This document shows, in pieces, positions 1 to 64,000 of a DNA stretch of 64,000 nucleotides. Numbering within the stretch: the first letter of the stretch is position 1; every line of letters begins with the position of its first letter. Source of the DNA: Clostridiales bacterium. GTDB taxonomy: Bacteria; Bacillota; Clostridia; Christensenellales; Borkfalkiaceae. The notes beneath the pieces were generated by a model. The model saw nothing but the letters and a program-made list of their open reading frames with translations, was not told where the DNA came from and did no database searches. Where the stretch lies: positions 1-64,000 of the forward strand of contig JAFLVO010000004.1 in NCBI GenBank assembly GCA_022508245.1, given 5' to 3'. The translations under genes were made by a program, and so were the position numbers.

Positions 1-150
1 GGATAGGCGCACGAAACGGCGCGAAAGCGTGTTTGGCACACGCCGAGCGGCGGTTTGGGTGTATGGACCGATAGATTGCCCGTAAAAATGTATCTGTTAG
101 GGCTGAATACCCGTAAACGCAGAATAGTTTTTAATTTTCGTGAGGAGAGT
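1..150 (-). repeat. R element, long form, copy R0 (cut by window edge)
   Basis: Read on the minus strand from about 150 down, this begins with the 5' motif of the dispersed R family (CTCACGAAAATTAAAAACT, then CTATTCTGCG) and continues with about 115 nt that closely match 22130-22255 in copy R3. The match includes the GCGTGT/ACACGC hairpin inside CGGCG/CGCCG. The rest of the element lies left of the window. The 5' end abuts the ribosome binding site of rqcH, which is transcribed in the opposite direction. This stretch holds no gene. Confidence 0.8.
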
Positions 151-154
151 TATC

Positions 155-1816
155 ATGCCGCAGGACGCTTTTACAATTAAATATATAACAAGCGAGCTGC
201 GCGCAAGCCTTGTAGGAGGGAAAATTTCGAAGATAACCCAGCCTTACAAGGATTGCCTTTCATTTATTATATACACACAAAAGGGCTCGGTTAAACTCGA
301 AACCTGTCTTTCGGCGAAGGGCTGCCGCATAAATTTATGTAAAACGGAGTCCCCTGCGCCCAAGATCGCACCCTCCTTTTGTATGCTGCTTCGGAAGCAC
401 CTGCAAAACGCGCAGATTACTAATATAGAGCAAATCGAGGACGAGCGGGTCGTATTTTTAGACTTTTTGTGTACCTCGGAATTTGAAATAGTTCCCATGC
501 GGCTTTATTTAGAGCTTATGGGCAAATACTCCAACGCCGCTCTCGTAAAGGACGGGGTTATCCTCGGTGCGCTCAAGCAGACGGCGATAGGCGAAAACAC
601 AAGACGTGTGCTGTTTTCGGGGGTTAAGTACACCCTGCCTACGGGTCAGGATAAGATTTCCCCGAGCGATAAAAAGGGGCTTGAAAGGCTGTTTGAAAAT
701 AAAACTTCGGATTTGGCAAAGTTTATTTCCGACAATATCAAAGGCGTTGCCTACTCAACCGCTCTCGACATAGCTTTGACCTGCGGAGAAGACGCTACGC
801 TCGAACAAATTCAGGACTATCTCTGCGGCGGCTTTTGCGAGCCCTGCGTAATTTACCATGACGGCGAACCCGTTGATTTTAAGGTACGCTCGGCGGATGA
901 AAGTGCAAAAAAATACCCCTCCGTTCTTGAGGCGCAGGCGGCGTATTATGCATACGTAACGCAAAAGGATGAGTTCGAATTAAAAAAACGCAGAATTCTG
1001 ACGATTTTAAATTCCGCCCTGAAAAAATGCGAAAAGAGGCTGTCTGAAGAGTGCCAGAAGCTGCTTGAGTGTGACGGTGCGGAAAATATTCGCCTGAAGG
1101 GCGAGCTTTTGACGGCGAATCTGTATAAAATAGAGCGGGGCGCGGACAAATTCGAGGCGGTCAACTACTACGACGAGGAGGGCGGCACAATTACGATTGC
1201 GCTAGATAAGAGCCTCTCCCCCGCCGACAACGCACAGAAATTTTTCAAAAAATACGCAAAGCTCAAGCGTACGGCGGCAAGCGTCTCCGAACAAAAGGCA
1301 CAGACCGAGGACAGACTTAAATATCTGAACAGCATAAAGGCTCACCTTTTCTCCGCCGACTGCCTTTGCGACCTACAGGCAATCGAGGAGGAGCTTATAT
1401 CCTGCGGAATTGTAAAACCCGAGGTTCAGCCCAAGAAGAAAAAGGACGAACCTCTTCCCCCGAGGACTTATTTTATTGACGGGTTCAAGATAATTTCGGG
1501 ACGCAACAATCTCCAAAACGACAGACTTTTAAAGAGGCTTGCCCCGAACGATATCTGGCTACACACTCAGAGCTACCACTCTTCTCACGTGGGAATTATC
1601 ACGGAAGGCAAGCCCGTGCCCGACTCGGTGCTGATTGTGGCGGCGGAAATATGCGTAAACTACTCGGACGGCAAAGCAGGCGGGAAAATTCCCGTGGATT
1701 ACGCACTTGCGAAATTCGTTAAAAAGCCGAGCGGCGGCGCGGCGGGATTTGTGGTTTACACCGACTACAAGACCTTGCTTGCCGAGGCAAACCCGCACGA
1801 AAATCTGACGCAATAA
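155..1816 (+). CDS. rqcH: RqcH / Rqc2 homolog, NFACT family (fibronectin-binding A-like)
   Basis: Ribosome-associated quality-control factor. In the family it binds obstructed 50S subunits carrying peptidyl-tRNA and recruits tRNA-Ala to add C-terminal alanine tails. The protein shows the expected layout: an NFACT-N domain in the first ~200 residues (start MPQDAFTIKYI), a coiled-coil middle with KRRILTILNSALKKCEKRL, and a C-terminal NFACT-R domain with NDIWLHTQSYHSSHVGII. Length 553 aa is normal. The frame is open back to a GTG at 140, but the ATG at 155 follows GAGGAG and gives the conserved MPQD start, so I use 155. Function is well supported by family; nothing in the sequence shows its regulation. 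Confidence 0.93.
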   Translation: MPQDAFTIKYITSELRASLVGGKISKITQPYKDCLSFIIYTQKGSVKLETCLSAKGCRINLCKTESPAPKIAPSFCMLLRKHLQNAQITNIEQIEDERVVFLDFLCTSEFEIVPMRLYLELMGKYSNAALVKDGVILGALKQTAIGENTRRVLFSGVKYTLPTGQDKISPSDKKGLERLFENKTSDLAKFISDNIKGVAYSTALDIALTCGEDATLEQIQDYLCGGFCEPCVIYHDGEPVDFKVRSADESAKKYPSVLEAQAAYYAYVTQKDEFELKKRRILTILNSALKKCEKRLSEECQKLLECDGAENIRLKGELLTANLYKIERGADKFEAVNYYDEEGGTITIALDKSLSPADNAQKFFKKYAKLKRTAASVSEQKAQTEDRLKYLNSIKAHLFSADCLCDLQAIEEELISCGIVKPEVQPKKKKDEPLPPRTYFIDGFKIISGRNNLQNDRLLKRLAPNDIWLHTQSYHSSHVGIITEGKPVPDSVLIVAAEICVNYSDGKAGGKIPVDYALAKFVKKPSGGAAGFVVYTDYKTLLAEANPHENLTQ

Positions 1817-1857
1817 ATTAAGATAATCTAACACATATGCATATAAAGGAATAAATT

Positions 1858-2322
1858 ATGGCAGAACAGAACACAAATCAGACTGCGCAAACCGCACAGA
1901 CAACTCAACCCGCACAAGCCCCCGTAAGTGCGCCTGCAGCTACCCCGCCTCAAGCGTCACAACCCGCCGCACCGCAGACTACGCAGGCAAGCGCTACTGC
2001 GCCCGTACAAAGCGGGTCGGCTGTTGCCGAGCAAGTCAAGGGCGAAGATGCTAAAAGGCCCGGCAAGACATATTTTATCGTTGCGCTTGTATGCACTGCG
2101 CTCGGCGTACTGTTTTTCGCTCTTACCTTTACTCCCCTTGCGGTATATTCGCTGCTTGCCGCAATTCTATTTTGCATTGCCTCAATCTCCTTTTTGGGAG
2201 CACAGAAGAAAATGCTGAACTTTAAAGGCGTTTTGATTCTTAATATTGTTACTTATATAATTTTTATCGGACTTATCGCCTTCTTCGTCGGCGGAGTAAT
2301 CTGGAGTATGTCGGCGCAATGA
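1858..2322 (+). CDS. Small membrane protein with Pro/Ala/Gln-rich N-terminus
   Basis: Not recognised. 154 aa. Residues 1-60 are low complexity (repeated TAQT, QPAAPQ, QAS) and probably disordered. Residues ~70-150 form two to three hydrophobic segments (FIVALVCTALGVLFFALTF, LLAAILFCIASISFL, ILNIVTYIIFIGLIAFFVGG). The layout suggests a cytoplasmic disordered tail on a small integral membrane domain. It lies 41 bp after rqcH with AAAGGA before the start and may be co-transcribed. A weak CCCG/CGGG hairpin follows the stop. No function is proposed. Confidence 0.75.
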   Translation: MAEQNTNQTAQTAQTTQPAQAPVSAPAATPPQASQPAAPQTTQASATAPVQSGSAVAEQVKGEDAKRPGKTYFIVALVCTALGVLFFALTFTPLAVYSLLAAILFCIASISFLGAQKKMLNFKGVLILNIVTYIIFIGLIAFFVGGVIWSMSAQ

Positions 2323-2400
2323 CGCCCGTTAAAGCGGGTTCGGGCAGAAATTGTCCGGTTATAGTTTAAATTCCGTTAAAAGTGTTCAATAATAATATAA

Positions 2401-2763
2401 ATGGACACGATTAACCGCAATATACTTGCAAAAATAAACTCTTCTGCTCAAAAGGGCGCATATATTATTTTGTCCGAGGAGGACTTTAAAGAGACACTCG
2501 GCACCCAAATTGACGGCGAAAGCATTTCAAACGCCTGCAAGGAGCTTTCAAACGAGGGATATATTGACCTTAAATATGCGGGCGGGGGAATGTTCTGCGT
2601 TGCGCCTTTAAAGGATTTCGTTGCAGAACCGGAGCCCGAATTTGAAGAGGATGAACGCGAAGTCGTTGTAGTGAGGACGGGCACGGCGGCGGCTTTTTTT
2701 GCGGCATTATTGGGCGGAGCTTTGGGAAGCATAATTGTTTCCCTCATTATTTCGGTAATATAG
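2401..2763 (+). CDS. Winged-helix-like, tail-anchored small protein (paralogue 1)
   Basis: 120 aa, unknown function. Residues 1-75 look like a small winged helix: helix 'NRNILAKINS', then 'SNACKELSNEGYIDLKYAGGGMFCVAPL', which resembles a recognition helix plus beta wing. An acidic linker (EPEPEFEEDERE) follows, then a single C-terminal hydrophobic helix (AAFFAALLGGALGSIIVSLII), as in a tail-anchored protein. The next gene has the same plan and starts one base after this stop. There is no clear ribosome binding site; an AT-rich TAATAT box ends 2 nt before the ATG, so the message may be leaderless. The DNA-binding role is inference from the fold pattern. Confidence 0.7.
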   Translation: MDTINRNILAKINSSAQKGAYIILSEEDFKETLGTQIDGESISNACKELSNEGYIDLKYAGGGMFCVAPLKDFVAEPEPEFEEDEREVVVVRTGTAAAFFAALLGGALGSIIVSLIISVI

Positions 2764-3123
2764 ATGCTTTCAAAATGCGAAAACGAGGTGATGACCGCCG
2801 TATATGATTTGTGCGACGGAACGGAGAGCTGCCTTATCTCCCACCTCGATATAATGTCGGTGCTGCCCGCCAAGCGCCGCTACAGTGAAGAAAGACTTGA
2901 AGAAATACTTTTAAATTTGAAAAACGACGGATATTTCGACCTGATTTTGTCCGAGAGAAAGGGCGAAAAGATGTACGTCATAAACCTAAAAGAGAGCGGC
3001 TTTTCATTCAAAAGGCAAAAAAATCAGCAGAAAAGGGATATAGAATTTAAAATTCTGCTCGCATTTGTCGGCGCGGTTGCAACCTTTATATTCGGACTTA
3101 TATTAAAAGCGTTATTCGGTTAG
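2764..3123 (+). CDS. Winged-helix-like, tail-anchored small protein (paralogue 2)
   Basis: 119 aa. It has the same architecture as the preceding gene: an N-terminal helical region, 'SEERLEEILLNLKNDGYFDLILSERKGEKMYVINL' reading as helix plus two-stranded wing, a basic linker (KRQKNQQKRD), and a terminal membrane helix (ILLAFVGAVATFIFGLILKALFG). It starts directly after the upstream TAG, so the two are translationally coupled and probably act together, perhaps as a membrane-tethered heterodimer (inference). The stop codon touches the start of repeat copy R1. Function unknown. Confidence 0.72.
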   Translation: MLSKCENEVMTAVYDLCDGTESCLISHLDIMSVLPAKRRYSEERLEEILLNLKNDGYFDLILSERKGEKMYVINLKESGFSFKRQKNQQKRDIEFKILLAFVGAVATFIFGLILKALFG

Positions 3124-3312
3124 TTCACAAAAATTAAAAACTATTATGCGTTTTCAATTTTTCGTGATTTCGGGAACTATGTCCCCCTTGACGTGATTAT
3201 TAAGAGCAAACATTTATTAAATCACGTCAATTCCCCTCCACGGAGGCGAATGTATTCGCAAATTGAGTGTGGCGCCCAAAAGCGTGGTTTTGGGCGCCAC
3301 CGTTAAAATATT
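3122..3312 (+). repeat. R element, short form, copy R1
   Basis: Structured repeat starting at GTTCACAAAAATTA, directly on the stop codon of the upstream gene. Helices visible: P0 (TCACAAAAATT / AATTTTTCGTGA), P1 (GGGAAC/GTCCCC, one mismatch), P2 (TTGACGTGATT / AATCACGTCAA, 11 bp perfect), P3 (GCGAA-tgta-TTCGC), P4 (GGCGCCCAAAA / TTTTGGGCGCC, 11 bp perfect). Conserved linkers are AGCAAACA in the P2 loop, TTCCCCTCCAC after P2 and CAAATTGAGTG after P3. The 14-bp 5' sequence recurs at 3322-3335, just past the 3' end. Confidence 0.85.
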
Positions 3313-3318
3313 AGAACC

Positions 3319-3377
3319 GTTCACAAAAATTATACGCTATATATGCGCGCGACCCGATTTTTTCGGGTCGCGCGCAT
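3319..3377 (+). other. Second R 5' motif followed by a 14-bp perfect hairpin
   Basis: A second copy of the R-element 5' motif (GTTCACAAAAATTA) is followed by an AT-rich stretch and a 14-bp perfect inverted repeat: ATGCGCGCGACCCG at 3343-3356 and its complement at 3364-3377, loop ATTTTTT. No T-run follows on either strand, so it is not a standard terminator. The rest of the 3124-3479 gap holds R1 and the promoter of the next gene. Confidence 0.7.
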
Positions 3378-3417
3378 CAATATTATATATTGAAGTTAAA
3401 TTTGGAATTGTTTTTAT

Positions 3418-3446
3418 TTGCAATTTGCAAAGACTTTTGATATAAT
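3418..3446 (+). promoter_or_regulatory. Promoter for 3480 gene
   Basis: TTGCAA at 3418-3423, 17-bp spacer, TATAAT at 3441-3446. This gives a leader of about 27 nt before the ATG at 3480. The same TTGCAA-17-TATAAT spacing precedes tRNA-Val at 59.3 kb. Confidence 0.7.
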
Positions 3447-3479
3447 ATCTTAAAAATATTTATTTTTCAGGCAAAAAGT

Positions 3480-4778
3480 ATGAAACACAAGAAAGGCTTA
3501 ATAGTTTTTACAGCTCTGTTTTCGGTTGTCGTATTCCTTTCAATATTCCTGATGATGTGGTTTTGGGGCGACAGCTACGAAGATTTTAACGACAGCTTCC
3601 GCGAGGAGATTGCTATTCCCGGTCTCGACGAGGGTGCATGTCCCCAAGGACTTGCAACCGCCAATCACAAGTTTTACAACAAGGACGGCGAGCTTGAGTA
3701 CGTTTTAGACGCGGAGGGCAACCCCACTAATCAGGAAAAGAAGCAGGAATACTACTTTATTTCGGCTTACTTTAAGGACAAGCCCTCGCGTATATACGTT
3801 ACGGGCAGAACGAGCGGGTATCTTGGCTACGTTTCTCTCTGCCGTGACGGCGAACCCTTTTACGGCCACGTGGGCGGAATTGCCACCAACGGTACGGTAT
3901 TCTGGATTGGCTCGGAGAGCACCGTTTACTGCATAAAGCGCACCGTAAACGACTACGACAATGCTGTTGACGAAATTGTCCGACTGAGCATTTCAAAGAG
4001 TGTACTCGACCTTCAAGGCGAAAACACTACCTCTTTTAAGGTAAACGGCAGTGCGTCGTTTGTCAACTATTACAGGACGTCGTCAAGCTCCAACACCTCT
4101 ACCGAGAGGCTGTACGTGGGCGAGTTCTACCGCGCAGGCAATTACGAGACACCCGAAAACCACCACATTACCCTTCCCGACGGCAGCGTGAACAGGGCGT
4201 TTATGTACGAGTACAATATCTCCTCCTCCACCGAGTACGGTCTTTCGGTAATTTCCAGCAGCGATAAACTCAACAAACAGGTGCCCAAAGTGCAGAGAAT
4301 TTACTCCATTCCCGACAGAATTCAGGGCGTGGCAAGAGTTTCGGGCAGCGACGAAGGCTCGAGAGGAGACGTTTTGATTCTCTCGCAGAGCTACGGACTT
4401 GTAAACTCCGAAATTATGCTGTATAACTTCAAGACCATTGAAAAGAGCGGAAATTACGTATCTTACTCCACTATCGACAGCAAAGGCTTTGAGTACCCCG
4501 ACGTAACTTACGGTAACGTAAGACCCTACTACGATACAAGCGTCAACGTATATTACGTTTACGGAAACAGCCGTTCAAAGACTGTCGACGCAAAGGGCAA
4601 CACCATTTACCCCTCCTTCATAAGGACGTACAGCCTGCCCTCTATGTCCGAAGGGCTTGCAGTCAGCTCGGACGACAGAGTCAATATCCTGTTTGAATCT
4701 TCGGCTAAAAAATATAAGGCTTTTGTAAGACAGCCTCTTGACAAGGTCTACAGCTTCAGACCTTCACATGTAAAATAA
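3480..4778 (+). CDS. Membrane-anchored extracellular protein, probable beta-propeller
   Basis: Unknown function, 432 aa. A basic N-terminus (MKHKKG) and one hydrophobic segment (LIVFTALFSVVVFLSIFLMMWFW) act as an uncleaved signal anchor. The remaining ~400 residues are polar and rich in Tyr, Ser and Asp, with many short beta-strand blocks such as 'SRIYVTGRTSGYLGYVSL', 'TVFWIGSESTVYCI' and 'YYDTSVNVYYVYGNS', like a repeated-blade propeller. 'VPKVQRIYSIPDRIQGVARV' suits the same fold. It is a single transcription unit with its own promoter and terminator. The propeller assignment is inference from strand periodicity. Confidence 0.7.
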   Translation: MKHKKGLIVFTALFSVVVFLSIFLMMWFWGDSYEDFNDSFREEIAIPGLDEGACPQGLATANHKFYNKDGELEYVLDAEGNPTNQEKKQEYYFISAYFKDKPSRIYVTGRTSGYLGYVSLCRDGEPFYGHVGGIATNGTVFWIGSESTVYCIKRTVNDYDNAVDEIVRLSISKSVLDLQGENTTSFKVNGSASFVNYYRTSSSSNTSTERLYVGEFYRAGNYETPENHHITLPDGSVNRAFMYEYNISSSTEYGLSVISSSDKLNKQVPKVQRIYSIPDRIQGVARVSGSDEGSRGDVLILSQSYGLVNSEIMLYNFKTIEKSGNYVSYSTIDSKGFEYPDVTYGNVRPYYDTSVNVYYVYGNSRSKTVDAKGNTIYPSFIRTYSLPSMSEGLAVSSDDRVNILFESSAKKYKAFVRQPLDKVYSFRPSHVK

Positions 4779-4790
4779 ATATTTGACGAC

Positions 4791-4822
4791 AAATTCCTTG
4801 CTACTTTGCGCAAGGAATTTTT
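4791..4822 (+). terminator. Rho-independent terminator
   Basis: AAATTCCTTG (4791-4800), 10-nt loop, CAAGGAATTT followed by TTTC. It lies 13 bp after the stop of the 3480 gene. Confidence 0.7.
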
Positions 4823-4853
4823 CATAATCTAAGTCACGCAGTAGAATATTATA

Positions 4854-4886
4854 AAAGGCGGTTGCGCAGGTTGCGCAACCGCCTTT
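4854..4886 (-). terminator. Hairpin terminator of the M18 aminopeptidase gene
   Basis: 15-bp inverted repeat: AAAGGCGGTTGCGCA at 4854-4868 and its complement at 4872-4886, with a short loop. It lies just past the stop of the convergent gene at 4898 and ends in CCTTTTAT on the minus strand. Confidence 0.65.
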
Positions 4887-4897
4887 AAATTTATTTT

Positions 4898-6277
4898 TTA
4901 TTTGCAAAATGCGAGGCAGGCAAGATAAAGTGAATAAATATCTGCTTTTGAAATGAGCTCGTAGGGAGCATGCATGGAGAGTACGGGAACGCCTACGTCT
5001 ACCGTATCTATGCCGAGATTTGCAATATATTTTGCAACGGTGCCGCCTCCGCCGATGTCGATTGCGCCAAGCTCGCCCGTCTGCCAGATAACGCCGTCCT
5101 TATCCAGAATATCGCGGATATAGCCCATAAATTCTGCGTGGGTGTCGTTGGTTGAATTCTTACCACGCGAGCCCGTGTACTTGGAAACTGCCGCACCGCA
5201 GGAGATAAAAGTAGAATTGCTCTTTTCGTATACCGAAGCAAACGCGGGGTCGTAGCCGGCAGTAACGTCAGCCGAGATGCACTTTGAGTTGTATCTTACT
5301 TCGATGGGGTTTGCGCCAAGTGAATTTGCGATTGTGTCGATAACGTCGCAGATGACCTTGCTCTGCATACCTGTGGTACCGTCGCTGCCCACCTCCTCTT
5401 TGTCGGCGAATACCGCAATAACCGTGTGGGGAGAGCTTGCGTCCATATCGAAAATCGCACGCATTTCGGGATAAGCGCACACCTTGTCATCGTGTCCGTA
5501 AGCGGAAATAAGCGCCTTATCAAAGCCTACGTCGCGCGCCTTGCCTGCGGGAACGAAGCAAAGCTCCGAGCACTGCAAGTCGACTTCCGTCATACCGTAT
5601 TTTTTGTTTAAGAGCTTGAGTATTGCGTTCTTTATGCTTTCCTTGTCCTTTTCGTCCTCTTCGCCGACTGCGGGAAGTCCGCCTATGATTGCGTTGAGGC
5701 TTTCGCCGTCAATTACCTTTGCCGCGGGCTTTGTAATCTGTTCGCCCGAAAGGTGGGGAAGAAGGTCTGTTATGTAAAAAATAGGGTCGTCCTCGTCCTC
5801 GCCTACGCACACTTCCTGACATTTCCCGCCGGGGAGCATAACCACGCCGTGCAACGCAAGGGGCAGAGCCGTCCACTGGTACTTTTTAATTCCGCCGTAA
5901 TAATGCGTCTTTAAAAAGCACATTCCCGAGTCCTCGAACATGGGGTTGGGCTTTAAATCGAGGCGGGGCGAATCTACGTGAGCAACCATTATTCTAACAC
6001 CGTGCTCGGCAACACTCTCCTTACCAACTCTTATTAAGAACACGTTTTTATTCCTGTTGATGAAGTAGCGCTTATCCCCCGCTTTCAGCTTTTCCGAGAA
6101 GGAAAAAGGCTTGAATCCGTTCTCTTCGGCAAGCTTTTTGGCGGTTATAGCCGCGTCGCGCTCGGTCTTGGAATTGTCGAGGAACTTTTTATATCCCTCG
6201 GAAAATTCGTAAATTTTTTCAAGTTCTTTCGCGTCAGCCTGTTTATAGACGTTTTTACGTTCGTATTTTAGATCCAT
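4898..6277 (-). CDS. M18 family aminopeptidase (aspartyl aminopeptidase-like)
   Basis: Dinuclear zinc aminopeptidase that removes N-terminal, often acidic, residues from peptides in the cytoplasm. M18 signatures are visible: VAHVDSPRLDLKPNP near residue 90 (zinc-binding His), the central SAYGHDDKVCAYP, ADKEEVGSDGTTGM near residue 295 (catalytic Glu and zinc ligand), and the C-terminal VPVLSMHAPYELISKAD (zinc His). Length 459 aa is normal. Start ATG at 6277 has AGGAG upstream. It is monocistronic with its own hairpin terminator. Substrate preference cannot be read from the sequence. Confidence 0.93.
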   Translation of the reverse strand: MDLKYERKNVYKQADAKELEKIYEFSEGYKKFLDNSKTERDAAITAKKLAEENGFKPFSFSEKLKAGDKRYFINRNKNVFLIRVGKESVAEHGVRIMVAHVDSPRLDLKPNPMFEDSGMCFLKTHYYGGIKKYQWTALPLALHGVVMLPGGKCQEVCVGEDEDDPIFYITDLLPHLSGEQITKPAAKVIDGESLNAIIGGLPAVGEEDEKDKESIKNAILKLLNKKYGMTEVDLQCSELCFVPAGKARDVGFDKALISAYGHDDKVCAYPEMRAIFDMDASSPHTVIAVFADKEEVGSDGTTGMQSKVICDVIDTIANSLGANPIEVRYNSKCISADVTAGYDPAFASVYEKSNSTFISCGAAVSKYTGSRGKNSTNDTHAEFMGYIRDILDKDGVIWQTGELGAIDIGGGGTVAKYIANLGIDTVDVGVPVLSMHAPYELISKADIYSLYLACLAFCK

Positions 6278-6452
6278 ATAATTACTCCTTTAAATTAGTA
6301 GCAAATTTTCAGCCGTATGTTATTATACATATCATAATTAAAATTGTCAATTAATAATTTGCTTACTATTTTTCTTTGCCTCATAAAAATGACGGAAAAG
6401 TTCAAAAAACCCAAATCGCATTACAAAATATGAAAATATTTATTATTACTTA

Positions 6453-6481
6453 TTTACTATTTATAAATAATGTGATATAAT
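6453..6481 (+). promoter_or_regulatory. Promoter giving a near-leaderless message for 6491
   Basis: TTTACT (6453-6458), 17-bp spacer, TATAAT (6476-6481). The ATG at 6491 is 9 nt beyond the -10 box, so the predicted transcript begins 0-3 nt before the start codon. The rest of 6278-6490 is AT-rich and I see nothing else in it. Confidence 0.65.
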
Positions 6482-6490
6482 AGACAAGAT

Positions 6491-7012
6491 ATGTATTCAA
6501 AAAGCGGAACAGCAAAAAAAATAGCGGTCTTGTCCCTTTTGACGGGTCTGAGCCTTATAATGTTCATAGTAGAAAACCTGCTTCCTCCCCTATTTATTCC
6601 GGGGGCGAAATTGGGACTTGCAAATATTTTTTCCTTTGCCGCGCTTATATTATACTCCCCCGTTGAGGCGTTTTTGGTGCTTACAGCCCGCACTGTTCTG
6701 GGTGCGGTGTTTGCGGGGAATTTATCCGCTCTTTTATACTCGTTCACGGGCGGGGCGGTGTCTATGGCGGTCTCCTCCGTCCTGATATACACCCTTTACC
6801 CCAAAATTTCGGTTATGGCGGTATCCGTTGCGGCGGCCGTACTTCATAATATTACGCAGAATATAATTTTCGTGCTATTGACAGGTTCTGCTTTATTATT
6901 CGGTTATATGCCCTACCTTGCGCTTATAGGAATTTTCTCCGGCGGGGTAGTCGGCGGAATTACTCTTGTTATTTTCAAGGGAATACCAACTAAATTACTA
7001 ATGGAGGTTTGA
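6491..7012 (+). CDS. Gx transporter family / HepS1-like membrane protein
   Basis: 173 aa with five or six membrane helices. It matches the Gx transporter (Heptaprenyl_synt, PF07456) family, whose members recall ECF S components and in Clostridia sit beside rnf or NusG-II genes. Visible features: VENLLPPLFIPGAKLGLANI (the conserved P-G-A-K-LGLAN motif), AFLVLTARTVLGAVFAGN and GGAVSMAVSSV. It ends 3 nt before rnfC, with GGAGG of rnfC inside its last codons, so it belongs to the rnf operon. The annotated 'heptaprenyl diphosphate synthase component I' name is doubtful; small-molecule uptake is likelier. Confidence 0.82.
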   Translation: MYSKSGTAKKIAVLSLLTGLSLIMFIVENLLPPLFIPGAKLGLANIFSFAALILYSPVEAFLVLTARTVLGAVFAGNLSALLYSFTGGAVSMAVSSVLIYTLYPKISVMAVSVAAAVLHNITQNIIFVLLTGSALLFGYMPYLALIGIFSGGVVGGITLVIFKGIPTKLLMEV

Positions 7013-7015
7013 TAT

Positions 7016-8488
7016 TTGAAAGCAGTAAAAGGCAAACTTTACTTCGGCGGCATTCATCCCAAAGGAGCGAAATCCCTTACGGAAAACGCTCAAACCCGGG
7101 TGATGCCGGCGCCGTCCACCGTTTATATTTCGCTTTCGCAGTCGCTCGGCAAGCCCGCGGTACCCGCGGTTGAAATCGGGGCGAAAGTCTGCGAGGGCGA
7201 GCTCATTGCAAGAGCCGACGGACCTATTTCGTCCGACGTTTTCTCAAGCGTGAGCGGTACCGTCACAGAGATTAAAGAGCTGACCGGCGCAAACGGCGCA
7301 AGGGAAAAATTTATAGTTATAAATAATGACGGAGAGGGCAAAAAGAAGTATTTTGAACCACTCTCTTCGCCGAGTGCGGACGAGATAAAAGCAAGAATCC
7401 GCGACTGCGGTATCGTAGGTCTTGGCGGTGCGGGCTTCCCCACGGCTGTAAAGGTTGCGCCGAGAACGCCCGTTGACACACTTATTTTAAACGGCGCGGA
7501 GTGCGAACCCTATTTGACCTGCGACCACAGACTTATGCTTGAAAATACCGACGATATTGCCCGCGGCGCAAGATATATTGCTAAGGCTTTGGGCATTTCG
7601 AATATCGTAATCGGCATTGAGGCGAACAAGCCCGCCTGCATTAAAGCGTTCGAGCCGTACGAGGATATTAAGGTTATAATCTTGCGCAAGCAGTACCCTA
7701 TGGGCGGCGAAAAACAGCTTATCTACGTTACGACGGGCAGAAAGGTCGGACTTGGAAAGCTTCCTGCCGACAGCGGAGTTGTCGTTCAGAACGTGTCAAC
7801 CTGCTTTGCCGTGTGCGAGGCGATTGAAAAGGGCAAGCCACTCTACGAGCGCATCGTGACCGTTTCGGGCAAGGGCATTACCACCCCTTCAAACCTCAGA
7901 GTCAAGGTAGGCACCTGCATTAAGGACATAGTGGAGTTCTGCGGCGGCGAGACCAAGAAAATTGTAAATATCGTGGACGAAAACGGCAATACAACGACGG
8001 CAGAAAAGCCCGTATCCCCCAAAAAGGCAATTCAGGGCGGACCTATGACGGGTGTTGCGCTTGCGACTTACGACGTATATACGCACAAGACGACCTCGGG
8101 TGTTTTGCTCCTATCCGAGGACGAGGCGGCGGCTGAAGAGCCCACTCCCTGCTTAAACTGCGGAAAGTGCGCCGACATTTGCCCCATGCACCTCATGCCC
8201 ATGAACACGGCGTTCTATTCCGCTGCAGGCGACTTCGAGGCGGCGGCGAAATACGGCAACACTCCATCCTGCATAGAGTGCGGTGCGTGTGAGTACACCT
8301 GCCCTGCTAAACGCCCCTTAATTCAGGCGATAAGGGCTACGAAGGCGTATTTGCGCTCAAAGTCCTCAATTCCCTCGGGTCCCAAGCCCGTCGACCAGAA
8401 GGGCAGAAGCGCACCCTCCGTGGCTCCTACCCTTTCGGGCAAGGCAGAAACGCCTTCAGACAACGAAAAGGAGAAAAACAATGGATAA
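7016..8488 (+). CDS. rnfC: Electron transport complex subunit RnfC
   Basis: Peripheral subunit of the Rnf ferredoxin:NAD+ oxidoreductase. It binds FMN and NADH and carries two [4Fe-4S] clusters. Visible: a biotinyl/barrel-sandwich-like N-terminus, the flavin/NADH core VGLGGAGFPTAVKVAP and LILNGAECEPYLTCD, then two cluster motifs near residues 380-430 (CLNCGKCADICP and CIECGACEYTCP). The start is TTG at 7016 with GGAGG 8 nt upstream; no in-frame ATG fits. Length 490 aa includes a short Pro/Ser-rich C-terminal tail. It overlaps rnfD by 8 bp. Confidence 0.96.
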   Translation: MKAVKGKLYFGGIHPKGAKSLTENAQTRVMPAPSTVYISLSQSLGKPAVPAVEIGAKVCEGELIARADGPISSDVFSSVSGTVTEIKELTGANGAREKFIVINNDGEGKKKYFEPLSSPSADEIKARIRDCGIVGLGGAGFPTAVKVAPRTPVDTLILNGAECEPYLTCDHRLMLENTDDIARGARYIAKALGISNIVIGIEANKPACIKAFEPYEDIKVIILRKQYPMGGEKQLIYVTTGRKVGLGKLPADSGVVVQNVSTCFAVCEAIEKGKPLYERIVTVSGKGITTPSNLRVKVGTCIKDIVEFCGGETKKIVNIVDENGNTTTAEKPVSPKKAIQGGPMTGVALATYDVYTHKTTSGVLLLSEDEAAAEEPTPCLNCGKCADICPMHLMPMNTAFYSAAGDFEAAAKYGNTPSCIECGACEYTCPAKRPLIQAIRATKAYLRSKSSIPSGPKPVDQKGRSAPSVAPTLSGKAETPSDNEKEKNNG

Positions 8489-9563
8489 TTCGATAGTAGT
8501 CTCCACTCCTCCCCACGTGAAATCGAGGCGCACGACGCGCAACATAATGCTTGACGTTCTGATTGCCCTTCTGCCCTGCGCTATTATGGGCTGTGTGTTC
8601 TTCGGCTGGCAGGCGCTCGTAATCGAGCTAATATCGGTTGCGGTGTGCTTTTTGTCCGAGTTTTGTTACTTTTTTATTGCAAACAAGGGCTTTGCAAATA
8701 AATGCAAGGACAGTAAAGCAGTCGTAAGACGGTTTTTTAAGCAGTTCGATTTGACTTCGATAGTAACGGGATTAATTCTTGCCCTCGTACTTCCCGTAAC
8801 GGCAACCGAATGGTGGCGCGTTACCTACGAAGTTGCAATAGGCGCGGTTTTCAGTATAGTAATAGTTAAAATGGTGTTCGGCGGAACGGGTAAAAATATC
8901 GTAAACCCCGCCGCGGCAGGCCGCGTATTTATGTTTTTGAGCTTCACTTTAACGAGCTTTGCCGCCTGCTTAATCGGCGCAATAGACAGCGCTTCGGTTG
9001 ACCCCGCTACTGTATCTACGGGCGCAACCAACCTTACGGGCGTGCTTGCAGGCGCCGAAAATATAACTACTCCCACAATATTTTTACAGCCTCTCGATTT
9101 ACTGCTCGGAACGGGCGTTGCGGGCTGTATAGGCGAGACGTGCAAGGTTGCAATTATAGTAGGATATATCTATCTGTGCGTAAGGAAAGTCATCAAATGG
9201 TGGCAGCCCCTGCTCTTTATCGGGGTGTTCGGAATTTGCGCCGTACTGCTATCGGGCTTTGCTTACGAAACATACACCTTTAATATCGAGCTGTTTCTGC
9301 CCCACATTCTTTCGGGAGGCGTGATTTTCTGCGCGGTATTTATGTTTACCGACTACGTGACTTCCCCCAAGGGCGTTTACGGACAGCTCGTCTACTACAT
9401 AGCCGGCGCAATTATCACCGCGCTTCTCCGCGCATACAAGGGCGTTGAAGTCGTTTCGTTCGTAATTCTGATTATGAACCTCGTTACGCCACTGATTGAC
9501 AGATACTGCATAAGAAAGCCGTTCGGCTACATAAAAGAGAAAAAGCATAAGGAGGGCAAATAA
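8481..9563 (+). CDS. rnfD: Electron transport complex subunit RnfD
   Basis: Integral membrane subunit of Rnf with covalently bound FMN. 360 aa with about nine to ten membrane helices. The flavinylation site fits VSTGATNL near residue 180, the S/T-G-A-T motif modified by ApbE. GGTGKNIVNPAAAGRVF and YVTSPKGVYGQLVYY are characteristic RnfD/NqrB blocks. Its ATG lies within the end of rnfC, preceded by AAAAGGAG. It works with RnfG and RnfC in passing electrons through the membrane. Confidence 0.96.
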   Translation: MDNSIVVSTPPHVKSRRTTRNIMLDVLIALLPCAIMGCVFFGWQALVIELISVAVCFLSEFCYFFIANKGFANKCKDSKAVVRRFFKQFDLTSIVTGLILALVLPVTATEWWRVTYEVAIGAVFSIVIVKMVFGGTGKNIVNPAAAGRVFMFLSFTLTSFAACLIGAIDSASVDPATVSTGATNLTGVLAGAENITTPTIFLQPLDLLLGTGVAGCIGETCKVAIIVGYIYLCVRKVIKWWQPLLFIGVFGICAVLLSGFAYETYTFNIELFLPHILSGGVIFCAVFMFTDYVTSPKGVYGQLVYYIAGAIITALLRAYKGVEVVSFVILIMNLVTPLIDRYCIRKPFGYIKEKKHKEGK

Positions 9564-9564
9564 G

Positions 9565-10212
9565 ATGACTGTAAAAGGTTTCTTTAAAAGCAACGCCTTT
9601 AAGTGTATTATTACGCTACTTTGCGTACTGCTTGTAAGCGGCGTTCTTTTGACCATTGCCTACGGCTTTATGGAGGTTTCCAACGGCGAAAGACTGCAAC
9701 GCGCCGTAAAGAAGGTCTACACGACCTCCTCTCCCATAGTTCACGGATTGGACGAGGACGGCAATGACGTGATAATAAGCTCCGATGATAAGAACCCTAA
9801 AGGGCTCGTTTCCGAGAGCGTTACAAGCGGAAATGCGGTTATTATTTCTGCTTATAAAATTACCTTTGAAAACAGCGACGACGTGCATTACCTCGTTCAG
9901 TCCCGCGGCAAGGGCGGCTACTCGGGCGGTACGGTTACCTGCTGGGTGGCAATTAAAGTTGATTTGGAAAATAAAAAGGTACTTAAAATCGAAAAGGTTC
10001 AGATAGGCGAAAATACCAATCAGTCCTTTATCGGCAAGATAACCGAAAAAATGCTCAACGATTTTACGGAGGATTTGCCCGAAGAAGGGTTCACCACCAA
10101 GGGCGACGACGCAACTGTATCCACGGGCGCAACCTACTCTTCTAACGCAATTTGCAACTCGGTAAACGGCGCAGTCGATTGGGTAAGAAAAACTATCGGG
10201 GAGGCGGAATAA
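9565..10212 (+). CDS. rnfG: Electron transport complex subunit RnfG
   Basis: Single-pass membrane protein with an extracytoplasmic FMN domain. One N-terminal membrane helix (CIITLLCVLLVSGVLLTIAYGF), then a FMN-bind domain. The flavinylation motif VSTGATYSSNAI lies near residue 190, where Thr carries FMN added by ApbE; an apbE gene lies at 13.8-15.0 kb. Length 215 aa is normal. The stop TAA shares its last base with the ATG of rnfE. Confidence 0.95.
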   Translation: MTVKGFFKSNAFKCIITLLCVLLVSGVLLTIAYGFMEVSNGERLQRAVKKVYTTSSPIVHGLDEDGNDVIISSDDKNPKGLVSESVTSGNAVIISAYKITFENSDDVHYLVQSRGKGGYSGGTVTCWVAIKVDLENKKVLKIEKVQIGENTNQSFIGKITEKMLNDFTEDLPEEGFTTKGDDATVSTGATYSSNAICNSVNGAVDWVRKTIGEAE

Positions 10213-10862
10213 TGAATAAGTATAAAAAGATTACCTTAGACGGACTTATCTTCCAGAACCCCACATTTATGCTCGTTCTCGGCACCTGCCCCACTTTGGG
10301 ACTTATAACCTCCGCTACGAGTGCGGCGGGCATGGGAATTTGCGTTCTCGTAGTTCTCACTTTAAGTAACATAATAATTTCCGCACTGAGAAAGGTTATT
10401 CCCAATTCCGTGCGCGTGCCCTGCTACATAGTGGTTATTGCAACGCTTGTAACTCTCGTTAGAATGGTGCTCGACAAGTTCGTACCCGATTTATACGAGA
10501 GCCTGGGCGGTTTCCTTGCGCTCATAGTCGTAAACTGCATAATCCTCGGCAGAGCGGAGGCGTTTGCAAACAAGCACACTGTAGGAGAGGCTGCGGTCGA
10601 CGGACTTGCAAACGGTTTGGGCTTTACTGTGGCACTCACTTTGATGGGTATCGTGTGCGAGTTTTTGGGAAGCGGTTCACTCTTCGGACTGCATATTATG
10701 GACTTCACTATCGGCATATTCGCAATGCCCGGCGCGGGAACCTTCCTTGTGTACGGTCTGTTCATTGCGCTGTTTGTGTATATAATCGACAATTTCGAAA
10801 GGTCGAGGCGGGTCAAAGCCAACAAGCTTTCGCGCGAAAATCTTTTAAAGGAGGAAGCGTAA
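10212..10862 (+). CDS. rnfE: Electron transport complex subunit RnfE
   Basis: Six-helix membrane subunit, homologous to RnfA in inverted topology; together they hold the intramembrane iron-sulfur centre. Start MNKYKKITLDGLIFQNPTFM; NPTFMLVLGTCPTLG contains the conserved Cys near residue 26, and a second conserved Cys lies in VNCIILGRAEAFANKH. The frame is open upstream to 10152 inside rnfG, but the ATG at 10212 with GGGGAGG before it is the proper start. 216 aa. Confidence 0.95.
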   Translation: MNKYKKITLDGLIFQNPTFMLVLGTCPTLGLITSATSAAGMGICVLVVLTLSNIIISALRKVIPNSVRVPCYIVVIATLVTLVRMVLDKFVPDLYESLGGFLALIVVNCIILGRAEAFANKHTVGEAAVDGLANGLGFTVALTLMGIVCEFLGSGSLFGLHIMDFTIGIFAMPGAGTFLVYGLFIALFVYIIDNFERSRRVKANKLSRENLLKEEA

Positions 10863-10865
10863 ACA

Positions 10866-11453
10866 ATGGCTGTATTGATTGCAATAATACTCTCTGCGGT
10901 ACTTACGAATAACTTTATAACCAAGCAGACGTACGGGATATGTCCGTTTTTGGGCGTTTCCAAAAAGACCTCCTCCGCACTCGGTATGGGCGTTGCAGTT
11001 ACGGTGGTTATGGCAATTGCCACTGCAGTTACATATCCCATATACACTTTCGTTATGGTGCCCTTGAACATAGACTTTTTGGAGATTATATTCTTTATAT
11101 TCATAATTGCGTCGCTCGTGCAGATGCTTGAAAAGATTATTCAGAAGCTCTCCCCCTCCCTCTATAATTCAATGGGTATATATCTGCCCCTCATAACCAC
11201 GAACTGCGCTGTTTTGGGCGTAACCGAACTGGTTATCGGCGATATGTCGCACATCATAGGCGACGCCGCTATGAATATGGGCTGGGCGGTTTTATACGCT
11301 CTGTTTGCGGGAATCGGCTTTACCCTCGTTATGGTAATTATGAGCGGAATCCGCGAAAAGATTAACTACTACAAAACTCCCAAGGCGCTTTCGGGCTTCC
11401 CCATTGCGATGATAACCGCAAGCTTCATCTGCATGGCGTTTTTGGTGTTTTAG
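10866..11453 (+). CDS. rnfA: Electron transport complex subunit RnfA
   Basis: Six-helix membrane subunit, 195 aa. Conserved blocks: LTNNFITKQTYGICPFLGVS (first cysteine motif), SLYNSMGIYLPLITTNCAVLG (second cysteine motif) and LVMVIMSGIREKI near the end. It pairs with RnfE and coordinates the membrane cluster between them. The start follows AGGAGG three codons inside the end of rnfE, with a 3-nt gap, so translation is probably coupled. Confidence 0.95.
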   Translation: MAVLIAIILSAVLTNNFITKQTYGICPFLGVSKKTSSALGMGVAVTVVMAIATAVTYPIYTFVMVPLNIDFLEIIFFIFIIASLVQMLEKIIQKLSPSLYNSMGIYLPLITTNCAVLGVTELVIGDMSHIIGDAAMNMGWAVLYALFAGIGFTLVMVIMSGIREKINYYKTPKALSGFPIAMITASFICMAFLVF

Positions 11454-11462
11454 GAGGCGGAA

Positions 11463-12314
11463 ATGAACTTACTTGAAATTACGGCTCAAACCTGGATAAC
11501 GGTCGGAATTGTTGCGGGCATTTTTATAGGCTCGGCACTTTTAATCGGCATACTCATTATAGTTGTCGGAAAGGTATTCAACGTCGACGTGGACGAAAAA
11601 GTAACTAAAATTCTTGAAAATCTTGCGGGTGCGAACTGCGGCGGCTGCGGCTGCTCGGGTTGTAGCGGATTTGCCTCCAAGCTTGCTGACGGAAGCGGAA
11701 ATCTTGCCGACTGCCACGTAACTTCGCCCGAGAAAAAGGCGGAAATTGCAAAGCTTTTAGGCGTTGAGCTTAAAGACGAAGAGCCCACCGTTGCGGTTGT
11801 CAAATGCCACGGCGGAGTGGAAAACTGCGGGGATAAGTTCGAGTACTTCGGCAACCCCACCTGCGCGGGTGTGAACTCCATTTTGGGAGGCAACAAAACT
11901 TGCTCGTTTGCCTGCCTCGGCTGCGGAGACTGCAAGGCTGTCTGCCCCGAAAACGCGATAGAGGTCGCTGCAAGACTTGCGCAAGTAGACCCCGACAGGT
12001 GCGTTTCCTGCGGAGCGTGCATCAACACCTGCCCCAAAAAGATTGTGGAACGTATCCCTTTCTCCGCACCCGTCTTTGTTGCCTGCTCTTCAAAGTGCAA
12101 GGGCAAGGAAGTTATGAACGCGTGCAAGGTGGGCTGTATTGCCTGCGGTCTGTGCGCAAAAGCCTGCCCTCACGGCGCGATTACCATGCAGGATAACCTG
12201 CCCGTCATAGACTACACGAAGTGTACGGGCTGCTTAAACTGCGTTGCCAAGTGCCCGAGGCACATTATTATAAGCAGAAAGGTAAAAGCAGAAGAAACTC
12301 CCGAACAGAAATAA
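11463..12314 (+). CDS. rnfB: Electron transport complex subunit RnfB
   Basis: Ferredoxin-interacting subunit of Rnf. N-terminal membrane helix (GIVAGIFIGSALLIGILIIVVG), then the Fes-type cluster ANCGGCGCSGCSGF, then four CxxCxxCxxxCP motifs (CLGCGDCKAVCP, CVSCGACINTCP, CIACGLCAKACP, CTGCLNCVAKCP), so five clusters in all. Length 283 aa is typical of clostridial RnfB. It closes the C-D-G-E-A-B operon and is followed by a strong terminator. Confidence 0.96.
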   Translation: MNLLEITAQTWITVGIVAGIFIGSALLIGILIIVVGKVFNVDVDEKVTKILENLAGANCGGCGCSGCSGFASKLADGSGNLADCHVTSPEKKAEIAKLLGVELKDEEPTVAVVKCHGGVENCGDKFEYFGNPTCAGVNSILGGNKTCSFACLGCGDCKAVCPENAIEVAARLAQVDPDRCVSCGACINTCPKKIVERIPFSAPVFVACSSKCKGKEVMNACKVGCIACGLCAKACPHGAITMQDNLPVIDYTKCTGCLNCVAKCPRHIIISRKVKAEETPEQK

Positions 12315-12340
12315 TTTGATGTATATATTTTTAATAATTA

Positions 12341-12374
12341 AAAGCGGTTTAGCTGACAGCTAAACCGCTTTTTT
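12341..12374 (+). terminator. rnf operon terminator
   Basis: AAAGCGGTTTAGCT, loop GAC, AGCTAAACCGCTTTTTT. The symmetric A/T tails allow it to serve the convergent minus-strand gene too. Confidence 0.9.
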
Positions 12375-12386
12375 AATTAAACTCAA

Positions 12387-13079
12387 TCAAGTAAGACTGC
12401 ACAGATATTCGTTCAATCTTTCGGGAGGGATATAAAGGTGTGTGACGTTTTTGGAGCCGTCTTCGTAATTCATTAAATAAATATTATTCTGATAATATAT
12501 CAAGCTTTCATGTACAGTTGTAAAAAGCCCGTCTTTGCTCTTTCTGTAAAATATAAAACGCTCGTAATCGTTGATAGTAATATTATAAGTAACGCGGCGA
12601 AGAGTTTTACGTCTGTAACTGTCGTCTTTGAGTATTAAAGAGATGGCGTTTTCCGCATCAGTGCGGTCGAGGTCGTCGGGAAGCTGTATGGGCTCCCCGC
12701 CGTAAAGACCGATATAATAATCGTAATTTTCGATATCCAAATAATAATTTTTTACTTCTTCGACCTGCGATTTTTTGCAGTACAGCGTAGGATGCCACCA
12801 CATCGAGTCAACATGTTCACAGCAATACATATCGAACAATTCGTCTTCTAAATGCCACCACGAATATGGCGATTTGGTAAACAGACACGTCTCGGGCTCC
12901 CGATAGCTTACTCCCACTGCAAATAAATTATTATAGAATCCCGTTACGTACTCTTCTCCCTCTATTTCTATACTGCTCGGCGGTGTGTTTTTGGCGCGAA
13001 TCTGTGCGTCAATAAATGCGCAACCGGATAAAGAAAACAGACTGATTACAAATATAAGAATACCGATAACTTTTTTCAT
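12387..13079 (-). CDS. Lipoprotein of unknown function
   Basis: 230 aa. A lipoprotein signal peptide is clear: MKKVIGILIFVISLFSLSGC, with lipobox LSGC and Cys at residue 20. The mature part is rich in Tyr, Glu and Asp with no motif I recognise (for example SYREPETCLFTKSPYSWWHL and DYERFIFYRKSKDGLF). It lies downstream of the NusG-II and apbE genes on the same strand, with a 33-bp gap and GGAG before its ATG, so it may share their transcript. Location on the outer face of the membrane is inferred from the lipobox. Confidence 0.75.
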   Translation of the reverse strand: MKKVIGILIFVISLFSLSGCAFIDAQIRAKNTPPSSIEIEGEEYVTGFYNNLFAVGVSYREPETCLFTKSPYSWWHLEDELFDMYCCEHVDSMWWHPTLYCKKSQVEEVKNYYLDIENYDYYIGLYGGEPIQLPDDLDRTDAENAISLILKDDSYRRKTLRRVTYNITINDYERFIFYRKSKDGLFTTVHESLIYYQNNIYLMNYEDGSKNVTHLYIPPERLNEYLCSLT

Positions 13080-13112
13080 GAATTTTTAAGCTCCTTTGCA
13101 GTTGAGATATTT

Positions 13113-13565
13113 TTATATTGTGACTATGCTGTCGTCGTAGTTTTTCGGCGTAATTTTAAGTCTGTGCGGGGAGCAGTAGATAATGCCGTTATTGTCCGTT
13201 ATGGCGGGGAAATACACACAGTCGTGCCCGCGGCAGTCGGCGTCTTTAATACGCACGCTTCCGCTCTTTTCAATTATAATAAGGTTGTAGCCGTAGCTGC
13301 TCGAAACCTTGACTTGCAGGCTCTTCTCCGTGTCGCTGACAACTAAATCATACCCCTCCACGACTTTGTCGTTTTCGAAATCGTACTCGAAAACCAATTT
13401 CTCATCGAGGTATACGCACACGCCCGTAAGCGGGCTCTTATTTTTTGTGGCAAAGACAGCGATAAAGGATACGGCGATAATTAAAATAATCACGCCGTAC
13501 ACAATCAAGTCTAATATTCTGAACCCCTTGTCCTTTTTTACGTTTTCAAGCGTCTTTTTTGACAT
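13113..13565 (-). CDS. NusG domain II-containing protein
   Basis: 150 aa: one N-terminal membrane helix (LIVYGVIILIIAVSFIAVFA), then a NusG-II (KOW-less) extracellular domain. The family signature CRGHDCV...G.IYCSPHRLKI is present near residues 113-140 (HDCVYFPAITDNNGIIYCSPHR gives the two Cys). In Clostridia such proteins accompany ApbE, Gx transporters and Rnf genes; a redox or flavoprotein maturation role has been suggested but is unproven. It sits between the lipoprotein gene and the MITE-like element that follows apbE. Confidence 0.85.
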   Translation of the reverse strand: MSKKTLENVKKDKGFRILDLIVYGVIILIIAVSFIAVFATKNKSPLTGVCVYLDEKLVFEYDFENDKVVEGYDLVVSDTEKSLQVKVSSSYGYNLIIIEKSGSVRIKDADCRGHDCVYFPAITDNNGIIYCSPHRLKITPKNYDDSIVTI

Positions 13566-13576
13566 ATCAAGCCTTT

Positions 13577-13850
13577 AAGTTTAGGAGAGCCGAACCCGCA
13601 AGGTTTTTGAAATAAAATCTTTGTAATACTTTGTCGTTCGGACTTGCCGTATGTTCAATACGCCTGCGTCCAAACTCCTCGTCTTGCTTTGATTTTATGG
13701 CAAAAACTGCCTTGCACCCTAAGTAAGTAGATTTCGATGATTTTTGTGCGGATTGCGCGCAGTAATACTGAACGTATTTCAAGCGCAAGCCGTGCGGAAA
13801 GCGCGAAATATCCACCCTTAGGGCTTCGCGAGTTCGGCACTCCTAAACTT
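13577..13850. mobile_element. MITE-like element with imperfect terminal inverted repeats
   Basis: 274-bp unit bounded by inverted ends of 27 bp with about four mismatches: AAGTTTAGGAGAGCCGAAC at 13577-13595 and AAGTTTAGGAGTGCCGAAC on the other strand from 13850. No transposase is encoded. The right end lies inside the apbE frame and supplies its final codons and stop. A solo end-like sequence (TTTAGGAGAGCCGAA) recurs at about 62933 between the fumarase genes. Non-autonomous transposition is inference; no target duplication was resolved. Confidence 0.6.
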
Positions 13851-14999
13851 ATCATAAGTGAATACGGCGTATTTATCGGTTAATTTGCTCTCTATAAAGC
13901 TTATTGCCCTGTCCCTGCCCATAGCCATAATTGCGGTCGTGATTGCGTCGTTTTCGGCGGCGCTGCCGCCCGCAACCGTAGACGACATTATTCCCGTCTG
14001 AACGGGCTTACCCGTAGCGGGGTCGATAATATGGCAGTATCTTACGCCGTTTAGCGTATAATAATTTACGTAGTCCGCGCTCGTAGATACGCAGATATCG
14101 TGCACGGGAAAAGACATACAGTGAGTGGAATTTCTGCGCGGTTCGATAAGCGCTAAAGTATAGTCTCCCTCGCGGCAGTGCTTTTTAAGCGCAACACTGC
14201 TGCCGCCGAAGTTGAACATACCGTATTCAAAGCCGTATTCTGAAAACATTTCATTTATTATATCGGTGACGTAGCCCTTGCCTATACCGCCCAAATCTAC
14301 TGCAAGCGAATAGTGTGTTTCCCCGACTTCCACCGTCTTTTGTGGCTTCTTTATGAAATATCCGTCCTCGCTTTCTATAAGCTCTATCTCCGCAAAAGCT
14401 GTGGAAAGCTCGGTATATTTTGCGATATCCTCGTCTTTGGGAAGGACTTCGGGCTGTTCCTTTTTATCAAACCCGTACGCGCTTACGCTGTAATACACAG
14501 CGGGGTTGTAGTAGCCGTCGGTAAATTCGTACATCTTATATGCGAGCGACATTACCGTATAGAAGGTTTCGTCCACCTCCACCGTTTCGCCCGCCTCCGC
14601 ATTGTTGAACAAGTGCGCACACGAATTTTCTTTGTTCACGGACAGGCTGTTTTCTATTTTTGTAAGAGTTTTTTGGACATTTTTTGAAAACTCTTCGAAT
14701 TTCTGCGTGTTTTCGTCTTTGGAAAAGTCGGAGGCAACCGTTAAAATTGCATCGGTGTTCATAACGCCTTCAAAGACCTTATTTTTGGAAGTGAACCCCT
14801 TTGCATTTTCAGCCTTGCCGCCCGAAAAGCTGTTGTCCGCAGGTATAACCTGCTCAACATGGTAATTCGGGGCAAGAACGGTAAACTCAGCGCTTTGGAT
14901 ATTGGTGTATATGTAATAATCTTTGAGCTTTTGCGTACAGCCCGAAAGCGCGAATATCCACACTACCGCGCACAGCAATCCCGCGACAAATTTTTTCAT
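13818..14999 (-). CDS. apbE: FAD:protein FMN transferase, lipoprotein
   Basis: Transfers FMN from FAD onto Thr in S/T-GAT motifs of extracytoplasmic flavoproteins; the nearby RnfD and RnfG are the obvious targets. A signal peptide with lipobox (VVWIFALSGC) places it on the outer membrane face. ApbE motifs: DLGGIGKGYVTDIINEMF (near residue 245), FNFGGSSVALKK, DPATGKPVQTGIMSSTVAGGSAAENDAITTA with the catalytic Asp/Thr region. The open frame extends to 15053, but ATG at 14999 gives the signal peptide. The last eight codons (RSAELAKP) come from the MITE-like end. Confidence 0.93.
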   Translation of the reverse strand: MKKFVAGLLCAVVWIFALSGCTQKLKDYYIYTNIQSAEFTVLAPNYHVEQVIPADNSFSGGKAENAKGFTSKNKVFEGVMNTDAILTVASDFSKDENTQKFEEFSKNVQKTLTKIENSLSVNKENSCAHLFNNAEAGETVEVDETFYTVMSLAYKMYEFTDGYYNPAVYYSVSAYGFDKKEQPEVLPKDEDIAKYTELSTAFAEIELIESEDGYFIKKPQKTVEVGETHYSLAVDLGGIGKGYVTDIINEMFSEYGFEYGMFNFGGSSVALKKHCREGDYTLALIEPRRNSTHCMSFPVHDICVSTSADYVNYYTLNGVRYCHIIDPATGKPVQTGIMSSTVAGGSAAENDAITTAIMAMGRDRAISFIESKLTDKYAVFTYDKFRSAELAKP

Positions 15000-15037
15000 A
15001 CTTAAATTATAACCTTTTTTTAATGAAAACGCAAATA

Positions 15038-15070
15038 AAAAAACCTCCCGCAAATTGCAGGGAGGTTTTT
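15038..15070 (-). terminator. Terminator between the ABC gene and apbE
   Basis: AAAACCTCCC, loop, GGGAGGTTTT. On the minus strand it ends in a T7 run. It sits just upstream of apbE and downstream of the ABC gene and repeat R2, so apbE needs its own promoter. Confidence 0.8.
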
Positions 15071-15096
15071 GTTGTTCTTTTCAATTATTCCGTTCA

Positions 15097-15123
15097 TTCG
15101 TGAACTTATTCCGTTCTGAGGGC
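15097..15123. repeat. 27-bp direct repeat of the ABC gene 3' end (left copy)
   Basis: Exact match to 15315-15341, which covers the last codons and stop of the ABC gene plus the first bases of repeat R2. The two copies flank R2 and look like a long target duplication or a recombination scar. Confidence 0.8.
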
Positions 15124-15323
15124 TCTTTTACTCGCATTTAAATTATTTACGGCGCAAGGAAGGTTTCCTTCCGCCGGCGCACCCAATTTGTGCATACCTG
15201 CACCTGAGCGAGGTGAATTCCCGAAATTTTACATTACGAGAGCCATTAAGATTGCGGGAAGAGGGCGAGAAGCCCTCAAATCACGGAAATTATCGCCGTC
15301 ACTGCGACGAAAATTTCGTGAAC
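15124..15323 (-). repeat. R element, short form, copy R2
   Basis: Read on the minus strand from 15323, directly after the ABC gene stop. P0 TCACGAAATTTTCG / CGATAATTTCCGTGA, P1 GAGGGC-ttct-CGCCCTC, P2 TTCCCGCAAT / ATTTCGGGAA (one mismatch), P3 GTGCA-ggta-TGCAC, P4 GGAAGG-aaa-CCTTCC inside GGCGC/GCGCC. The bases differ from the other copies but pairing is kept. Flanked by a 27-bp direct repeat. Confidence 0.85.
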
Positions 15324-18300
15324 TTATTCCGTTCTGAGGGCGACAACGGGGTCCTTCTGCGCCGCCGCAGACGCGGGGATAAGTCCCGAAATGAGGGTTA
15401 AGCCAATACTTATTCCTATCATTATAAACGCCTGCCAGATGGGCAACGCCGCAATTGTGTAGATACCCGCAAGTGCGCCTATTATAAGATTTAAAATGAG
15501 CGAAAGCAAGTAGGTTACGCCGATTCCCACGGCTCCCGCCGCAAGCCCTATGATAAAGGTCTCGGCGTTGAACAGCCTCTTTATATCCTTCTTTCTTGCG
15601 CCGACCGCACGCAAAATTCCGATTTCCTTTACGCGCTCTACAACCGAAACGTAGGTTATAATTCCTATCATTACGGTTGACACGACGAGGGATAGCGCAG
15701 TGAACGCAATGAGCGCAACGGTTATCATCTCTATCATAGTGTTAATCATTGCAATTATCAGCCCTACCGTGTCGGTATAGGTTATTTTATCCTTGACTTC
15801 AAGATGCTCTATCGTGGACTCTTCGCCCGCAAAATTTGTATATTTGTAAGGGTCGCCCGCCTCGCACATTTTATTCCATGCATCGAGATAGGCGGTGACG
15901 GTGTCCTTTGAGTTGAAGTCGACGGGGTACATATAAATTGCCGTTGGAAGTCTGCTTCCGCCGACCATTGCCGCCGTGATTTCGGTTGACGCTCCGCCAG
16001 TTACGTTGCCTATTATCGTCGCCATCATGCTTGCGCCCGTATCAATGGAACCCTGCTTGGTTTCCAGAACGTAGAAGTCTCCGTCGTCCGTTTCATCCAC
16101 GTAATAGTAGTCGACATATGAGGGAACCTCGTCGAGCTTGCCTTTTTCCGTTTCGTTTATATACTTGACAATTTGGCTCTCCGCCTCCGTGTCTAAAATA
16201 TAGTTTGTGAGGGCGTTTGTATAGTAGAGTCCCGTTTCAAGACAGCCGTAGGAGACGGACTCCTTCTTTTGAAGTATCATTTTGACGCCCATTTCCACTT
16301 CGCCGACGTCTTTTCCGAACGCAGGCAGAGTTATATCGTCTACGCCGTCTTGCTTTATCGTGTACGCGGTTGTGTATGCGTTTGCAACGAACCCCTCTTT
16401 TGTTTCGTCATCTTTGGGCTTGCGTAAAGTGCTGAACATCATTCCCATACCAAGCGAATTAAGCAAGGTTTTAAGCTCCTCGTCGCCCTGTTCGCGAGCT
16501 TGCAGTATCATCAGTGTCAGACCTTGCGCATATTCCGGAGAATCGTTGCCGCTCATCTTGAGAATTGACGCTATGAGCTCTCCTACTTCCCCGTCAGAAA
16601 GATACTTGGGTTTAAATTTCTGTTTGGTGTAAACGCTGTCGTTGGGGTAGTAGGTAAACTTGAACTTATCGGTGCTGTTGCCTACAATTTCTGCATAGGG
16701 TATTCCTTTTTTGCCGACGAGATTACTTTCAGACCCCTTGTCTTTGCTGACGCCCGCAAAGGCGTAGTCCAAGAATTCGTCCTCAGTAAAGAATCCGTAT
16801 TCGGCAAACATTAAGTCGTTGAACTGATGGTCTTCGACAACCATAATAAGCGTACTCTTATCGTTGAACAGCTCTTTAAGGTATTCGTCAGTATAGCCCG
16901 AAGTGACCGAATTGCCGTTATAATCTACGGCGAGTACATCGTACTGCGACATTACGTAGTTGAAGTTATCGGGAACTTCATTAAAGGTTCGAACGGTGGA
17001 AATCATACTTCCCCACTGTTTGTATTCCTCTACGTGCGAAAGCACATTTGAGTACATGGACCTTATTGCCGCAACCGACATTTTTCCGCCGTTGAAATCG
17101 TAGGATTCGCCCTCTTTGAAAGGGAATTTGCGCGAATTGACGTCCTTACTGACGGTGAAATTCGTATAAATATTGTTGTTTACGTTGAACGCATAGTCGA
17201 ACTGGACGACGTTTACGCTCTCTTCGGGAATTTTTGAAATATAGTCCACGTAGGCTTCGGAGATGTTGTTCGTCCTTTCAAACCCCTGTGCAAAGGTGCC
17301 CAAGGTATCAAGCAGCGAGCGCACGTAGACCTTGTCGCCCTTTTTAAGTTTATTTAAATCAACCTTCGTATTGGACATCGAAAGTGTCATAAGCGAGGAA
17401 AAATCGTAGCTGCTCTGCGTAATAGCGACGGGATTGCCCGAGAGCATATCATTTTCCATTTCGTTTATGTAGCCGTGCACGCCGGCGGAGATTGCAAGCA
17501 CCATAGAAACGCCTATAATGCCTATACTTCCCGCAACGGATACCATTGCGGTGCGCCTGCCCTTGGATAAAAGATTTTTTAAAGACAACCCGAACGCCAT
17601 GCCCACCGACATTGACGACTTCTTCTTTCTGCCCTTGTTTTTAACAACGGACGCCTCATTTTCTGCGGGCGCCGCCTCCGCGCTGTCCGTTTTCTTTGCA
17701 GGCTCTTCGATTCCGTCGAAGGGCTTTGTGTCGTCAGTAACTTCGCCGTCTAAAAGGCGTATAATTCTGGTTGAATATTTTTCGGCAAGCTCGGGATTGT
17801 GCGTAACCATAATTACAAGCCTGTCTTTGGCAATCTCTTCCAAAAGCTCCATAATCTGAACGCTCGTCTTGGAATCGAGTGCACCCGTAGGCTCGTCGGC
17901 AAGAACGATTTCGGGGTCGTTTATAAGAGCGCGCGCTATCGCTACGCGCTGTGCCTGACCGCCCGAAAGCTGGTTGGGCTTGTTTTTGAGCTTATCCGAA
18001 AGTCCGACCTTTTCAAGCGCCTCTATCGCCCTTCTCCTTCTCTCGTCCTTCGTAACGCCCGAGATTGTGAGAGCGAGCTCGACGTTTTGCAGTATGGTCT
18101 GATGGGGAATTAAGTGATAGCTCTGAAAGATAAAGCCTATGCTGTGGTTGCGGTAGGTGTCCCAGTCGCCGTCCTTATACTCCTTGGTGCTCCTGCCCTC
18201 TATCACGAGGTCGCCCGAGGTGTACTTGTCAAGACCGCCGATGATGTTCAAAAGTGTGGTCTTTCCGCAGCCCGACGCGCCGAGTATCGACACGAATTCG

Positions 18301-18392
18301 CTTCTGCGGAATTTTAAGCTCACACCTTTTAAAGCATGAACTGTAGTGTCCGCAACCTTATAGTCCTTTTTAATATCGATTAGTTCAAGCAT
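15324..18392 (-). CDS. ABC transporter, ATPase fused to FtsX-type permease
   Basis: 1022-aa fusion of the LolD/MacB type. Residues 1-225 are the ATPase: GASGCGKTTLLNIIGG (Walker A), LSGGQAQRVAIARAL (signature), EIVLADEPTGALDS (Walker B) and VMVTHNPELAEKYS (switch His). A linker of about 40 residues precedes the first membrane helix (KGRRTAMVSVAGSIGIIGVSM), then a ~500-residue extracytoplasmic domain, then three C-terminal helices with the FtsX core (VVERVKEIGILRAVGARKKDIKRLF). MacB-type proteins are mechanotransmission pumps rather than classical transporters. Substrate unknown. Repeat R2 begins at its stop codon. Confidence 0.92.
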   Translation of the reverse strand: MLELIDIKKDYKVADTTVHALKGVSLKFRRSEFVSILGASGCGKTTLLNIIGGLDKYTSGDLVIEGRSTKEYKDGDWDTYRNHSIGFIFQSYHLIPHQTILQNVELALTISGVTKDERRRRAIEALEKVGLSDKLKNKPNQLSGGQAQRVAIARALINDPEIVLADEPTGALDSKTSVQIMELLEEIAKDRLVIMVTHNPELAEKYSTRIIRLLDGEVTDDTKPFDGIEEPAKKTDSAEAAPAENEASVVKNKGRKKKSSMSVGMAFGLSLKNLLSKGRRTAMVSVAGSIGIIGVSMVLAISAGVHGYINEMENDMLSGNPVAITQSSYDFSSLMTLSMSNTKVDLNKLKKGDKVYVRSLLDTLGTFAQGFERTNNISEAYVDYISKIPEESVNVVQFDYAFNVNNNIYTNFTVSKDVNSRKFPFKEGESYDFNGGKMSVAAIRSMYSNVLSHVEEYKQWGSMISTVRTFNEVPDNFNYVMSQYDVLAVDYNGNSVTSGYTDEYLKELFNDKSTLIMVVEDHQFNDLMFAEYGFFTEDEFLDYAFAGVSKDKGSESNLVGKKGIPYAEIVGNSTDKFKFTYYPNDSVYTKQKFKPKYLSDGEVGELIASILKMSGNDSPEYAQGLTLMILQAREQGDEELKTLLNSLGMGMMFSTLRKPKDDETKEGFVANAYTTAYTIKQDGVDDITLPAFGKDVGEVEMGVKMILQKKESVSYGCLETGLYYTNALTNYILDTEAESQIVKYINETEKGKLDEVPSYVDYYYVDETDDGDFYVLETKQGSIDTGASMMATIIGNVTGGASTEITAAMVGGSRLPTAIYMYPVDFNSKDTVTAYLDAWNKMCEAGDPYKYTNFAGEESTIEHLEVKDKITYTDTVGLIIAMINTMIEMITVALIAFTALSLVVSTVMIGIITYVSVVERVKEIGILRAVGARKKDIKRLFNAETFIIGLAAGAVGIGVTYLLSLILNLIIGALAGIYTIAALPIWQAFIMIGISIGLTLISGLIPASAAAQKDPVVALRTE

Positions 18393-18472
18393 AAAATATC
18401 TCTTTTAGTTTATTTGAATACTAAACCGTATAGCAGTATCTACTGTGATTATACAATAGATACGGCACTGTG

Positions 18473-20116
18473 TCAACACATTTTTGCGTTATGAAGCCTG
18501 TTTAACGCCCTTTCCTTGCCTAAAATTCCCATAATGGTGCATAAATCGGGAGAGTTTGGACTGCCCGCTATGGCAATACGGAGTATTTCGGCAACGTCGG
18601 AGACGTTTCCTTTGTAATTTTCGGGATTTTGCTTATATTCGCTCATCTCGGCGGCAAAACCGCAACCTGCGGCAACTTCCTTTACCTTTGCAAACCAAGC
18701 CGAGTTGTCGTCGTTCTCGTCGTAGACATTTGCAAAGTCGGAAAGCACTTTGTTTACAACCGCACTCTCATATCTGTATGCGTATTGAGGCGAAAAAGTG
18801 TCGTCAAAGAAATAGTCCAAAAGCCTTACGCCCTGCTCTGCACGCTCTATATCCTTTCTGCGCTTCTTTCCGCCCGTGCCCATTACAAGGTTTAAAATTT
18901 TAATAAGATATTCTTTATCCTCAAAGTGCTTTTTATCCTTTTCGGTGCCGAATTCGTCCACCCAGCATTTTAAGAAATCGTAGCACTCCTCGGCGGAAAG
19001 GCGGGAAATTTCGGTCTTTGACATATCGTTTAATTTATCGAGGTCAAAGAGCGCCCCGCTCTTGCCCATTTTATCTATCTTGAATTTGAAGTCCTTATAG
19101 TCCCCGTCAGGGTTCTTTAACAGCCACTCCTCGAAGTTGGAGTTTAAAACCGTCATAAGGTATTTTACGACCGCCTTGGGGAAGTAGCCCGCCTTTCTGT
19201 AATAGTCGAGGGAGAGCTCGGGGTCCTTTCTCTTTGACAGCTTGCGCTTGTTGCCTCCGTCCATCTTCATTAGCGACGAGGTGTGCGCGTACTTGGGCGG
19301 CTTGAAGCCGAGCGCTTTATGAAGCTCCAAATGTATGGGCAGGCTGGAAAGCCACTCCTCTCCGCGTATAACAAGCGTTGTGCGCATAAAGTGGTCGTCT
19401 ATTGCGTGGGCAAAGTGGTAGGTGGGTATGCCGTCCGACTTTAAAATTACCACGTCCTGGTCGTTTTCGGTTACGGTAATATCCCCCTTGATTGCGTCGC
19501 GGAAGGTAATTTTATTTGAGATATCCCCCTCCGACTTAAGGCGGATAACGAAAGGTCTGCCCTCGTCTAAATTCTTATAAATCTGCTCCTCGGAAAGGTT
19601 TCTGCACACCGCAAACTTGCCGTAGTAGCCGGGAGTTAAGTTGTTTGAAGTCTGCTCCTCGCGGATTGCGGTCAGCTGATCCTCTGTGCAGAAACAGGGA
19701 TAAGCCTTGCCCTCCTCTATCAGCTTTCTCGCAAAGGCGCGGTAAATTTCCGCGCGTCTGCGCTGATAGTAGGGTCCGTATTTGTTGAGGGGCGAGTCAA
19801 TCTCCGCACCCTCGTCAAAGTTGATGTCGAAGTATTTAAGACTTCTTATAACGCTTTCAACCGCGCCGTCCACCTTTCTTTTTTCGTCGGTGTCCTCTAT
19901 ACGCAGGTAGAACACGCCGCCCGTGGTGTGCGCCGCCCTTTCGTCGGCAAGCGCAGAATACAGGTTGCCGAGGTGTATAAAGCCCGTTGGCGAGGGTGCA
20001 AGACGGGTAACCTCCGCTCCCTTGGGAATATCGCGGGGCGGATAGATGTTTTCATATTCTTCGGGGTTCAAAAGTTCTTCGGGTATCAGCCTTTTTGCAA
20101 GTTTTTTCAAGTCCAT
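18473..20116 (-). CDS. gltX: Glutamate--tRNA ligase
   Basis: Class I aminoacyl-tRNA synthetase that charges tRNA-Glu. Motifs: RLAPSPTGFIHLGNLYSALA (HIGH region as HLGN, near residue 45), DTDEKRKVDGAVESVIRSL, and KRKLSKRKDPELSL (KMSKS region as KLSKRKD, near residue 295). Length 547 aa is slightly longer than the usual ~480-500 aa because of an N-terminal extension of about 35 residues and insertions in the anticodon-binding part. ATG at 20116 is 3 nt from the stop of the upstream regulator, so the two are probably co-transcribed. No T-box leader is visible. Confidence 0.93.
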   Translation of the reverse strand: MDLKKLAKRLIPEELLNPEEYENIYPPRDIPKGAEVTRLAPSPTGFIHLGNLYSALADERAAHTTGGVFYLRIEDTDEKRKVDGAVESVIRSLKYFDINFDEGAEIDSPLNKYGPYYQRRRAEIYRAFARKLIEEGKAYPCFCTEDQLTAIREEQTSNNLTPGYYGKFAVCRNLSEEQIYKNLDEGRPFVIRLKSEGDISNKITFRDAIKGDITVTENDQDVVILKSDGIPTYHFAHAIDDHFMRTTLVIRGEEWLSSLPIHLELHKALGFKPPKYAHTSSLMKMDGGNKRKLSKRKDPELSLDYYRKAGYFPKAVVKYLMTVLNSNFEEWLLKNPDGDYKDFKFKIDKMGKSGALFDLDKLNDMSKTEISRLSAEECYDFLKCWVDEFGTEKDKKHFEDKEYLIKILNLVMGTGGKKRRKDIERAEQGVRLLDYFFDDTFSPQYAYRYESAVVNKVLSDFANVYDENDDNSAWFAKVKEVAAGCGFAAEMSEYKQNPENYKGNVSDVAEILRIAIAGSPNSPDLCTIMGILGKERALNRLHNAKMC

Positions 20117-20119
20117 TTT

Positions 20120-20752
20120 TCATTCCTCTCTTTTCTTTTCTCTGCGTGGAATTTTATTTGCAAACCAGCGGTAGGAAAACCACAAAATTATAAGTAGTTC
20201 AAATACCGCCGCAACTATATAGAGAATATACATTTTTCTGAAATCGGTAAACGTTTTCACGAAAATGTGACATATAAGCGCAAACGACCAGAGTATTGCC
20301 GAGGCGGAGAGCGCTTGAGTAGCCCTGTTGCCCCATTTTGCCGAAAAGACCATCCATACTATCGCCATCGGAAGAGGTGCAACGACAAAGGTAAGCCACG
20401 CGTAATTTTCCGTTCTCGTTATAAAGTAGAAAATCATAAACACACCCATTGCCACGAACCATACAAGTACGGTTGACATAGCCACAATAAACGCACGCAT
20501 GCCGTTTATTCTCTTTTTGGGCTGAATTCGGGGTTCCAAGCTGTCGGCTTTTACTATATCGTCAAGGCTGACTCCGAAAATTTCCGAAAGGCGCAAAAGT
20601 ACTCTAAGGTCGGGCACCGCCTCGCCACGCTCCCACTTGGAAACGGCTTTGTCGGAATAGTTAAGCATCTCGGCAAGCTGAAGCTGCGTCAGCTTTGCTT
20701 TGGTACGCAATGCTATCAAATTTTTGGCAATATTGCTCTTTAATTCACTCAT
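20120..20752 (-). CDS. XRE-family regulator with membrane domain
   Basis: 210 aa. Residues 1-65 are a helix-turn-helix of the HTH_3 family (NLIALRTKAKLTQLQLAEMLNYSDKAVSKWERGEAVPDLRVLLRLSEIF). Residues ~85-200 hold four hydrophobic segments (RAFIVAMSTVLVWFVAMGVFMIFYF and others), ending in a basic tail. The plan matches membrane-bound XRE regulators of Firmicutes. It is immediately upstream of gltX. A perfect palindrome in its own promoter region suggests autoregulation. Confidence 0.85.
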   Translation of the reverse strand: MSELKSNIAKNLIALRTKAKLTQLQLAEMLNYSDKAVSKWERGEAVPDLRVLLRLSEIFGVSLDDIVKADSLEPRIQPKKRINGMRAFIVAMSTVLVWFVAMGVFMIFYFITRTENYAWLTFVVAPLPMAIVWMVFSAKWGNRATQALSASAILWSFALICHIFVKTFTDFRKMYILYIVAAVFELLIILWFSYRWFANKIPRREKKREE

Positions 20753-20839
20753 ATTCTCTTTTTACCCTTACGGATATCAACCTCTTCAGACGTAATAATT
20801 CGGGTCGAATACCCTTATCAGCTGTTATTGACTATATTC

Positions 20840-20884
20840 TACCACTCTACCGCATAAAAAGTCAAACTCTACTGTGAGTAGAGT
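20840..20884 (-). promoter_or_regulatory. Operator palindrome and promoter of the 20120-20752 gene
   Basis: ACTCTAC-tgtga-GTAGAGT at 20866-20884 is a perfect 7-bp inverted repeat. On the minus strand it runs straight into TTGACT, 18 nt and TAGAAT, so a bound protein would cover the -35 box. A further half-site (ACTCTACC) lies at ~20844. The remainder of 20753-21086 holds no gene that I can see. Confidence 0.6.
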
Positions 20885-21086
20885 GTGAAATTTTAGCAGT
20901 AGAATTAAAAAAATATGCAGTATAGTGTCGTTTTTAAACTGTGGAGCAAAAAAAGACAAAAGTAGGTTGAAATTTTTACGCTTGGGCTAATAATATTATT
21001 GTAGACGCAAAACTGCGGTTTTAAGTTCTGTTTTGCAAAAATCTATGATTTATTGACCCCGCTTGCGGGCCATGCATAGGAGATTT

Positions 21087-22031
21087 ATGAGAAGCTTTGA
21101 TATATTCGTAGACTCGGCGGCTAATATTCCCGACGAGCTCGTAAAAAAACATAATATTACTGTTATCCCCTACACCTGTACGGTAAACGGCGTTGAAAGG
21201 CTGTGCTATGAAAAGGATATGCCTTTTCAGGAAACGGCTAAAAAATTCTATGCCGAAATCGCCGCAGGTGCGGACGTTAAGACATCTCTTGTAAGTAAAG
21301 AGCGCATAATCGAAGCCGTTACCCCCTCCGCCAAAGCGGGCAGAGATATTATAATGGTCACTATTTCTTCGGGAATAAGCGGCACGTACAATCAGGCAAT
21401 AGAAGCCAAAAAGTACATTGAGGAAAACTTTAAAGGCTGTTCCATGTACGTCCTCGACGGAGCAAACGCAAGTCTTGGCGAGGGTCTGCAGGCGCTCAAA
21501 ATTGCCGATTTAAAGGACATGGGCGAGAGCGCGGAGAGCTGTGCGGCATGGCACGCCGAAAACGCATACAAAATTAACAGCTATTTTACGGTTGCCGACT
21601 TGAAGTATTTAAAGAGGAGCGGAAGAATTTCCACCACCCTTGCCATTGCCGGCACTATTCTCAATATTAAGCCCATTTTAAAGGCGGACGGAAGCGAAAA
21701 CGCTAAAATTGTATTCCACAGCAAGGAGCGCGGCAGGAAGCGCGCAATTTCCGCCATTGCCGAAATGTTTAAAGAGCGCGCAATTTCGCCCGAGAGCAAC
21801 ACCGTTGCAATTGCGCACGCGGGCTGCGAGGATGACGCGCTTGCCCTTGCCGAGCTTATTAAACAAGCCGGTGCAAAGGAAATAATTATCGAGTACTACG
21901 ACCTTTGCACCGTTTCCCACGTTGGACCGGGAACGCTCGCCCTCTTCTTCTACGGCGCCGATAGAAAGGCTCCCGCAGCGGAAAAGGTTCAAAAAAAAAC
22001 GGGAAAAGTATCCGTCGCACACAACATCTGA
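21087..22031 (+). CDS. DegV family fatty-acid-binding protein
   Basis: DegV proteins (FakB family) bind a fatty acid and present it to the kinase FakA for phosphorylation. Signatures: DIFVDSAANIPDELVKKHNI at the N-terminus, TISSGISGTYNQAI near residue 105 (fatty-acid carboxylate Ser/Thr), YLKRSGRISTTLAIAGTILNIKPIL near residue 180, and HVGPGTLALFFYG at the end. 314 aa. The frame opens at 21063, but AGGAGA precedes the ATG at 21087. A terminator follows; no fakA is in the window. Confidence 0.9.
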   Translation: MRSFDIFVDSAANIPDELVKKHNITVIPYTCTVNGVERLCYEKDMPFQETAKKFYAEIAAGADVKTSLVSKERIIEAVTPSAKAGRDIIMVTISSGISGTYNQAIEAKKYIEENFKGCSMYVLDGANASLGEGLQALKIADLKDMGESAESCAAWHAENAYKINSYFTVADLKYLKRSGRISTTLAIAGTILNIKPILKADGSENAKIVFHSKERGRKRAISAIAEMFKERAISPESNTVAIAHAGCEDDALALAELIKQAGAKEIIIEYYDLCTVSHVGPGTLALFFYGADRKAPAAEKVQKKTGKVSVAHNI

Positions 22032-22067
22032 ACAATAACTAAATTTGACAATATCCTTCTGTATATG

Positions 22068-22108
22068 GAAAGCCGCCCGCGCTTTATGTGCGGACGGCTT
22101 TCTCTTTT
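22068..22108 (+). terminator. degV terminator
   Basis: AAAGCCGCCCGC, short loop, GTGCGGACGGCTTT then CTCTTTT. Repeat R3 begins 3 nt later. Confidence 0.8.
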
Positions 22109-22110
22109 AT

Positions 22111-22640
22111 GTTCACAAAAAATGACTGCTATTCTGCGTTTACGGGCATCCGACCCCAACAGACACATTTTTACGGGCAAACTATCGGTCTATCCACTCA
22201 AACCGTCGTTCGGCGTGTGTCCAACACGCTTTCGCGCCGTTTCGTGCGTCTATCCTCGCTATTTTGCTCCGTAAAAACGCTACGCGCCTGAAACGGTTTG
22301 TTTTGCGTGATTTTACAAGGCAAACGAGCGAAGTTGTAGTGAACCCTACTACGAGCGAGTTTAACGCAGGAAAAGCCCAAAACAAGCCGTTATCAGGTGT
22401 ATCGGTTTGGGTTGAATACCCGTTAATTTTTCGTGAGTTTTGGGAACTAAGTTCCCCTTGTCGCAATATTTAAGGGCAAACAAATATAGAATTGCGACAA
22501 TTCCCCTCCACTGCGCGAGCGAAGCGCTGCTTTGCACACCTTATTGTAGAAAATTCTGATGTTCGAGTGCAAAGGCGTAGGCATACGCAAATTGAGTGCG
22601 CGAGAAAAAAAGCGTGGTTTTTCCTCGCGCCGTGAAATAT
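22111..22640 (+). repeat. R element, long form, copy R3
   Basis: Begins GTTCACAAAAAATGACTG and ends near TAAAAATAA. About 300 nt are inserted in the P0 loop; the insert is itself bounded by ACGGGCAT and ATACCCGT, and its first part matches R0. After it come TTTTTCGTGA, P1 GGGAAC-taa-GTTCCC, P2 TTGTCGCAAT / ATTGCGACAA, P3 GCGTA-ggca-TACGC and P4 GCGCGAG / CTCGCGC. A second insert of ~60 nt bounded by TTTGCAC/GTGCAAA lies before P3. No protein gene is supported in 22032-22662. Confidence 0.82.
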
Positions 22641-22662
22641 TTTAAAAATAAATTAGCACAGT

Positions 22663-22875
22663 TTAGCGTTGTAAACAAAGTATTTCATTAGCGTCCAATT
22701 CAAGAACCGCACAAAGGTTTGCAAAAGTTTCAATTGTTGGCATTTTATTCTGATAAAGATATTGTCCTATTGCCTGATGACATACCCCTACTCTTTTAGC
22801 TAATTCGGTATGCGTTATTCCGCTTTGCTTTATCGCTTCTTGTAGCTTTTCTCTAATTTGATTAAGTTCTATCAT
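22663..22875 (-). CDS. Small XRE-family repressor
   Basis: 70 aa, essentially one helix-turn-helix (KQSGITHTELAKRVGVCHQAIGQYLYQNKMPTIETFANLCAVLEL). It is phage-repressor sized with no second domain. It faces the 84-aa gene at 22994; the ~118-bp gap between them carries TTGCTAGC-type half-sites that overlap the divergent promoter. The pair looks like a compact regulatory module, perhaps a mobile remnant or toxin-antitoxin-like unit (inference). Confidence 0.82.
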   Translation of the reverse strand: MIELNQIREKLQEAIKQSGITHTELAKRVGVCHQAIGQYLYQNKMPTIETFANLCAVLELDANEILCLQR

Positions 22876-22920
22876 TTTTTACTCCTCATAATAATTATGC
22901 CACCAATGATAGCAAAATAC

Positions 22921-22983
22921 TTGACTTGCTAGCATTGATAGCATATAATTTATATTGCTAATACAGCTAGCAATATAAGTAAG
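22921..22983 (+). promoter_or_regulatory. Promoter with inverted operator half-sites
   Basis: TTGACT (22921-22926), 17 bp, TATAAT (22944-22949). Half-sites TTGCTAGC at 22926-22933 and GCTAGCAA at 22976-22983 are inverted about the start region, with related TGATAGCA copies nearby. They probably bind the XRE protein of 22663-22875 (inference). Confidence 0.65.
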
Positions 22984-22993
22984 GATAAAAATT

Positions 22994-23248
22994 ATGAATT
23001 CAACAATAGAAGAAATTTATTATAATATATGTTTTGATATAAAATCAAGCAAGGAATATCTGAAAGAACAGGACAAATATGTTACACTGATGGATAAATT
23101 AAGCGAAAATTTGCCGGATGAATTTAAGGACAGCATAAATCAATTAGACCTGATTACGGGCGGCATTGAAGCCGAAAGAGCCAGAATCTGTTTTATAGAG
23201 GGGTTTAAAATTGGTATGCGTACGGCGATAGAGGCTTTAAAGTGCTAA
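22994..23248 (+). CDS. Small helical protein of unknown function
   Basis: 84 aa, acidic and mostly helical by pattern (IEEIYYNICFDIKSSKEYLKEQDKYVTLMDKLSENLPDEF), ending in GFKIGMRTAIEAL, a motif seen in small DUF6809-like proteins of Clostridia. Preceded by AAGGAT and its own operator-controlled promoter. It is transcribed away from the XRE gene and ends at a bidirectional terminator. Confidence 0.7.
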   Translation: MNSTIEEIYYNICFDIKSSKEYLKEQDKYVTLMDKLSENLPDEFKDSINQLDLITGGIEAERARICFIEGFKIGMRTAIEALKC

Positions 23249-23275
23249 AAGAGCACGGCGGGCGCCGTGCTCTTT
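23249..23275. terminator. Bidirectional terminator
   Basis: AAAGAGCACGGC-ggc-GCCGTGCTCTTT between two convergent genes. Confidence 0.8.
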
Positions 23276-23765
23276 AATGTCTTTTGTCGTAGGCGAAGGC
23301 TTCCTTCTTTTCCTTTAAAAGATACTCTAAAAACTTTATGCACCCCTCTTCTATCTCCTTATAGGATTTTTCGAAGTTCAGAGTGTACCACGGGTCGGCT
23401 ATGTCGCTGTTGTCGCCCGTAAAAGCACGGAGCTTGAAGATTTTTTCACTGCAACTGTTGCCGGCTATACTTAAAACGTCAAAGAGGTTGTTCGTATCCA
23501 TTACTAGGATATAATCGTTATTTAAAATATCCCGTTTGGAAATCTGTTTTGCAATATGTTCGCCCGGAATGTTGTGTCTGTCGAGCGCGCGCTTTGCGGG
23601 CGGATAGACGGAGTTACCTTCCTCGCAGTCGGACGTGCCGAAGCTTGAAATATTAAAGCTTGAGCTAAGCCCGCGCTCTTCGACAAGTTTTTTGAATATC
23701 AGCTCCGCCATAGGGGAACGGCAGATATTGCCAAGACATACAAATGCTACGCTTATCATCTTCAT
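23274..23765 (-). CDS. Low-molecular-weight protein tyrosine phosphatase
   Basis: 163 aa. The catalytic P-loop is at the N-terminus: VAFVCLGNICRSPMAE gives C-L-G-N-I-C-R-S with nucleophile Cys near residue 11 and the conserved Arg. The general-acid Asp lies in DIADPWYTLNFEKSY (DPW). It dephosphorylates tyrosine-phosphorylated proteins in the cytoplasm; targets cannot be read here. No tyrosine kinase lies nearby. ATG at 23765 has no strong ribosome binding site; MISVAF two codons later is an alternative. Confidence 0.92.
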   Translation of the reverse strand: MKMISVAFVCLGNICRSPMAELIFKKLVEERGLSSSFNISSFGTSDCEEGNSVYPPAKRALDRHNIPGEHIAKQISKRDILNNDYILVMDTNNLFDVLSIAGNSCSEKIFKLRAFTGDNSDIADPWYTLNFEKSYKEIEEGCIKFLEYLLKEKKEAFAYDKRH

Positions 23766-23802
23766 TACCTTTTGCTCTTACATATAAGTTCTTTAAATAT
23801 AA

Positions 23803-23989
23803 AACGCTTTACAGCGCAAGGAGGGTTTCCCTCCGCCCGCGCACTTAATTTGCGCATACCTGCGCCTCAGTTGAAGTGAATGCCCGCAATTAAATTATTG
23901 TTTGCCCTTATAGATTGCGGGCAGAGAAACTTAGTTTCTAAAAATCACGAAAAATACAGCTCGCAGAATAGAGTTGTATTTTTGTGAAT
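23803..23989 (-). repeat. R element, short form, copy R4
   Basis: Read on the minus strand from 23989, about 11 nt after the terminator of the CNNM gene. P0 TTCACAAAAATACA / TGTATTTTTCGTGA, P1 AGAAAC-taa-GTTTCT, P2 TGCCCGCAAT / ATTGCGGGCA, P3 GCGCA-ggta-TGCGC, P4 GGAGGG-aaa-CCCTCC. The P2 loop carries GGGCAAACA and P3 is followed by CAAATTAAGTGCGC, as in the other copies. Confidence 0.85.
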
Positions 23990-23999
23990 ATATTTTTTT

Positions 24000-24025
24000 G
24001 CCCGCGCGGCAGCCGCCGCGCGGGC
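24000..24025 (-). terminator. Terminator of the CNNM/CorC gene
   Basis: GCCCGCGCGG / CCGCGCGGGC followed on the minus strand by AAAAAAATAT. Ten G-C pairs make it strong although the tail is not a T-run. Confidence 0.65.
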
Positions 24026-24033
24026 ATTTGTTT

Positions 24034-25299
24034 TTAGTCTTTGTCTTTATCAGCGTCTTCGTCTTCGGGAAGGACGATAATTTTGAGTTCGTTAATTCGT
24101 CTTGCCTCGGTCTTTGTAACCGTAATCTGCAAGTTTGCAAAGGTTACTTCGTCGCCCTCGTCGGGAATTTTGCCGAGTAAGTCTATTACCCAACCGCCGA
24201 CGGTTACGCTGTCCGTTTCGATATCGCGCAAGCCGAACTTTTCAACCACGTCGTTGACGGTGACGCTGCCAAGCACGATATACTCGTTTTCGGCAACCTG
24301 TGTAAATTCCTTTGTTACCTCGTCGTGCTCGTCCCAGATTTCGCCGACAAGCTCTTCAAGGATATCTTCCATTGTAATAAGTCCCACAGTTTCGCCGTAC
24401 TCGCCCGAAACGATAGCCATGTGCGTCTTATTCTTTTGAAGCTGCTGTAAAACAGCTAAAATTTTTGTCGTCGGTACAACGAACACGGCGGGCTTCATTG
24501 CCTTTTTCAAAGAGAAATCTTTGTCGTTATATTGCTTTATAAAGTCCTTTTCGTGCAGAATGCCTATAATGTTGTCCACACTCTCGCTGAATACGGGAAG
24601 CCTCGAATAGTCCGTTTCGGCAAATAACGCTCTTATCTCCTCGTTGCTCGCCGTGCAGTCAATCGCGGCAATATCTACGCGGGGAATTAAAACGTCCTTC
24701 GCCTCCAAGTCGTTGAACTCTATTGCGCTCTTTATAAGCTCGCTCTCTTCGGAGTTTATTCCGCCCTCCTGCTCCGCCTCGTCAACCATCGAAATGAGTT
24801 CCTCGTCGGTTATCGAGTTGTCCTCTTTGTGGCGGAAAATGAGGTGCATAAGCTTTCGCCAGCCCGAGAATATAAAGTTGAAAGGCGCAAGGATATAGCC
24901 GAGTGCGTTTATGATGGGCGCCGAGAAGGACGCGTAGGTGTCGGGATATTCCTTTGCAAGGCTCTTGGGGGTAATTTCGCCGAATATGAGCACTATTACC
25001 GTTATTGTCACCGTTGAAAGAACAGAGGCAAGGTCCTGATTTCCGCCACACCACTGTATAAATACTATGGTCGCAAGCGAAGAAGCCAAAATGTTGACTA
25101 TGTTGTTGCCTATCAGTATGGTAGTAAGCAGCCAGTCGTATTTGTCGCTTAACTTCAATACGAGCTTAGCACGCTTGTTGCCCGCCTCCGATTTGGTTTT
25201 AAGGCGTATCCTGTTTAATGAAGTAAACGCAGTTTCCGTTGCCGAAAAGTAGCCGGAAAATATAATGCAGGCAATGATTACGATTATCATCCAAGTCAT
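24034..25299 (-). CDS. Hemolysin-family CNNM/CorC transporter-like protein
   Basis: 421 aa. Domains in order: DUF21/CNNM membrane domain (residues ~1-190; SGYFSATETAFTSLNRIRLK and NNIVNILASSLATIVFI), two CBS domains (~205-330; VLIPRVDIAAIDCTASNEE and ILAVLQQLQKNKTHMAIVSGEYGETVGLITMEDILEELVGEI), and a CorC_HlyC domain at the C-terminus (YIVLGSVTVNDVVEKFGL). Members export or regulate Mg2+ or other divalent cations. Its ATG overlaps the stop of a 38-aa upstream ORF (ATGA), so translation is coupled. Confidence 0.92.
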   Translation of the reverse strand: MTWMIIVIIACIIFSGYFSATETAFTSLNRIRLKTKSEAGNKRAKLVLKLSDKYDWLLTTILIGNNIVNILASSLATIVFIQWCGGNQDLASVLSTVTITVIVLIFGEITPKSLAKEYPDTYASFSAPIINALGYILAPFNFIFSGWRKLMHLIFRHKEDNSITDEELISMVDEAEQEGGINSEESELIKSAIEFNDLEAKDVLIPRVDIAAIDCTASNEEIRALFAETDYSRLPVFSESVDNIIGILHEKDFIKQYNDKDFSLKKAMKPAVFVVPTTKILAVLQQLQKNKTHMAIVSGEYGETVGLITMEDILEELVGEIWDEHDEVTKEFTQVAENEYIVLGSVTVNDVVEKFGLRDIETDSVTVGGWVIDLLGKIPDEGDEVTFANLQITVTKTEARRINELKIIVLPEDEDADKDKD

Positions 25300-25412
25300 A
25301 ATCCTGCCCTCCTCTTGCGTGTGCCGGTTATGCTTTTAAACATAACAAAATTGCACTCATATATCTCTATGAGTGCACGTACAGTTTTATTTCGTGGGTT
25401 AGATGGGTCCAT
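25296..25412 (-). CDS. 38-aa small ORF coupled to the CNNM gene
   Basis: Below the usual size cut-off. ATG follows GAGGAG by 3 nt. The product begins MDPSNPRNKTVRALIEIY and ends KRRAGL, rich in Arg/Lys. Its TGA overlaps the ATG of the downstream transporter gene in ATGA. The coding region includes two hairpins (TGCACTCATA/TATGAGTGCA at 25352-25377 and GTTATG/CATAAC at 25328-25347), so it could act as a regulatory leader peptide or a genuine small protein. No homolog is known to me. Confidence 0.5.
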   Translation of the reverse strand: MDPSNPRNKTVRALIEIYECNFVMFKSITGTRKRRAGL

Positions 25413-25432
25413 AATCTCCTCAAAAATTTAGT

Positions 25433-25462
25433 TCACGAAAATTTTCTTGCTATTCAGCGCAA
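25433..25462 (+). repeat. Solo R-element 5' motif
   Basis: GTTCACGAAAATTTTCTTGC followed by TATTCAGCGC, matching the R 5' arm but without helices P1-P4. It may be a vacant target, an excision scar or a decayed copy. Nothing else is seen in 25413-25569. Confidence 0.5.
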
Positions 25463-25569
25463 GTAAACTTCGGAAATTTACTACATCAAATATATTAACA
25501 CATATTTCGGCGTTTTGCAACACTTTACGCATAAAATTTTCATATCCCGAAAATTACCTTACTTTTAGG

Positions 25570-26010
25570 CTATTTACTTCCTTTGGTTCTGTAAATTATT
25601 GCAATCAATACTATCGTCATAAAGAAACCGCCGAAACCTATTGCAATCAGAATTACGCCCGCCAATTCGATATTTCCAAGCCCCAACATCTGTCCTATAT
25701 TGGCAACAGTTATTCCCGCAACGCCGATAATTAAGCTTATGGCCAGAGGCAAAATAATCAAAAGTATTTTGACTTTGTCTTGCTTTGACGCCGATTTGTA
25801 CGCCTTTCTGTATTCCCCGTAAATCTCATTGACAGCCTGCACTACGTCTTTCGCCGTCAATTCTTCCTCCTCTTCCCTATCCTGCTCGCCGAAAGCCTTT
25901 TTGAAAGCCTCGTCTTCTACGCTATGCGCCGAAGCGCCCTTTTTAAGCGGTTTAAAGTTACTGTCTTGCTTCCGCTCAACGTTTTCTTCTGAAATTTCAT
26001 TGTCTTTCAT
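25570..26010 (-). CDS. Small two-helix membrane protein
   Basis: 146 aa, not recognised. Residues 1-65 are charged and Glu-rich (EQDREEEEELTAKDVVQAVNEIYGEYRKAYK). Two hydrophobic segments follow (ILLIILPLAISLIIGVAGITVANIG and LAGVILIAIGFGGFFMTIVLIAIIY). The N-terminal part is probably cytoplasmic. It is separated from tmRNA by about 180 bp and from the CNNM gene by the small ORF region. No function is proposed. Confidence 0.72.
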   Translation of the reverse strand: MKDNEISEENVERKQDSNFKPLKKGASAHSVEDEAFKKAFGEQDREEEEELTAKDVVQAVNEIYGEYRKAYKSASKQDKVKILLIILPLAISLIIGVAGITVANIGQMLGLGNIELAGVILIAIGFGGFFMTIVLIAIIYRTKGSK

Positions 26011-26141
26011 ATTTGCCTCTCAATCTTCATTTCCACATAAATTTTGCCATTATAGTCGCAAAGCGTCGCCATAAGCGGCTCGCTCGGCAGGGCGTCGGCG
26101 ACAAAGCCGCCTCGCGTGCACCGTACGGTTGTTCGCGACAA

Positions 26142-26200
26142 CCTCGTCCACCAAGAGCCCCGCCCCGCTTTCTTGCGGGGCGGGGCTCTTGGTGGACGAG
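26142..26200 (-). terminator. Long perfect inverted repeat containing the tmRNA 3' end
   Basis: About 26 bp per arm: CTCGTCCACCAAGAGCCCCG continuing CCCCGC, loop of six, then the full complement. On the minus strand the first arm contains the last 11 nt of tmRNA (CTCGTCCACCA), so the terminator stem pairs with the tmRNA acceptor strand. No T-run follows. The adjoining 26040-26141 holds no gene I can support. Confidence 0.8.
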
Positions 26201-26573
26201 TCGGGACTTGCACCCGAGTCTTACGCATTTTAACCGGGGGTTCTACATACTTATTCCGCCTTTAAACTCACCCGAACGCCCCGACGGACGGGGACTAATC
26301 GTAGCCTGCCGCAAAAGACCTTACACCCTCCGCGGCAAAGAGAGCGCAAGGACGCCGTTTAGATAACGCCGACCGCCACGAACGGCACGTGTCGGCCGAC
26401 GGACCGCGTTAAGTTACGCAGCGCAAGCATAGCTTGCCGCACCGTAGGTGGGGAAAGCTACTACTTTTGAATCTTTGGATTCTGCATTTAAATTTAAGTT
26501 CCGTTTTTACAAAGCCGAGCCTTTGGTATGCTTTTCCCGTTCTCCATACGCAATCGAATCTGAAAACTCGCCC
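26190..26573 (-). ncRNA. ssrA: tmRNA (transfer-messenger RNA)
   Basis: 384 nt on the minus strand. The 5' end GGGCGAG pairs with CTCGTCC before ACCA (one G-U). The 5' region has CAGATTCGA, matching the GGATTCGA element; the 3' part has AATAAGTATGTAGAA, like the TAAGCATGTAG element. The T-arm is TCGGG-TGCAAGT-CCCGA; its loop has G where tRNA-like domains have T at the second position. A reading frame from GCA at about 26484 gives a 23-aa tag starting AESKDSK and ending ASYACAA before TAA, so the proteolysis signal would end CAA rather than the common LAA. The resume codon is inferred. Confidence 0.88.
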
Positions 26574-26660
26574 GATACGCTATTTGAAACGGCGGAATAA
26601 TTCCGCATAGCTATTATGCCTTATTGCGCACAAAAAATCAAGCGATAATTTTGTTTTTTA

Positions 26661-26689
26661 TTGACATTTTCTCTCAAAAGGGGTAAAGT
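26661..26689 (+). promoter_or_regulatory. Promoter of the sugar-kinase operon
   Basis: TTGACA (26661-26666), 17 bp, TAAAGT (26684-26689). The ATG at 26741 has no clear ribosome binding site. Confidence 0.6.
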
Positions 26690-26740
26690 TGAAAAGGCGC
26701 ACTTTCAAAAAATACAAAAAAGGGCTGCAACAGACATTTT

Positions 26741-27652
26741 ATGATATATACGGTAACGTTCAATCCATCGCTGGATTATTACGTAAAAGTTAATAACGTA
26801 AAGCACGGCTTCGTCAACCGCACGTCGAACGAACGACTTGCGGTCGGCGGAAAGGGTATAAACGTTTCCCTCGCATTAAAGGAGCTGGGGGAAGAAACGC
26901 TTGCGCTCGGGTTCGTTGCAGGGTTCACGGGCAATTATATCCGCGAAAAAGTTACCGAGCTTGGTTTAAACTTTGATTTCATCAACGTTGAAGGGCAGAG
27001 CCGTATCAACGTCAAAATAAAGGGCAATACCGAAACGGATATAAACGGCACGGGCGCGCCCGTCACGCAAAAAGACGTAAACAAGCTGGTAAGAAAGCTA
27101 AAAAACAATTTAAAAGAGGGTGATTGGCTTGCCGTGTGCGGCAGCGTTCCGCCTACCCTTCCCACCACCACCTACGCCGATATCTTTAAAAAACTTAAAA
27201 ATATCCCCAATATCAACCTTGTGGTAGATACGAACGGCAAGCTGCTTACCGAAACGCTTAAATACAGACCATTTTTAATTAAACCCAACATCTACGAACT
27301 TTGCGAAGTTTTTAATCTTACTACAATGCCCGATATCGAGGGCATATTCGCCCACGCAAGGCGTTTGCAGGAAATGGGCGCACGCAACGTAATTGTTTCT
27401 TTAGGTAGCTCTGGCGCGGCTATGGTAACCGAAACTTCGCAGTCCATCTACGTTCGGGCGGCACGCGGCGAGCTCGTCAACTCGGTCGGCGCGGGAGACA
27501 GCATGGTTGCGGGGTTTATTCACGAATATATAAACTCGGGCAACTACTTTTCGGCGCTTAACTACGCCACTGCGGCGGGCAGTGCGTGTGCGTTTACCAA
27601 AAACCTTGCTAACCGCGCACAGATTGAATACGTGGAATCGCTCATGCTATGA
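26741..27652 (+). CDS. 1-phosphofructokinase family (PfkB) sugar kinase
   Basis: 303 aa, ribokinase/PfkB superfamily, closest by eye to FruK/LacC. It phosphorylates a sugar phosphate with ATP. Motifs: TVTFNPSLDYYVKV at the N-terminus, AVGGKGINVSLALKELG (PfkB signature 1, near residue 35) and NSVGAGDSMVAGFIHEY (signature 2 with catalytic Asp in GAGDS near residue 248). It overlaps the next gene by 4 bp. No fru PTS or regulator lies nearby, so fructose-1-phosphate as substrate is not certain; tagatose-6-phosphate is the alternative. Confidence 0.9.
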   Translation: MIYTVTFNPSLDYYVKVNNVKHGFVNRTSNERLAVGGKGINVSLALKELGEETLALGFVAGFTGNYIREKVTELGLNFDFINVEGQSRINVKIKGNTETDINGTGAPVTQKDVNKLVRKLKNNLKEGDWLAVCGSVPPTLPTTTYADIFKKLKNIPNINLVVDTNGKLLTETLKYRPFLIKPNIYELCEVFNLTTMPDIEGIFAHARRLQEMGARNVIVSLGSSGAAMVTETSQSIYVRAARGELVNSVGAGDSMVAGFIHEYINSGNYFSALNYATAAGSACAFTKNLANRAQIEYVESLML

Positions 27653-28128
27653 TTAAAATACATTTTACCCGCAAAGAGCACCTGCACGAGCTAACAGAAA
27701 GACTTTTATCCGAGGAACTCGGGCATTCGGTAGAGATTGCCAAAACGCCCGAGGGGAAACCGTATGTTGAGGGCAATGAAATCTATTTTTCGCTCTCGCA
27801 CAGCGGTAAAAAAGGCGTTGTTGCGCTGAACGATAGCCCCGTAGGCGTGGATTTGGAATACTTCGGCGAGCGCGATTATCCTACGGTTTTGTCACGGTAC
27901 ACGGAACGCGAAAGGCAAGAAATATTTACGGCAGAGGACTTTATAAGGCACTGGACGGCGAAAGAGGCGTTTATTAAAATGCACGGCTATACCCTCGCTT
28001 CCGCGTTTAAACACACCGAGTACTTTGGCGGGCAAATTTATTTTAAGGGCGAGGAACAGTCCTGCGAAATTAAACATTACAAGCTCGGAAAGAAAGGAAT
28101 TTTAACAATTTGCGCTGAAGGACGATAA
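27649..28128 (+). CDS. 4'-phosphopantetheinyl transferase superfamily protein
   Basis: 159 aa, short Sfp/AcpT-like enzyme that attaches the phosphopantetheine arm of CoA to a carrier protein Ser. Motifs: SLSHSGKKGVVALNDSPVGVDLEYF (Asp and Glu metal ligands near residues 65-70) and FIRHWTAKEAFIKMHG (WxxKEA near residue 105). It is ATGA-overlapped with the upstream kinase gene. The carrier protein target is not in the window. Confidence 0.88.
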   Translation: MIKIHFTRKEHLHELTERLLSEELGHSVEIAKTPEGKPYVEGNEIYFSLSHSGKKGVVALNDSPVGVDLEYFGERDYPTVLSRYTERERQEIFTAEDFIRHWTAKEAFIKMHGYTLASAFKHTEYFGGQIYFKGEEQSCEIKHYKLGKKGILTICAEGR

Positions 28129-28132
28129 AATT

Positions 28133-28783
28133 ATGAAATGTTTTATAATTGCTATGCAAAAAGAGGCACAGCCTTTAATTGAGGCTATGCGCGATTTGAC
28201 CGAAAAGACCGTTCACGGAAAGAAAGTTTACGGCGGAACTTTATTCGGGTGCCCTACCCATATCGTGGTTTGCGGGATAGGCAAAGTAAACGCGGCGTGC
28301 GGGGCGCAATACGCAATATCCGAGCTTAAAGCCGACGAGCTTGTAAACATAGGCGTTGCGGGCGGCTTGAACGACAGTGTACATATAGGCGAGATCTATT
28401 CGATTGAAAGAGCCGTTCAGTACGACTTCGATTTGACTGAGCTGAACGGCACGGCGATGGGCACGCTTGACGAGTGCAAAGAAAACTATCTTCCCCTTTT
28501 TGTCGATTCCGATTTTCCCGCAAGAAGGCTTGCCACGGGAGACAGATTTAACGACAGCACCGCGGACTACAAGCTTTTAACAGACACATTAAAAGCCGAT
28601 ATCCGCGATATGGAGGGCGGCGCGATTGCGCAGGTCTGTATGCACGCAAAAATAAAGTTTTCCGCCTATAAAATTATTTCCGACGTGGCAAAAAGCGGAA
28701 GCACCTCCGAGCAGTATTTTAAAAATTTAGCGCTATGCTTTAACTCGTTGAGAGCTAATCTTAAAAAGATAGTAAAATTATAA
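28133..28783 (+). CDS. mtnN: 5'-methylthioadenosine/S-adenosylhomocysteine nucleosidase
   Basis: 216 aa. It cleaves MTA and SAH to adenine plus the sugar, recycling methionine and relieving methyltransferase inhibition. Motifs: VVCGIGKVNAACGAQYAI (phosphorylase-family glycine loop), ADELVNIGVAGGLNDSVHIGEIYSIERAVQYDFD, and DIRDMEGGAIAQVC (catalytic Glu/Asp region, MEG near residue 160). Third gene of the kinase operon, 4 nt after the transferase. Confidence 0.92.
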   Translation: MKCFIIAMQKEAQPLIEAMRDLTEKTVHGKKVYGGTLFGCPTHIVVCGIGKVNAACGAQYAISELKADELVNIGVAGGLNDSVHIGEIYSIERAVQYDFDLTELNGTAMGTLDECKENYLPLFVDSDFPARRLATGDRFNDSTADYKLLTDTLKADIRDMEGGAIAQVCMHAKIKFSAYKIISDVAKSGSTSEQYFKNLALCFNSLRANLKKIVKL

Positions 28784-28885
28784 TTGCCCCCAATATATCA
28801 TCGATTTAACGCACTTTTATTAAAAATATAAACAAGTACAAAAAAAATTAAAACACCCCAATATATGCCTTAATTAACGATAAAA
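28782..28885 (+). repeat. ~37-bp CCCCCTATATAT repeat, copies A and B
   Basis: Copy A at 28782-28818 (AATTGCCCCCAATATATC...) and copy B at 28851-28885 (ACACCCCAATATATGCC...TTAATTAACGA), same orientation, 68-bp period. Together they fill the gap before ung; copy B ends at the ung ribosome binding site. Confidence 0.75.
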
Positions 28886-28897
28886 GAGGTAAAAATA

Positions 28898-29569
28898 ATG
28901 ATACAGCTGGGCGGAGGCTGGGACGAGCTTTTGTCTCCCCTCTTTAATGACGAAAAATATAAAAAAATACGCGAGTTTTTAAAATACGAATACTCGCACC
29001 ATATCGTTTACCCCGATATGTACGACCTTTACAACTGTTTCCGCTTTACACCGTTAAACGAGCTGAAAGCGGTAATTTTGGGGCAGGACCCCTACCACGA
29101 ACCGGGTCAGGCGCACGGGCTGTGCTTTTCGGTAAAAAAAGGCGTACATCTACCGCCCTCGCTGCAAAATATCTACAAAGAAATCGGGGACGACTTAGGG
29201 ATAAAGGAGCCCGACTGCGGGGATTTGACGAAATGGGCAAAAAGCGGAGTTTTACTGCTCAACGCGACCCTGACGGTGCGCGAACACCTTGCAAACTCGC
29301 ACTCCAAATGCGGTTGGGCGTGGTTCACGGACGAGGTAATAAAGCTTGTTTCAGCAAACACCGAAAACACGGTATTTATTCTTTGGGGCGGAAATGCACG
29401 CAGTAAAGCTCCCTTGATTGATAAAGATAAGCACCTTATTTTGCAGTGCGCGCACCCTTCTCCTCTCTCTGCTTACAACGGATTCTTCGGGTGCAAGCAT
29501 TTTTCCAAAACCAACGAATATCTTTCATCTCACGGCAAAAAACCCGTGGATTGGGACCTGTCGAAATAA
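28898..29569 (+). CDS. ung: Uracil-DNA glycosylase, family 1
   Basis: 223 aa. Removes uracil from DNA in base-excision repair. Motifs: AVILGQDPYHEPGQAHGLCFSV (water-activating Asp in GQDPYH near residue 66), NATLTVREHLANSH and LILQCAHPSPLSAYNGFFGCKHF (catalytic His in HPSPLS near residue 188). RBS AGAGG 8 nt before ATG. It forms a single gene between repeat copy B and a strong terminator. Confidence 0.96.
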   Translation: MIQLGGGWDELLSPLFNDEKYKKIREFLKYEYSHHIVYPDMYDLYNCFRFTPLNELKAVILGQDPYHEPGQAHGLCFSVKKGVHLPPSLQNIYKEIGDDLGIKEPDCGDLTKWAKSGVLLLNATLTVREHLANSHSKCGWAWFTDEVIKLVSANTENTVFILWGGNARSKAPLIDKDKHLILQCAHPSPLSAYNGFFGCKHFSKTNEYLSSHGKKPVDWDLSK

Positions 29570-29573
29570 AGTT

Positions 29574-29608
29574 GCCGCCGTTTGCGTTTTGCAAACGGCG
29601 GCTTTTTT
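29574..29608 (+). terminator. ung terminator
   Basis: GCCGCCGTTTGC-gtttt-GCAAACGGCGGC then TTTTTT. Confidence 0.9.
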
Positions 29609-29619
29609 GAATTAAAGTA

Positions 29620-29647
29620 AAGGCGGCTTGAAATTCAAGCCGCCTTG
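29620..29647 (-). terminator. Terminator of the pseudouridine synthase gene
   Basis: AAGGCGGCTTG-aaatt-CAAGCCGCCTTG, 3 nt beyond the minus-strand stop. Confidence 0.7.
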
Positions 29648-29649
29648 TT

Positions 29650-30339
29650 TTAAATTTTAACGTCGAAGTTCTTCCAGACCGACTCCGAAAGCGGAGGTTC
29701 GGCTACAAATTTTAAAGTTTCGCCCGTTGTCGGGTGGGTAAACCTTAAAGAATACGCCCACAGCGCGAGCTTGCCCTTTACCGCCTTTTCGCCGCCGTAG
29801 CGCATATCGCCGTAGACCGGGCAGTTTATTGCGGCAGTCTGGACGCGGATCTGGTGCGTTCTGCCCGTGTGCAGCTTGATGTCTGCAAGACACAGACTCC
29901 CCTTGACTTCACGGATTACATATTCGAGCGAGGCAAATTTTGAACCCTCCTCCGACGGAGTGCAGACGTAAACCATATTGTTTACGGAGTTCTTACGCAG
30001 ATGATTTTCAAGCGTACCCTCTTTTTTGGCGGGAACTCCGCACAGCACCGCGAAATATTTCTTTTCAAATCCGCCGTTTTTCATCTGTTCGGAGAGCCGT
30101 GAAGCCGCCTTTGACGTCTTGGCAAAGACCATGACGCCGCCAGTAGGTCTGTCGAGTCTGTGAATAAGCCCGAGGTACACGTTTCCCGTCTTTTGGTATT
30201 TTTCTTTAATGTACTCTTTAACGCAGTCAAAGAGGTTGTAATCCCCGCTCTCGTCCGGACAGCAAGCTATGTTCTGCGGTTTTAAAACTACGATTATGTG
30301 GTTGTCCTCGTAAAGAATTATAAGGTCTTCCTTTTGCAC
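29650..30339 (-). CDS. RluA family pseudouridine synthase
   Basis: 229 aa. Isomerises uridine to pseudouridine in rRNA (or tRNA). The catalytic motif is YLGLIHRLDRPTGGVMVFAK (HRLD with catalytic Asp near residue 66), followed by KKYFAVLCG and LADIKLHTGRTHQIRVQTAAINCPVYGD. There is no S4 domain, so it is a minimal RluA member; the target position cannot be told. The frame extends to 30438, but GTG at 30339 follows GAGG and starts just after the methyltransferase stop, so I use it; the two are co-transcribed. Confidence 0.9.
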   Translation of the reverse strand: MQKEDLIILYEDNHIIVVLKPQNIACCPDESGDYNLFDCVKEYIKEKYQKTGNVYLGLIHRLDRPTGGVMVFAKTSKAASRLSEQMKNGGFEKKYFAVLCGVPAKKEGTLENHLRKNSVNNMVYVCTPSEEGSKFASLEYVIREVKGSLCLADIKLHTGRTHQIRVQTAAINCPVYGDMRYGGEKAVKGKLALWAYSLRFTHPTTGETLKFVAEPPLSESVWKNFDVKI

Positions 30340-30341
30340 TT

Positions 30342-31211
30342 TTATACCTCGCCTACAAATAATCCGCTTGCTCCGCAGGGCAGGGCAATTCCCTCGTCTG
30401 TGGAAATACCCACCTCGTACGCCGTAGTCTCGCCCCATTTATCCCCGAGCGCAAGGGTTAAAACGTTCTTTAAAACTGCGGGCTGCAAGCCCGTCGTGTA
30501 GCTGTTTATAAGGAAAAATAAGGGCTTATCCGAAAGCAGTTTAACGCACTCCTTTACGAACCCGAAGAGGTCCCTCTCTATCTTCCACATCTCGCCGCCT
30601 GGGCCTCTTCCGTAGCTCGGCGGGTCCATTATTATTCCGTCGTACTTATTCCCCCGCCTTATCTCCCGCGCCACGAATTTGGCGCAGTCGTCAACAATGT
30701 ATCTTATCCCGCTTTCTACGCCGGAGAGCCTTGCGTTCTCGCCCGCTCGCTCGACCATGCCCTTTGCGGCGTCCACGTGGGTGACCTTTGCCCCTGCCTT
30801 TGCACATGCAACCGAAGCCGCACCCGTGTAGGCAAACAGGTTCAAAACCTTAATCTCCCGCGTACCGTCCTTATTTTTTGCGTTTGAAATTATCTCCCGC
30901 ATTGCGTTCCAGTTTACCGCCTGCTCGGGGAAAAGCCCCGTATGCTTGAAGCCCATAGGCTTGACCTTAAAAGTCAAATCCTTATAGGAAACCGTCCACT
31001 CGGTCGGAAACTTCTTTTTGTTTTCCCAGGCTCCGCCGCCCTTTTCACTGCGGTGATAGACGGCGTGAAAATCCTTTTTATACAGGTCCTCGCCAGTCCA
31101 TATAACCTGCGGGTCGGGTCGGAGCAGAATAACGCCTTTCCAGTTTTCAAGCTTCATCCCGTCGGAAGTCGCAAGTATTTTATAATCTTCCCAATCGTCG
31201 GCTATTCTCAT
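30342..31211 (-). CDS. Class I SAM-dependent rRNA methyltransferase
   Basis: 289 aa. Rossmann-fold methyltransferase of the RlmI/RlmK-like set. Motifs: LNLFAYTGAASVACAKAGAKVTHVD (SAM-binding motif I near residue 130), and YDGIIMDPPSYGRGPGGEMW (catalytic DPPSY near residue 200). It lacks the PUA domain of RlmI. Its stop is 2 nt from the start of the pseudouridine synthase, forming an rRNA-modification pair. The substrate base is inferred only. Confidence 0.88.
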   Translation of the reverse strand: MRIADDWEDYKILATSDGMKLENWKGVILLRPDPQVIWTGEDLYKKDFHAVYHRSEKGGGAWENKKKFPTEWTVSYKDLTFKVKPMGFKHTGLFPEQAVNWNAMREIISNAKNKDGTREIKVLNLFAYTGAASVACAKAGAKVTHVDAAKGMVERAGENARLSGVESGIRYIVDDCAKFVAREIRRGNKYDGIIMDPPSYGRGPGGEMWKIERDLFGFVKECVKLLSDKPLFFLINSYTTGLQPAVLKNVLTLALGDKWGETTAYEVGISTDEGIALPCGASGLFVGEV

Positions 31212-31287
31212 AATAAAATTATAACAAAGCCATTAAAAAATGTAAAGTGTATTCCGCCCCAACTTTATTTTCGGCGCAAATTGCCCA

Positions 31288-31770
31288 TCAACAATAAGTC
31301 AGAAGTACATTGTAGAGTGATTCGTAATACCTGCCGAGATACTTTTTCGCAACCTCGTCCTGCAAATAGAGCTCGACTCGCTCCTGCGGGTCTGGCATTG
31401 CCATATAGTAATTTCGCACTATTACGTATCTGTCGGTGTAAGATAGCGTAAAGTCCACAACGTACCCCACGTCGCTGTAATCGAGCTCCTCAACAATGGA
31501 ATTGTTGATGTTAATATTATTTATAAGCTGCTCCTTCAAAACGCTGACAGCGTAATCGAGCTCGTCATAGATCGCCTTGGTCTTTTGCTCTAACAATGTG
31601 GAAGTCTGCACTGAGTTGGTAAAAAGCTTACGCCTGTAATTTGCAACGTCTTTTTCGGCTTTGCGTACAAGCGCGTTTTTGTTTTTTTGTGCAGTTATCA
31701 GAAGCCTGCGCTGTGCGGTTGAAAGACTTGCGTAATATTCCTCCGAAACCTCAATTATATCAAATTCCAT
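31288..31770 (-). CDS. Cassette protein with coiled-coil centre, unknown
   Basis: 160 aa, last gene of the phage-head cassette on this strand. A helical, charged central region (STAQRRLLITAQKNKNALVRKAEKDVANYRRKLF) suggests a coiled coil; the rest is Tyr- and Asp-rich. No family recognised. Its ATG lies directly against repeat copy C, whose minus strand provides AGGGGG seven nt before the start. A tail-hub or head-completion accessory role is only inferred from position. Confidence 0.6.
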   Translation of the reverse strand: MEFDIIEVSEEYYASLSTAQRRLLITAQKNKNALVRKAEKDVANYRRKLFTNSVQTSTLLEQKTKAIYDELDYAVSVLKEQLINNININNSIVEELDYSDVGYVVDFTLSYTDRYVIVRNYYMAMPDPQERVELYLQDEVAKKYLGRYYESLYNVLLTYC

Positions 31771-31806
31771 AATTGCCCCCTATATATGCCTCAACTAATG
31801 CATTTT
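31771..31806 (+). repeat. ~37-bp repeat, copy C, inside the head cassette
   Basis: AATTGCCCCCTATATATGCC then TCAACTAATGCATTTT. It fills the gap between two cassette genes exactly, touching the start codon of one and the stop of the other. Confidence 0.75.
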
Positions 31807-33019
31807 AGTAGTATTCTACGGTGGCGGTCAATTGCTTAATTTCCGCGTCCGTTCCCGTGACGAAAACCTTAAAAAATATCCCGCGCATATTTGCCGACAG
31901 CTTGCCCTTAACGTTTTTGAAAACCTTTTTTCTGTTCTCGGTCTGCACGGTAATATCCACCTCGTTTTCACAGTCCACGTATATGCTTTTAAGCGACTTT
32001 TGCCGCCTTGAAAAATAAGCTATTCTATCGCTCCTGTACGTGAAAGTCTTGCCCTTTTCAAGCCTCACTGCGCTGCTTCCGGCATAAGCGTACGGATAGC
32101 TTGCCGACGCCATGGCGGTTGCCGCAACGTCGATAAAGTAAGAGATGTTTTCCTGCGGTTCGTATGCTAGAATTGCACCCCTGTACAGTTTTTCGTGCTT
32201 TCCTGCAAAAAACACGGTCGAACCGTACGCCATTGCGTACACTATCGAAGTAAAATTCTTCGCAAGCTCTATCTCCACCTTTTTTATTACGGAACCGTTG
32301 AAGGTGTACAGTCCGTCGGCCGTGTAAAAATATATTTTATCTTCGCAGACTACGGAGCAATTCTGATATATAGTCGGAGTGACAACGGTTGAAACCACTT
32401 TAAATTCCTCGGGGGTGCCGAATGCGCTTAAAAGACTTATGCCCTGTTTCTTGATTACGGCAATATAATCTTTATATACGAGCAGGTTTATAATTTCGCC
32501 AAGCTCAGTATCGGTATAGAGCCAGCCAGCGCCGTCGATTTTTTCCTCCCAGTCGTCGATACCCTTTTCGCCAGACCAGCACAGCCTGTAGCTGTCCGTC
32601 CCGTCTATGGCAAACACGCGGCCGTTTTTATACACGCCTCCGCAAATTTTATACGGTACTTTGCGAAGTATTACGGCGGCATCCCTGAACAGAACGGCGC
32701 TCTCGTCGAAGATGGCTTTGGCTACCTGCTTTGTGCCCTCCCTATATTCAATTACAAAGGGTAATTTCGCGTCCTCCGTAACCACTATATTGTAATTTCC
32801 GCCCTCGACCGCCGAGAACAGCGAATACGGGTTCATGACGTACAACTTGTTTGAATAGTGTACGAACGTTGCGTATCTTACGTTTTTTGGACCGCTGACC
32901 GTCTCGCCTATTGAAAATGCGGGGATTACTTTACCGTTTTTTACCTTGCAGCCAAGCGGCAGACCGCCGTCTATGAGGTTGTACTTTATACTGTTTACTT
33001 TATGCCCGCTCATACCCAC
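31805..33019 (-). CDS. Phage stopper / DNA-stabilisation-like beta-propeller protein
   Basis: 404 aa. Repeated beta-strand blocks (AFSIGETVSGPKNVRYATFVHYSNKLYV, VFAIDGTDSYRLCWSG, DYIAVIKKQGISLLSAFG, KIYFYTADGLYTFNGSVI) suggest a propeller. Position after the adaptor gene and size recall P22 gp10 (packaged-DNA stabilisation protein). I see no exact motif, so the assignment rests on gene order plus fold pattern. It overlaps the adaptor gene by 10 bp. Confidence 0.5.
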   Translation of the reverse strand: MGMSGHKVNSIKYNLIDGGLPLGCKVKNGKVIPAFSIGETVSGPKNVRYATFVHYSNKLYVMNPYSLFSAVEGGNYNIVVTEDAKLPFVIEYREGTKQVAKAIFDESAVLFRDAAVILRKVPYKICGGVYKNGRVFAIDGTDSYRLCWSGEKGIDDWEEKIDGAGWLYTDTELGEIINLLVYKDYIAVIKKQGISLLSAFGTPEEFKVVSTVVTPTIYQNCSVVCEDKIYFYTADGLYTFNGSVIKKVEIELAKNFTSIVYAMAYGSTVFFAGKHEKLYRGAILAYEPQENISYFIDVAATAMASASYPYAYAGSSAVRLEKGKTFTYRSDRIAYFSRRQKSLKSIYVDCENEVDITVQTENRKKVFKNVKGKLSANMRGIFFKVFVTGTDAEIKQLTATVEYY

Positions 33020-33567
33020 CTTCTCGGCGGAATTTTCGCATTCGAAAACTTTTGGCGCTGAATTGAGTCGATTTCCCGCCTATACCTTGCTTCCCACTCG
33101 TTCGCCGCGCCCGCGTCGCCGTATATAAGGCTGAACTCCGAAGCTGTGCCAGCTGCAATAAGCACTACGCTTGCCTGCGTCTCCGAATACACGCTTTCGC
33201 CGTCTAAGTCCTTGGGTCTGGGCGCATAGTTATACTCAATGCACACTTCGCCCGCACGGGTTTTAATTTTTTCCGGTGTGACCTCGAAACCGCACTTCCC
33301 CGCAGCTGTAGTTACGGATAATATCTTTATCGGCCGCTCCGAAAATCTTGCAAACTCTATCTCGCCGCTGTCCGAACAGATATTTTCCGTCTTTTTAAGG
33401 GGCAGATAGCATCGCGCAAGCTCGTCCTCCACGGCATTGAAACACAGAAGCGCCGTTCTTAAAGCGTCGAACTGCTCGTCGTTATATTCATCCTCGTCGA
33501 TCGCCTCTACGACGTCCTCCCTGCCGGCAAACAGCAACGCACGGATAATTATATCTTTTACTTTCAC
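33010..33567 (-). CDS. Phage head-tail adaptor-like protein
   Basis: 185 aa. The N-terminus MKVKDIIIRALLFAGREDVVEAI with DALRTALLCFNAVEDELARCYLPL is mostly helical, as in gp6/gp4-type connector proteins. The C-terminal TASEFSLIYGDAGAANEWEARYRREIDSIQ repeats the pattern of podovirus adaptor families. It lies between coat and stopper-like genes, as expected for a connector. Function is inferred from order and fold pattern. Confidence 0.6.
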   Translation of the reverse strand: MKVKDIIIRALLFAGREDVVEAIDEDEYNDEQFDALRTALLCFNAVEDELARCYLPLKKTENICSDSGEIEFARFSERPIKILSVTTAAGKCGFEVTPEKIKTRAGEVCIEYNYAPRPKDLDGESVYSETQASVVLIAAGTASEFSLIYGDAGAANEWEARYRREIDSIQRQKFSNAKIPPRRWV

Positions 33568-33591
33568 AAATTCGCCTCCTTTTAATTCCCT

Positions 33592-33697
33592 AACCGCTGC
33601 CGACCCCGACGGAACGCAATTTTATTTATAAAATCGCTTTACGAAATACACTCAAATAGCGTACTTAAATGCATTTTGCCGACAGTCGTCAGCGGTT
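33592..33697. other. Long-range inverted repeat after the coat gene
   Basis: AACCGCTGCCGAC (33592-33604) can pair with GTCGTCAGCGGTT (33685-33697), 12 of 13 pairs, leaving about 80 nt between. It fills the gap between coat and adaptor genes and could be an attenuator or an RNA processing site. No T-run is present. Confidence 0.45.
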
Positions 33698-33731
33698 ACC
33701 CGCCCGCCCCTCTTATAAAGAGATTTAAAGG

Positions 33732-34886
33732 TTAAATGTTTTTAAGCATACCCTGCGCGCAGGGCTTTTTGCACACAAGCTCCGCGTACTTTACAAGAGT
33801 TGCGCCGTACGCCGCTTTTCCGCTTACCTGCTTTAAAATTTTACCGCCCTCGTCTTCGAGCCACTCCCAGTCGCAGAGCTGGTTTAGCGAGAAGTCGTCG
33901 GTGTTCAAAAACAGAATTCTTCCGTCGGGGCAGTACTTGTCCGCGTAGACGGGCACTCCGTTTACCGTGACTGCGCCTACTCCGGTATGCGCGTCTATAG
34001 AATTTACAACGCGTTTATTATCCGCAACGAGTGCGGCAATCTTCTTTCTCGTCTTGTACGAGCAGATTATCATATTTACCGAGCTGTTGAACTGCTCTTC
34101 GAGAGTGTCCATAAGGTCGCACATCTTCTCCTCGGTGAGCTTTTTCTCTGCGTCAACAATGTAGGGCGCGAAATAGGGCTCTGCTTTCTTGGAATAGCCG
34201 TAGAGAGTATCGCTATCGAAAATTGCGCCGAGACCGATGAGCTCTCCGTCCTTACCGCCGTGGGGATAGACCTTGCCACCCGTCACGGTATCGATGATTT
34301 CCCTGCTGAATGTAACCGTCTTTGCCGAAGTGTCCACTGCGACGATATACACGCCGTAGCTGTCGTTTACTACGCCCGAAGTCGAGGGATAGATGTCCAC
34401 ACACTGACCCACAAAGCTGTCCTCCGCTTTGTCTACGTTGTAAACCTTACCGCCTGCGCTGCCCGTAATTGTGCACATGAGCCCTGTGCCGTCTCCGAAG
34501 AGCATACGTCTGAAATTGCGCTTTGCGCACTGTACGAGCCCCTCCATCTCGGCGTCAAGCAGGTTGACGAACGCGCCCGCTTTGTCGCGGGAAGCTCTTA
34601 ACGCCTTGTCGCTGACTTCGATGGTGCCGTAGAGGTTTTTAAGGGGCAGGGTTATGTCGAGGTATCTGTTCTTGTAGGGGTCGGGAAGATCTGCGTCCTC
34701 CGCGCAAGCCGAGATACTGCCGTTGCCCTCGCGGATTACGGCAATTTTAACGTCTTTGCCGAACACGTTGTTGGTGTTCTTTTCAATCGCGCTGAAAAAG
34801 GGCGAGATGTTGTCGTTGAGCTGGGCAGAAACGGCGTCGAGATAGTAATCCTTTAAAGCCTTGTCTGCATTTTCTACTGTTATCAT
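33732..34886 (-). CDS. Phage major capsid protein
   Basis: 384 aa, coat protein of HK97 fold, P22 gp5-like by context. The sequence MITVENADKALKDYYLDAVSAQLNDNISPFFSAIEKNT...DITLPLKNLYGTIEVSDKALRASRDKAGAFVNLLDAEMEGLVQCAKRNFRRMLFGDGTG fits the helical spine and N-arm. The C-terminal part (GVGAVTVNGVPVYADKYCPDGRILFL...) is typical of capsid proteins read as linear hosts of the phage family. It directly follows the scaffold gene. No truncation or frameshift is seen. Confidence 0.78.
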   Translation of the reverse strand: MITVENADKALKDYYLDAVSAQLNDNISPFFSAIEKNTNNVFGKDVKIAVIREGNGSISACAEDADLPDPYKNRYLDITLPLKNLYGTIEVSDKALRASRDKAGAFVNLLDAEMEGLVQCAKRNFRRMLFGDGTGLMCTITGSAGGKVYNVDKAEDSFVGQCVDIYPSTSGVVNDSYGVYIVAVDTSAKTVTFSREIIDTVTGGKVYPHGGKDGELIGLGAIFDSDTLYGYSKKAEPYFAPYIVDAEKKLTEEKMCDLMDTLEEQFNSSVNMIICSYKTRKKIAALVADNKRVVNSIDAHTGVGAVTVNGVPVYADKYCPDGRILFLNTDDFSLNQLCDWEWLEDEGGKILKQVSGKAAYGATLVKYAELVCKKPCAQGMLKNI

Positions 34887-34896
34887 TTTTTACTCC

Positions 34897-35349
34897 TTAT
34901 TTGTTGAGATATTGTCTTACGAGCCGCCCCGCTTCGCTTACTGAACGGGGGGTCGATTTTGGTGCGGCGCATCCAACGCCGCCGGTTAGTATGGGCGCGC
35001 CCTTGCCTGCCGCAACCGTCTTTAAATAGTCCTCTATGACGGCGCGGCGAACCTCCTCGGTCAAGGGTGCTGCGCTATCGGAAGTTTCGCCCGTGCGTGA
35101 GGGCGCACCGTCGGTCTGCGCCTTGTTCCCGCTCTCTAACTCTTTAAGCCGTTGACTGCGGCGGGTGAATTCGGCTTCGAGCTCGAGATAGGCAGAGTAG
35201 AGAGCTTGGGCGTCGGCAAATTTTCCGTATGCTGCCACGGCTGAACTCTTTTCCGCCTCTGCGGTGTCCGTCGCACACGTCTTTGCGCCCTCGTTATTCT
35301 CTGCTTCCGCTGTGTTATCTATAATTTCATTTTTTGAAACTTCACTCAT
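34897..35349 (-). CDS. Phage scaffolding protein-like
   Basis: 150 aa, acidic, Ala/Glu-rich and likely helical (KFADAQALYSAYLELEAEFTRRSQRLKELESG), with a low-complexity stretch and a basic C-terminal helix (SVSEAGRLVRQYLNK), as in scaffolding proteins that bind coat through a C-terminal helix. ATG at 35349 is chosen over the longer frame to 35367; GGCGGG lies upstream. It overlaps the end of the portal gene. Order portal-scaffold-coat supports the call. Confidence 0.65.
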   Translation of the reverse strand: MSEVSKNEIIDNTAEAENNEGAKTCATDTAEAEKSSAVAAYGKFADAQALYSAYLELEAEFTRRSQRLKELESGNKAQTDGAPSRTGETSDSAAPLTEEVRRAVIEDYLKTVAAGKGAPILTGGVGCAAPKSTPRSVSEAGRLVRQYLNK

Positions 35350-37207
35350 TTTGTCCCGCCTTTTCAAGGTTACTCTGTTCGTTTAAAAGCTGTTTGTGCT
35401 TCAATACGTGACCGTATATGCGCTGTTCAACGGGGTTTTGCAGGTTTTCGGAGAGGAGATAGGCAGTATGCTCTAAAATATGCGTTCGGTGGTCGTCGTA
35501 CTCCTTTACTTCTACATCCTGCGACCTCATTTTAAGGTTTTCTTCGCCAGCCCTTGCACGGTTCAACGCGCTCAAATCGCGCTCGTTTGCAAGGCTGCCG
35601 TAGCCTAAAAGCTCCAAAATTTTATTCTTGGCTGTAACGCCTATTTTCCCGTTTTCGTCGGCAAAAAGCCCTCTGTCCAGCATATCGTAAATTACCGTGC
35701 GCCTCTGCGCCGTGGTCATGTTCAAATCGGTGTCCGCATCGAACACAACGTCGTCCGAAGATATGTCGCTGCCCTTGAAGCAGATGAGATTTACCGTGTT
35801 GTTGCCCGAGTATTTCATAAGGCGCAAATCGCTTGCGAATTGGCGGTAAATGCGTAATATATGGCGGCCAATTACCTTTAAAGCCCGCTTTATTTCTGCG
35901 CAGGCTGTGCTTAAACGGGCATCGTCCTGATCGATTATAAGCTGCAATCCCGTTGCCGAAGTAACCCCCGAAAATTTGTCCGTATTATCCGTTAAATTAC
36001 CCGTTCCGGAAATCTTGGAGAACTCGTTTATAAGGCTCTCCTCCTCCTTCCAGAATTCGTCCGGAACGCCGCCGAGCTGCAACATTTCGGGAGGCTGTGT
36101 GCCCTGTCTGTACACAATTATTTTGCCGGGCACAAGTCCGTCCTCGGCAAGCTCGTCCGCGTCGACCGAGCCGTCTTCCACCGCAACCGTACCCATAGTA
36201 ATGCGGTTTAAAAACTCGTGTTTTCTGTTCTTGACGGCATTATATGCCCTCTGCAGAGGTATCAATCTTTCCACTACGCTTGTGCCGAAAAAGCTGCCGG
36301 GGGCGGGTATGGAAACCTGCTTAACAAAGGGATATGTGCGGGTGTTTTCTTCTCCGTTGATATAGGGTAAGGGTCCTTCGTACAAAAGTTTGCCGCCCGC
36401 GGCTACCGCAAGCCTGCCTTCGGGACGGTCCGAAGTAGGTCGCTCGTACCTCTCCAAGACGACCTCGTACCCCCGCTTACTCCCCGTTACTTGAGGCATA
36501 TGTGCGGGGTAATTGCTGTTTGTACCTATGGGAGCAGGCGAAAATCCGTCTATATCCCTGCCCTCAAGCCGAACCCCGTACATTGTGAAAATATCCTCTA
36601 CGGGAACTGCTCTTGCGTGAATTATAGAAATTTGATCTTCGATCTTTTCTGCCGAAAGACACTCGGGATAAATTTCAAAGGGCGATACCGCAATTACGTC
36701 CACTCCGCCTTCTTTAAGCTTTACGCCGTTTTCGCTAATACCCACAACCTTGCCTTTGTCTGCGTTCCACATTACCTTATAGAACGCCGTCCCGCAGATT
36801 TCAGACCATACGGTTGCTTTGGAAATGACTCCGTCTATGTCGCCGTCCTCCTGCACGGCGGCAAGTATGGCAGAGGCGAGAAAAGCCGAGTGTCTGTCGT
36901 CCTCGTCGTCCGAGGCTGCCCGAACAGTAAGCGCGGGGCGTATGCGTGAGAGCTTTGCAAGCCTTGTGTCCACTATGGGCGCAATATGGTTGAATACCCG
37001 CCTGAACTGCCAGTAGTATTTCTTGTCCTCCTCTATAATTTCGCCTGCGCCGTCCAAATCGCAGTACTGGTTTCCGCAGACGAAATTCATATTCAGCTGC
37101 CAGTTTCTCTCCAGGCTTCTGCGCTCCTCTCTGCGCCGCAAAAAGTCATCTTCAATCTCTGCGGCAAGCGCGTCTTTTTTGTCCTTTTCAATTTCAGTCA
37201 TAATCAT
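35342..37207 (-). CDS. Phage portal protein, P22-like
   Basis: 621 aa. Forms the twelve-fold ring through which DNA is packaged. Features: N-terminal helical block RREERRSLERNWQLNMNFVCGNQY, YYWQFRRVFNHIAPIVDTRLAKLSR, KATVWSEICGTAFYKVMWN, SFFGTSVVERLIPLQRAYNAVKNRKHEFLNRITMGT, and SGVTSATGLQLIIDQDDARLSTAC (core of podovirus-type portals). AGGAG precedes ATGATTATG at the start. It follows the terminase and the 85-aa gene. No disruption is present. Confidence 0.8.
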   Translation of the reverse strand: MIMTEIEKDKKDALAAEIEDDFLRRREERRSLERNWQLNMNFVCGNQYCDLDGAGEIIEEDKKYYWQFRRVFNHIAPIVDTRLAKLSRIRPALTVRAASDDEDDRHSAFLASAILAAVQEDGDIDGVISKATVWSEICGTAFYKVMWNADKGKVVGISENGVKLKEGGVDVIAVSPFEIYPECLSAEKIEDQISIIHARAVPVEDIFTMYGVRLEGRDIDGFSPAPIGTNSNYPAHMPQVTGSKRGYEVVLERYERPTSDRPEGRLAVAAGGKLLYEGPLPYINGEENTRTYPFVKQVSIPAPGSFFGTSVVERLIPLQRAYNAVKNRKHEFLNRITMGTVAVEDGSVDADELAEDGLVPGKIIVYRQGTQPPEMLQLGGVPDEFWKEEESLINEFSKISGTGNLTDNTDKFSGVTSATGLQLIIDQDDARLSTACAEIKRALKVIGRHILRIYRQFASDLRLMKYSGNNTVNLICFKGSDISSDDVVFDADTDLNMTTAQRRTVIYDMLDRGLFADENGKIGVTAKNKILELLGYGSLANERDLSALNRARAGEENLKMRSQDVEVKEYDDHRTHILEHTAYLLSENLQNPVEQRIYGHVLKHKQLLNEQSNLEKAGQNE

Positions 37208-37451
37208 TCTCCTTTAACATATTTAAAAGTTTTTGCTTTTCTTCCTCGAGTGCTTCATCGCTGATTTCCTCGCTTACTTCGTCCAAAAGCATTTTTACAG
37301 CCTTAATGTCGGGCGGAATTTCCCGCTTTGTGACCTTTCTTTTAATAAGCTTCAACTCGCCGTCCTCCACGGTAAATTCTTCTACGACCTCATGCGATTT
37401 AAGCCCCGTTGCGCACTTTATAAGAGCCTTCTTGATTTTTTTATCCTGCAT
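37194..37451 (-). CDS. Small phage packaging-associated protein
   Basis: 85 aa, basic N-terminus and acidic C-terminus (KKALIKCATGLKSHEVVEEFTVEDGELKLIKRKVTKREIPPDIKAVKMLLDEV). The pattern 'VTKREIPPDIKAVKMLL' recurs in small phage genes beside terminase, sometimes called small-terminase-like. ATG overlaps the terminase stop as TAATG. A packaging-initiation role is inferred from position only. Confidence 0.6.
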   Translation of the reverse strand: MQDKKIKKALIKCATGLKSHEVVEEFTVEDGELKLIKRKVTKREIPPDIKAVKMLLDEVSEEISDEALEEEKQKLLNMLKENDYD

Positions 37452-38884
37452 TATCCGAAATTCCCCCTCTTTTTTGCCTTGCGTATTCTCTTGAGCTTGT
37501 CCTCCTGCACGGGCGACAAAGCCATATTTTTCGCGGGCGGCACGGGGTGCGACATAACGTAGTATCTGAGCTCGTCCATGCAGTGGTCGTCGCGCTTTAC
37601 AGGCGTATCGTCCTCCGCCCAGAAATAATTTTTAAACTCTTCAATCATGTTGGTGCAGCTTGAAAAGATAAAAATTTTCCCGTTCTCCCCTTTAAGAAGG
37701 GACTTTACCCGCATAATTCCCGAAAAAACGTCCTTATTAACGCGCGGGTCGGCAAGAATACCCCGTTCGCAAAAGAGTTCCGTCACGCTTTGTACCGAAG
37801 AAAGTGTGCGCTGATTTGCCGCACTGTCGATAAGTGCGCGAACCCTGCCCTTTCCGTCCGCCTTCCAGCCGAGTTTTTTGCTTATTTCAAGTATTCTTTT
37901 TGCGTGCGTATCCACGTCCATGCCCGCCGCAAAGTGTTCTGCAATGACGTAGATATTTCCGTCCCAATCCATACAGTACCAGTGCGCCGACAGCGGATTG
38001 TTGAACCCCGGGTCAATCGAAATGGTGTCCTGCCACTCGCGCGGGATATCGAAGGGCTCTATTACGTGAACGCTTTCGTCAAATTCGGGATACACAAGCC
38101 CCGACCCGTCCGAAAATTTTCCGTACTTACGCGCGTCGAGCACGCTTTTATCCAAAGCATTTTCAAGCAGTTCTATCTGCTCCTTCGGAAGATAGGGGTT
38201 GTCTTCCCAGCTCATAAAGGAGCACCAGATCTCGGGATTGTGCTTTGCGTTCATATAAATTTCGTTGTATATGAACGTTCTGCCCTTTAAGGGCGTCATC
38301 GTGCCGAAGATATCACCGTTTCTGTCCATTACCCGCATAAGACACTCCTCGTAGACATCGCGCGGTGGCTCTTCGTCGAACCACACGAAGTCGAGCGAGC
38401 TGCCCTGAAACTTCTCCCTACCCTGGTCGCAGCTTTTAAAGCCGAGCGTGGAAATACCGCCGAACACGTTCTTTATTTTAATTTGGTCTATCGCCCCGCC
38501 CGCCGGACTGTCCCTTCGTCCTGACAGCATTACAATGTCTGCAATCCAACTCTTGGGCAAATATTTTAGAATTTTCGCCTGTGCGACGTCCCTCTGAACC
38601 TGTTGCGACAGCGAAACTGCCCAACCGAACGCGTCCTTTCTGTTTTCACGGTAGGGGTGTATTCCCCGCAGTATCCAAAGGCACTCCACGGCGCCGCACT
38701 CGGTTTTGCCCGAGCGGTTGCCGCCGAATACCCAGCGGTTGCGCTTTTTGCATGCGTGAAATTCCATCTGCTTTTTATGCACCTTCTCGCCCGAGTTGTA
38801 CTGCGCAAGTATGTTTTCCGACCGCCTTTTTTTAAGCTCCCGCTCTATTTCGGCAAGCCTTGTGAGTATTTCTTCCCTTTTCAT
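37451..38884 (-). CDS. Phage terminase large subunit
   Basis: 477 aa. ATP-driven DNA-packaging motor with a nuclease domain. Visible: Walker A RWVFGGNRSGKTECGAVE near residue 60, Walker B SSLDFVWFDEEPPRDVYEE near residue 170, and the RNase-H-like nuclease with SIDPGFNNPLSAHWY, RVRALIDSAANQR and the final DDHCMDELRYYV (metal-binding acidic residues). The frame opens with TTG at 38920 but that has no ribosome binding site; ATG at 38884 follows AAAGG. Intact. Divergent from a host-like gene at 38946. Confidence 0.87.
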   Translation of the reverse strand: MKREEILTRLAEIERELKKRRSENILAQYNSGEKVHKKQMEFHACKKRNRWVFGGNRSGKTECGAVECLWILRGIHPYRENRKDAFGWAVSLSQQVQRDVAQAKILKYLPKSWIADIVMLSGRRDSPAGGAIDQIKIKNVFGGISTLGFKSCDQGREKFQGSSLDFVWFDEEPPRDVYEECLMRVMDRNGDIFGTMTPLKGRTFIYNEIYMNAKHNPEIWCSFMSWEDNPYLPKEQIELLENALDKSVLDARKYGKFSDGSGLVYPEFDESVHVIEPFDIPREWQDTISIDPGFNNPLSAHWYCMDWDGNIYVIAEHFAAGMDVDTHAKRILEISKKLGWKADGKGRVRALIDSAANQRTLSSVQSVTELFCERGILADPRVNKDVFSGIMRVKSLLKGENGKIFIFSSCTNMIEEFKNYFWAEDDTPVKRDDHCMDELRYYVMSHPVPPAKNMALSPVQEDKLKRIRKAKKRGNFG

Positions 38885-38945
38885 AAGACCTTTTATGACA
38901 AAATATTTCTGTTTTTTCAAGTTAAACGGCGTTAAAATATTTTCA

Positions 38946-39620
38946 ATGAAAATTTTTAAGGCGGCCTCGGTTTTAGCGGCTGTATTTTTTAATATTACAC
39001 TTCTTTCCGCCCCGAAAATTTACGCTCAAGCGGAGAGCGGCTACAAATACGCCTACGTAGATATCGACGTCAAGGTGTATTTTTGCAAAAGTAAAAATCT
39101 CGGCGACGCCCTATTTGAAATTCCCAACACTTACTGTCTTGAAATCTTGGGGCAAGAGGACGGTTGGCTGAAGGTTAAGTACGCCGATGACGACGGAGTC
39201 TTTCAGGCGCTCTACGGCTTTTGCAAGCATGACGGGCTAATACTTTCCAACGAGGAGCCCGCGCATAAGTACTTAAAGCAGACCGTAACCGTGACCTATC
39301 AAACCGAGGATATCGGGAATATGCTTGAAGGGCTTCCCTCCATTGTGTTCGATGCGGCATATTACGGCGCCCTTACAGCGGGAAGCAAACGGTGTTCCTA
39401 CGTATATTGCAACGGTTATTTCGGCTATATTACGGGGGCAATTGAAAATTATCCATTAAATCCGCTGCCAAGCACTCCCACCTTTTCACCCACTCAAAAC
39501 GAGCCGCAGGGCGCTTCCGCCGCAACGCTTATAACTGCCGTTGCCATTACCGCAGTTGCCGTTGTGGCAATAAGCGTGCTCTACTTTTCAAGCAAAAAGC
39601 CTCCTAAGACCTTGCTGTAA
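38946..39620 (+). CDS. Secreted SH3-like, C-terminally anchored protein
   Basis: 224 aa. Signal peptide (KIFKAASVLAAVFFNITLLSAPKIYAQ), an SH3-like region (YVDIDVKVYFCKSKNLGDALFEIPNTYCLEILGQEDGWLKVKYADDDGVF) and a terminal membrane helix (ATLITAVAITAVAVVAISVLYF) followed by KKPPK. It resembles the larger protein at 40254 in plan (signal, SH3, terminal helix), so the two may be related surface proteins. ATG at 38946 gives the proper signal peptide; the frame is open upstream without one. Confidence 0.72.
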   Translation: MKIFKAASVLAAVFFNITLLSAPKIYAQAESGYKYAYVDIDVKVYFCKSKNLGDALFEIPNTYCLEILGQEDGWLKVKYADDDGVFQALYGFCKHDGLILSNEEPAHKYLKQTVTVTYQTEDIGNMLEGLPSIVFDAAYYGALTAGSKRCSYVYCNGYFGYITGAIENYPLNPLPSTPTFSPTQNEPQGASAATLITAVAITAVAVVAISVLYFSSKKPPKTLL

Positions 39621-39655
39621 AAGTGCGTTAATTGAGCTATATTATGGGGTCAATT
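39621..39655 (-). repeat. ~37-bp repeat, copy D
   Basis: On the minus strand: AATTGACCCCATAATATAGC then TCAATTAACGCACTT. It sits between two convergent genes, the only reversed copy. Confidence 0.65.
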
Positions 39656-40024
39656 CAAAATCGCACGGTACTTTCGGAGAACGCGGACCTCTTCTAAATG
39701 TCTCTCTATGTACGCGAGTCTGCGGGTAAATTTCATAACCGCTCTTTTAATCTCTTTACGCTCCACGCTTTCAAGGTTTTTAATCCCGACCCGAAGTGAG
39801 GAGTATCTTTCCAAAGCTACCGTATCCTCATTCGTCAGTCTTTCAAATATTCCTGCAAGATAGCTCATTAGATTGCACAGCTTACTCTTATCCTCGATAA
39901 GTTCCGTAATACGGTCAAAACCGCACCCCTCCACCTTGCAGGCATTATATGTAATCAGCTTGTCAAGCCGGTCGTTCAAAGCGGCGGCGTTAAAATAAAA
40001 TTTTAGTAGAATTTTTACTTTCAT
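39650..40024 (-). CDS. Small helical protein, phage-regulator-like
   Basis: 124 aa, helical and basic (MKVKILLKFYFNAAALNDRLDKLITYNACKVEGCGFDRITELIEDKSKLCNLMSYLAGIFERLTNEDTVALERYSSLRVGIKNLESVERKEIKRAVMKFTRRLAYIERHL). It resembles small phage transcription-control proteins by pattern only. It lies upstream of the head cassette on the same strand but is separated by a plus-strand gene. Its start is taken at MKVKILL (40024) rather than the longer frame to 40045. Confidence 0.5.
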   Translation of the reverse strand: MKVKILLKFYFNAAALNDRLDKLITYNACKVEGCGFDRITELIEDKSKLCNLMSYLAGIFERLTNEDTVALERYSSLRVGIKNLESVERKEIKRAVMKFTRRLAYIERHLEEVRVLRKYRAILN

Positions 40025-40217
40025 ACCCTGTCCTACGCAGACCAAATTTTAAATCTGAACAAAAACAAACATTTGTTTGTATTTATATCTCTATTATAAC
40101 CGTTAAAGATGACAATAAACGTATGTTTAAAAAATAAATTTTATTTTTTGCAAAATTTTTTTGTAACATTTTGGCGCGCCTAAAATTAAGGCAAATTTTA
40201 AAATTGTCGAATTTTTG

Positions 40218-40247
40218 TTTACAAATATAAAGAATATGTGTTATAAT
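40218..40247 (+). promoter_or_regulatory. Promoter giving a leaderless message for 40254
   Basis: TTTACA (40218-40223), 18 bp, TATAAT (40242-40247). Only 6 nt separate the -10 box from the GTG at 40254, so the transcript should begin at or next to the start codon. The rest of 40046-40217 is AT-rich and holds nothing else I can see. Confidence 0.6.
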
Positions 40248-40253
40248 TTCGGC

Positions 40254-41687
40254 GTGAAAAATAAAGCGCTATTGACAATTTCATTGTGCGCCGTACTTGC
40301 GGCTGCAGGCGGCGTAGCGTACAGAGGCACCCCGTTAGCCTCTGCCGCCACTTTGACAACCGACTACCCCGACATTTTTACCGATTACGTAAACAATAAT
40401 TTGGCCGGGCTGGTTGATTTTGCAACGGACGGCGAAAGCTATGCATTCGCGGATAAAAACGGTATTATGGTTGTCGATAACGGCGAGCGCACACTGTACG
40501 AAATTTCCAACGTGAACGCACTCGAATGCAAGGACGGCGCCTACTACTATAGACGGGGGACTACATCCTATTCCCTTGCCACTTCCGAGCTGTCGGACTA
40601 CGAATTTTCTTTGGACTACAAGTTCGCTAGATTGGGCGACGGCAGCGAATATATTATTCATACCGACGATAAATGCTACTTTCGTGCTTACGGCGAATTG
40701 AGTTACTCCTCCCTCGCCGGAGATGAAAGTGACAAAGCCTGCTATAAATTAAAGGTTTACGACAACGTTGTATACGCACTTTTAGAGTCGGATACCACGA
40801 ACGACTACGGCAATACCGTTACCGTTAAGAAGCTCGACGGAAAGATGTGCGGGGACGTAAACCCTTCCTACATTGATTTCAAAGGGGTCGAGAAGGTCGC
40901 GCTGGGCACTATAAAGAGCAGCTTATTAAAGTACAATTCAGATAAACCCCACTTTGCCAAGCTCAAATTTGACAGCTATTACACGCAAATAAACATCTAT
41001 AATCTCTCGGGCGACTACTTCGATATCGGCGAAAACAATATGAACGGCGAAAACGACGGACAGTCCAAAAAGGAGTACACCTTTAAATGCGGAGAGGATG
41101 GAGCAATCAGCTCCGACGCGGTGGTACTTATTCTCGGCGAAAGCGGAAATGCAAAGGTGTTTACCTACAACGAAAACTGTTACATAGCTCTCTCCGATAA
41201 TCTCCAACCGGACGAGCAACTTAGCCTTGAAGAGACGGCCTTTAACGCCTACTTAAACGCCCCCGACTGGCTGTACTCCTCTCCCTACATCTGCGACGCT
41301 ACGAAGGCGGTTGAGTTGACCGCGGGCGACAGCGTGAAGGTTACCGGCAAGGTTACTTCGAAAATCGGCGGAAGACAGTTCTACCAAGTGCAATTCTACG
41401 AGGGTGACGAGCAGGTTACGGGCTACGTTCTGGAGAGCTTTTTAAATAACTACTCCGATACCGAACACCCCGACGACAAGAATTTCGGCGTGATAGACGA
41501 CCCAAGATACAGCGATGACGACCTCGTCAAAATAGTGGTGCTTTTACTCATAGTCATAGCTTTGGTGCTTATCGGGCTGACATATATTACCTACGTGTTA
41601 ACAAGCAAAAAGCGCAAAGCGTTAAAGCAGGCTGAAAATCAAACGAACGAAGTTCGGAAATCCGACGGCGAAAACAAAAAAGAATAA
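40254..41687 (+). CDS. Surface protein with SH3-like domain and C-terminal anchor
   Basis: 477 aa. Signal peptide (NKALLTISLCAVLAAAGGVAYR), a long beta-rich extracytoplasmic region (many YEISN, YYYRRG, VYALLESD blocks suggesting a propeller), an SH3-like segment (AVELTAGDSVKVTGKVTSKIGGRQFYQVQFYEGDEQVTGYVLE), and a C-terminal membrane helix (IVVLLLIVIALVLIGLTYITYVL) with a basic tail (SKKRKALKQ). GTG start chosen because the earlier ATG lies inside the promoter. It shares the plan of 38946-39620. Function unknown. Confidence 0.7.
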   Translation: MKNKALLTISLCAVLAAAGGVAYRGTPLASAATLTTDYPDIFTDYVNNNLAGLVDFATDGESYAFADKNGIMVVDNGERTLYEISNVNALECKDGAYYYRRGTTSYSLATSELSDYEFSLDYKFARLGDGSEYIIHTDDKCYFRAYGELSYSSLAGDESDKACYKLKVYDNVVYALLESDTTNDYGNTVTVKKLDGKMCGDVNPSYIDFKGVEKVALGTIKSSLLKYNSDKPHFAKLKFDSYYTQINIYNLSGDYFDIGENNMNGENDGQSKKEYTFKCGEDGAISSDAVVLILGESGNAKVFTYNENCYIALSDNLQPDEQLSLEETAFNAYLNAPDWLYSSPYICDATKAVELTAGDSVKVTGKVTSKIGGRQFYQVQFYEGDEQVTGYVLESFLNNYSDTEHPDDKNFGVIDDPRYSDDDLVKIVVLLLIVIALVLIGLTYITYVLTSKKRKALKQAENQTNEVRKSDGENKKE

Positions 41688-41692
41688 CCGAT

Positions 41693-41722
41693 AAAAGCGA
41701 CTGCAAACCGCAGTCGCTTTTC
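41693..41722 (+). terminator. Terminator
   Basis: AAAAGCGACTGC / GCAGTCGCTTTTC, directly after the 41687 stop. A second hairpin follows at 41740-41764 (GGGCGGCGCAC / GTGCGCCGCCC). Confidence 0.8.
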
Positions 41723-41819
41723 AGTACCGAATACCGTTCGGGCGGCGCACTTTGTGCGCCGCCCTTAATTATTTAACAAAATATTCACAGAACTTTTATA
41801 TTTTATTTAAATACGTAAT

Positions 41820-41848
41820 TTGCACGACTGAAAATAATATGCTATTAT
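41820..41848 (+). promoter_or_regulatory. Promoter giving a leaderless message for 41855
   Basis: TTGCAC (41820-41825), 17 bp, TATTAT (41843-41848). The ATG is 6 nt after the box, at the expected transcription start. A second TATAAT abuts the ATG but would start transcription inside the gene. Confidence 0.6.
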
Positions 41849-41854
41849 TATAAT

Positions 41855-43426
41855 ATGGCAGGCAAAAATTGGGAATTTTACCGCAACATCGCAAAGCGTG
41901 CGCGGGAAAAGACAAAGACAATACATAAATCCTGGGTAGGTTTCGGAACGGGTCTCAAAGCCGTTCTGACAGACCTTGCCATTGTCTTTCAGCTTGCCTT
42001 GCTCGCCTTTATTTACGCAACCTTTGCCTACCGTTTCCCCATATTTTTCTATGTTTCGATAGCTCTTACCGCACTTTGCGCACTTCACGTGTTTATAAGC
42101 GAGCGCGACGGTCAAATTGTTGCAAGCTGGCTATTGCTGTTCATAATTTCGTTCGGGTGCGGATATATCGTCTACGTGCTCGCCGACAAGAGAGTTTGCT
42201 ACGGCTACAATAGGCGCAGATATTTAAAAATTTACGAACGCTCAAAGACATTTGTTCCGCAATTTTCAACCGAAGGCGCTTCTGCGACGGTTGCCAACGA
42301 TTGCGAATACATAAACAATGTCGGCGGATATGTTCCCTACCGCAACACCCGCATCAATTACTTTTCAAGTGCCCGCGACATGCTAAACAACATAATCGAA
42401 ATGATTGAAAATGCGAAAGACTTCGTATTTTTGGAGTTTTTCATAATTGCAGACGGAATTCTCTTTGACCGGCTCGTGAACGCCTGCAAAAGAAAGACCG
42501 CCGAGGGCGTGAAAATTTACATACTCTGCGATGATGTCGGCTGTGCGGGGGTACTTTCAAACGATGCGATAAAACGCCTTAAAGACGCGGGAGTGAATTT
42601 TAAAATTTTTGAAAAGCTGTTCACGCTTTTCAGCTTTGGGCTCAATTTCCGCGACCACAGAAAGATTGTCGTAATAGACGGCAAAATAGGCTATACCGGC
42701 GGGTTCAACTTTATCGACGACTGCGCAAATATGCGCAAAATGCAGGGAATTTGGAAGGATTCGGGCGTCCGTCTTGAGGGCGAAGGCGTAGACGGGCTTT
42801 CCCTTGCGTTTATACGTCAGTGGGAATTTGCCACAAAGGAGCAAATCGACTACGCCGAGTTCACGGGAAAATACGACAGGTTTGAAAGCAATTCTATAGT
42901 TCTCCCCTATGCTGGCGGACCCGAGATTTGCGGAGATTTGTGCCGAGGCGTTTACGCAAATATTATTGCGGGCGCAAGGGAAAAACTGTATATAATGACC
43001 CCTTATCTCGTACCCGACGGCGAAATTCTTTCGCAAATCAAGCAAAAGGCACAGTCGGGCGTGGACGTGCGCATAGTCCTCCCCGGCGTTCCCGACTATA
43101 ACTATATCTACCGCGTGACCCGCTCTAACGCCGAAAGACTTTTAAAATACGGCGTCAAGATTTATTATGCGAAGTCCGAGTTCGTGCACGGCAAGGTTAT
43201 GCTTACCGAAAACTGCCTTACGGTCGGCTCTGTTAATATGGACATGCGCGCATTTTATCAGGAGTTCGACAACGGCGTCTATACCGACGATATTATTGCC
43301 CGCAAGCAAGCGCTTGCCGATTTTAATACCGTATTTGAAAGAAATACCCCCTCTGACACTATAACCCGCAACCCCTTCACTCTTCTTGTTGCGTGCCTTT
43401 TACGCATAGTGTCGCCATTGATGTAA
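41855..43426 (+). CDS. cls: Cardiolipin synthase (phospholipase D family)
   Basis: 523 aa. Transfers a phosphatidyl group between two phosphatidylglycerols to make cardiolipin in the membrane. N-terminal membrane helices (LAIVFQLALLAFIYATFAYRF, IFFYVSIALTALCALHVFI), then two PLDc motifs: FRDHRKIVVIDGKIGYTGGFN (first HxKxxxxD, near residue 265) and FVHGKVMLTENCLTVGSVNMD (second, near residue 445; HGKVMLTE with E in place of the usual D). Length matches ClsA-type. Monocistronic with a leaderless-type promoter. Confidence 0.92.
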   Translation: MAGKNWEFYRNIAKRAREKTKTIHKSWVGFGTGLKAVLTDLAIVFQLALLAFIYATFAYRFPIFFYVSIALTALCALHVFISERDGQIVASWLLLFIISFGCGYIVYVLADKRVCYGYNRRRYLKIYERSKTFVPQFSTEGASATVANDCEYINNVGGYVPYRNTRINYFSSARDMLNNIIEMIENAKDFVFLEFFIIADGILFDRLVNACKRKTAEGVKIYILCDDVGCAGVLSNDAIKRLKDAGVNFKIFEKLFTLFSFGLNFRDHRKIVVIDGKIGYTGGFNFIDDCANMRKMQGIWKDSGVRLEGEGVDGLSLAFIRQWEFATKEQIDYAEFTGKYDRFESNSIVLPYAGGPEICGDLCRGVYANIIAGAREKLYIMTPYLVPDGEILSQIKQKAQSGVDVRIVLPGVPDYNYIYRVTRSNAERLLKYGVKIYYAKSEFVHGKVMLTENCLTVGSVNMDMRAFYQEFDNGVYTDDIIARKQALADFNTVFERNTPSDTITRNPFTLLVACLLRIVSPLM

Positions 43427-43478
43427 ATTGAATGCTCAAAAATTATTGAAATTTAATGCACTCTTATAAAAAAATAAG

Positions 43479-43507
43479 TTGACATCAAATAATAGTTTTG
43501 TTATAAT
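43479..43507 (+). promoter_or_regulatory. Promoter of the six-tRNA cluster
   Basis: TTGACA (43479-43484), 17 bp, TATAAT (43502-43507), 30 bp before the first tRNA. Confidence 0.85.
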
Positions 43508-43537
43508 TTTTTAGCATTGAGTTGAGGCGGCTTAAAT

Positions 43538-43611
43538 GCGGGTGTAGTTCAATGGTAGAACACTAGCCTTCCAAGCTGGTTGCGTGGGTCCGATTCCCAT
43601 CACCCGCTCCA
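43538..43611 (+). tRNA. tRNA-Gly (TCC)
   Basis: Acceptor GCGGGTG / CACCCGC, encoded CCA, anticodon loop CTTCCAA with anticodon TCC, T-arm GGGTCCGATTCCC. Confidence 0.95.
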
Positions 43612-43642
43612 ATAGTTGCGCGCACCCGACGCAATGCTTTAT

Positions 43643-43719
43643 GCGCCTGTAGCTCAGCAGGATAGAGCAACGGCCTTCTAAGCCGTGTGTCGGGGGTTCG
43701 AGTCTCTCCAGGCGCGCCA
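43643..43719 (+). tRNA. tRNA-Arg (TCT)
   Basis: Acceptor GCGCCTG / CAGGCGC with G discriminator and CCA, anticodon loop CTTCTAA, anticodon TCT, T-arm GGTTCGAGTC. Confidence 0.95.
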
Positions 43720-43726
43720 ACGTGAT

Positions 43727-43803
43727 GGCGGGCGTAGCTCAATCGGTAGAGCGCCAGATTGTGGCTCTGGAGGTAGCAAGTTCGAAACTTGTCGCCCGCC
43801 CCA
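43727..43803 (+). tRNA. tRNA-His (GTG)
   Basis: G-1 opposite C73, the histidine identity pair, is present (G at 43727). Acceptor GCGGGCG / CGCCCGC, anticodon GTG in TTGTGGC, CCA encoded. Confidence 0.95.
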
Positions 43804-43811
43804 CACCTTAT

Positions 43812-43886
43812 TGGGGTGTCGCCAAGCGGTAAGGCACGGGATTTTGATTCCCGCACTCGTTGGTTCGAATCCAGCCACCCCAGCCA
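43812..43886 (+). tRNA. tRNA-Gln (TTG)
   Basis: Acceptor TGGGGTG / CACCCCA, anticodon TTG in TTTTGAT, T-arm GGTTCGAATCC, CCA encoded. Confidence 0.95.
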
Positions 43887-43957
43887 ATACCATTTCCATT
43901 GGACAAGGCCGCCACCGCTTTTTTGCAGGTTCGGCACCGCCACCCGGCCATAATTTC

Positions 43958-44033
43958 GGCCCATTAGCTCAGACGGTAGAGCACTTGACTTTTAATCAAG
44001 GTGTCCCGGGTTCGAATCCCGGATGGACCACCA
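43958..44033 (+). tRNA. tRNA-Lys (TTT), with C3-A70 mismatch
   Basis: Anticodon TTT in CTTTTAA, T-arm CCGGG-TTCGAAT-CCCGG, CCA encoded. Acceptor GGCCCAT against ATGGACC has a C.A opposition at the third pair; all other pairs hold. The 73 nt between it and tRNA-Gln are spacer. Confidence 0.9.
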
Positions 44034-44094
44034 AAATCAAGCGGCACTCCCGCTTATACCGCAAAATCAATATCAATATTGAACGGCGGTTTAT

Positions 44095-44170
44095 GCACCT
44101 TTAGCTCAGTTGGTAGAGCAACTGACTCTTAATCAGTGGGCCCAGGGTTCGAGTCCCTGAAGGTGCACCA
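44095..44170 (+). tRNA. tRNA-Lys (CTT)
   Basis: Acceptor GCACCTT / AAGGTGC with A discriminator and CCA; anticodon CTT in CTCTTAA; T-arm CAGGG-TTCGAGT-CCCTG. Its last 17 bases plus one recur at 44300-44317. Confidence 0.95.
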
Positions 44171-44208
44171 CGGAAAGCCTAACCCATTCTTGGGTTAGGC
44201 TTTTTCGT
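44168..44208 (+). terminator. tRNA-cluster terminator
   Basis: AAAGCCTAACCCA / TTGGGTTAGGCTTTTT. The flanks (CCACGG and TTCGTGG) can extend the stem into the tRNA 3' end. Confidence 0.85.
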
Positions 44209-44299
44209 GGTCTTCATAGGGCTTGAACCCTACGGTTCGCGCGAGGAGCGTTAGCGACGAAGCTCTGCCGAAGGCTTCCGCTTGCGGAAAACGGCAGAT

Positions 44300-44317
44300 T
44301 CCCTGAAGGTGCACCAC
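44300..44317 (+). repeat. Duplicated tRNA-Lys 3' end
   Basis: TCCCTGAAGGTGCACCAC exactly repeats 44154-44171, 146 bp downstream. It includes the acceptor 3' strand and CCA but no tRNA body. The stretch to 44391 also carries AAGGCGATAGCCTTACG (44357-44373), nearly matching 60554-60570 after tRNA-Ala. Confidence 0.85.
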
Positions 44318-44391
44318 TCTCGAACCCCTCGTCCGCGCGAGCGTAACGTCGTACAGAAGGCGATAGCCTTACGCTTTGCGCACCTTATTGA

Positions 44392-44426
44392 AAAAAAAAG
44401 CAGGAAGTTTAACACTTCCTGCTTTT
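44392..44426 (-). terminator. Terminator of the XRE pair
   Basis: AAGCAGGAAGT / ACTTCCTGCTT with a T9 run on the minus strand. Confidence 0.85.
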
Positions 44427-44429
44427 ATT

Positions 44430-44642
44430 TTAATAATCTTTTCTGCCTATCAGTATATCAATATCTACATTAAAGTAATCGGCTAAAATAACGAGATTGT
44501 CCAAAGTAATTTGCCTTTGACACAATAAATATCTTGATAAAGTCGGTTGTGGAATTTTAACTTTTTCCGAAAGCTCGGTTACCGACATTTCGCCCATCAA
44601 GTCTTTAAGATTTTCAGACAGGCGTTGCATATACTTACTCAT
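44430..44642 (-). CDS. Small XRE-family regulator (second of pair)
   Basis: 70 aa, single helix-turn-helix (GEMSVTELSEKVKIPQPTLSRYLLCQRQITLDNLVILADYFNVDIDILIGR). The C-terminal 'FNVDIDILIGRKDY' is typical of phage-repressor-like XRE proteins. It starts 3 nt after the first XRE gene; the two form an operon facing the SLOG gene. Likely binds the GTTGC/GCAAC operators upstream. Confidence 0.85.
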   Translation of the reverse strand: MSKYMQRLSENLKDLMGEMSVTELSEKVKIPQPTLSRYLLCQRQITLDNLVILADYFNVDIDILIGRKDY

Positions 44643-44645
44643 AAC

Positions 44646-44888
44646 TTAAATATTCAAATTCTCTTCAAGAAAAAGAGGACTATCCAAAAACTTACTGACC
44701 GTCATACCAAAACCGCTTGCTATTAAAATAGTGGTAGATAACAAATTATCTGTAACCGTTTCGTGCATTATATTTTTTAAAGTTGAGTGTGAAACTCCGC
44801 TTTCCATAGCAAGTTTATATCTTGTTATACCTTTCTCTTGCAATAGCTCTTCAATTCTTAACGCCAACGCATGGTTTACATTATTCAT
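44646..44888 (-). CDS. Small XRE-family regulator (first of pair)
   Basis: 80 aa. Helix-turn-helix RIEELLQEKGITRYKLAMESGVSHSTLKNIMHETVTDNLLSTTILIASGFGMTVSKFLDSPLF. It differs from its partner and both are needed as a pair only by inference. First gene of the minus-strand operon; an inverted repeat AGTTGCC...GGCAACT (44890-44919) begins at its start codon. Confidence 0.85.
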   Translation of the reverse strand: MNNVNHALALRIEELLQEKGITRYKLAMESGVSHSTLKNIMHETVTDNLLSTTILIASGFGMTVSKFLDSPLFLEENLNI

Positions 44889-44889
44889 A

Positions 44890-44981
44890 AGTTGCCTTCC
44901 AATATTGTTATGGGCAACTATAATTTTATTACTGATTTTTATTTATATATGGTTGCACGCAACCATATAAAATGCTATAAT
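44890..44981 (+). promoter_or_regulatory. Operators and promoter of the XRE/SLOG divergent region
   Basis: Two related palindromes: AGTTGCC...GGCAACT at 44890-44919 and TATATGGTTGC-ac-GCAACCATATA at 44946-44969 (11 bp arms, perfect). The second overlaps TTGCAC (44953-44958), which with TATAAT (44976-44981) forms the promoter of the SLOG gene; its ATG is 7 nt on, so this message is also leaderless. Confidence 0.72.
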
Positions 44982-44988
44982 ACACTAT

Positions 44989-45489
44989 ATGTATACTTGT
45001 TGTTGTACGGGGCATCGCCCGAAAGGTTTTCCGTTTCAGTACGGAATTGATACTAAAAAGCATAACGCCTATTTGCAGGCGCTTAAAGAAAAAACAGAGC
45101 TTGCAATTACCGAATACGGTATAACACGCTTTATTTCGGGTATGGCGATAGGTGTTGATTTGGATTTCGCCGAAACCGTATTGAAACTAAAAAATAAATA
45201 CCCCATCACGTTTGAGTGCGCTATTCCCTGCCCAAATCAGACTTTGAAGTGGAAAGATGCCGACAAAATACGCTACGAATATATTTTAAATAATGCGGAT
45301 ATAATAAATATTATATCAAAGCAGTACACTTCCGAATGCATGTTGAAACGCAACCGCTATATGGTAGATAAAAGCGAGCTTGTAATTGCCGTATTTAACG
45401 GCATAGAAAAAGGCGGGACGTGGTCCACAATAAACTATGCAATAAAAACTAATACCGTTATCGAGTTGATTGACTTGTGTAAGCTTTAA
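44989..45489 (+). CDS. SLOG-domain protein (DUF1273/YpsA-like)
   Basis: 166 aa. Matches the DUF1273/YpsA branch of the SLOG superfamily: N-terminal CCCTGHRPKGFPF, central GITRFISGMAIGVDLDFAETVL, and KSELVIAVFNGIEKGGTWSTINYAI near the C-terminus. SLOG domains bind nucleotide ligands; some act in stress or defence, others are of unknown role. It is controlled from the XRE operator region, an arrangement found in small mobile or defence modules. The product activity here is not known. Confidence 0.85.
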   Translation: MYTCCCTGHRPKGFPFQYGIDTKKHNAYLQALKEKTELAITEYGITRFISGMAIGVDLDFAETVLKLKNKYPITFECAIPCPNQTLKWKDADKIRYEYILNNADIINIISKQYTSECMLKRNRYMVDKSELVIAVFNGIEKGGTWSTINYAIKTNTVIELIDLCKL

Positions 45490-45520
45490 TAAAATTTCAA
45501 CTGACGAGGAGCACTCATTT

Positions 45521-45742
45521 TTGAAACAAAAAATCAAAGACTTTTTTCTAACACTTCGATATTACATTTCTTTCCCCTACTATTGGCTATCAACGAGGAA
45601 AATCGATAGATTGCTCACCCGGGCAGCCACAGAAGATAGAGCAGCCCTGCTAACGGAAAAGGACGTAGAGTTTTTAAGAAGTATCGGAGTCGAAACAAAC
45701 TTAAATACCTTGCAGAACAAGCGTAAAACAGTCAAGCAGTAA
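45521..45742 (+). CDS. Small hydrophilic protein downstream of SLOG gene
   Basis: 73 aa if started at TTG 45521, which follows GAGGAG by 10 nt; the longer frame from 45470 overlaps the SLOG gene and has no such site. Basic and aromatic N-terminus (KQKIKDFFLTLRYYISFPYYWLSTRK), then helical (LLTRAATEDRAALLTEKDVEFLRSIG). No family recognised. Co-transcribed with the SLOG gene and followed by a terminator. Confidence 0.55.
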   Translation: MKQKIKDFFLTLRYYISFPYYWLSTRKIDRLLTRAATEDRAALLTEKDVEFLRSIGVETNLNTLQNKRKTVKQ

Positions 45743-45775
45743 ATATCCACCCGCTAAGTGGGTGGATATTTACTA
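45741..45775 (+). terminator. Terminator
   Basis: AAATATCCACCC-gctaag-GGGTGGATATTT, overlapping the stop of the small gene. Confidence 0.75.
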
Positions 45776-45921
45776 TATTACAATTTTGAGTTCTTCAGGG
45801 ATTTTAAGATCTACGCTAAAAAACTGCTATTTTAATTATGACGAAATAAAACGACAAAATGTTACAAAATTTTTTTAAAAATATTATCTCAGCGGATCAG
45901 ACCTGTCGAGGGGATTGAATT

Positions 45922-46020
45922 ATGAGAAAAGTGTACAATAATGTTTGTACAAATTTACAGTTTTTGTTAATTTTAACAATATTTTTCGACATTTGCATAA
46001 AAAAATATTTAATTTGTTGA
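45922..46020 (+). CDS. Possible 32-aa ORF (low confidence)
   Basis: ATG preceded by GAGGGG, product starting MRKVYNNVCTNLQFLLILT, hydrophobic in the middle. It ends inside the -35 box of the next promoter and lies beside a TGTACA...TGTACA palindrome. Probably not translated, or a regulatory leader; listed because the gap 45743-46087 holds nothing else besides the promoter. Confidence 0.2.
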   Translation: MRKVYNNVCTNLQFLLILTIFFDICIKKYLIC

Positions 46021-46045
46021 CATTTTTTATTATTAGTAATACAAT
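46017..46045 (+). promoter_or_regulatory. Promoter of the lipoprotein gene
   Basis: TTGACA (46017-46022), 17 bp, TACAAT (46040-46045); RBS AAGGAG at 46077. Confidence 0.8.
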
Positions 46046-46087
46046 TTGTTTAGTAAAATTGGGTATTGACCCCAAAAAGGAGAAAAG

Positions 46088-47281
46088 ATGAAAAAGTTTA
46101 TTGCAATTGTAGCAAGCGCCGTTTTAGCTATGAGTGCTTTTTCGCTTGTAGCTTGCGACACCACCCCCAACGACGAAGACAATGTTAAGTTGCCCTCTGC
46201 ACCTGCCGGAAGTTATGAAGAGGTTGACACCTCCGACCCCGCTAAAAAGGAAGAATTTGTTGAAGAAGTTAAGCAAAAGTTTGACATAACCAAGATATTC
46301 GGCGATATGACTTCCGAAAACTGGTCGTTCGGTCTGGCAGCAGACATCACAGCAAAGGCTGAGGCTTCGATTACCGGACACAACGTTCAGACGGGTCCCG
46401 ACACGACTACCGACATTACCATGTCCGGCAACGTGGCCTTAAATTCCTCGTCAAAAATAAAGATTTCGGCTGCAACCGACGCCGAGGCTCTTCTTCCCTT
46501 CGATATTCTTGCGTCCGTTGACGCTAACGTTAAGGGCAACGTAAATCTTCCCGATATGATTTACCAGAGCATGGGCGAACAGGCAAGCACTATAAAGAGC
46601 CTTATTACCGACTTTGACTACACTGCTAAAGCTTATCTTGACAACGAATACCTCTATGCAAGCATTCCCACCAAGATTGTAAGTGTTATCCCCGAGGAAG
46701 CAGGTATCCCCGCAAGCGGTAAGATTAAGGTACCCCTTGAGATGATCTCCGGCGGTATGGGCAGTGATGTTCCCGATATCTCGTTTGGCGAAACGGGCAT
46801 CAAGCTGACTGACGATGCTGTTGAAGAAGTTCCCGGCATGGATGTATCCTCGTATGTATCGACTATTCTCGCTATGCTTGAGCAGTACAACGTTTCCGTA
46901 TCCGTTTCCACCGACAACGGCTACACCGTTAAGCTCAACGCAGGTATTGAGTCCGTATACGCAATCATTGCAGACCTTGTACCTATGGAAGACGCAACCG
47001 CAGAAACCATTGCCGCACTCGTTGCAGAATACGGCAAAGTAAGCACCTGCGAAATCGAAGCTTATATTTCGGTTGATGCTGAAGGTATGTTCAGCGGACT
47101 CGGCATAAGTCTTAACGTTGCAGCTACCGCAAACGTAAAAGCAGGCGAGCTCGGCGAGTTCTCTCCTGCAATGTCCGGTTCTGCAAAGTTAAAGTACGGC
47201 GTAAGCGTTTCCAAATACGACGGAACTGTTACTCTTCCCTCCGACTTGAGCTCTTACGTTGACGTAACCGCTGCTGAATAA
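46088..47281 (+). CDS. Lipoprotein of unknown function
   Basis: 397 aa. Lipobox VACD after a signal peptide (MKKFIAIVASAVLAMSAFSLVACD). Mature part is a long Ala/Ser/Asp-rich beta-type region (ITAKAEASITGHNVQTGPDTTTDITMSGNVALNSSSK), repeating the alternating pattern typical of LolA/LppX or DUF-type lipid-binding lipoproteins. No enzyme motif. Strong promoter and terminator suggest an abundant monocistronic product. Confidence 0.75.
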   Translation: MKKFIAIVASAVLAMSAFSLVACDTTPNDEDNVKLPSAPAGSYEEVDTSDPAKKEEFVEEVKQKFDITKIFGDMTSENWSFGLAADITAKAEASITGHNVQTGPDTTTDITMSGNVALNSSSKIKISAATDAEALLPFDILASVDANVKGNVNLPDMIYQSMGEQASTIKSLITDFDYTAKAYLDNEYLYASIPTKIVSVIPEEAGIPASGKIKVPLEMISGGMGSDVPDISFGETGIKLTDDAVEEVPGMDVSSYVSTILAMLEQYNVSVSVSTDNGYTVKLNAGIESVYAIIADLVPMEDATAETIAALVAEYGKVSTCEIEAYISVDAEGMFSGLGISLNVAATANVKAGELGEFSPAMSGSAKLKYGVSVSKYDGTVTLPSDLSSYVDVTAAE

Positions 47282-47300
47282 TAAAACCCCAAAAAACATT

Positions 47301-47335
47301 AAGCGGATAGCGCAATGCGCTATCCGCTTTTTTTT
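47301..47335 (+). terminator. Terminator
   Basis: AAGCGGATAGCGCA-a-TGCGCTATCCGCTT then TTTTTT. Confidence 0.9.
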
Positions 47336-47449
47336 GCTATTGTGTGACTATAATTAACAAAAACAGAAAAAATTTTACAAAAGGTATTGCATGTTGAGTT
47401 TTTTTGATGTATAATAATATACTCAACTAAAAATTAAGCGAGTTAAACT

Positions 47450-49108
47450 ATGATAAAAGTAAAATTTAACGACAATGAATTATCCGTAAAAGACGGAACG
47501 CGGGTTCTGGAGCTTGTGGACGAAAAAGACAGAAAAGACCTTGTGGTGTGCAAAGTGGGCGCACAGGTCAAGGAGCTTAACTACGCCCTCTCCGAAAAGA
47601 ACGACGGTATGACGATAGAGCTTTTAAATTTAAACCATGCCGAAGCGGGCAAGGCATACGAGGCAAGCCTCCGCTATATAGTGGCGATGGCATTTTACAG
47701 GGTTTATCCCAAAGTAAAAATCAGATTTTCATACAATATTTCGCGCTCTATATCCTGTCAGGCTCTGACAAAAAACTTTAATATGTCGCGGGCGGTTGAA
47801 GCTGTTTTCAAAGAAGTGCAGCGCATAATCGACGAGGATTTGCCTATTCAGCGAGTTACGGTAACAATTGAAGAGGCGACAGAAATTTACAAGAAATTCC
47901 ACCTTGACGACAAGATTGAAATTCTGAAATACCGTCCCGAAAAAACCGTTCATTTATACAAGTGCGGGGAATATTACAACTATCTGCACAACTATATGGT
48001 ACCTTCGACGGGCTGTATTCACAACTACACTATTACACCTTACAGCCCCGGATTTATAATTCAGTACCCCCGCCACGAGCTTGACGCGACTATTCCCGAA
48101 TTCGAGGAAGAGGCAAATTACGGCAAGACTCTGCAAAAGGCGTATAATTGGGCTGAAAAGGCGAAAATTCAGACGGTAAACGATATTAACCGCAAGATTG
48201 ACCGCGGCGAAATTCTTGAATTTGTTCAGATGTGCGAGGCGCGCCACAACAAACAGCTTGCCGAGCTCGGCGATTTGATTGAAAACGATATCGAGGACAT
48301 CAGGTTGGTTGCGATTGCGGGTCCGAGCTCGAGCGGAAAGACCACTTTCTGCAACAGGTTGAGAATAGAGCTGCTATCGCGCGGAATAAACCCCGTCACC
48401 ATTTCAATGGATGACTACTATTTTGAAAAGGATAAAATTTGCGCAATTCAGGGCAAGCCCCTCGAAGAGCTCGACCTTGAGCATGTAAACTGCCTTGACA
48501 TAGAGCTTTTCAATAAAGACCTGTTCGATTTAATCAACGGCGAAGAGGTCACTCTCCCCCGCTTTAATTTCAAGACGGGCAAGCGCGAGGCAGGCAAGAC
48601 GATAAGACTTGAACCCAACGTCCCCATAATTATCGAGGGCATACACGCTTTAAACGAAAGACTGACAAAATCAATTCCCAAACACCAAAAATTCAAAATT
48701 TATATTGCGCCGCAGGCACAGCTGAATATCGACAACCACTCCCCTCTGTCCATCACGAGCGTTAGACTTATAAGGCGGATTGTACGCGATATGAAGTTCA
48801 GAAACTGTCCCGCCGCAACCACAATCGATATGTGGCAGTCGGTGCGGAACGGCGAATTCCGCTGGATATATCCCAATCAGGAAAACGCCGACTACGTGTT
48901 CAATTCCAGCCTGGGATACGAGCTGTGCGTTTTGAAAAAACACGCAATGGAAGCTCTTCAAAAGATAACCGCAAACGATGTGCAGTATCTCGTTGCAAAC
49001 CGCCTTATTAAGAATTTAAAATACTTCCGCCAAATAGACGATGAAAATATAATCCCCTGTAACTCCCTTTTAAGAGAATTTATCGGCGGCAGCTGTTTCC
49101 ACGTTTAA
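47450..49108 (+). CDS. Nucleoside kinase with TGS/ThrRS-like N-terminal domain
   Basis: 552 aa. Residues 1-65 resemble a TGS domain (VKFNDNELSVKDGTRVLEL), residues ~70-270 a threonyl-tRNA-synthetase second-additional-domain-like region (with HNYTITPYSPGFIIQYPRH), and residues ~280-550 a uridine-kinase P-loop domain: IAGPSSSGKTTFCNRLRIEL, VTISMDDYYFEKDKICAI and PIIIEGIHALNERLTKSI. This fusion is a recognised clostridial family annotated nucleoside kinase; the tRNA-like domains are of unclear use. Monocistronic between two terminators. Confidence 0.88.
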   Translation: MIKVKFNDNELSVKDGTRVLELVDEKDRKDLVVCKVGAQVKELNYALSEKNDGMTIELLNLNHAEAGKAYEASLRYIVAMAFYRVYPKVKIRFSYNISRSISCQALTKNFNMSRAVEAVFKEVQRIIDEDLPIQRVTVTIEEATEIYKKFHLDDKIEILKYRPEKTVHLYKCGEYYNYLHNYMVPSTGCIHNYTITPYSPGFIIQYPRHELDATIPEFEEEANYGKTLQKAYNWAEKAKIQTVNDINRKIDRGEILEFVQMCEARHNKQLAELGDLIENDIEDIRLVAIAGPSSSGKTTFCNRLRIELLSRGINPVTISMDDYYFEKDKICAIQGKPLEELDLEHVNCLDIELFNKDLFDLINGEEVTLPRFNFKTGKREAGKTIRLEPNVPIIIEGIHALNERLTKSIPKHQKFKIYIAPQAQLNIDNHSPLSITSVRLIRRIVRDMKFRNCPAATTIDMWQSVRNGEFRWIYPNQENADYVFNSSLGYELCVLKKHAMEALQKITANDVQYLVANRLIKNLKYFRQIDDENIIPCNSLLREFIGGSCFHV

Positions 49109-49115
49109 AATACAA

Positions 49116-49146
49116 GCGCCCGCTCTTTACGAGCGGGCGCTTTTTT
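49116..49146 (+). terminator. Terminator
   Basis: GCGCCCGCTC-tttac-GAGCGGGCGC then T6. Confidence 0.9.
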
Positions 49147-49157
49147 ATAGCGCAATT

Positions 49158-49811
49158 TCATTTGGCTAATTTATAGCTTTCGTCTAGGTGGCTGCACATT
49201 TCTTCAATCGGCACGGAGCCGTCCAAAAGCATAGTTATCCAATGCTTTTTGTTCATATGATAGCCGGGGAAATATCTTTCGCCGTCTACCGTTTTGGGGA
49301 GTGCGTCTGCGTCAAAGCGAAGGTCAATAATTTCCGCTGATTCGTCACTGTCAAGACCAAGCTTTCTTTTGGAAATCGTCATAAACAGGGCATACCACTT
49401 TTGATTGTCCTTTCTGCGAATAATTGCCGCGTCGGGATATCTTTCCCACAGAAATTCCAGCTCGTCGCCGTACCTTTCACGCGCGTATCCTATAACCTTT
49501 TTGGTAAATTGCCCCCCGAATATGCTCGATTCAAAGCATTTTTCGCAAATTTCTTGCAGTACGTCATTGTACTCCGAGCGCACTCTTCCCACAAACTCTC
49601 CGCTTGCCTCTGCGACAAGGTGCAGGGTATAAATTTCTTCCACCTCCAGGTCGAAAAGCTCGGTTTCCACCTCGCCGCTTTCGTCAATTGTTACAGTCAT
49701 TTTAAACTGATTATCAAAGATTTCCGCGGTGTAAACGTACTTCTTTTCCGCAGGCTTAAATCCGTACCTTATTAACTTTTCAAAGTTTACCGATTTGTTT
49801 TTGAATGTCAT
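49158..49811 (-). CDS. YjbR/MmcQ-like DNA-binding family protein
   Basis: 217 aa. The C-terminal half carries the YjbR domain (PDAAIIRRKDNQKWYALFMTISKRKLGL ... EIIDLRFDADALPKTVDGERYFPGYHMNKKHWITMLLDGSVP), with the family's WxxG/YHMNKKHW pattern. The N-terminal ~100 residues form an extra domain with TFKNKSVNFEKLIRYGFKPAEKKYVYTAEIF. The role in vivo is unknown; MmcQ-type proteins bind DNA weakly. It shares an intergenic terminator with the convergent gene. Confidence 0.83.
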   Translation of the reverse strand: MTFKNKSVNFEKLIRYGFKPAEKKYVYTAEIFDNQFKMTVTIDESGEVETELFDLEVEEIYTLHLVAEASGEFVGRVRSEYNDVLQEICEKCFESSIFGGQFTKKVIGYARERYGDELEFLWERYPDAAIIRRKDNQKWYALFMTISKRKLGLDSDESAEIIDLRFDADALPKTVDGERYFPGYHMNKKHWITMLLDGSVPIEEMCSHLDESYKLAK

Positions 49812-49918
49812 AAATTCATTATAACATTATCAGACCAGATTGACAATAGTTTTGATGTTTGTTATACTGTTTGGGAATTTCAGCCAAACTATTTACGGAA
49901 TACCCGCAGGAGGAATTT

Positions 49919-51076
49919 ATGAATATAACAGGCGATATAAAATACGTGGGCGTGAACGATCACGAAATTGATTTGTTTGAAGGACAGTACACAGTTCCGA
50001 ACGGAATGGCGTACAATTCCTACGTGATACTCGACGACAAAATTGCCGTTCTGGATTCGGTTGACGCCCGCTTCGGCGACGAATGGTTAGGGCATATCAG
50101 GGGGGCAATCGGGAAAAAGTTGCCCGACTACTTAATTGTTCAGCATATGGAACCCGACCACTCGGCGAACATTTTAAGCTTTATGACCACCTACCCGAAA
50201 GCTGTTATCGTTTCTTCAAAACACGCTTTCGTGATGATGAGCCAGTACTTCGGAACGGACTTTCCCGAGCGCCGAATAATCGTTAAAGAGGGCGACACAC
50301 TTTCGCTCGGAAAACACGTTTTAAGCTTTATTGCCGCTCCCTTAGTCCACTGGCCCGAGGTTATGGTAACTTACGACGCGACGGACAAGGTCCTCTTCTC
50401 TGCCGACGCTTTTGGCAAGTTCGGCGCACTCGATATTGATGAAGATTGGGCTTGCGAGGCAAGAAGATACTATTTCGGAATTGTCGGAAAGTTCGGCGTG
50501 CAGGTTCAGAATTTACTCAAAAAAGCAGCGGCGCTAGATATTAAGACAATCTGCCCCCTGCACGGTCCCGTCCTCACAAAGAATTTAGAATACCACCTCA
50601 ACCTATACAACACTTGGTCGTCCTACGGCGTTGAGAGCGAGGGTGTCGCAATTGCCTACACCTCCATTTACGGACATACGAAGAAAGCAGTCGAACTCCT
50701 TGCCGAAAAACTCAAAGAGAACGGCTGTCCCAAAGTTGCCGTAACAGATCTTGCGCGCGACGATATGGCGGAGGCTGTCGAGGACGCATTCAGATACGGC
50801 AAACTCGTACTAGCCACAACAACCTACAACGGCGATATCTTCCCCTTTATGCGCACGTTTATTGAGCACCTTGTGGAGCACAACTACAAAAACAGGACTG
50901 TTGCGTTCATTGAAAACGGCAGCTGGGCGCCTTGGGCAACCAAGGTTATGAAAGGTATGCTCGAGGGCTGTAAAAACCTTGCCTTTGCGGAAAATACCGT
51001 GCGTATATTATCTGCGTTAAACGGCGAATCCACCGCGCAGGTTGAAAATCTCGCCAAAGAGCTATGTCAGAATTAA
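49919..51076 (+). CDS. fprA: FprA-type A-type flavoprotein (flavodiiron protein)
   Basis: 385 aa. Reduces O2 or NO at a diiron site, protecting anaerobes. N-terminal metallo-beta-lactamase-like domain with HMEPDHSANI (near residue 80; HxExDH iron ligands) and LVHWPEVMVTY; C-terminal flavodoxin-like FMN domain with AIAYTSIYGHTKKAVELLAEK (near residue 245). ATG at 49919 has AGGAGG upstream; the frame from 49859 lacks one. Common in strict anaerobes such as Clostridia, supporting the organism inference. Confidence 0.93.
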   Translation: MNITGDIKYVGVNDHEIDLFEGQYTVPNGMAYNSYVILDDKIAVLDSVDARFGDEWLGHIRGAIGKKLPDYLIVQHMEPDHSANILSFMTTYPKAVIVSSKHAFVMMSQYFGTDFPERRIIVKEGDTLSLGKHVLSFIAAPLVHWPEVMVTYDATDKVLFSADAFGKFGALDIDEDWACEARRYYFGIVGKFGVQVQNLLKKAAALDIKTICPLHGPVLTKNLEYHLNLYNTWSSYGVESEGVAIAYTSIYGHTKKAVELLAEKLKENGCPKVAVTDLARDDMAEAVEDAFRYGKLVLATTTYNGDIFPFMRTFIEHLVEHNYKNRTVAFIENGSWAPWATKVMKGMLEGCKNLAFAENTVRILSALNGESTAQVENLAKELCQN

Positions 51077-51093
51077 AAACAAATATATAAATA

Positions 51094-51127
51094 ACGGCGA
51101 GGGCGTTTCAGCCCTCGCCGTATTTTT
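51094..51127 (+). terminator. Terminator
   Basis: ACGGCGAGGGC-gtttca-GCCCTCGCCGT then ATTTTTATT. It lies between convergent genes. Confidence 0.85.
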
Positions 51128-51137
51128 ATTAAAATCT

Positions 51138-52259
51138 TTAATTCTTTTTCCCGATAAAAATCAAAGGCACTTCCATCTCCGCGGTTAGCGAGGTGTGATG
51201 TCCCTTGTAGGCATGAGAAAAGGGCGTCAGCCTCATTACTTTATTGGTCTTGCCTATGGCGATATAGTCGCCGAGCAGCTTTGCGTTGTCATTTATTATA
51301 TTTCCGCCGAAATAGTTGTCTTTAATCAAGTCTTCGACCTTGAAAAGTTCAAAGTCATCGCCGTATTTTTTATTGAAAATTTCAATAAAGTTTTCGTGGC
51401 AGTCCTCTTTGACCTTGAACGCCGCCGCTCTCGCCTCAAGAAATTGTGGCCACTCCAACATAGATGTGATTTCAGTGTCGGTGTAAATATCTATGTAACC
51501 GTCTATATCCACTTGTCCGTGGTCCGCCGTAACTATAAACAGCGTGTCGGTCAGTTTTGAATATAATTCTTCTATGCGGTTATTGAGGTCGTTAATAACT
51601 TTTTCCGCCTCCGCCGAAGTCACGCCGTAGACGTGCATTGTGTGGTCGGGCTCGTCGCAATAGGCGTAGATGAACTGCTTGCCTGCATTTTGGCAAATGC
51701 TCCCGATATGCCCGAACATTTCGTCGAAGTTCTTCCAAACATATCGGTTTTCATAGTCGTTGTTCCAGAAATCGGGTACAACAACGCTTGTTGTATAATT
51801 AGAATTTGCCTTTTTATAGAAGGGCTCGACGGGCAAAACCTTTTTCACGTACCCCTTTTCGATTGGTTCGCGGGTAAACGAATCTGTCTCGGGGAAAATA
51901 TCCACAGCCCTTTTCAGCTCCTCAAAATACAGACTCCACCCAAACCAACCGTGCTCCATGGGGTACTTATTGGTCAAATAGGTCGTCGTGGCGTTCGTCG
52001 TGGTTGACGGGAATACAGAGGTCACAACGCTTTTTATATTTCTTTTAAGAAAACTGCCTGCCGTCAGGTTTTTGTCTATGGGGTTGATACCAAGTCCGTC
52101 CAAAATCAAAAATACTACGTTTTTATAGCCTTTTTCAAGCTCTTTTGCAAGCGTTGAAAGTACGGGCTTATCGTTGGGGCAACCCAAAAATTCGGCAATA
52201 GTCGCCGTGATATTTATGATGTTATTATTAAAATCCGGCTTAATAAACTTCGTTTTCAT
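51138..52259 (-). CDS. Alkaline-phosphatase-superfamily phosphodiesterase/pyrophosphatase
   Basis: 373 aa. NPP-like fold: KNVVFLILDGLGINPIDKN (metal Asp near residue 50), SVFPSTTTNATTTYLTNKYPMEHG (nucleophile Thr near residue 95), DTLFIVTADHGQVDIDGYID (metal DHG near residue 243) and FSHAYKGHHTSLTAEMEVPLIFIGKK at the C-terminus. Hydrolyses phosphodiester or pyrophosphate bonds of nucleotides or related substrates; the natural one is not clear. Start taken at ATG 52259 (MKTKFIK); the frame begins with GTG at 52271. No signal peptide, so cytoplasmic. Confidence 0.85.
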   Translation of the reverse strand: MKTKFIKPDFNNNIINITATIAEFLGCPNDKPVLSTLAKELEKGYKNVVFLILDGLGINPIDKNLTAGSFLKRNIKSVVTSVFPSTTTNATTTYLTNKYPMEHGWFGWSLYFEELKRAVDIFPETDSFTREPIEKGYVKKVLPVEPFYKKANSNYTTSVVVPDFWNNDYENRYVWKNFDEMFGHIGSICQNAGKQFIYAYCDEPDHTMHVYGVTSAEAEKVINDLNNRIEELYSKLTDTLFIVTADHGQVDIDGYIDIYTDTEITSMLEWPQFLEARAAAFKVKEDCHENFIEIFNKKYGDDFELFKVEDLIKDNYFGGNIINDNAKLLGDYIAIGKTNKVMRLTPFSHAYKGHHTSLTAEMEVPLIFIGKKN

Positions 52260-52414
52260 AAACTTAACCACACGCTGAAATTTTGTAAGTAAATTATATC
52301 ACATTTTCATACAAAAATCAACAATAACGGGTTTAAGGAAGCGCATAGCCTTTCAATTGACTAATTGAATTTATTATGTTACACTATATCGGCATATTGG
52401 TAAGGAGAAATGCG

Positions 52415-53755
52415 ATGGAACCCAAGTTCAACGACAAGAAGTACATTATAACTCATTTCGGAGCGAAATCCGAGATAGGTTTTGACAATCAGGAATATAT
52501 TCAGAAAGCTATCGACCTGTGCTCGGAAAAGGGCGGCGGCACGGTAGTAATTCCTAAGGGCTACTGGCTGACTTCCCCCATTGATCTTAAGAGCAACGTC
52601 TGCCTGAATGCAGAGGCGGGCGCGTACGTGCGTTTTACCAAAAGCAAGGAAAAATATCCACTGTACTACACCGAGTACGAGGGCAGACGGGCTATCCGCA
52701 CAATATCCCCCATTACCGCGCTGAACGCAAAAAATATTGCAATTACGGGCGAGGGGACCTTTGACGGCAACGGCAACGCCTGGCGCCCCAAAAAGGATTG
52801 GAAAATGTCAGCCCAGGAGTGGAATAAAAAGAAAACTTCAAAGTATATTGCCGAGGTTGAGGACGGACTTTTGTGGTTCCCCACCGAGTCGGCATATCTC
52901 GGATTTAAAAACAACGTGGACGAAAAATTGCCCGACGCGCTTGAAAGAGCATCGGAGTTTTACGACTGGTACAGACCGGTATTTATTTCCATTACTTCTT
53001 GCGAGAACGTGTTACTTAGAGGAGTTACCATTACCAACTCCCCCAACTGGACCATTCACCCCCGCTACTGCAAAAACGTTACGGTGGACGGAGTCTACGT
53101 TAAAAATTCCAAAGAAGCGCAGAACAGCGACGGCATTGACGTGGACTCGTGCGAGAACGTCGTAATTAAAAACTGCGTTTTCGACGTCGGCGACGACGCA
53201 ATCTGCATGAAATCGGGCAAGGGCAGAGAGGCGAGAAAGATAGTCGCCCCCACCAAAAACGTGGAAGTTTACAACTGCAGGGTTTACCGCGGACACGGCG
53301 GATTCGTTATAGGCAGCGAAATGAGCCGCGGCGTTGAAAACGTATATGTTCACGATTGCTGCTTTTTCACGACCGATATAGGTATTCGTGTTAAGAGCGC
53401 TTTGGGGCGTGGCGGATATATCAGGGACATCAAAATTGACAACATAATTATGTGCGAGATAGGCGGTGACTGCATAACCTTCTCAATGGGATACGATATT
53501 AAGAGTGCGCTTGATATTGCCGACAACATTACAAAATACTACGACGACGATATCCCCGTCATAAGCGGATTTGAAATTTCAAATATTACCTGCGACTCAG
53601 CCGCCCGCTTCCTTTCAATTGACGGATTGGAGTCCTCCCCCGTAAAGGATATTGCGCTTACCGACTGCCACGTAACGGCAAACGCGGATATAAAAATAAA
53701 TAATGCCGAAAACATTACATTCAACAACGTAACGGTCAACGGCAAAGCATACTGA
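52415..53755 (+). CDS. Glycoside hydrolase family 28 (polygalacturonase-like)
   Basis: 446 aa. Right-handed parallel beta-helix enzyme that hydrolyses pectic galacturonan or related chains. GH28 motifs: NSDGIDVDSCENVVIKNCVFDVGDDAICMKSG (NTDG and GDD blocks near residues 240-270), YRGHGGFVIGSEMSRGVENVYV (GHGx near residue 300) and RVKSALGRGGYI (RxK). No signal peptide, so an intracellular role on imported oligosaccharides is likely (inference). RBS AAGGAG before ATG 52415. Promoter-like TTGACT...TATGTT precedes it. Confidence 0.9.
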   Translation: MEPKFNDKKYIITHFGAKSEIGFDNQEYIQKAIDLCSEKGGGTVVIPKGYWLTSPIDLKSNVCLNAEAGAYVRFTKSKEKYPLYYTEYEGRRAIRTISPITALNAKNIAITGEGTFDGNGNAWRPKKDWKMSAQEWNKKKTSKYIAEVEDGLLWFPTESAYLGFKNNVDEKLPDALERASEFYDWYRPVFISITSCENVLLRGVTITNSPNWTIHPRYCKNVTVDGVYVKNSKEAQNSDGIDVDSCENVVIKNCVFDVGDDAICMKSGKGREARKIVAPTKNVEVYNCRVYRGHGGFVIGSEMSRGVENVYVHDCCFFTTDIGIRVKSALGRGGYIRDIKIDNIIMCEIGGDCITFSMGYDIKSALDIADNITKYYDDDIPVISGFEISNITCDSAARFLSIDGLESSPVKDIALTDCHVTANADIKINNAENITFNNVTVNGKAY

Positions 53756-53762
53756 ATAAAAT

Positions 53763-54095
53763 ATGGCGAATAACAATGACGGCACAACTTCATTGGCAGA
53801 CACATATGAGAATTTGCTAAACAATTCTGCATACGTATCCAACCCCACAAACGCCGGACGGCTGATTTATGAATACAGCAACGCATACACCGAGCTTGAT
53901 ATGTCGATAAGGCGTAAAAAACAGGCTCGGGGAAATTTTTTCGGCGTTATTCTTCTTGTCTTTTCTGCTCTGCTCGTTATTTGGTATTTCACGAGCCTTA
54001 TTTACGGGCTTGTAACCGAAGATAGCATCGGGGGCGTAATTGTGAAGCACCTACTACCCCTGCTTATCGTCGGAATATGCGTTGCATTCTTTTGA
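53763..54095 (+). CDS. Small membrane protein, coupled to next gene
   Basis: 110 aa with a polar N-terminus (MANNNDGTTSLADTYENLLNN) and two hydrophobic helices (FFGVILLVFSALLVIWYFTSLIYGL, LLPLLIVGICVAFF). Its TGA overlaps an ATG of the next gene (TGATG), so either the two are translationally coupled or one protein has been split by a frameshift. Starts 7 nt after the GH28 stop without a clear ribosome binding site. No family recognised. Confidence 0.6.
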   Translation: MANNNDGTTSLADTYENLLNNSAYVSNPTNAGRLIYEYSNAYTELDMSIRRKKQARGNFFGVILLVFSALLVIWYFTSLIYGLVTEDSIGGVIVKHLLPLLIVGICVAFF

Positions 54096-54883
54096 TGTCC
54101 TATTTCGGGGTATGGGGAAAATTTTTCCGCTTAACTTACCGTCCGCATTATGGAAGCAGTGCTTGGTTCCGCCGACATAACGCCGAAGTTTACAGTTCAA
54201 TGAAACAAGCGGATAGCAATTTATCCTATCAAACGACAATCGCAGTAACCGAAAACTACGTGCTTATCTGGCTATACGGCATCCAATATACGTTTGATAA
54301 GTCACTGTGCCGTGCACGGATTGAAATTGCCGAGAATATTGACTTGACGCTTATAATCGGCAACGATGAGCTTAAATTCCCGCTTGAATTACCCAAAGGC
54401 GATATATATAAAATCAATCGGGCATTTAAGAAGAAAACGGAAATAATCGGAGCGAAAAGCCCGCAAGAGGAAAGCAAAAAGAAGTTCGGCGGATATTCGC
54501 TCGGCGACGTAATAAGCGGGACAATCGTTGTCTGCATAATAATTGCCGGCGGCGGAGTGCTTATTGCGCTTTCCCTAACGCCTGCTTTTTTGGGCATAGT
54601 TTTAATCGGCTTCGGCGCACTTGCGCTCTGCAACGTGTTCCACCATATAACTTTTGTTTCAAAGGCACTGTTGCCGTTCGTCGTCGGTTTAACGCTCACA
54701 GTCGGAGCGGTGGGGCTACTCTTTTTTGTTGAAGAAGAATTATCGGGAAAGTCTTTGACGATAATTTCGCTGTTAACGCACTGCACGGCAATCAGGGCAG
54801 GCTGTGTATTCTTTATATTTCTGGGGCTATACGCCGTTGCATTTGCCATTTCGGAAGCGGTACGGTTTATTAAATACACATAA
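54095..54883 (+). CDS. Membrane protein with several helices, unknown
   Basis: 262 aa from ATG 54095. A soluble N-terminal part (VWGKFFRLTYRPHYGSSAWFRRHNAEVYSSMKQADSNLSYQTTIAVTENYVLIWLYGIQYTFDKSLCRARIEI) precedes four to five helices (ISGTIVVCIIIAGGGVLIALSL, LGIVLIGFGALALCNVFHHI, LLPFVVGLTLTVGAVGLLFFV, AGCVFFIFLGLYAVAFAISEAV). A start at 54077 is possible but lacks a ribosome binding site. Followed by a terminator. Function unknown. Confidence 0.6.
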   Translation: MSYFGVWGKFFRLTYRPHYGSSAWFRRHNAEVYSSMKQADSNLSYQTTIAVTENYVLIWLYGIQYTFDKSLCRARIEIAENIDLTLIIGNDELKFPLELPKGDIYKINRAFKKKTEIIGAKSPQEESKKKFGGYSLGDVISGTIVVCIIIAGGGVLIALSLTPAFLGIVLIGFGALALCNVFHHITFVSKALLPFVVGLTLTVGAVGLLFFVEEELSGKSLTIISLLTHCTAIRAGCVFFIFLGLYAVAFAISEAVRFIKYT

Positions 54884-54890
54884 TAATAAA

Positions 54891-54915
54891 AGGAGCGCAA
54901 CGCTCCCTTTTTTTA
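54891..54915 (+). terminator. Terminator
   Basis: GGAGCG-caa-CGCTCC then CTTTTTTT. Confidence 0.85.
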
Positions 54916-55037
54916 TTAAATTAACGCTCCTCTTTTTTTATTTAATTTATTCCCAGCGGGAAATATTTTCAAACATAATACGATTATATAATAAACTGAA
55001 AATACTGTCAATAAGCGGACTTTCAATGCAAGCACGG

Positions 55038-55066
55038 TTGACATGCGTTTTTTACAGTGCTATACT
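55038..55066 (+). promoter_or_regulatory. Promoter of the SLC13/ArsB-like gene
   Basis: TTGACA (55038-55043), 17 bp, TATACT (55061-55066). The leader is about 40 nt and lacks a clear ribosome binding site before ATG 55115. Confidence 0.75.
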
Positions 55067-55114
55067 GTACTGCGGTTATAGGGTCGACCCTGAAACCGTA
55101 AATATATTCCACAT

Positions 55115-56410
55115 ATGATAACTTCGATAATTATTTGTGCGGTGACGGTAGTTCTGATGATTTTAAGCATACTTTTCTCCCCCAAACTGCGCATTAAAAA
55201 ACTTAATATCAGCCCATATTGGGTAATTGCGCTGCTCGGCGCGATCGTTCTTTTAATCGTAAAGAGCGAGCACCTTTCGGCAGTCGGGCAGGCGATGGTA
55301 GCAAATACTGCCATCAACCCCCTGAAAATACTTGTGCTGTTTATCTCTATGACCGTTCTGTCCATATTTTTGGACGAGCTGGGGCTGTTCAGATATCTTG
55401 CAAGTCAGATATTAAAGCGGGCGAAATCGGGGCAAATTAAACTGTTTATATACCTGTATATAACAGTGTCCGTACTGACTATGTTTACCTCCAACGACAT
55501 AATTATTCTGTCGTTCACGCCCTTTATCTGCTACTTTGCAAAGAACGCCAAAATAAACCCCATACCCTTCCTTGCCGCCGAGTTCGTTGCGGCAAATACC
55601 TGGAGTATGGCACTGATTATCGGCAATCCCACCAATATATACCTTGCAACGGCGAGCGGAATAGACTTTCTCGGCTATATAAAAGTAAGTATACTCCCCA
55701 CTCTCACGGCGGGCGTTGTTGCATTTTTGATGCTCTTTCTTTTATTCCGCAAAAAACTGCGCGACCCCATAAGCGGCGAGCCCGATGAGATAGTAATTGA
55801 GGACAAGCTGTTGCTCTGGGTAGGAATTGCGCACCTCGGCGTGTGTACCATACTGCTTGCAATAGGCTCGTACATAGGCTTGGAAATGTGGCTTGTATCG
55901 GCTTGCGCCGTGGGAAGTCTGATAATTTTCAACGCCGTAATTGCGATTGTGCGCAAACGCAAACCCGTCGAACTTTTGGGCTGTATAAAGCGCATACCCT
56001 ATGAGCTTGTGCCCTTTCTCTTATCGATGTTCACTATGATAGTTATCCTCTCCGAGGAGGGCGTAACGGCGCAAATTGCAAACCTTTTGGGCAGCGACCT
56101 TTCGATTTTGAAGTACGGTGCCACATCCTTTTTGACAGCGAATATCATAAACAACATACCCATGAGCGTTCTGTTCTCTTCGATTATAGGCTCGTCGTCA
56201 AGCGGCGTCGGAGCAATTTATGCGACGGTTATAGGCTCGAACATAAGTGCGTTCTTTACCCCTATCGGAGCCTTAGCGGGCATTATGTGGAGCTCCATAT
56301 TAAGCGAACACGGTTACAAGTTCAGCTATCTGAGCTTTCTTAAAATGGGACTCTGTATAGCCGTTCCGACTCTTCTTGCAGCCCTCGGCGTGCTCTGTTT
56401 AGTGGTGTAA
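55115..56410 (+). CDS. SLC13/ArsB-type (ion transporter superfamily) permease
   Basis: 431 aa with about eleven membrane helices. Family features: VLFISMTVLSIFLDELGLFRYLA, TMFTSNDIIILSFTPFICYFAK (SNDxxxLxFTP block), SMALIIGNPTNIYLATASGIDFLGYI (GNPTN substrate loop) and NIINNIPMSVLFSSIIGSSS with SNISAFFTPIGALAGIMW. These are the ArsB/NhaD/SLC13 core signatures; the transported species could be arsenite, Na+/H+ or dicarboxylate and is not decided here. No ars regulator nearby, so arsenite resistance is not favoured. Confidence 0.83.
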   Translation: MITSIIICAVTVVLMILSILFSPKLRIKKLNISPYWVIALLGAIVLLIVKSEHLSAVGQAMVANTAINPLKILVLFISMTVLSIFLDELGLFRYLASQILKRAKSGQIKLFIYLYITVSVLTMFTSNDIIILSFTPFICYFAKNAKINPIPFLAAEFVAANTWSMALIIGNPTNIYLATASGIDFLGYIKVSILPTLTAGVVAFLMLFLLFRKKLRDPISGEPDEIVIEDKLLLWVGIAHLGVCTILLAIGSYIGLEMWLVSACAVGSLIIFNAVIAIVRKRKPVELLGCIKRIPYELVPFLLSMFTMIVILSEEGVTAQIANLLGSDLSILKYGATSFLTANIINNIPMSVLFSSIIGSSSSGVGAIYATVIGSNISAFFTPIGALAGIMWSSILSEHGYKFSYLSFLKMGLCIAVPTLLAALGVLCLVV

Positions 56411-56423
56411 ATGAAAAAAATTA

Positions 56424-56614
56424 AATTACCCCCTATATATGCCGCAAATAACGCACATTCTATGCGGTTGAACAGAACAATTCAATATAACTTTATTTTA
56501 CGTTACCCCCTATATATCCCTTAATTAACGAAAATTTTGTATTGCCAAATTAACGGCATAAAATTCTTGAAGAATTAGATTGCCCCCGATATATGCTTTA
56601 AATACCGCAAATTA
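56424..56614 (+). repeat. ~37-bp repeat, copies E, F and G at exact 77-bp spacing
   Basis: E 56424-56460 (AATTACCCCCTATATATGCC...), F 56501-56537 (CGTTACCCCCTATATATCCC...) and G 56578-56614 (GATTGCCCCCGATATATGCT...). CCCCC blocks start at 56429, 56506 and 56583, so the period is exactly 77 bp. About 40 bp of unrelated sequence separate the repeats. The cluster fills the gap between the transporter and the S-4TM-like gene. Confidence 0.85.
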
Positions 56615-56615
56615 T

Positions 56616-56648
56616 AAATGCAGCCGAGGTATTTCCTCGGCTGCATTA
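56616..56648 (-). terminator. Terminator of the S-4TM-like gene
   Basis: TGCAGCCGAGG-tattt-CCTCGGCTGCA, just past the minus-strand stop. Confidence 0.75.
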
Positions 56649-56650
56649 AA

Positions 56651-57760
56651 TTATGAATTTTCGGTTTTATTCTTTGGTTGAGCCGACTTGGCTGCGGGCG
56701 TTTTTGTCTGCGGCTTGATGGTCTCGGTTGAATGCTCCTTGCTGACGATTTTTACTGTTTTGCTCTTTTGCTTTTTGCCATTTGCAATTTTTTCAAGGGT
56801 GTCCATATCGTAGCTGTCGCGGGTTATAAGCTCCCTTCCCTTTGGTGCGGAAATTATTCCTTTTTGCACCATAGACTTGCTTTTGAGCTCAACTATGGCG
56901 GATTGGAACCGTGACGTCACGCCCTCCTCCAGGTCGTCTGTACCATTTTTGAACAATCGGCTGTACAGACCGTAAATTGCGGGGCGTGTGGTTATCATTT
57001 CAAATTCGAGCGTCTGCACGTAGTAATACATTCTCGCGAGACGCTCGTAAGAGACGTCTCCGTCCGCAAAATAGTTATCGATATCGGCGCACAGCTTAGT
57101 ACATTCCTTCATGCATTCCTTGCACTTGCCGCAAGCCTTAATAATGGGACTTACAAGAGGATACGAAGTGATGAGCAGGGTCATATATTCAATGGGTTCA
57201 CTCATAGCAAGAATAGCAAATACAAAGCCAATCGCAAGCAAAATGAGAAATACGAAATAGATATAGAACACTCTGCTTAAAAGATACTTCGTCGTGGCTG
57301 CGCTCTTTCTGCAAAGGTATATGTAGCTGTAGTCGTCTGACATATCGTCGGGAACGTACGGCTCGTACAGCTTTTCACGCCCGCGCATTTGAGGCAAACC
57401 CTTTCTTATTGCAAGCTCGTTGAGCTCGTTTGTGGTCTCTCTGTCGTACTCGATTTTGGCGAAATCCGAACCCGTTATTCCCGTTTCGTAGAGTTGGTAT
57501 TCCATTATAGCCTTTTTCTTATACTCGCTTGTAAACGAGGAAAGCGCTTCGTTTAACAGGGAAAGCAAAAAAGATATTATCGAGAGAATAAACGCTGCCG
57601 TTGCGGTTGCGGGTATAAACGCCAGAACTACGGGAATAATTGCCACAACGTACAGTATCCCGCGCGAAACTTTAAGCTCGCTGAACATCTTCTGCGCTGT
57701 GTAGTAGAATTTTGCAATTTCCTCTCTTTGACACCTTTCCTTAACTTTGTTTCTGCTCAT
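56651..57760 (-). CDS. S-4TM family putative pore-forming effector
   Basis: 369 aa. N-terminal QREEIAKFYYTAQKMFSELKVSRGILYVV leads into two helices, then a cytosolic stretch (SLLNEALSSFTSEYKKKAIMEYQLYETGITGSDFAK), then YIYLCRKSAATTKYLLSRVFYIYFVFLILLAIGFVF and a fourth helix. This matches the architecture of SMODS-associated 4TM effectors, membrane-damaging proteins of CBASS-like defence, but here the C-terminal half is long and Lys-rich. No cyclase or other partner lies beside it. ATG at 57760 with GAGGTGG is chosen over the longer frame to 57901. Assignment by eye, moderately sure. Confidence 0.5.
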   Translation of the reverse strand: MSRNKVKERCQREEIAKFYYTAQKMFSELKVSRGILYVVAIIPVVLAFIPATATAAFILSIISFLLSLLNEALSSFTSEYKKKAIMEYQLYETGITGSDFAKIEYDRETTNELNELAIRKGLPQMRGREKLYEPYVPDDMSDDYSYIYLCRKSAATTKYLLSRVFYIYFVFLILLAIGFVFAILAMSEPIEYMTLLITSYPLVSPIIKACGKCKECMKECTKLCADIDNYFADGDVSYERLARMYYYVQTLEFEMITTRPAIYGLYSRLFKNGTDDLEEGVTSRFQSAIVELKSKSMVQKGIISAPKGRELITRDSYDMDTLEKIANGKKQKSKTVKIVSKEHSTETIKPQTKTPAAKSAQPKNKTENS

Positions 57761-57785
57761 TTTCCACCTCGGTAATATCATATCT

Positions 57786-57814
57786 ATTATAGAAGTTATA
57801 ATTATATTTGTCAA
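57786..57814 (-). promoter_or_regulatory. Promoter of the S-4TM-like gene
   Basis: On the minus strand TTGACA (57814-57809), 17 bp, TATAAT (57791-57786). This supports the start at 57760. Confidence 0.8.
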
Positions 57815-57846
57815 TCTTTGTCGAAGCTCTCCCACGACAGAGTGCA

Positions 57847-57873
57847 ACAAAAAAGCGGCTGTCACGCCGCTTG
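57847..57873 (-). terminator. Terminator of the UPF0597 gene
   Basis: AAGCGGC-gtgaca-GCCGCTT then TTTTTTG on the minus strand. Confidence 0.85.
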
Positions 57874-57914
57874 ATTTTACTATTGTTTTAAAGTTGTACA
57901 CTACAAATCGTATT

Positions 57915-59186
57915 TTAGTCTTTAACCATCAGTCTTATAATTTCCTCGTCTGTGGCGCGCATACCGTTTCTTGCGAGGTCGCCCACGTTGTCAATAGTGC
58001 CCTCTACGCTCTCGACGAGAATACCGTCCCCTCCGCAGAAATTTGAGCCCGAAAGAGACATCTCCAGACCTATGAGACCCGCCTCCACCGAAGAGGCGAT
58101 TTTTGCCGCGCAGCTCGACTTTGCTCCGTCGCAGACAAGACCCGAATTTATGGCAAGCGCATTTATTATGGTGTGTGAAATTTCTTCCACACCGCCGCCG
58201 TAAAGCCTGCAAATGGCCGCCGCCGCTCCGCAGCCCGCGCTGACCGCTCCGCAGTAGGCGGAAAGCCTGCCTATGCCCGTCTTGAGTCTTATGGTAACAA
58301 GGTCCGACAAAACTACTGCGCGGATAAGCTGTTCATGCGTCGCGTTTAAATGCTTTGCGTAAGTAATTACGGGAAGGGACGCAGTCATTCCCTGATTTCC
58401 GCTGCCCGAAACTATGACGACCGGCAAACTGCAGCCGTTCATTCTCGCGTCCGAACCCGCCGCCGCTGCCGCAATCGCTAAGTTATGTATATCGCTGCCG
58501 AAACGCTTTGTAAGCAGTTTCCCGACCCTCGCGCCGTAGTCGTTCTTAAGCCCCTCTGCGGAGATTGCCGAGTTGTAGTCTATCTGCCTTTCGACCATCT
58601 CTTTGACGTCCTCAAGCTTGACTTCGTCGGCAAATTCAAGAATTTTAGCTATGTTTAAAAGCTCTCTGTCCTTGCTGTAAGAGGTCTCCTCCTTGGCAAA
58701 CGGCAAATCGCAGATTATGTCGCCGTTCTTTTCGATATGCACTACGTTGGTATGGTGTCCGGCTATGCGCACGCAAGAGCTGTGCTCGCCCTTATATTCG
58801 CGAACCCAGATGTCGAAAATACAGCCGGAATCGGAGTGCATAATCTTAAACTGTGCATTTTCAAGATATTTTTTAATCTCCTCAATGGCGACGGCGCTGA
58901 CTTCCGAAATGCACTCAAGCTGCTTTTCGGCAACGCCCGCAATTATTCCCGCCGCGGCTGCCGCAGGAATACCCTTTAAGCCGCCCGTGTTGGGAACTAC
59001 CACTCCCTTCACGTTTTTAAGTATATTGCCGCTTACCGAAATTTCAACTCTTTCGGGTACAGCGCCAAGCGTCTCCCGCGCAAGCGCCGCCGCATAAGCA
59101 ACGGCAATAGGCTCTGTACAGCCCATGGCAGGCAGAAGCTCCTCTTTCAGAATATTTAAATAACAGTCGTAAATTTGTTTTTCCAT
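57915..59186 (-). CDS. UPF0597 / L-cysteine desulfidase family protein
   Basis: 423 aa, homologous to serine dehydratase alpha chains and to YhaM/CdsB-type proteins with [4Fe-4S] clusters. Features: LLPAMGCTEPIAVAYAAALA (Cys near residue 24, cluster or substrate Cys), GVVVPNTGGLKGIPAAAAAG, GSGNQGMTASLPVITYA and YCGAVSAGCGAAAAICRLYGG. Members degrade L-cysteine to pyruvate, H2S and NH3 or are uncharacterised; both readings fit here. RBS AGAGG before ATG 59186. Own terminator. Confidence 0.9.
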   Translation of the reverse strand: MEKQIYDCYLNILKEELLPAMGCTEPIAVAYAAALARETLGAVPERVEISVSGNILKNVKGVVVPNTGGLKGIPAAAAAGIIAGVAEKQLECISEVSAVAIEEIKKYLENAQFKIMHSDSGCIFDIWVREYKGEHSSCVRIAGHHTNVVHIEKNGDIICDLPFAKEETSYSKDRELLNIAKILEFADEVKLEDVKEMVERQIDYNSAISAEGLKNDYGARVGKLLTKRFGSDIHNLAIAAAAAGSDARMNGCSLPVVIVSGSGNQGMTASLPVITYAKHLNATHEQLIRAVVLSDLVTIRLKTGIGRLSAYCGAVSAGCGAAAAICRLYGGGVEEISHTIINALAINSGLVCDGAKSSCAAKIASSVEAGLIGLEMSLSGSNFCGGDGILVESVEGTIDNVGDLARNGMRATDEEIIRLMVKD

Positions 59187-59234
59187 AGTTAAACCTCTCC
59201 GAAGAAGATTATAACATATATTAAATTAAAATAC

Positions 59235-59264
59235 AACTGTTCACAAAAATTAAAAACTATTATA
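59235..59264 (+). repeat. Solo R-element 5' motif
   Basis: GTTCACAAAAATTAAAAACT then ATTATAGC, matching the first 28 nt of R1 but with no helices P1-P4 after it. It lies upstream of tRNA-Val. Confidence 0.6.
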
Positions 59265-59299
59265 GCCGATAGATTTCAACTAAATGTAAATAAAATTGC

Positions 59300-59328
59300 T
59301 TGCAAAGATATTGCAAAACTGATATAAT
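59300..59328 (+). promoter_or_regulatory. Promoter of tRNA-Val
   Basis: TTGCAA (59300-59305), 17 bp, TATAAT (59323-59328). Confidence 0.8.
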
Positions 59329-59354
59329 GTTATATGTTAAGAAACGAAAAATTT

Positions 59355-59431
<77 letters not shown>

Positions 59432-59436
59432 CGAAA

Positions 59437-59465
59437 GCAGCACCATTTTCGGGGTGCTGTTTTTG
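59437..59465 (+). terminator. tRNA-Val terminator
   Basis: CAGCACC / GGGTGCTG then TTTTTG, just after CCACCACGAAAG. Confidence 0.8.
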
Positions 59466-59562
59466 TATTGCTATAAGGTATTTCATTGACTACATAAAAA
59501 ATTTGTAACATTTTGCATCTCATACTCGTCTATTAATAAAATCATTTACATAGGAGAAATAT

Positions 59563-60159
59563 ATGGAATGTTACGAAATAATTTTTCACGTTATTGACAG
59601 TTTGATAGCGGTAATTGCTCTCATATTAGTAATTTTTGGTTGGATTATTCCGGCTAAAAAGAATGAAAGTCTCGAACAGCTAAAATGGGAAAAGGACTAC
59701 ATTGATTTGCAAATATCAGAGCTATATGGTCCGCTGAGCGCATGTTTGCATAATGGGCAAGTGATAAGATGTAAAGTTTTTAAACAATTAGGTAGGCATT
59801 ATGTTTTTGCTGAAGGAGAAAGTATTTCTGATTTACCTGTTCACGAACAGATAATATGGAAGCATTATGTTAAAAATTATAAGTTAAAATATTTAAGAGA
59901 CGCTGTGCTTATTGTTCAGCAGAATTATCATCTTATTGATGAAAAGGATGATTATAATTTATATGAAGCATTTATAAAATATACACTTATATGGGATTTT
60001 ACGGATAATCAATACAACAACGGGATTAGAAATAATTATAATTTTCAATATGAAACAAATTATCCGTACGAATTTGAAGAGCAAATTAATGCTACATTAG
60101 AATTTTTAAAGGAAAAGAAAAGATTATTAATAAAAAAATTAGACAGCAAAAATGTATAA
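59563..60159 (+). CDS. AT-rich membrane-anchored protein, probably acquired
   Basis: 198 aa, clearly more AT-rich and Asn/Tyr/Lys-rich than its neighbours. One N-terminal membrane helix (VIDSLIAVIALILVIFGWIIPA) followed by a charged soluble part (KKNESLEQLKWEKDYIDLQISELYGPLSACLHN). The pattern recalls small single-helix proteins found in defence or phage-related islands, but no family is certain. RBS TAGGAGAAATATATG. It lies between tRNA-Val and a CCACCACGAAA fragment at 60186, consistent with insertion at a tRNA 3' end. Confidence 0.6.
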   Translation: MECYEIIFHVIDSLIAVIALILVIFGWIIPAKKNESLEQLKWEKDYIDLQISELYGPLSACLHNGQVIRCKVFKQLGRHYVFAEGESISDLPVHEQIIWKHYVKNYKLKYLRDAVLIVQQNYHLIDEKDDYNLYEAFIKYTLIWDFTDNQYNNGIRNNYNFQYETNYPYEFEEQINATLEFLKEKKRLLIKKLDSKNV

Positions 60160-60182
60160 AAAGTTCGTTTTAGGTTATCTAC

Positions 60183-60226
60183 TCTCCACCACGAAAAAAA
60201 GATAGGTTGTATACCTATCTTTTTTT
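60183..60226 (+). other. tRNA 3'-end-like fragment with hairpin
   Basis: CTCTCCACCACGAAAAAAAG resembles the sequence just after tRNA-Val (CCACCACGAAAG) and tRNA ends in general, with no tRNA body. It runs into a hairpin AGATAGGT/ACCTATCT with T7, a terminator for the AT-rich gene. Confidence 0.5.
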
Positions 60227-60328
60227 GTGTTACGAATTGCGGCGTTGAACCATAGTGACGCGATTGCGATAATTTATTCATCACATTTAACTTATAATTC
60301 TTCGACCATAGGTCTTTTTTATTTTTTA

Positions 60329-60357
60329 TTGCATTTTATTTCTGATTATGTTATAAT
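60329..60357 (+). promoter_or_regulatory. Promoter of tRNA-Ala
   Basis: TTGCAT (60329-60334), 17 bp, TATAAT (60352-60357). Confidence 0.8.
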
Positions 60358-60380
60358 TTTCTTATAATCCATTTTAATTT

Positions 60381-60456
60381 GGGGATATAGCACAGTTGGT
60401 AGCGCGATACGTTCGCAACGTATAGGTCACGAGTTCGAGTCTCGTTATCTCCACCA
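60381..60456 (+). tRNA. tRNA-Ala (CGC)
   Basis: Acceptor GGGGATA / TATCTCC contains the G3-U70 alanine identity pair; anticodon CGC in TTCGCAA; T-arm CGAG-TTCGAGT-CTCG; CCA encoded. Confidence 0.92.
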
Positions 60457-60491
60457 CGCAGAGGAAGGCACAAGCCTTCCTTTTTGCGTGG
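60454..60491 (+). terminator. tRNA-Ala terminator
   Basis: GGAAGGC-acaa-GCCTTCC then TTTTT. The outer CCACGCA / TGCGTGG pair draws the tRNA 3' CCA into the stem. Confidence 0.85.
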
Positions 60492-60609
60492 GGTAATATC
60501 GAATCGATGAACTCGTGCAGTTCGCCCGAGGCGATTTATCGCCTTCGTACCGAAGGCGACAGCCTTACGGTTTGCCGTGCGAGCCTTTGGTAGCGCGGAG
60601 TTTCGGCAA

Positions 60610-60628
60610 AGTCTCGTTATCTCCACCA
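60610..60628 (+). repeat. Duplicated tRNA-Ala 3' end
   Basis: AGTCTCGTTATCTCCACCA exactly repeats 60438-60456, 172 bp downstream; no tRNA body precedes it. In between lies GAAGGCGACAGCCTTACGG, close to the sequence after the duplicated tRNA-Lys end at 44.35 kb. Confidence 0.85.
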
Positions 60629-60629
60629 T

Positions 60630-60660
60630 AAAAGGCACTGACGGTTAGTCAGTGCCTTTT
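60630..60660 (-). terminator. Terminator of the ECF S-component gene
   Basis: AAAAGGCACTGAC / GTCAGTGCCTTTT, just past the minus-strand stop. Confidence 0.8.
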
Positions 60661-60673
60661 ATAGTGTATTCGT

Positions 60674-61195
60674 TTACTCGAATTTTGTCAGGGTATACAT
60701 CTTAATGAGTATCGGGAGCAAGAACAGCACTGTTACGAAAGTGCAGATTACCTGCGGAACAACGGCTGTGAGTGAAAGCAAATAATACCTCTTTGCCGCC
60801 TCCCACGTATACCCGAAGTAAAACGTAGCTATGGTGTTGTCAAGCAAGGTAAAAAATACCGTCATTAACACCGCCACCGTTATTAAAATAGCGTGATGTT
60901 TTAGATTGATAGTTTTCTTAAATTTTTTACCGAGCAGTCCGAACACGACAACGAACAGATTGTAGTAAATTAAGTAGAGAATAATTATGTTGAGAAAGAA
61001 CCCCAATATAAAACAGCGCAGTATTGAAAATGCGGTTGCTACCAAAAGTCCGCGTTTAATGCCGAAGTAAAACGAAAAGCTCAAAAGCAGCACGGTTACA
61101 ACTTCTATACCGGATATTCCCGACAAAACCAATTGTCCGCCTATCAGCAGGGCAGTAAAAATGCTGACAAGCGATATTTCCTTTGCGGCTGACAT
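60674..61195 (-). CDS. ECF transporter S component
   Basis: 173 aa, six membrane helices (LVSIFTALLIGGQLVLSGISGIEVVTVLLLSFSFYFG ... VIFVTFVTVLFLLPILI-type end). S components bind the vitamin for an ECF transporter; here the cobalamin riboswitch and the DUF4430 partner point to a corrinoid or its precursor (inference). It starts 1 nt after the DUF4430 gene. The ECF ATPases and T component must come from elsewhere. Confidence 0.83.
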   Translation of the reverse strand: MSAAKEISLVSIFTALLIGGQLVLSGISGIEVVTVLLLSFSFYFGIKRGLLVATAFSILRCFILGFFLNIIILYLIYYNLFVVVFGLLGKKFKKTINLKHHAILITVAVLMTVFFTLLDNTIATFYFGYTWEAAKRYYLLSLTAVVPQVICTFVTVLFLLPILIKMYTLTKFE

Positions 61196-61196
61196 A

Positions 61197-61613
61197 TCAG
61201 ATTGAGAACGACTGATAAGCCAATACGTATATGCAGCCCTCTTTTAAAGGTAATTCCTCTACGCCGAGTGTGGCAGAGCCGTAAATTTTACCCTCGTGCT
61301 CGAAAGTGCCCCAAGCCTCGTTGGAATTTTCGGCGTCGTCGGTGTAAAGCATCCAGTAACTGCTATTAGCCTGAGCTTTACCGTTTACTTTAATTACCAT
61401 ACCGTCGCTGACCTCGAAGGTAAGCTCGCCCTTGTCCTGCAGATGGTTCATATAATCTACAAGTTTTTTGTTTTCAAAATCGAAAGACGCGTCCGAAGCA
61501 GTGATAAAAACGGTGTTCTCGTCTGCTGTAACGGGGCTTTTGTCGCACGCGCTTATAAAAAAGCACGCAACGATTGCAATAACAGAAATTGCAAGTGATA
61601 ATAATTTTTTCAT
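61197..61613 (-). CDS. DUF4430 lipoprotein, cobalamin-regulated
   Basis: 138 aa. Lipobox SACDKS after MKKLLSLAISVIAIVACFFI. The DUF4430 domain follows (YMNHLQDKGELTFEVSDGMVIKVNGKAQANSSYWMLYTDDAENSNEAWGTFEHEGKIYGSATLGVEELPLKEGCIYVLAY), a fold related to the transcobalamin beta domain and found with vitamin uptake systems. ATG 61613 follows GGAGG; the frame from 61649 does not. A cobalamin riboswitch with a terminator hairpin immediately precedes it. Confidence 0.88.
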   Translation of the reverse strand: MKKLLSLAISVIAIVACFFISACDKSPVTADENTVFITASDASFDFENKKLVDYMNHLQDKGELTFEVSDGMVIKVNGKAQANSSYWMLYTDDAENSNEAWGTFEHEGKIYGSATLGVEELPLKEGCIYVLAYQSFSI

Positions 61614-61620
61614 AAAACCT

Positions 61621-61800
61621 CCAAAAAAAATTGCCCGTTCTACGGGCAAAATAAAATATTACAAACTCCTTCACTGCCCAAGAAGAAGTTCGTGAGTCAA
61701 AGGGTAGGTAACCGGACTGTAACCGTAATGGCCGTTGCGACGGAATTTCACCGCACTTCCCCTACTTTCAGTAAAAAAATTTACTACTCGCAATGATTTG
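61621..61800 (-). promoter_or_regulatory. Cobalamin riboswitch with terminator
   Basis: Minus strand. Aptamer core: GGTGAAATTCCG, then GGTTACAGTCCGGTTACCT, then TTTGACTCACGAAC. It is followed by GCCCG-tagaa-CGGGC and a T8 run at ~61630, then the GGAGG of the lipoprotein gene, so regulation is by transcription termination. A promoter-like TTGACA/TAAATT lies at 61839-61844 and ~61817. When cobalamin binds, expression should fall. Confidence 0.9.
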
Positions 61801-61868
61801 GATTCAATTTTCTATAATTTAACATATATCGCCGATTTTGTCAAATGAATTGACTAAAACGCGCCCAA

Positions 61869-62345
61869 TTATTTCTCGTCGTAGATGCGCGCAATAGCGT
61901 AGAAAAGCGTTGACATTTTATTGAGATATTCGAAAATGTATTCGCTTCCGCCGTACTTTTCGAAGAGGCGTGCGTACGCCAGCTCCGCCCTTCTTGTGAT
62001 TGTGCGCACTATATGCACTCTTGCTCCCATGAGCGTAGTTCCGGGCAATACAAAGCTTGTAAATGGTCCCGCTTGCTCTTCGTATTTTTTAATTACTTCC
62101 AGAAGCTCTTCAAGATGTTTCTGCCCTATATGCCCGTAACCGCCGGCGACCTCCGCCATCATTGTGGAAAGAAGGGTTACTATCTTCCTCAATTCCATTT
62201 CCAAGCGCTTGTCCTCAACGTAGTGCGTGAGTTCCATAATATGTGCGGAAAGCTCGTCCACGGCGCCGAAAAACGCAATACGTTCATCGGTTTTGTACGT
62301 TTTATCGCCCACTAAATCGGTTAAAAGCGGTTCTTTTTTAAGCAT
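61869..62345 (-). CDS. Cob(I)yrinic acid a,c-diamide adenosyltransferase, PduO-type
   Basis: 158 aa. Transfers adenosyl from ATP to cob(I)alamin, making coenzyme B12. Features: DERIAFFGAVDELSAHIMELTHY, VRTITRRAELAYARLFEKYGG and SEYIFEYLNKMSTLFYAIARIYDEK (RR and N-K-S blocks). ATG 62345 with GGGAGA upstream; the longer frame to 62507 is not supported. It ends the fumarase operon, and its product also supports the riboswitch-controlled corrinoid uptake genes. Confidence 0.9.
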   Translation of the reverse strand: MLKKEPLLTDLVGDKTYKTDERIAFFGAVDELSAHIMELTHYVEDKRLEMELRKIVTLLSTMMAEVAGGYGHIGQKHLEELLEVIKKYEEQAGPFTSFVLPGTTLMGARVHIVRTITRRAELAYARLFEKYGGSEYIFEYLNKMSTLFYAIARIYDEK

Positions 62346-62365
62346 AGCAATTCTCCCAAAGAGGC

Positions 62366-62914
62366 TTAAATCTGTCTGTACTTTTCGATGCCCTGTTCGA
62401 ATAAATCGTTTCCGACGCTGTCGTACGTAACTATTGCGTAAAAATCTTCGACTTCGAGGCGGTGAATTGCCTCTGCGCCGAGGTCTTCGTAAGTGACTAC
62501 CTCGCACTTTTTAATAGTCTCCGAAATGGAGGCGGCGGCTCCGCCGATTGCCGAGAGATATACTCCGCCGTATTGCTGTAAAAGCTGTTTAAACTGACTG
62601 CTCCTCGAGCCCTTACCAACCATTACTTTTAACCCCTGCTTTAAAAGCGGTTCTGCATAGGGGTCCATACGGTAGCTTGAGGTGGGACCTGCGGAACCTA
62701 TTGCCCTGCCGGGCTTTGCGGGCGTGGGTCCGACGTAGTAAATTATTGAATTTTTAACGTCTATGGGAAGGGGCTCTCCCCTCTCGAGCAATTCGCACAG
62801 GCGCTTATGCGCGGCATCCCTGCCCGTATAAATTACACCCGTTATATGTACGGTATCGCCCGCACGGAGTGAACGCACAAGGTTTTCATCTACGGGACTT
62901 TTAAGTTCAATCAT
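62366..62914 (-). CDS. fumB: Fumarate hydratase class I, beta subunit
   Basis: 182 aa. C-terminal half of a two-subunit class I [4Fe-4S] fumarase; interconverts fumarate and malate. Motifs: VITGVIYTGRDAAHKRL, YYVGPTPAKPGRAIGSAGPTSSYRMDPYAEPLL and LKVMVGKGSRSSQFKQLLQQYGGVYLSAIGGAAASISE. Follows the alpha subunit with a short gap that carries the MITE-end-like TTTAGGAGAGCCGAA. AGGAGG before ATG. Confidence 0.93.
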   Translation of the reverse strand: MIELKSPVDENLVRSLRAGDTVHITGVIYTGRDAAHKRLCELLERGEPLPIDVKNSIIYYVGPTPAKPGRAIGSAGPTSSYRMDPYAEPLLKQGLKVMVGKGSRSSQFKQLLQQYGGVYLSAIGGAAASISETIKKCEVVTYEDLGAEAIHRLEVEDFYAIVTYDSVGNDLFEQGIEKYRQI

Positions 62915-62949
62915 TTATTTTTCCTCCTTAAATTTAGGAGAGCCGAAAC

Positions 62950-63789
62950 TTAAAGATTACAGCTCTTGTGCCTTGCCGCGTGGCACTGGATATTTATGGC
63001 TACGGGCAGACTTGCTATATGGCAGGGGTAGGTATTTACCTTTACCGCAAGGCAGGTAACCGTACCGCCGAAGCCCATAGGTCCTACGCCGAGCTTGTTG
63101 ATTTCTTCAAGTAGCTCTTCTTCGAGTTTTCTGGCAATGGGGTCGGGAGATTTGTCGTCAATTTCCCTGAAGAGCGCCTCTTTTGCCATCATTGCGCATT
63201 TTTCGAAGTTGCCGCCTATGCCTAATCCAACGATTATCGGAGGGCAGGGCTTGCCGCCCGCGTTGAAAACAGTGTTGAGTACGAGTTTTTTGATGCCTTC
63301 AACGCCGTCCGCGGGAATGAGCATCTTGACAACACTCATATTCTCACTGCCGCCACCCTTGGGCGCAACATCAATGCGGAAGACGTCGCCGGGGACTATC
63401 TTTACGTGCACTATTGCGGGGGTATTGTCCTTGGTGTTGACTCTGTCGAGAGGGTGTCTTACCACCGATTTGCGAAGATATCCCTCGGTATAAGCCTGAC
63501 GGACACCATCGTTGACTGCCTCGTAGATATCGCCCTCAAACACCACTTCGGAGCCGATTGTCAACATTACTACCGCAACGCCCGTATCCTGACATATGGG
63601 CAGGTGCTTATCCCTTGCAAGAAGGTCGTTTTCAACTATCTTTTCAAGCACCTCTCTGCCGAGCGGAGACTGCTCCTCCGCTTCTGCATTCTTAAGCGTT
63701 TTAAGGACGTTTTCGGGAATATCCTCACACGCCTCTATAAACATTTCTTTGATTTTTGCCGTAACTTCGGCAAGCTCTATTTTTCGCAT
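62950..63789 (-). CDS. fumA: Fumarate hydratase class I, alpha subunit
   Basis: 279 aa. N-terminal half of the enzyme, holding the [4Fe-4S] cluster ligands. Motifs: LARDKHLPICQDTGVAVVMLT (cluster Cys in CQDTG near residue 62), APKGGGSENMSVVKML and NAGGKPCPPIIVGLGIGGNFEKCAMMAK (further Cys residues). In anaerobes this enzyme works in the reductive branch of the TCA cycle. AGGAG before ATG 63789. It follows the citG-like gene. Confidence 0.93.
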   Translation of the reverse strand: MRKIELAEVTAKIKEMFIEACEDIPENVLKTLKNAEAEEQSPLGREVLEKIVENDLLARDKHLPICQDTGVAVVMLTIGSEVVFEGDIYEAVNDGVRQAYTEGYLRKSVVRHPLDRVNTKDNTPAIVHVKIVPGDVFRIDVAPKGGGSENMSVVKMLIPADGVEGIKKLVLNTVFNAGGKPCPPIIVGLGIGGNFEKCAMMAKEALFREIDDKSPDPIARKLEEELLEEINKLGVGPMGFGGTVTCLAVKVNTYPCHIASLPVAINIQCHAARHKSCNL

Positions 63790-63824
63790 AGGTTACTCCT
63801 AATAAATTTGCAAAACGAGGATAT

Positions 63825-64000
63825 TTATTTATCAAAATACCACAATGCTTTGAGTTTTTTAATTAAAATTGCGGCTGCAAGCACGTCGGCGCTGCCGCCT
63901 ATGCTTATTCCGCTTTCCACACACTGCGCGTTGAGTAATTTTAATTGCGTTTCGTCGTTTACGTCAATACAACTGATTGCGTTTTTGAAATATAAGTAAT
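63825..64000 (-). CDS. CitG/MdcB-like triphosphoribosyl-dephospho-CoA synthase, C-terminal end
   Basis: Partial gene entering from the right edge; only the last ~58 residues are seen. The segment reads ...LKLLNAQCVESGISIGGSADVLAAAILIKKLKALWYFDK and stop. GISIGGSADVLAA matches the C-terminal GGSADLLA motif of CitG/MdcB, which make the prosthetic-group precursor of citrate lyase or malonate decarboxylase. Upstream of fumA and probably in the same operon. The frame has no start inside the window. Confidence 0.7.
   Translation of the reverse strand, partial: YLYFKNAISCIDVNDETQLKLLNAQCVESGISIGGSADVLAAAILIKKLKALWYFDK

Follow-up and report, generated by a model that had tools for sequence, protein, structure and literature searches.

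A dispersed family of structured repeats with compensated helices in a Clostridiales genome, possibly a new small mobile element

In a 64-kb stretch of DNA from a Clostridiales bacterium (hereafter the window) and across its 1.66-Mb source genome (G000), we found a family of structured repeats, the R family, which is real and larger than first described. A model search returned 55 matches in this genome, four of which are the copies R1 to R4 that an earlier note had placed, at the right positions, within the window. We give an even chance to the reading that the R family is a new non-autonomous small mobile repeat, structured as DNA, moved by a trans-acting factor and reshuffled by recombination, and set apart from YPAL and BOX as these are described. 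We favour this reading because the structure is kept, copies are present or absent between two species, a few sites show target repeats of variable length, units stand in tandem or as P0-body-P0, and copies at fixed sites undergo mosaic replacement; weighing against it, clean insertions are few, no mobilising enzyme came to light in the families searched and classical terminal inverted repeats are lacking.

The unit spans about 190-210 bp and is non-coding, and its copies, about 50 in G000, are dispersed and intergenic. In order, it comprises the P0 hairpin, P1, P2 (loop GGCAAACA), P3, the linker AAATTGAGTG, P4 (loop GCGTGG) and an AT-rich tail. Alignments bear out the helices common to all four window copies and their order, but the longest helix, P0 (TTCAC...GTGA; 44 nt in R1, 3124-3167), which lies 5' of P1, was missing from those named in the earlier note. 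The arms of P3 measure 4-5 bp and those of P2 are separated by about 24 nt. Loops and linkers are kept, with unpaired motifs conserved throughout the genus. By eye, the left end reads TTCAC.. and the right end ..TTTTAA; these are not complementary, and classical terminal inverted repeats are absent on this reading. The motif (G)TTCAC recurs at the left border and is often present again at the right one. Besides P0-body-P0 arrangements we saw tandem P0-body units, near-identical in one stretch (L083) and diverged in another (L092). The examined G000 stretches contained 54 P0-like hairpins, 32 with a body and 22 without, and true solo P0s must be few among the latter, since these include long-P3 copies, right-flank P0s and chance matches. 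We therefore do not favour the idea that P0 moves by itself.

Features of the family within the window are collected in Table 1, where comparisons are with G035, a relative about 90% identical to G000. Only half a P0 is present in G035 at the R1 site. R3 is unusually long because it harbours a MITE inside P0 and an extra domain 5' of P3. Terminator-like hairpins directly precede R3 and R4, and a scan of 3000-3500 found no terminator-like site around R1. Read by eye, the P1 pair GGGAAC/GTTCCC listed earlier belongs to R3, R1 having GGGAAC/GTCCCC with one mismatch, and the P2 arms, said to be complementary in each copy, show one C-T mismatch in R2.

Table 1. R-family copies, fragments and associated features in the 64-kb window
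Feature	Positions	Strand	Remarks
R1 P0 hairpin (TTCAC..CTATTATGCG..CGTGA)	3124..3167	+	first base directly after TAG stop of ORF 2764-3123
R1 body P1-P4	3168..3302	+	model match 3167-3302, 142.8 bits; alignments
R1 AT-rich tail	3303..3319	+	right boundary approximate
Half P0 following R1 (left arm, loop)	3320..3347	+	probably a relic
R2 P0 hairpin	15281..15322	-	one base after TAA stop of ORF 15324-18392
R2 body P1-P4	15150..15280	-	model match 15150-15281, 96.6 bits; same site filled in G035
27-bp direct repeat flanking R2, left copy (GCCCTCAGAACGGAATAAGTTCACGAA)	15315..15341	-	
27-bp direct repeat flanking R2, right copy	15097..15123	-	
R3 P0 left arm and loop	22112..22138	+	
MITE 'I' (about 283 bp) inserted in R3 P0	22139..22426	+	ends approximate
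R3 body, with extra domain of about 60 nt (about 22513-22574) 5' of P3	22437..22632	+	116 bits
R4 P0 hairpin	23945..23988	-	just past terminator-like hairpin after ORF 24034-25299
R4 body P1-P4	23812..23944	-	140.4 bits; neither element nor P0 at G035 site
Solo P0-like hairpin, no body	4785..4827	+	after ORF 3480-4778
Solo P0, partly decayed	25432..25476	+	full element at G035 counterpart site
P0 single arm and loop	117..143	-	adjoins end of MITE 'I' (1-116, cut by contig start)

Pairing was assessed on an alignment (A3) of 111 matches from 77 partly overlapping stretches, in which five repeat rows were counted once, leaving 106 distinct copies; alignments A1 and A2 excluded six of 33 copies (R3, L008, L010, L013, L025 and L030) that carry inserts or are truncated. 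Under a 30-pair model, 95.3% of 3128 cells were paired across the distinct copies, against 74.9 +/- 0.4% in shuffled alignments (0/500). The A3 covariation score was 0.551 versus 0.189 in shuffles, sliding the partner column by 1-3 positions lowered pairing to 34.8-57.4%, and two-sided changes were found at 29 of the 30 model pairs. A chance origin of the pairing is excluded, and the earlier claim that pairing is kept rather than sequence is strongly supported. Folding of single copies against shuffles gave z scores of -4.18 (RNA) and -5.66 (DNA) for R4 and -5.15 (RNA) for R1.

Whether the pairing acts in RNA or in cruciform DNA, which the earlier note left as alternatives, can be approached through the mispairs. 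In P0-P3 we counted 20 G-U against 49 A-C in 2807 cells, while a tRNA reference gave 27 G-U in 381 cells (7.1%); in P4 the order is reversed, with 86 G-U and 37 A-C in 1136 cells. Among close copies (12 pairs at identity of at least 0.90, all body helices) there were seven double changes, seven via G-U and five broken pairs. Such counts do not represent independent events, since copies share ancestry and exchange segments. The P0-P3 statistics favour DNA-level over RNA-level pairing, as a lean and not a proof, because P4 points the opposite way and G-U states occur among close copies.

In the model search of related genomes that the earlier note had proposed, 54 of 61 same-genus genomes carried the element, and in order- and class-wide genome draws every match fell inside one taxonomic family. 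Four G000 copies (C1:809859, C1:810538, R4 and C3:18389) face G035 sites that are empty and lack P0, with target repeats of about 42 bp at C1:809859 and about 8 bp at C1:810538. More generally, flanking direct repeats scored at least 18 in 12 of 81 copies, compared with 1.2% of 600 mismatched pairs; they reach about 50 bp, and four terminate exactly at the P0/body border. The family thus combines the insertion polymorphism and target duplication of MITEs and small mobile repeats with their short, non-coding form and many dispersed intergenic copies. Eighteen of 25 comparable G000 copies are common to G035, a count that leaves out C15:59333, which lacked context, and C14:60811, a second unit that is only partial, and that is favoured upward, since the G035 stretches were chosen around its own copies. 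At these 18 sites some elements are nearly identical and others are wholly or partly replaced; mosaic elements occupy the orthologous sites C1:416499, R3, C1:164533 and C14:60636, with one breakpoint inside a helix, and the chimeric P2 helix of G035 at C1:164533 pairs poorly. Compared with the flanking sequence, seven of the 18 shared copies have diverged less, five of them with uncorrected P<0.05, and 11 have not; in R2 the divergence is 4/176 versus 10.6% in the flanks. This could indicate constraint on single copies, and hence a host function.

R1 to R4 all lie 3' of a same-strand gene, as the earlier note had it, but genome-wide this is only a bias, not a rule. The P0 start falls within -30..+5 nt of a stop codon in 25 of 46 G000 copies and the tail end in 4 of 46; in G035 the figures are 10 of 27 and 3 of 27 (copies without a recognised P0 start, 7/53 in G000 and 1/28 in G035, being left out). 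By a crude ORF call in G000 the left neighbour is on the same strand for 30 of 48 copies and on the opposite strand for 18, R1 being wrongly among the 18, with five further copies lacking a neighbour call. Where the gene next to P0 is on the opposite strand, some copies lie just upstream of its start. These positions bear on the possibility that the R family is a functional RNA, whose hairpins would act in mRNA 3' ends (stability, processing, attenuation) under RNA-level selection at each site, copies having spread as useful or neutral. We regard this as rather unlikely, though several observations fit it: P0 adjoins stop codons with matching orientation, loops and linkers are conserved, the RNA folds strongly, seven shared copies show low divergence, sites remain filled despite sequence replacement, and G-U exceeds A-C in P4. 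On the other hand, for about a third of the copies the gene next to P0 is on the opposite strand, G-U is rarer than A-C in P0-P3, as against 7.1% G-U in tRNAs, the scan around R1 found no terminator-like site, the chimeric P2 pairs poorly, and empty sites occur.

A second alternative, which we consider distinctly improbable, requires no selection at all: DNA-polymerase template switching would keep palindromes perfect and gene conversion would shuffle segments, the element being inert DNA. The scarcity of wobble pairs in P0-P3 and the mosaic breakpoint within a helix are in line with it, and PMC8794818 describes template switching as a process that both creates and preserves hairpins. Against it, the short-armed P3 (98.5% paired) and wide-spaced P2 (96.7%) match the other helices in their degree of pairing, unpaired motifs are conserved genus-wide, and single changes are as frequent as double ones among close copies.

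The hairpin at the 5' end and the recurrent (G)TTCAC borders recall IS200/IS605 or REP/RAYT-like elements, in which a Y1 (HUH) transposase would target TTCAC and act on hairpins in single-stranded form. We hold this very improbable: the Y1 transposase family PF01797 has matches in 16 of 61 genomes, G000 and G035, which match the element best, not being among them; target repeats are duplicated here, and Y1 elements are not known to duplicate target sites; and local GC skew placed 18 copies on the leading and 20 on the lagging strand (38 copies, window excluded), indicating no strand bias. Reverse transcriptases occur in 18 of 61 genomes, with zero matches in G000 and G035. No mobilising enzyme was found among the Y1 transposase, reverse transcriptase and TnpB zinc-ribbon families, nor, with the partner sought in these families, an autonomous transposon with shared terminal inverted repeats. 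R4 had no match in phages and plasmids, and 18 viral-contig stretches with a 16-base motif gave no model match. A guide RNA or HEARO/omega-type RNA of an RNA-guided nuclease, a comparison raised in the earlier note, is scarcely credible, sharing only the general look of a multi-helix fold in a dispersed element, with no gathering-score match in Rfam, the TnpB zinc ribbon PF07282 in 0 of 61 genomes and no ORF of at least 80 aa in R1, R2 or R4. Among the titles returned by literature searches, none describes this family. Separately, RF02862 matched R1 below threshold (E 1.3e-4) and was absent from eight other copies (none up to E 1).

Returning to a mobile repeat structured as DNA, we hypothesise that new copies would be inserted by a putative trans-acting factor recognising folded DNA, single-stranded or cruciform, with preferred targets just 3' of stop codons or beside terminator or P0 palindromes. 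P0-P0 recombination may then produce tandem arrays, deletions and solo P0s, and ectopic gene conversion may swap segments between copies. Covariation would then arise because the DNA hairpins must pair, and palindrome repair by template switching may contribute. An element at a gene end is probably carried in the mRNA 3' end, where co-option may or may not have occurred. It is doubtful, in our view, that the family amounts to a SINE-like bacterial mobile element, that is, a structured non-coding unit copied into gene 3' edges by a trans-acting machine, with target repeats of about 8 to 48 bp, selection on DNA hairpins of any sequence and largely wobble-free helix swaps.

The R family occurs in dozens of species, at up to about 50 copies in a genome, and maintains its pairing while sequence turns over. 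It is thus a natural experiment in which one can test directly if DNA-level selection, template switching and gene conversion are able to generate covariation. Covariation is commonly accepted as proving that an RNA is functional, and screens for non-coding RNAs could classify the family as an RNA regulator on this ground alone. Moreover, an active mobiliser, if found, would offer a new route to variable-length target repeats in bacteria.

Several known systems resemble the R family in part. The MIRU repeats of mycobacteria are intergenic, share the orientation of the gene before them, insert at stop/start sites and occur in tandem; they are not known to have a multi-helix covarying fold. REP/RAYT repeats, according to PMC3733652, are likewise palindromic, intergenic and of high copy number. 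They differ in their length of 20-40 bp, their GTAG or CGTC tags and a Y1 family that is unmatched in G000 and G035. BOX of Streptococcus pneumoniae, likened here by description, is presented in PMC3049150 as a modular, structured repeat that is dispersed, expands in tandem, has low current mobility and, at the 3' ends of genes, frequently contributes the stop codon (36/58 overlapping CDS). The R family lacks the boxA/B/C layout; BOX has a proposed terminal-inverted-repeat likeness to ISSpn2, whereas no such partner was found here, and the word 'compensatory' is absent from the main text of that article. Also comparable, again by description, is YPAL/RU-2 of Yersinia and other enterobacteria, reported in PMC2229807 as 168 bp long with internal rather than terminal inverted repeats, target duplications of 3-26 bp and targets that span or adjoin dyad symmetry, and scored as structured in PMC2267715. 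Internal inverted repeats, variable target duplication and an adjacent dyad were all found at R-family sites inspected, the dyad not at every site. The R family differs from YPAL/RU-2 in its taxon, its five strongly compensated helices, P0 often standing on both sides, flanking repeats of up to about 50 bp and its preference for stop codons.

The four copies that the earlier note had placed in the window (R1 to R4, R2 and R4 on the minus strand) were confirmed as real, and the helices it listed do share their order in the copies, while the longest helix, P0, was missing from those it named. RNAalifold on alignment A1 (27 of the 33 copies available then, trimmed to P0, the P1-P4 body and a short tail, 186-191 nt) gave 48 pairs, with two-sided compensation in 35. 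One lone covarying pair lies in the P2-P3 linker (A1 columns 121 and 126), where all 27 rows covary (C-G 19, G-C 6, G-U 1, U-G 1); it closes a 4-nt TGAG-like stretch. An optional domain 5' of P3 was read in R3 and in stretches L025 and L030, and length (191-197 nt) suggests it for nine model matches in G000, the genome holding the window. In several elements MITE 'I' interrupts the P0 loop at an identical junction, as if an insert-bearing element had itself spread; further copies lie outside P0. The second MITE has several copies in G000 and in the related genome G035.

Parts of the element in order, and other features of the window
Feature	Location	Sequence or description
P0	element strand, first in order	TTCAC(A/G)AAAATT - CTATTCTGCG - AATTTTTCGTGA
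P1	element strand, after P0	GAGAAAC TAA GTTTCTC
P2	element strand, after P1	TGCCCGCAAT, loop containing GGGCAAACA, ATTGCGGGCA
P2-P3 linker	element strand	TTCACTTCCACTGAG
P3	element strand	GCGAA/TTCGC
P3-P4 linker	element strand	AAATTGAGTG
P4	element strand	loop GCGTGG; AT-rich tail next
Optional domain	22513-22574 (R3)	~60 nt
MITE 'I'	22139-22426; 1-116; L166, L172, L176, L180	~283 bp, ends TTTACGGG../..CCCGTAAA
Second MITE	13576-13851	~276 bp, inverted ends TAAGTTTAGGAGAG
ORF in second MITE	13567-13815	82 aa, probably spurious
AdoCbl-II riboswitch match	61698-61774 (-)	38.5 bits, barely above gathering score 36.5

In a model-based alignment of 111 matches from 77 stretches (A3, 106 distinct), pairing held in 95.3% of 3128 cells with two-sided changes in 29 of 30 pairs, and the covariation score was 0.551 vs 0.189 for shuffles; slid-partner controls failed. 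Fitting to the model and the kinship of the copies both favour structure in A3, an effect too small to account for these figures. The kinds of pair, taken together, favour pairing at the DNA level in P0-P3, short of proof. P1-P3 held 13 G-U and 23 A-C (1992 cells) and P0 7 and 26 (815 cells, 62 hairpins), and 18 tRNAs taken from these stretches and related ones held 27 G-U in 381 cells, their zero A-C being no fair control because the tRNA program marks allowed pairs only. At A3 columns 8-22 the states were A-U 57, G-C 41, C-G 5 and G-U 0, unlike the G-U-mediated route of stem change that PMC8794818 describes as the common belief. Counting against DNA-level pairing, P4 showed the opposite (G-U 86, A-C 37 in 1136 cells, three columns holding most G-U), and 12 close copy pairs (identity at least 0.90, body helices) included 7 changes via G-U, beside 7 double and 5 pair-breaking changes.

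Comparison with G035, whose stretches were picked around its own copies and so are biased towards shared sites, covered both flanks of 25 of 54 G000 copies: 18 were filled in both genomes and 7 met a short gap. The G035 sites of R4 and C3:18389 are empty, with no P0 at all; that of R1 keeps half a P0; C13:6815 and C1:266141 resemble internal deletions there, from P0 loop to P4; the others are C13:39204 and C15:39571. Two additional G000 copies face clean empty sites, with target repeats of ~42 bp (C1:809859) and ~8 bp (C1:810538), and in the reverse case the window has a decayed solo P0 (25432) where stretch L204 carries an element. Direct repeats on both sides scored at least 18 at 12 of 81 copies, vs 1.2% of 600 mismatched pairs; since most of them consist of P0 with a few extra bases, and four stop exactly at the P0/body border, the arrangement is P0-body-P0. 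Tandem units occur in L083 (near-identical, 191 bp apart) and L092 (adjoining, diverged).

At the 18 shared sites element identity ranged from 70 to 99.6%. In seven elements divergence was below that of the flanks, with uncorrected P<0.05 for five and P<0.01 for four of these (C1:821167, 0/180; C15:49552, 3/178; R2, 4/176; C13:72512, 1/197); the other 11 were not. The alignments read showed whole-element replacement at C13:34303, C1:308159 and C3:6140, and replacement of P0-P2 only (C1:416499), P1-P2 only (R3), P3-P4 (C1:164533) or P0 alone (C14:60636). In G035, C3:25747 has a matching left part but a shorter right part; C15:57458 is apparently inverted, C1:574154 shows evenly spread differences, and C14:31407 lies within a region of two units. 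The likeliest reading is that copies recombine with one another while their sites remain occupied; one break within P2 leaves a poor helix, so helix borders are not always kept in the exchange.

In 25 of 46 copies from G000 and 10 of 27 from G035, P0 started within -30 to +5 nt of the stop codon of a same-strand frame with at least 90 open codons; the corresponding counts for the tail end, a less certain border, were 4 of 46 and 3 of 27. The left neighbour lay on the opposite strand for 18 of 48 copies (a crude gene call that wrongly included R1), some elements lying directly upstream of its start. Orientation was balanced against local GC skew (18 leading, 20 lagging, n=38). Since conservation of some copies exceeds that of the flanking DNA, the element may have a host role at the 3' ends of genes.

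R4 as BLAST query matched 47 pieces in G000. The covariance-model search of related genomes that the earlier note had proposed, run with a model of the body, returned 55 matches in G000 (down to E 4e-4, and including one partial second unit) and found the element in 54 of 101 relatives, every one of its own genus, where 54 of 61 genomes searched (G000 counted) carry it and 7 had no match. Even draws across the order (395 genomes) and the class (391) gave 19 and 4 positives, all in the element's own family. The 19 span three genera, with mostly lower-scoring matches beyond its own genus; weak matches may be missed in the relative, order and class searches because filters were tighter and few candidates were scored per genome. 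The nearest named genome, Clostridiales bacterium HAN108 (L106), and G035 yield identical placements and were therefore treated as one genome, ~90% identical to G000 in DNA; Candidatus Coproplasma (L118; Clostridia, Eubacteriales) is a more distant named relative. Stretches L099-L105, of another genus in the family, hold shorter or diverged relatives, some tandem, retaining motifs like GCGCAAATTGxGTGCG and AAAAGCGTGGTTTT. Phages and plasmids searched with R4 held no copy, and 18 viral stretches carrying a motif gave no covariance-model match.

What was observed is the structure, the presence or absence of copies, target repeats of differing length at some sites (few in number), P0-body-P0 units, mosaics and position; for the mechanism, we hypothesise that a trans-acting factor reading DNA hairpins inserts the element, that P0 could recombine with P0, and that ectopic gene conversion may act among copies. 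The mobilising factor was not found among the families searched: Y1 transposase and reverse transcriptase (no match in G000 or G035, 97.6% and 93% complete) and the TnpB zinc ribbon (0 of 61 genomes).

Overall, the element appears to behave like bacterial small mobile repeats; no terminal inverted repeats were seen by eye, and YPAL and BOX, compared by description only, seem nearest. In YPAL (PMC2229807) the inverted repeats are internal, 3-26 bp of target are duplicated and targets lie at dyad symmetry; our element shares the internal inverted repeats and variable target repeats. BOX (PMC3049150) is modular and supplies stop codons; our element is likewise modular, and seven of its G000 copies have the stop codon within P0 itself.
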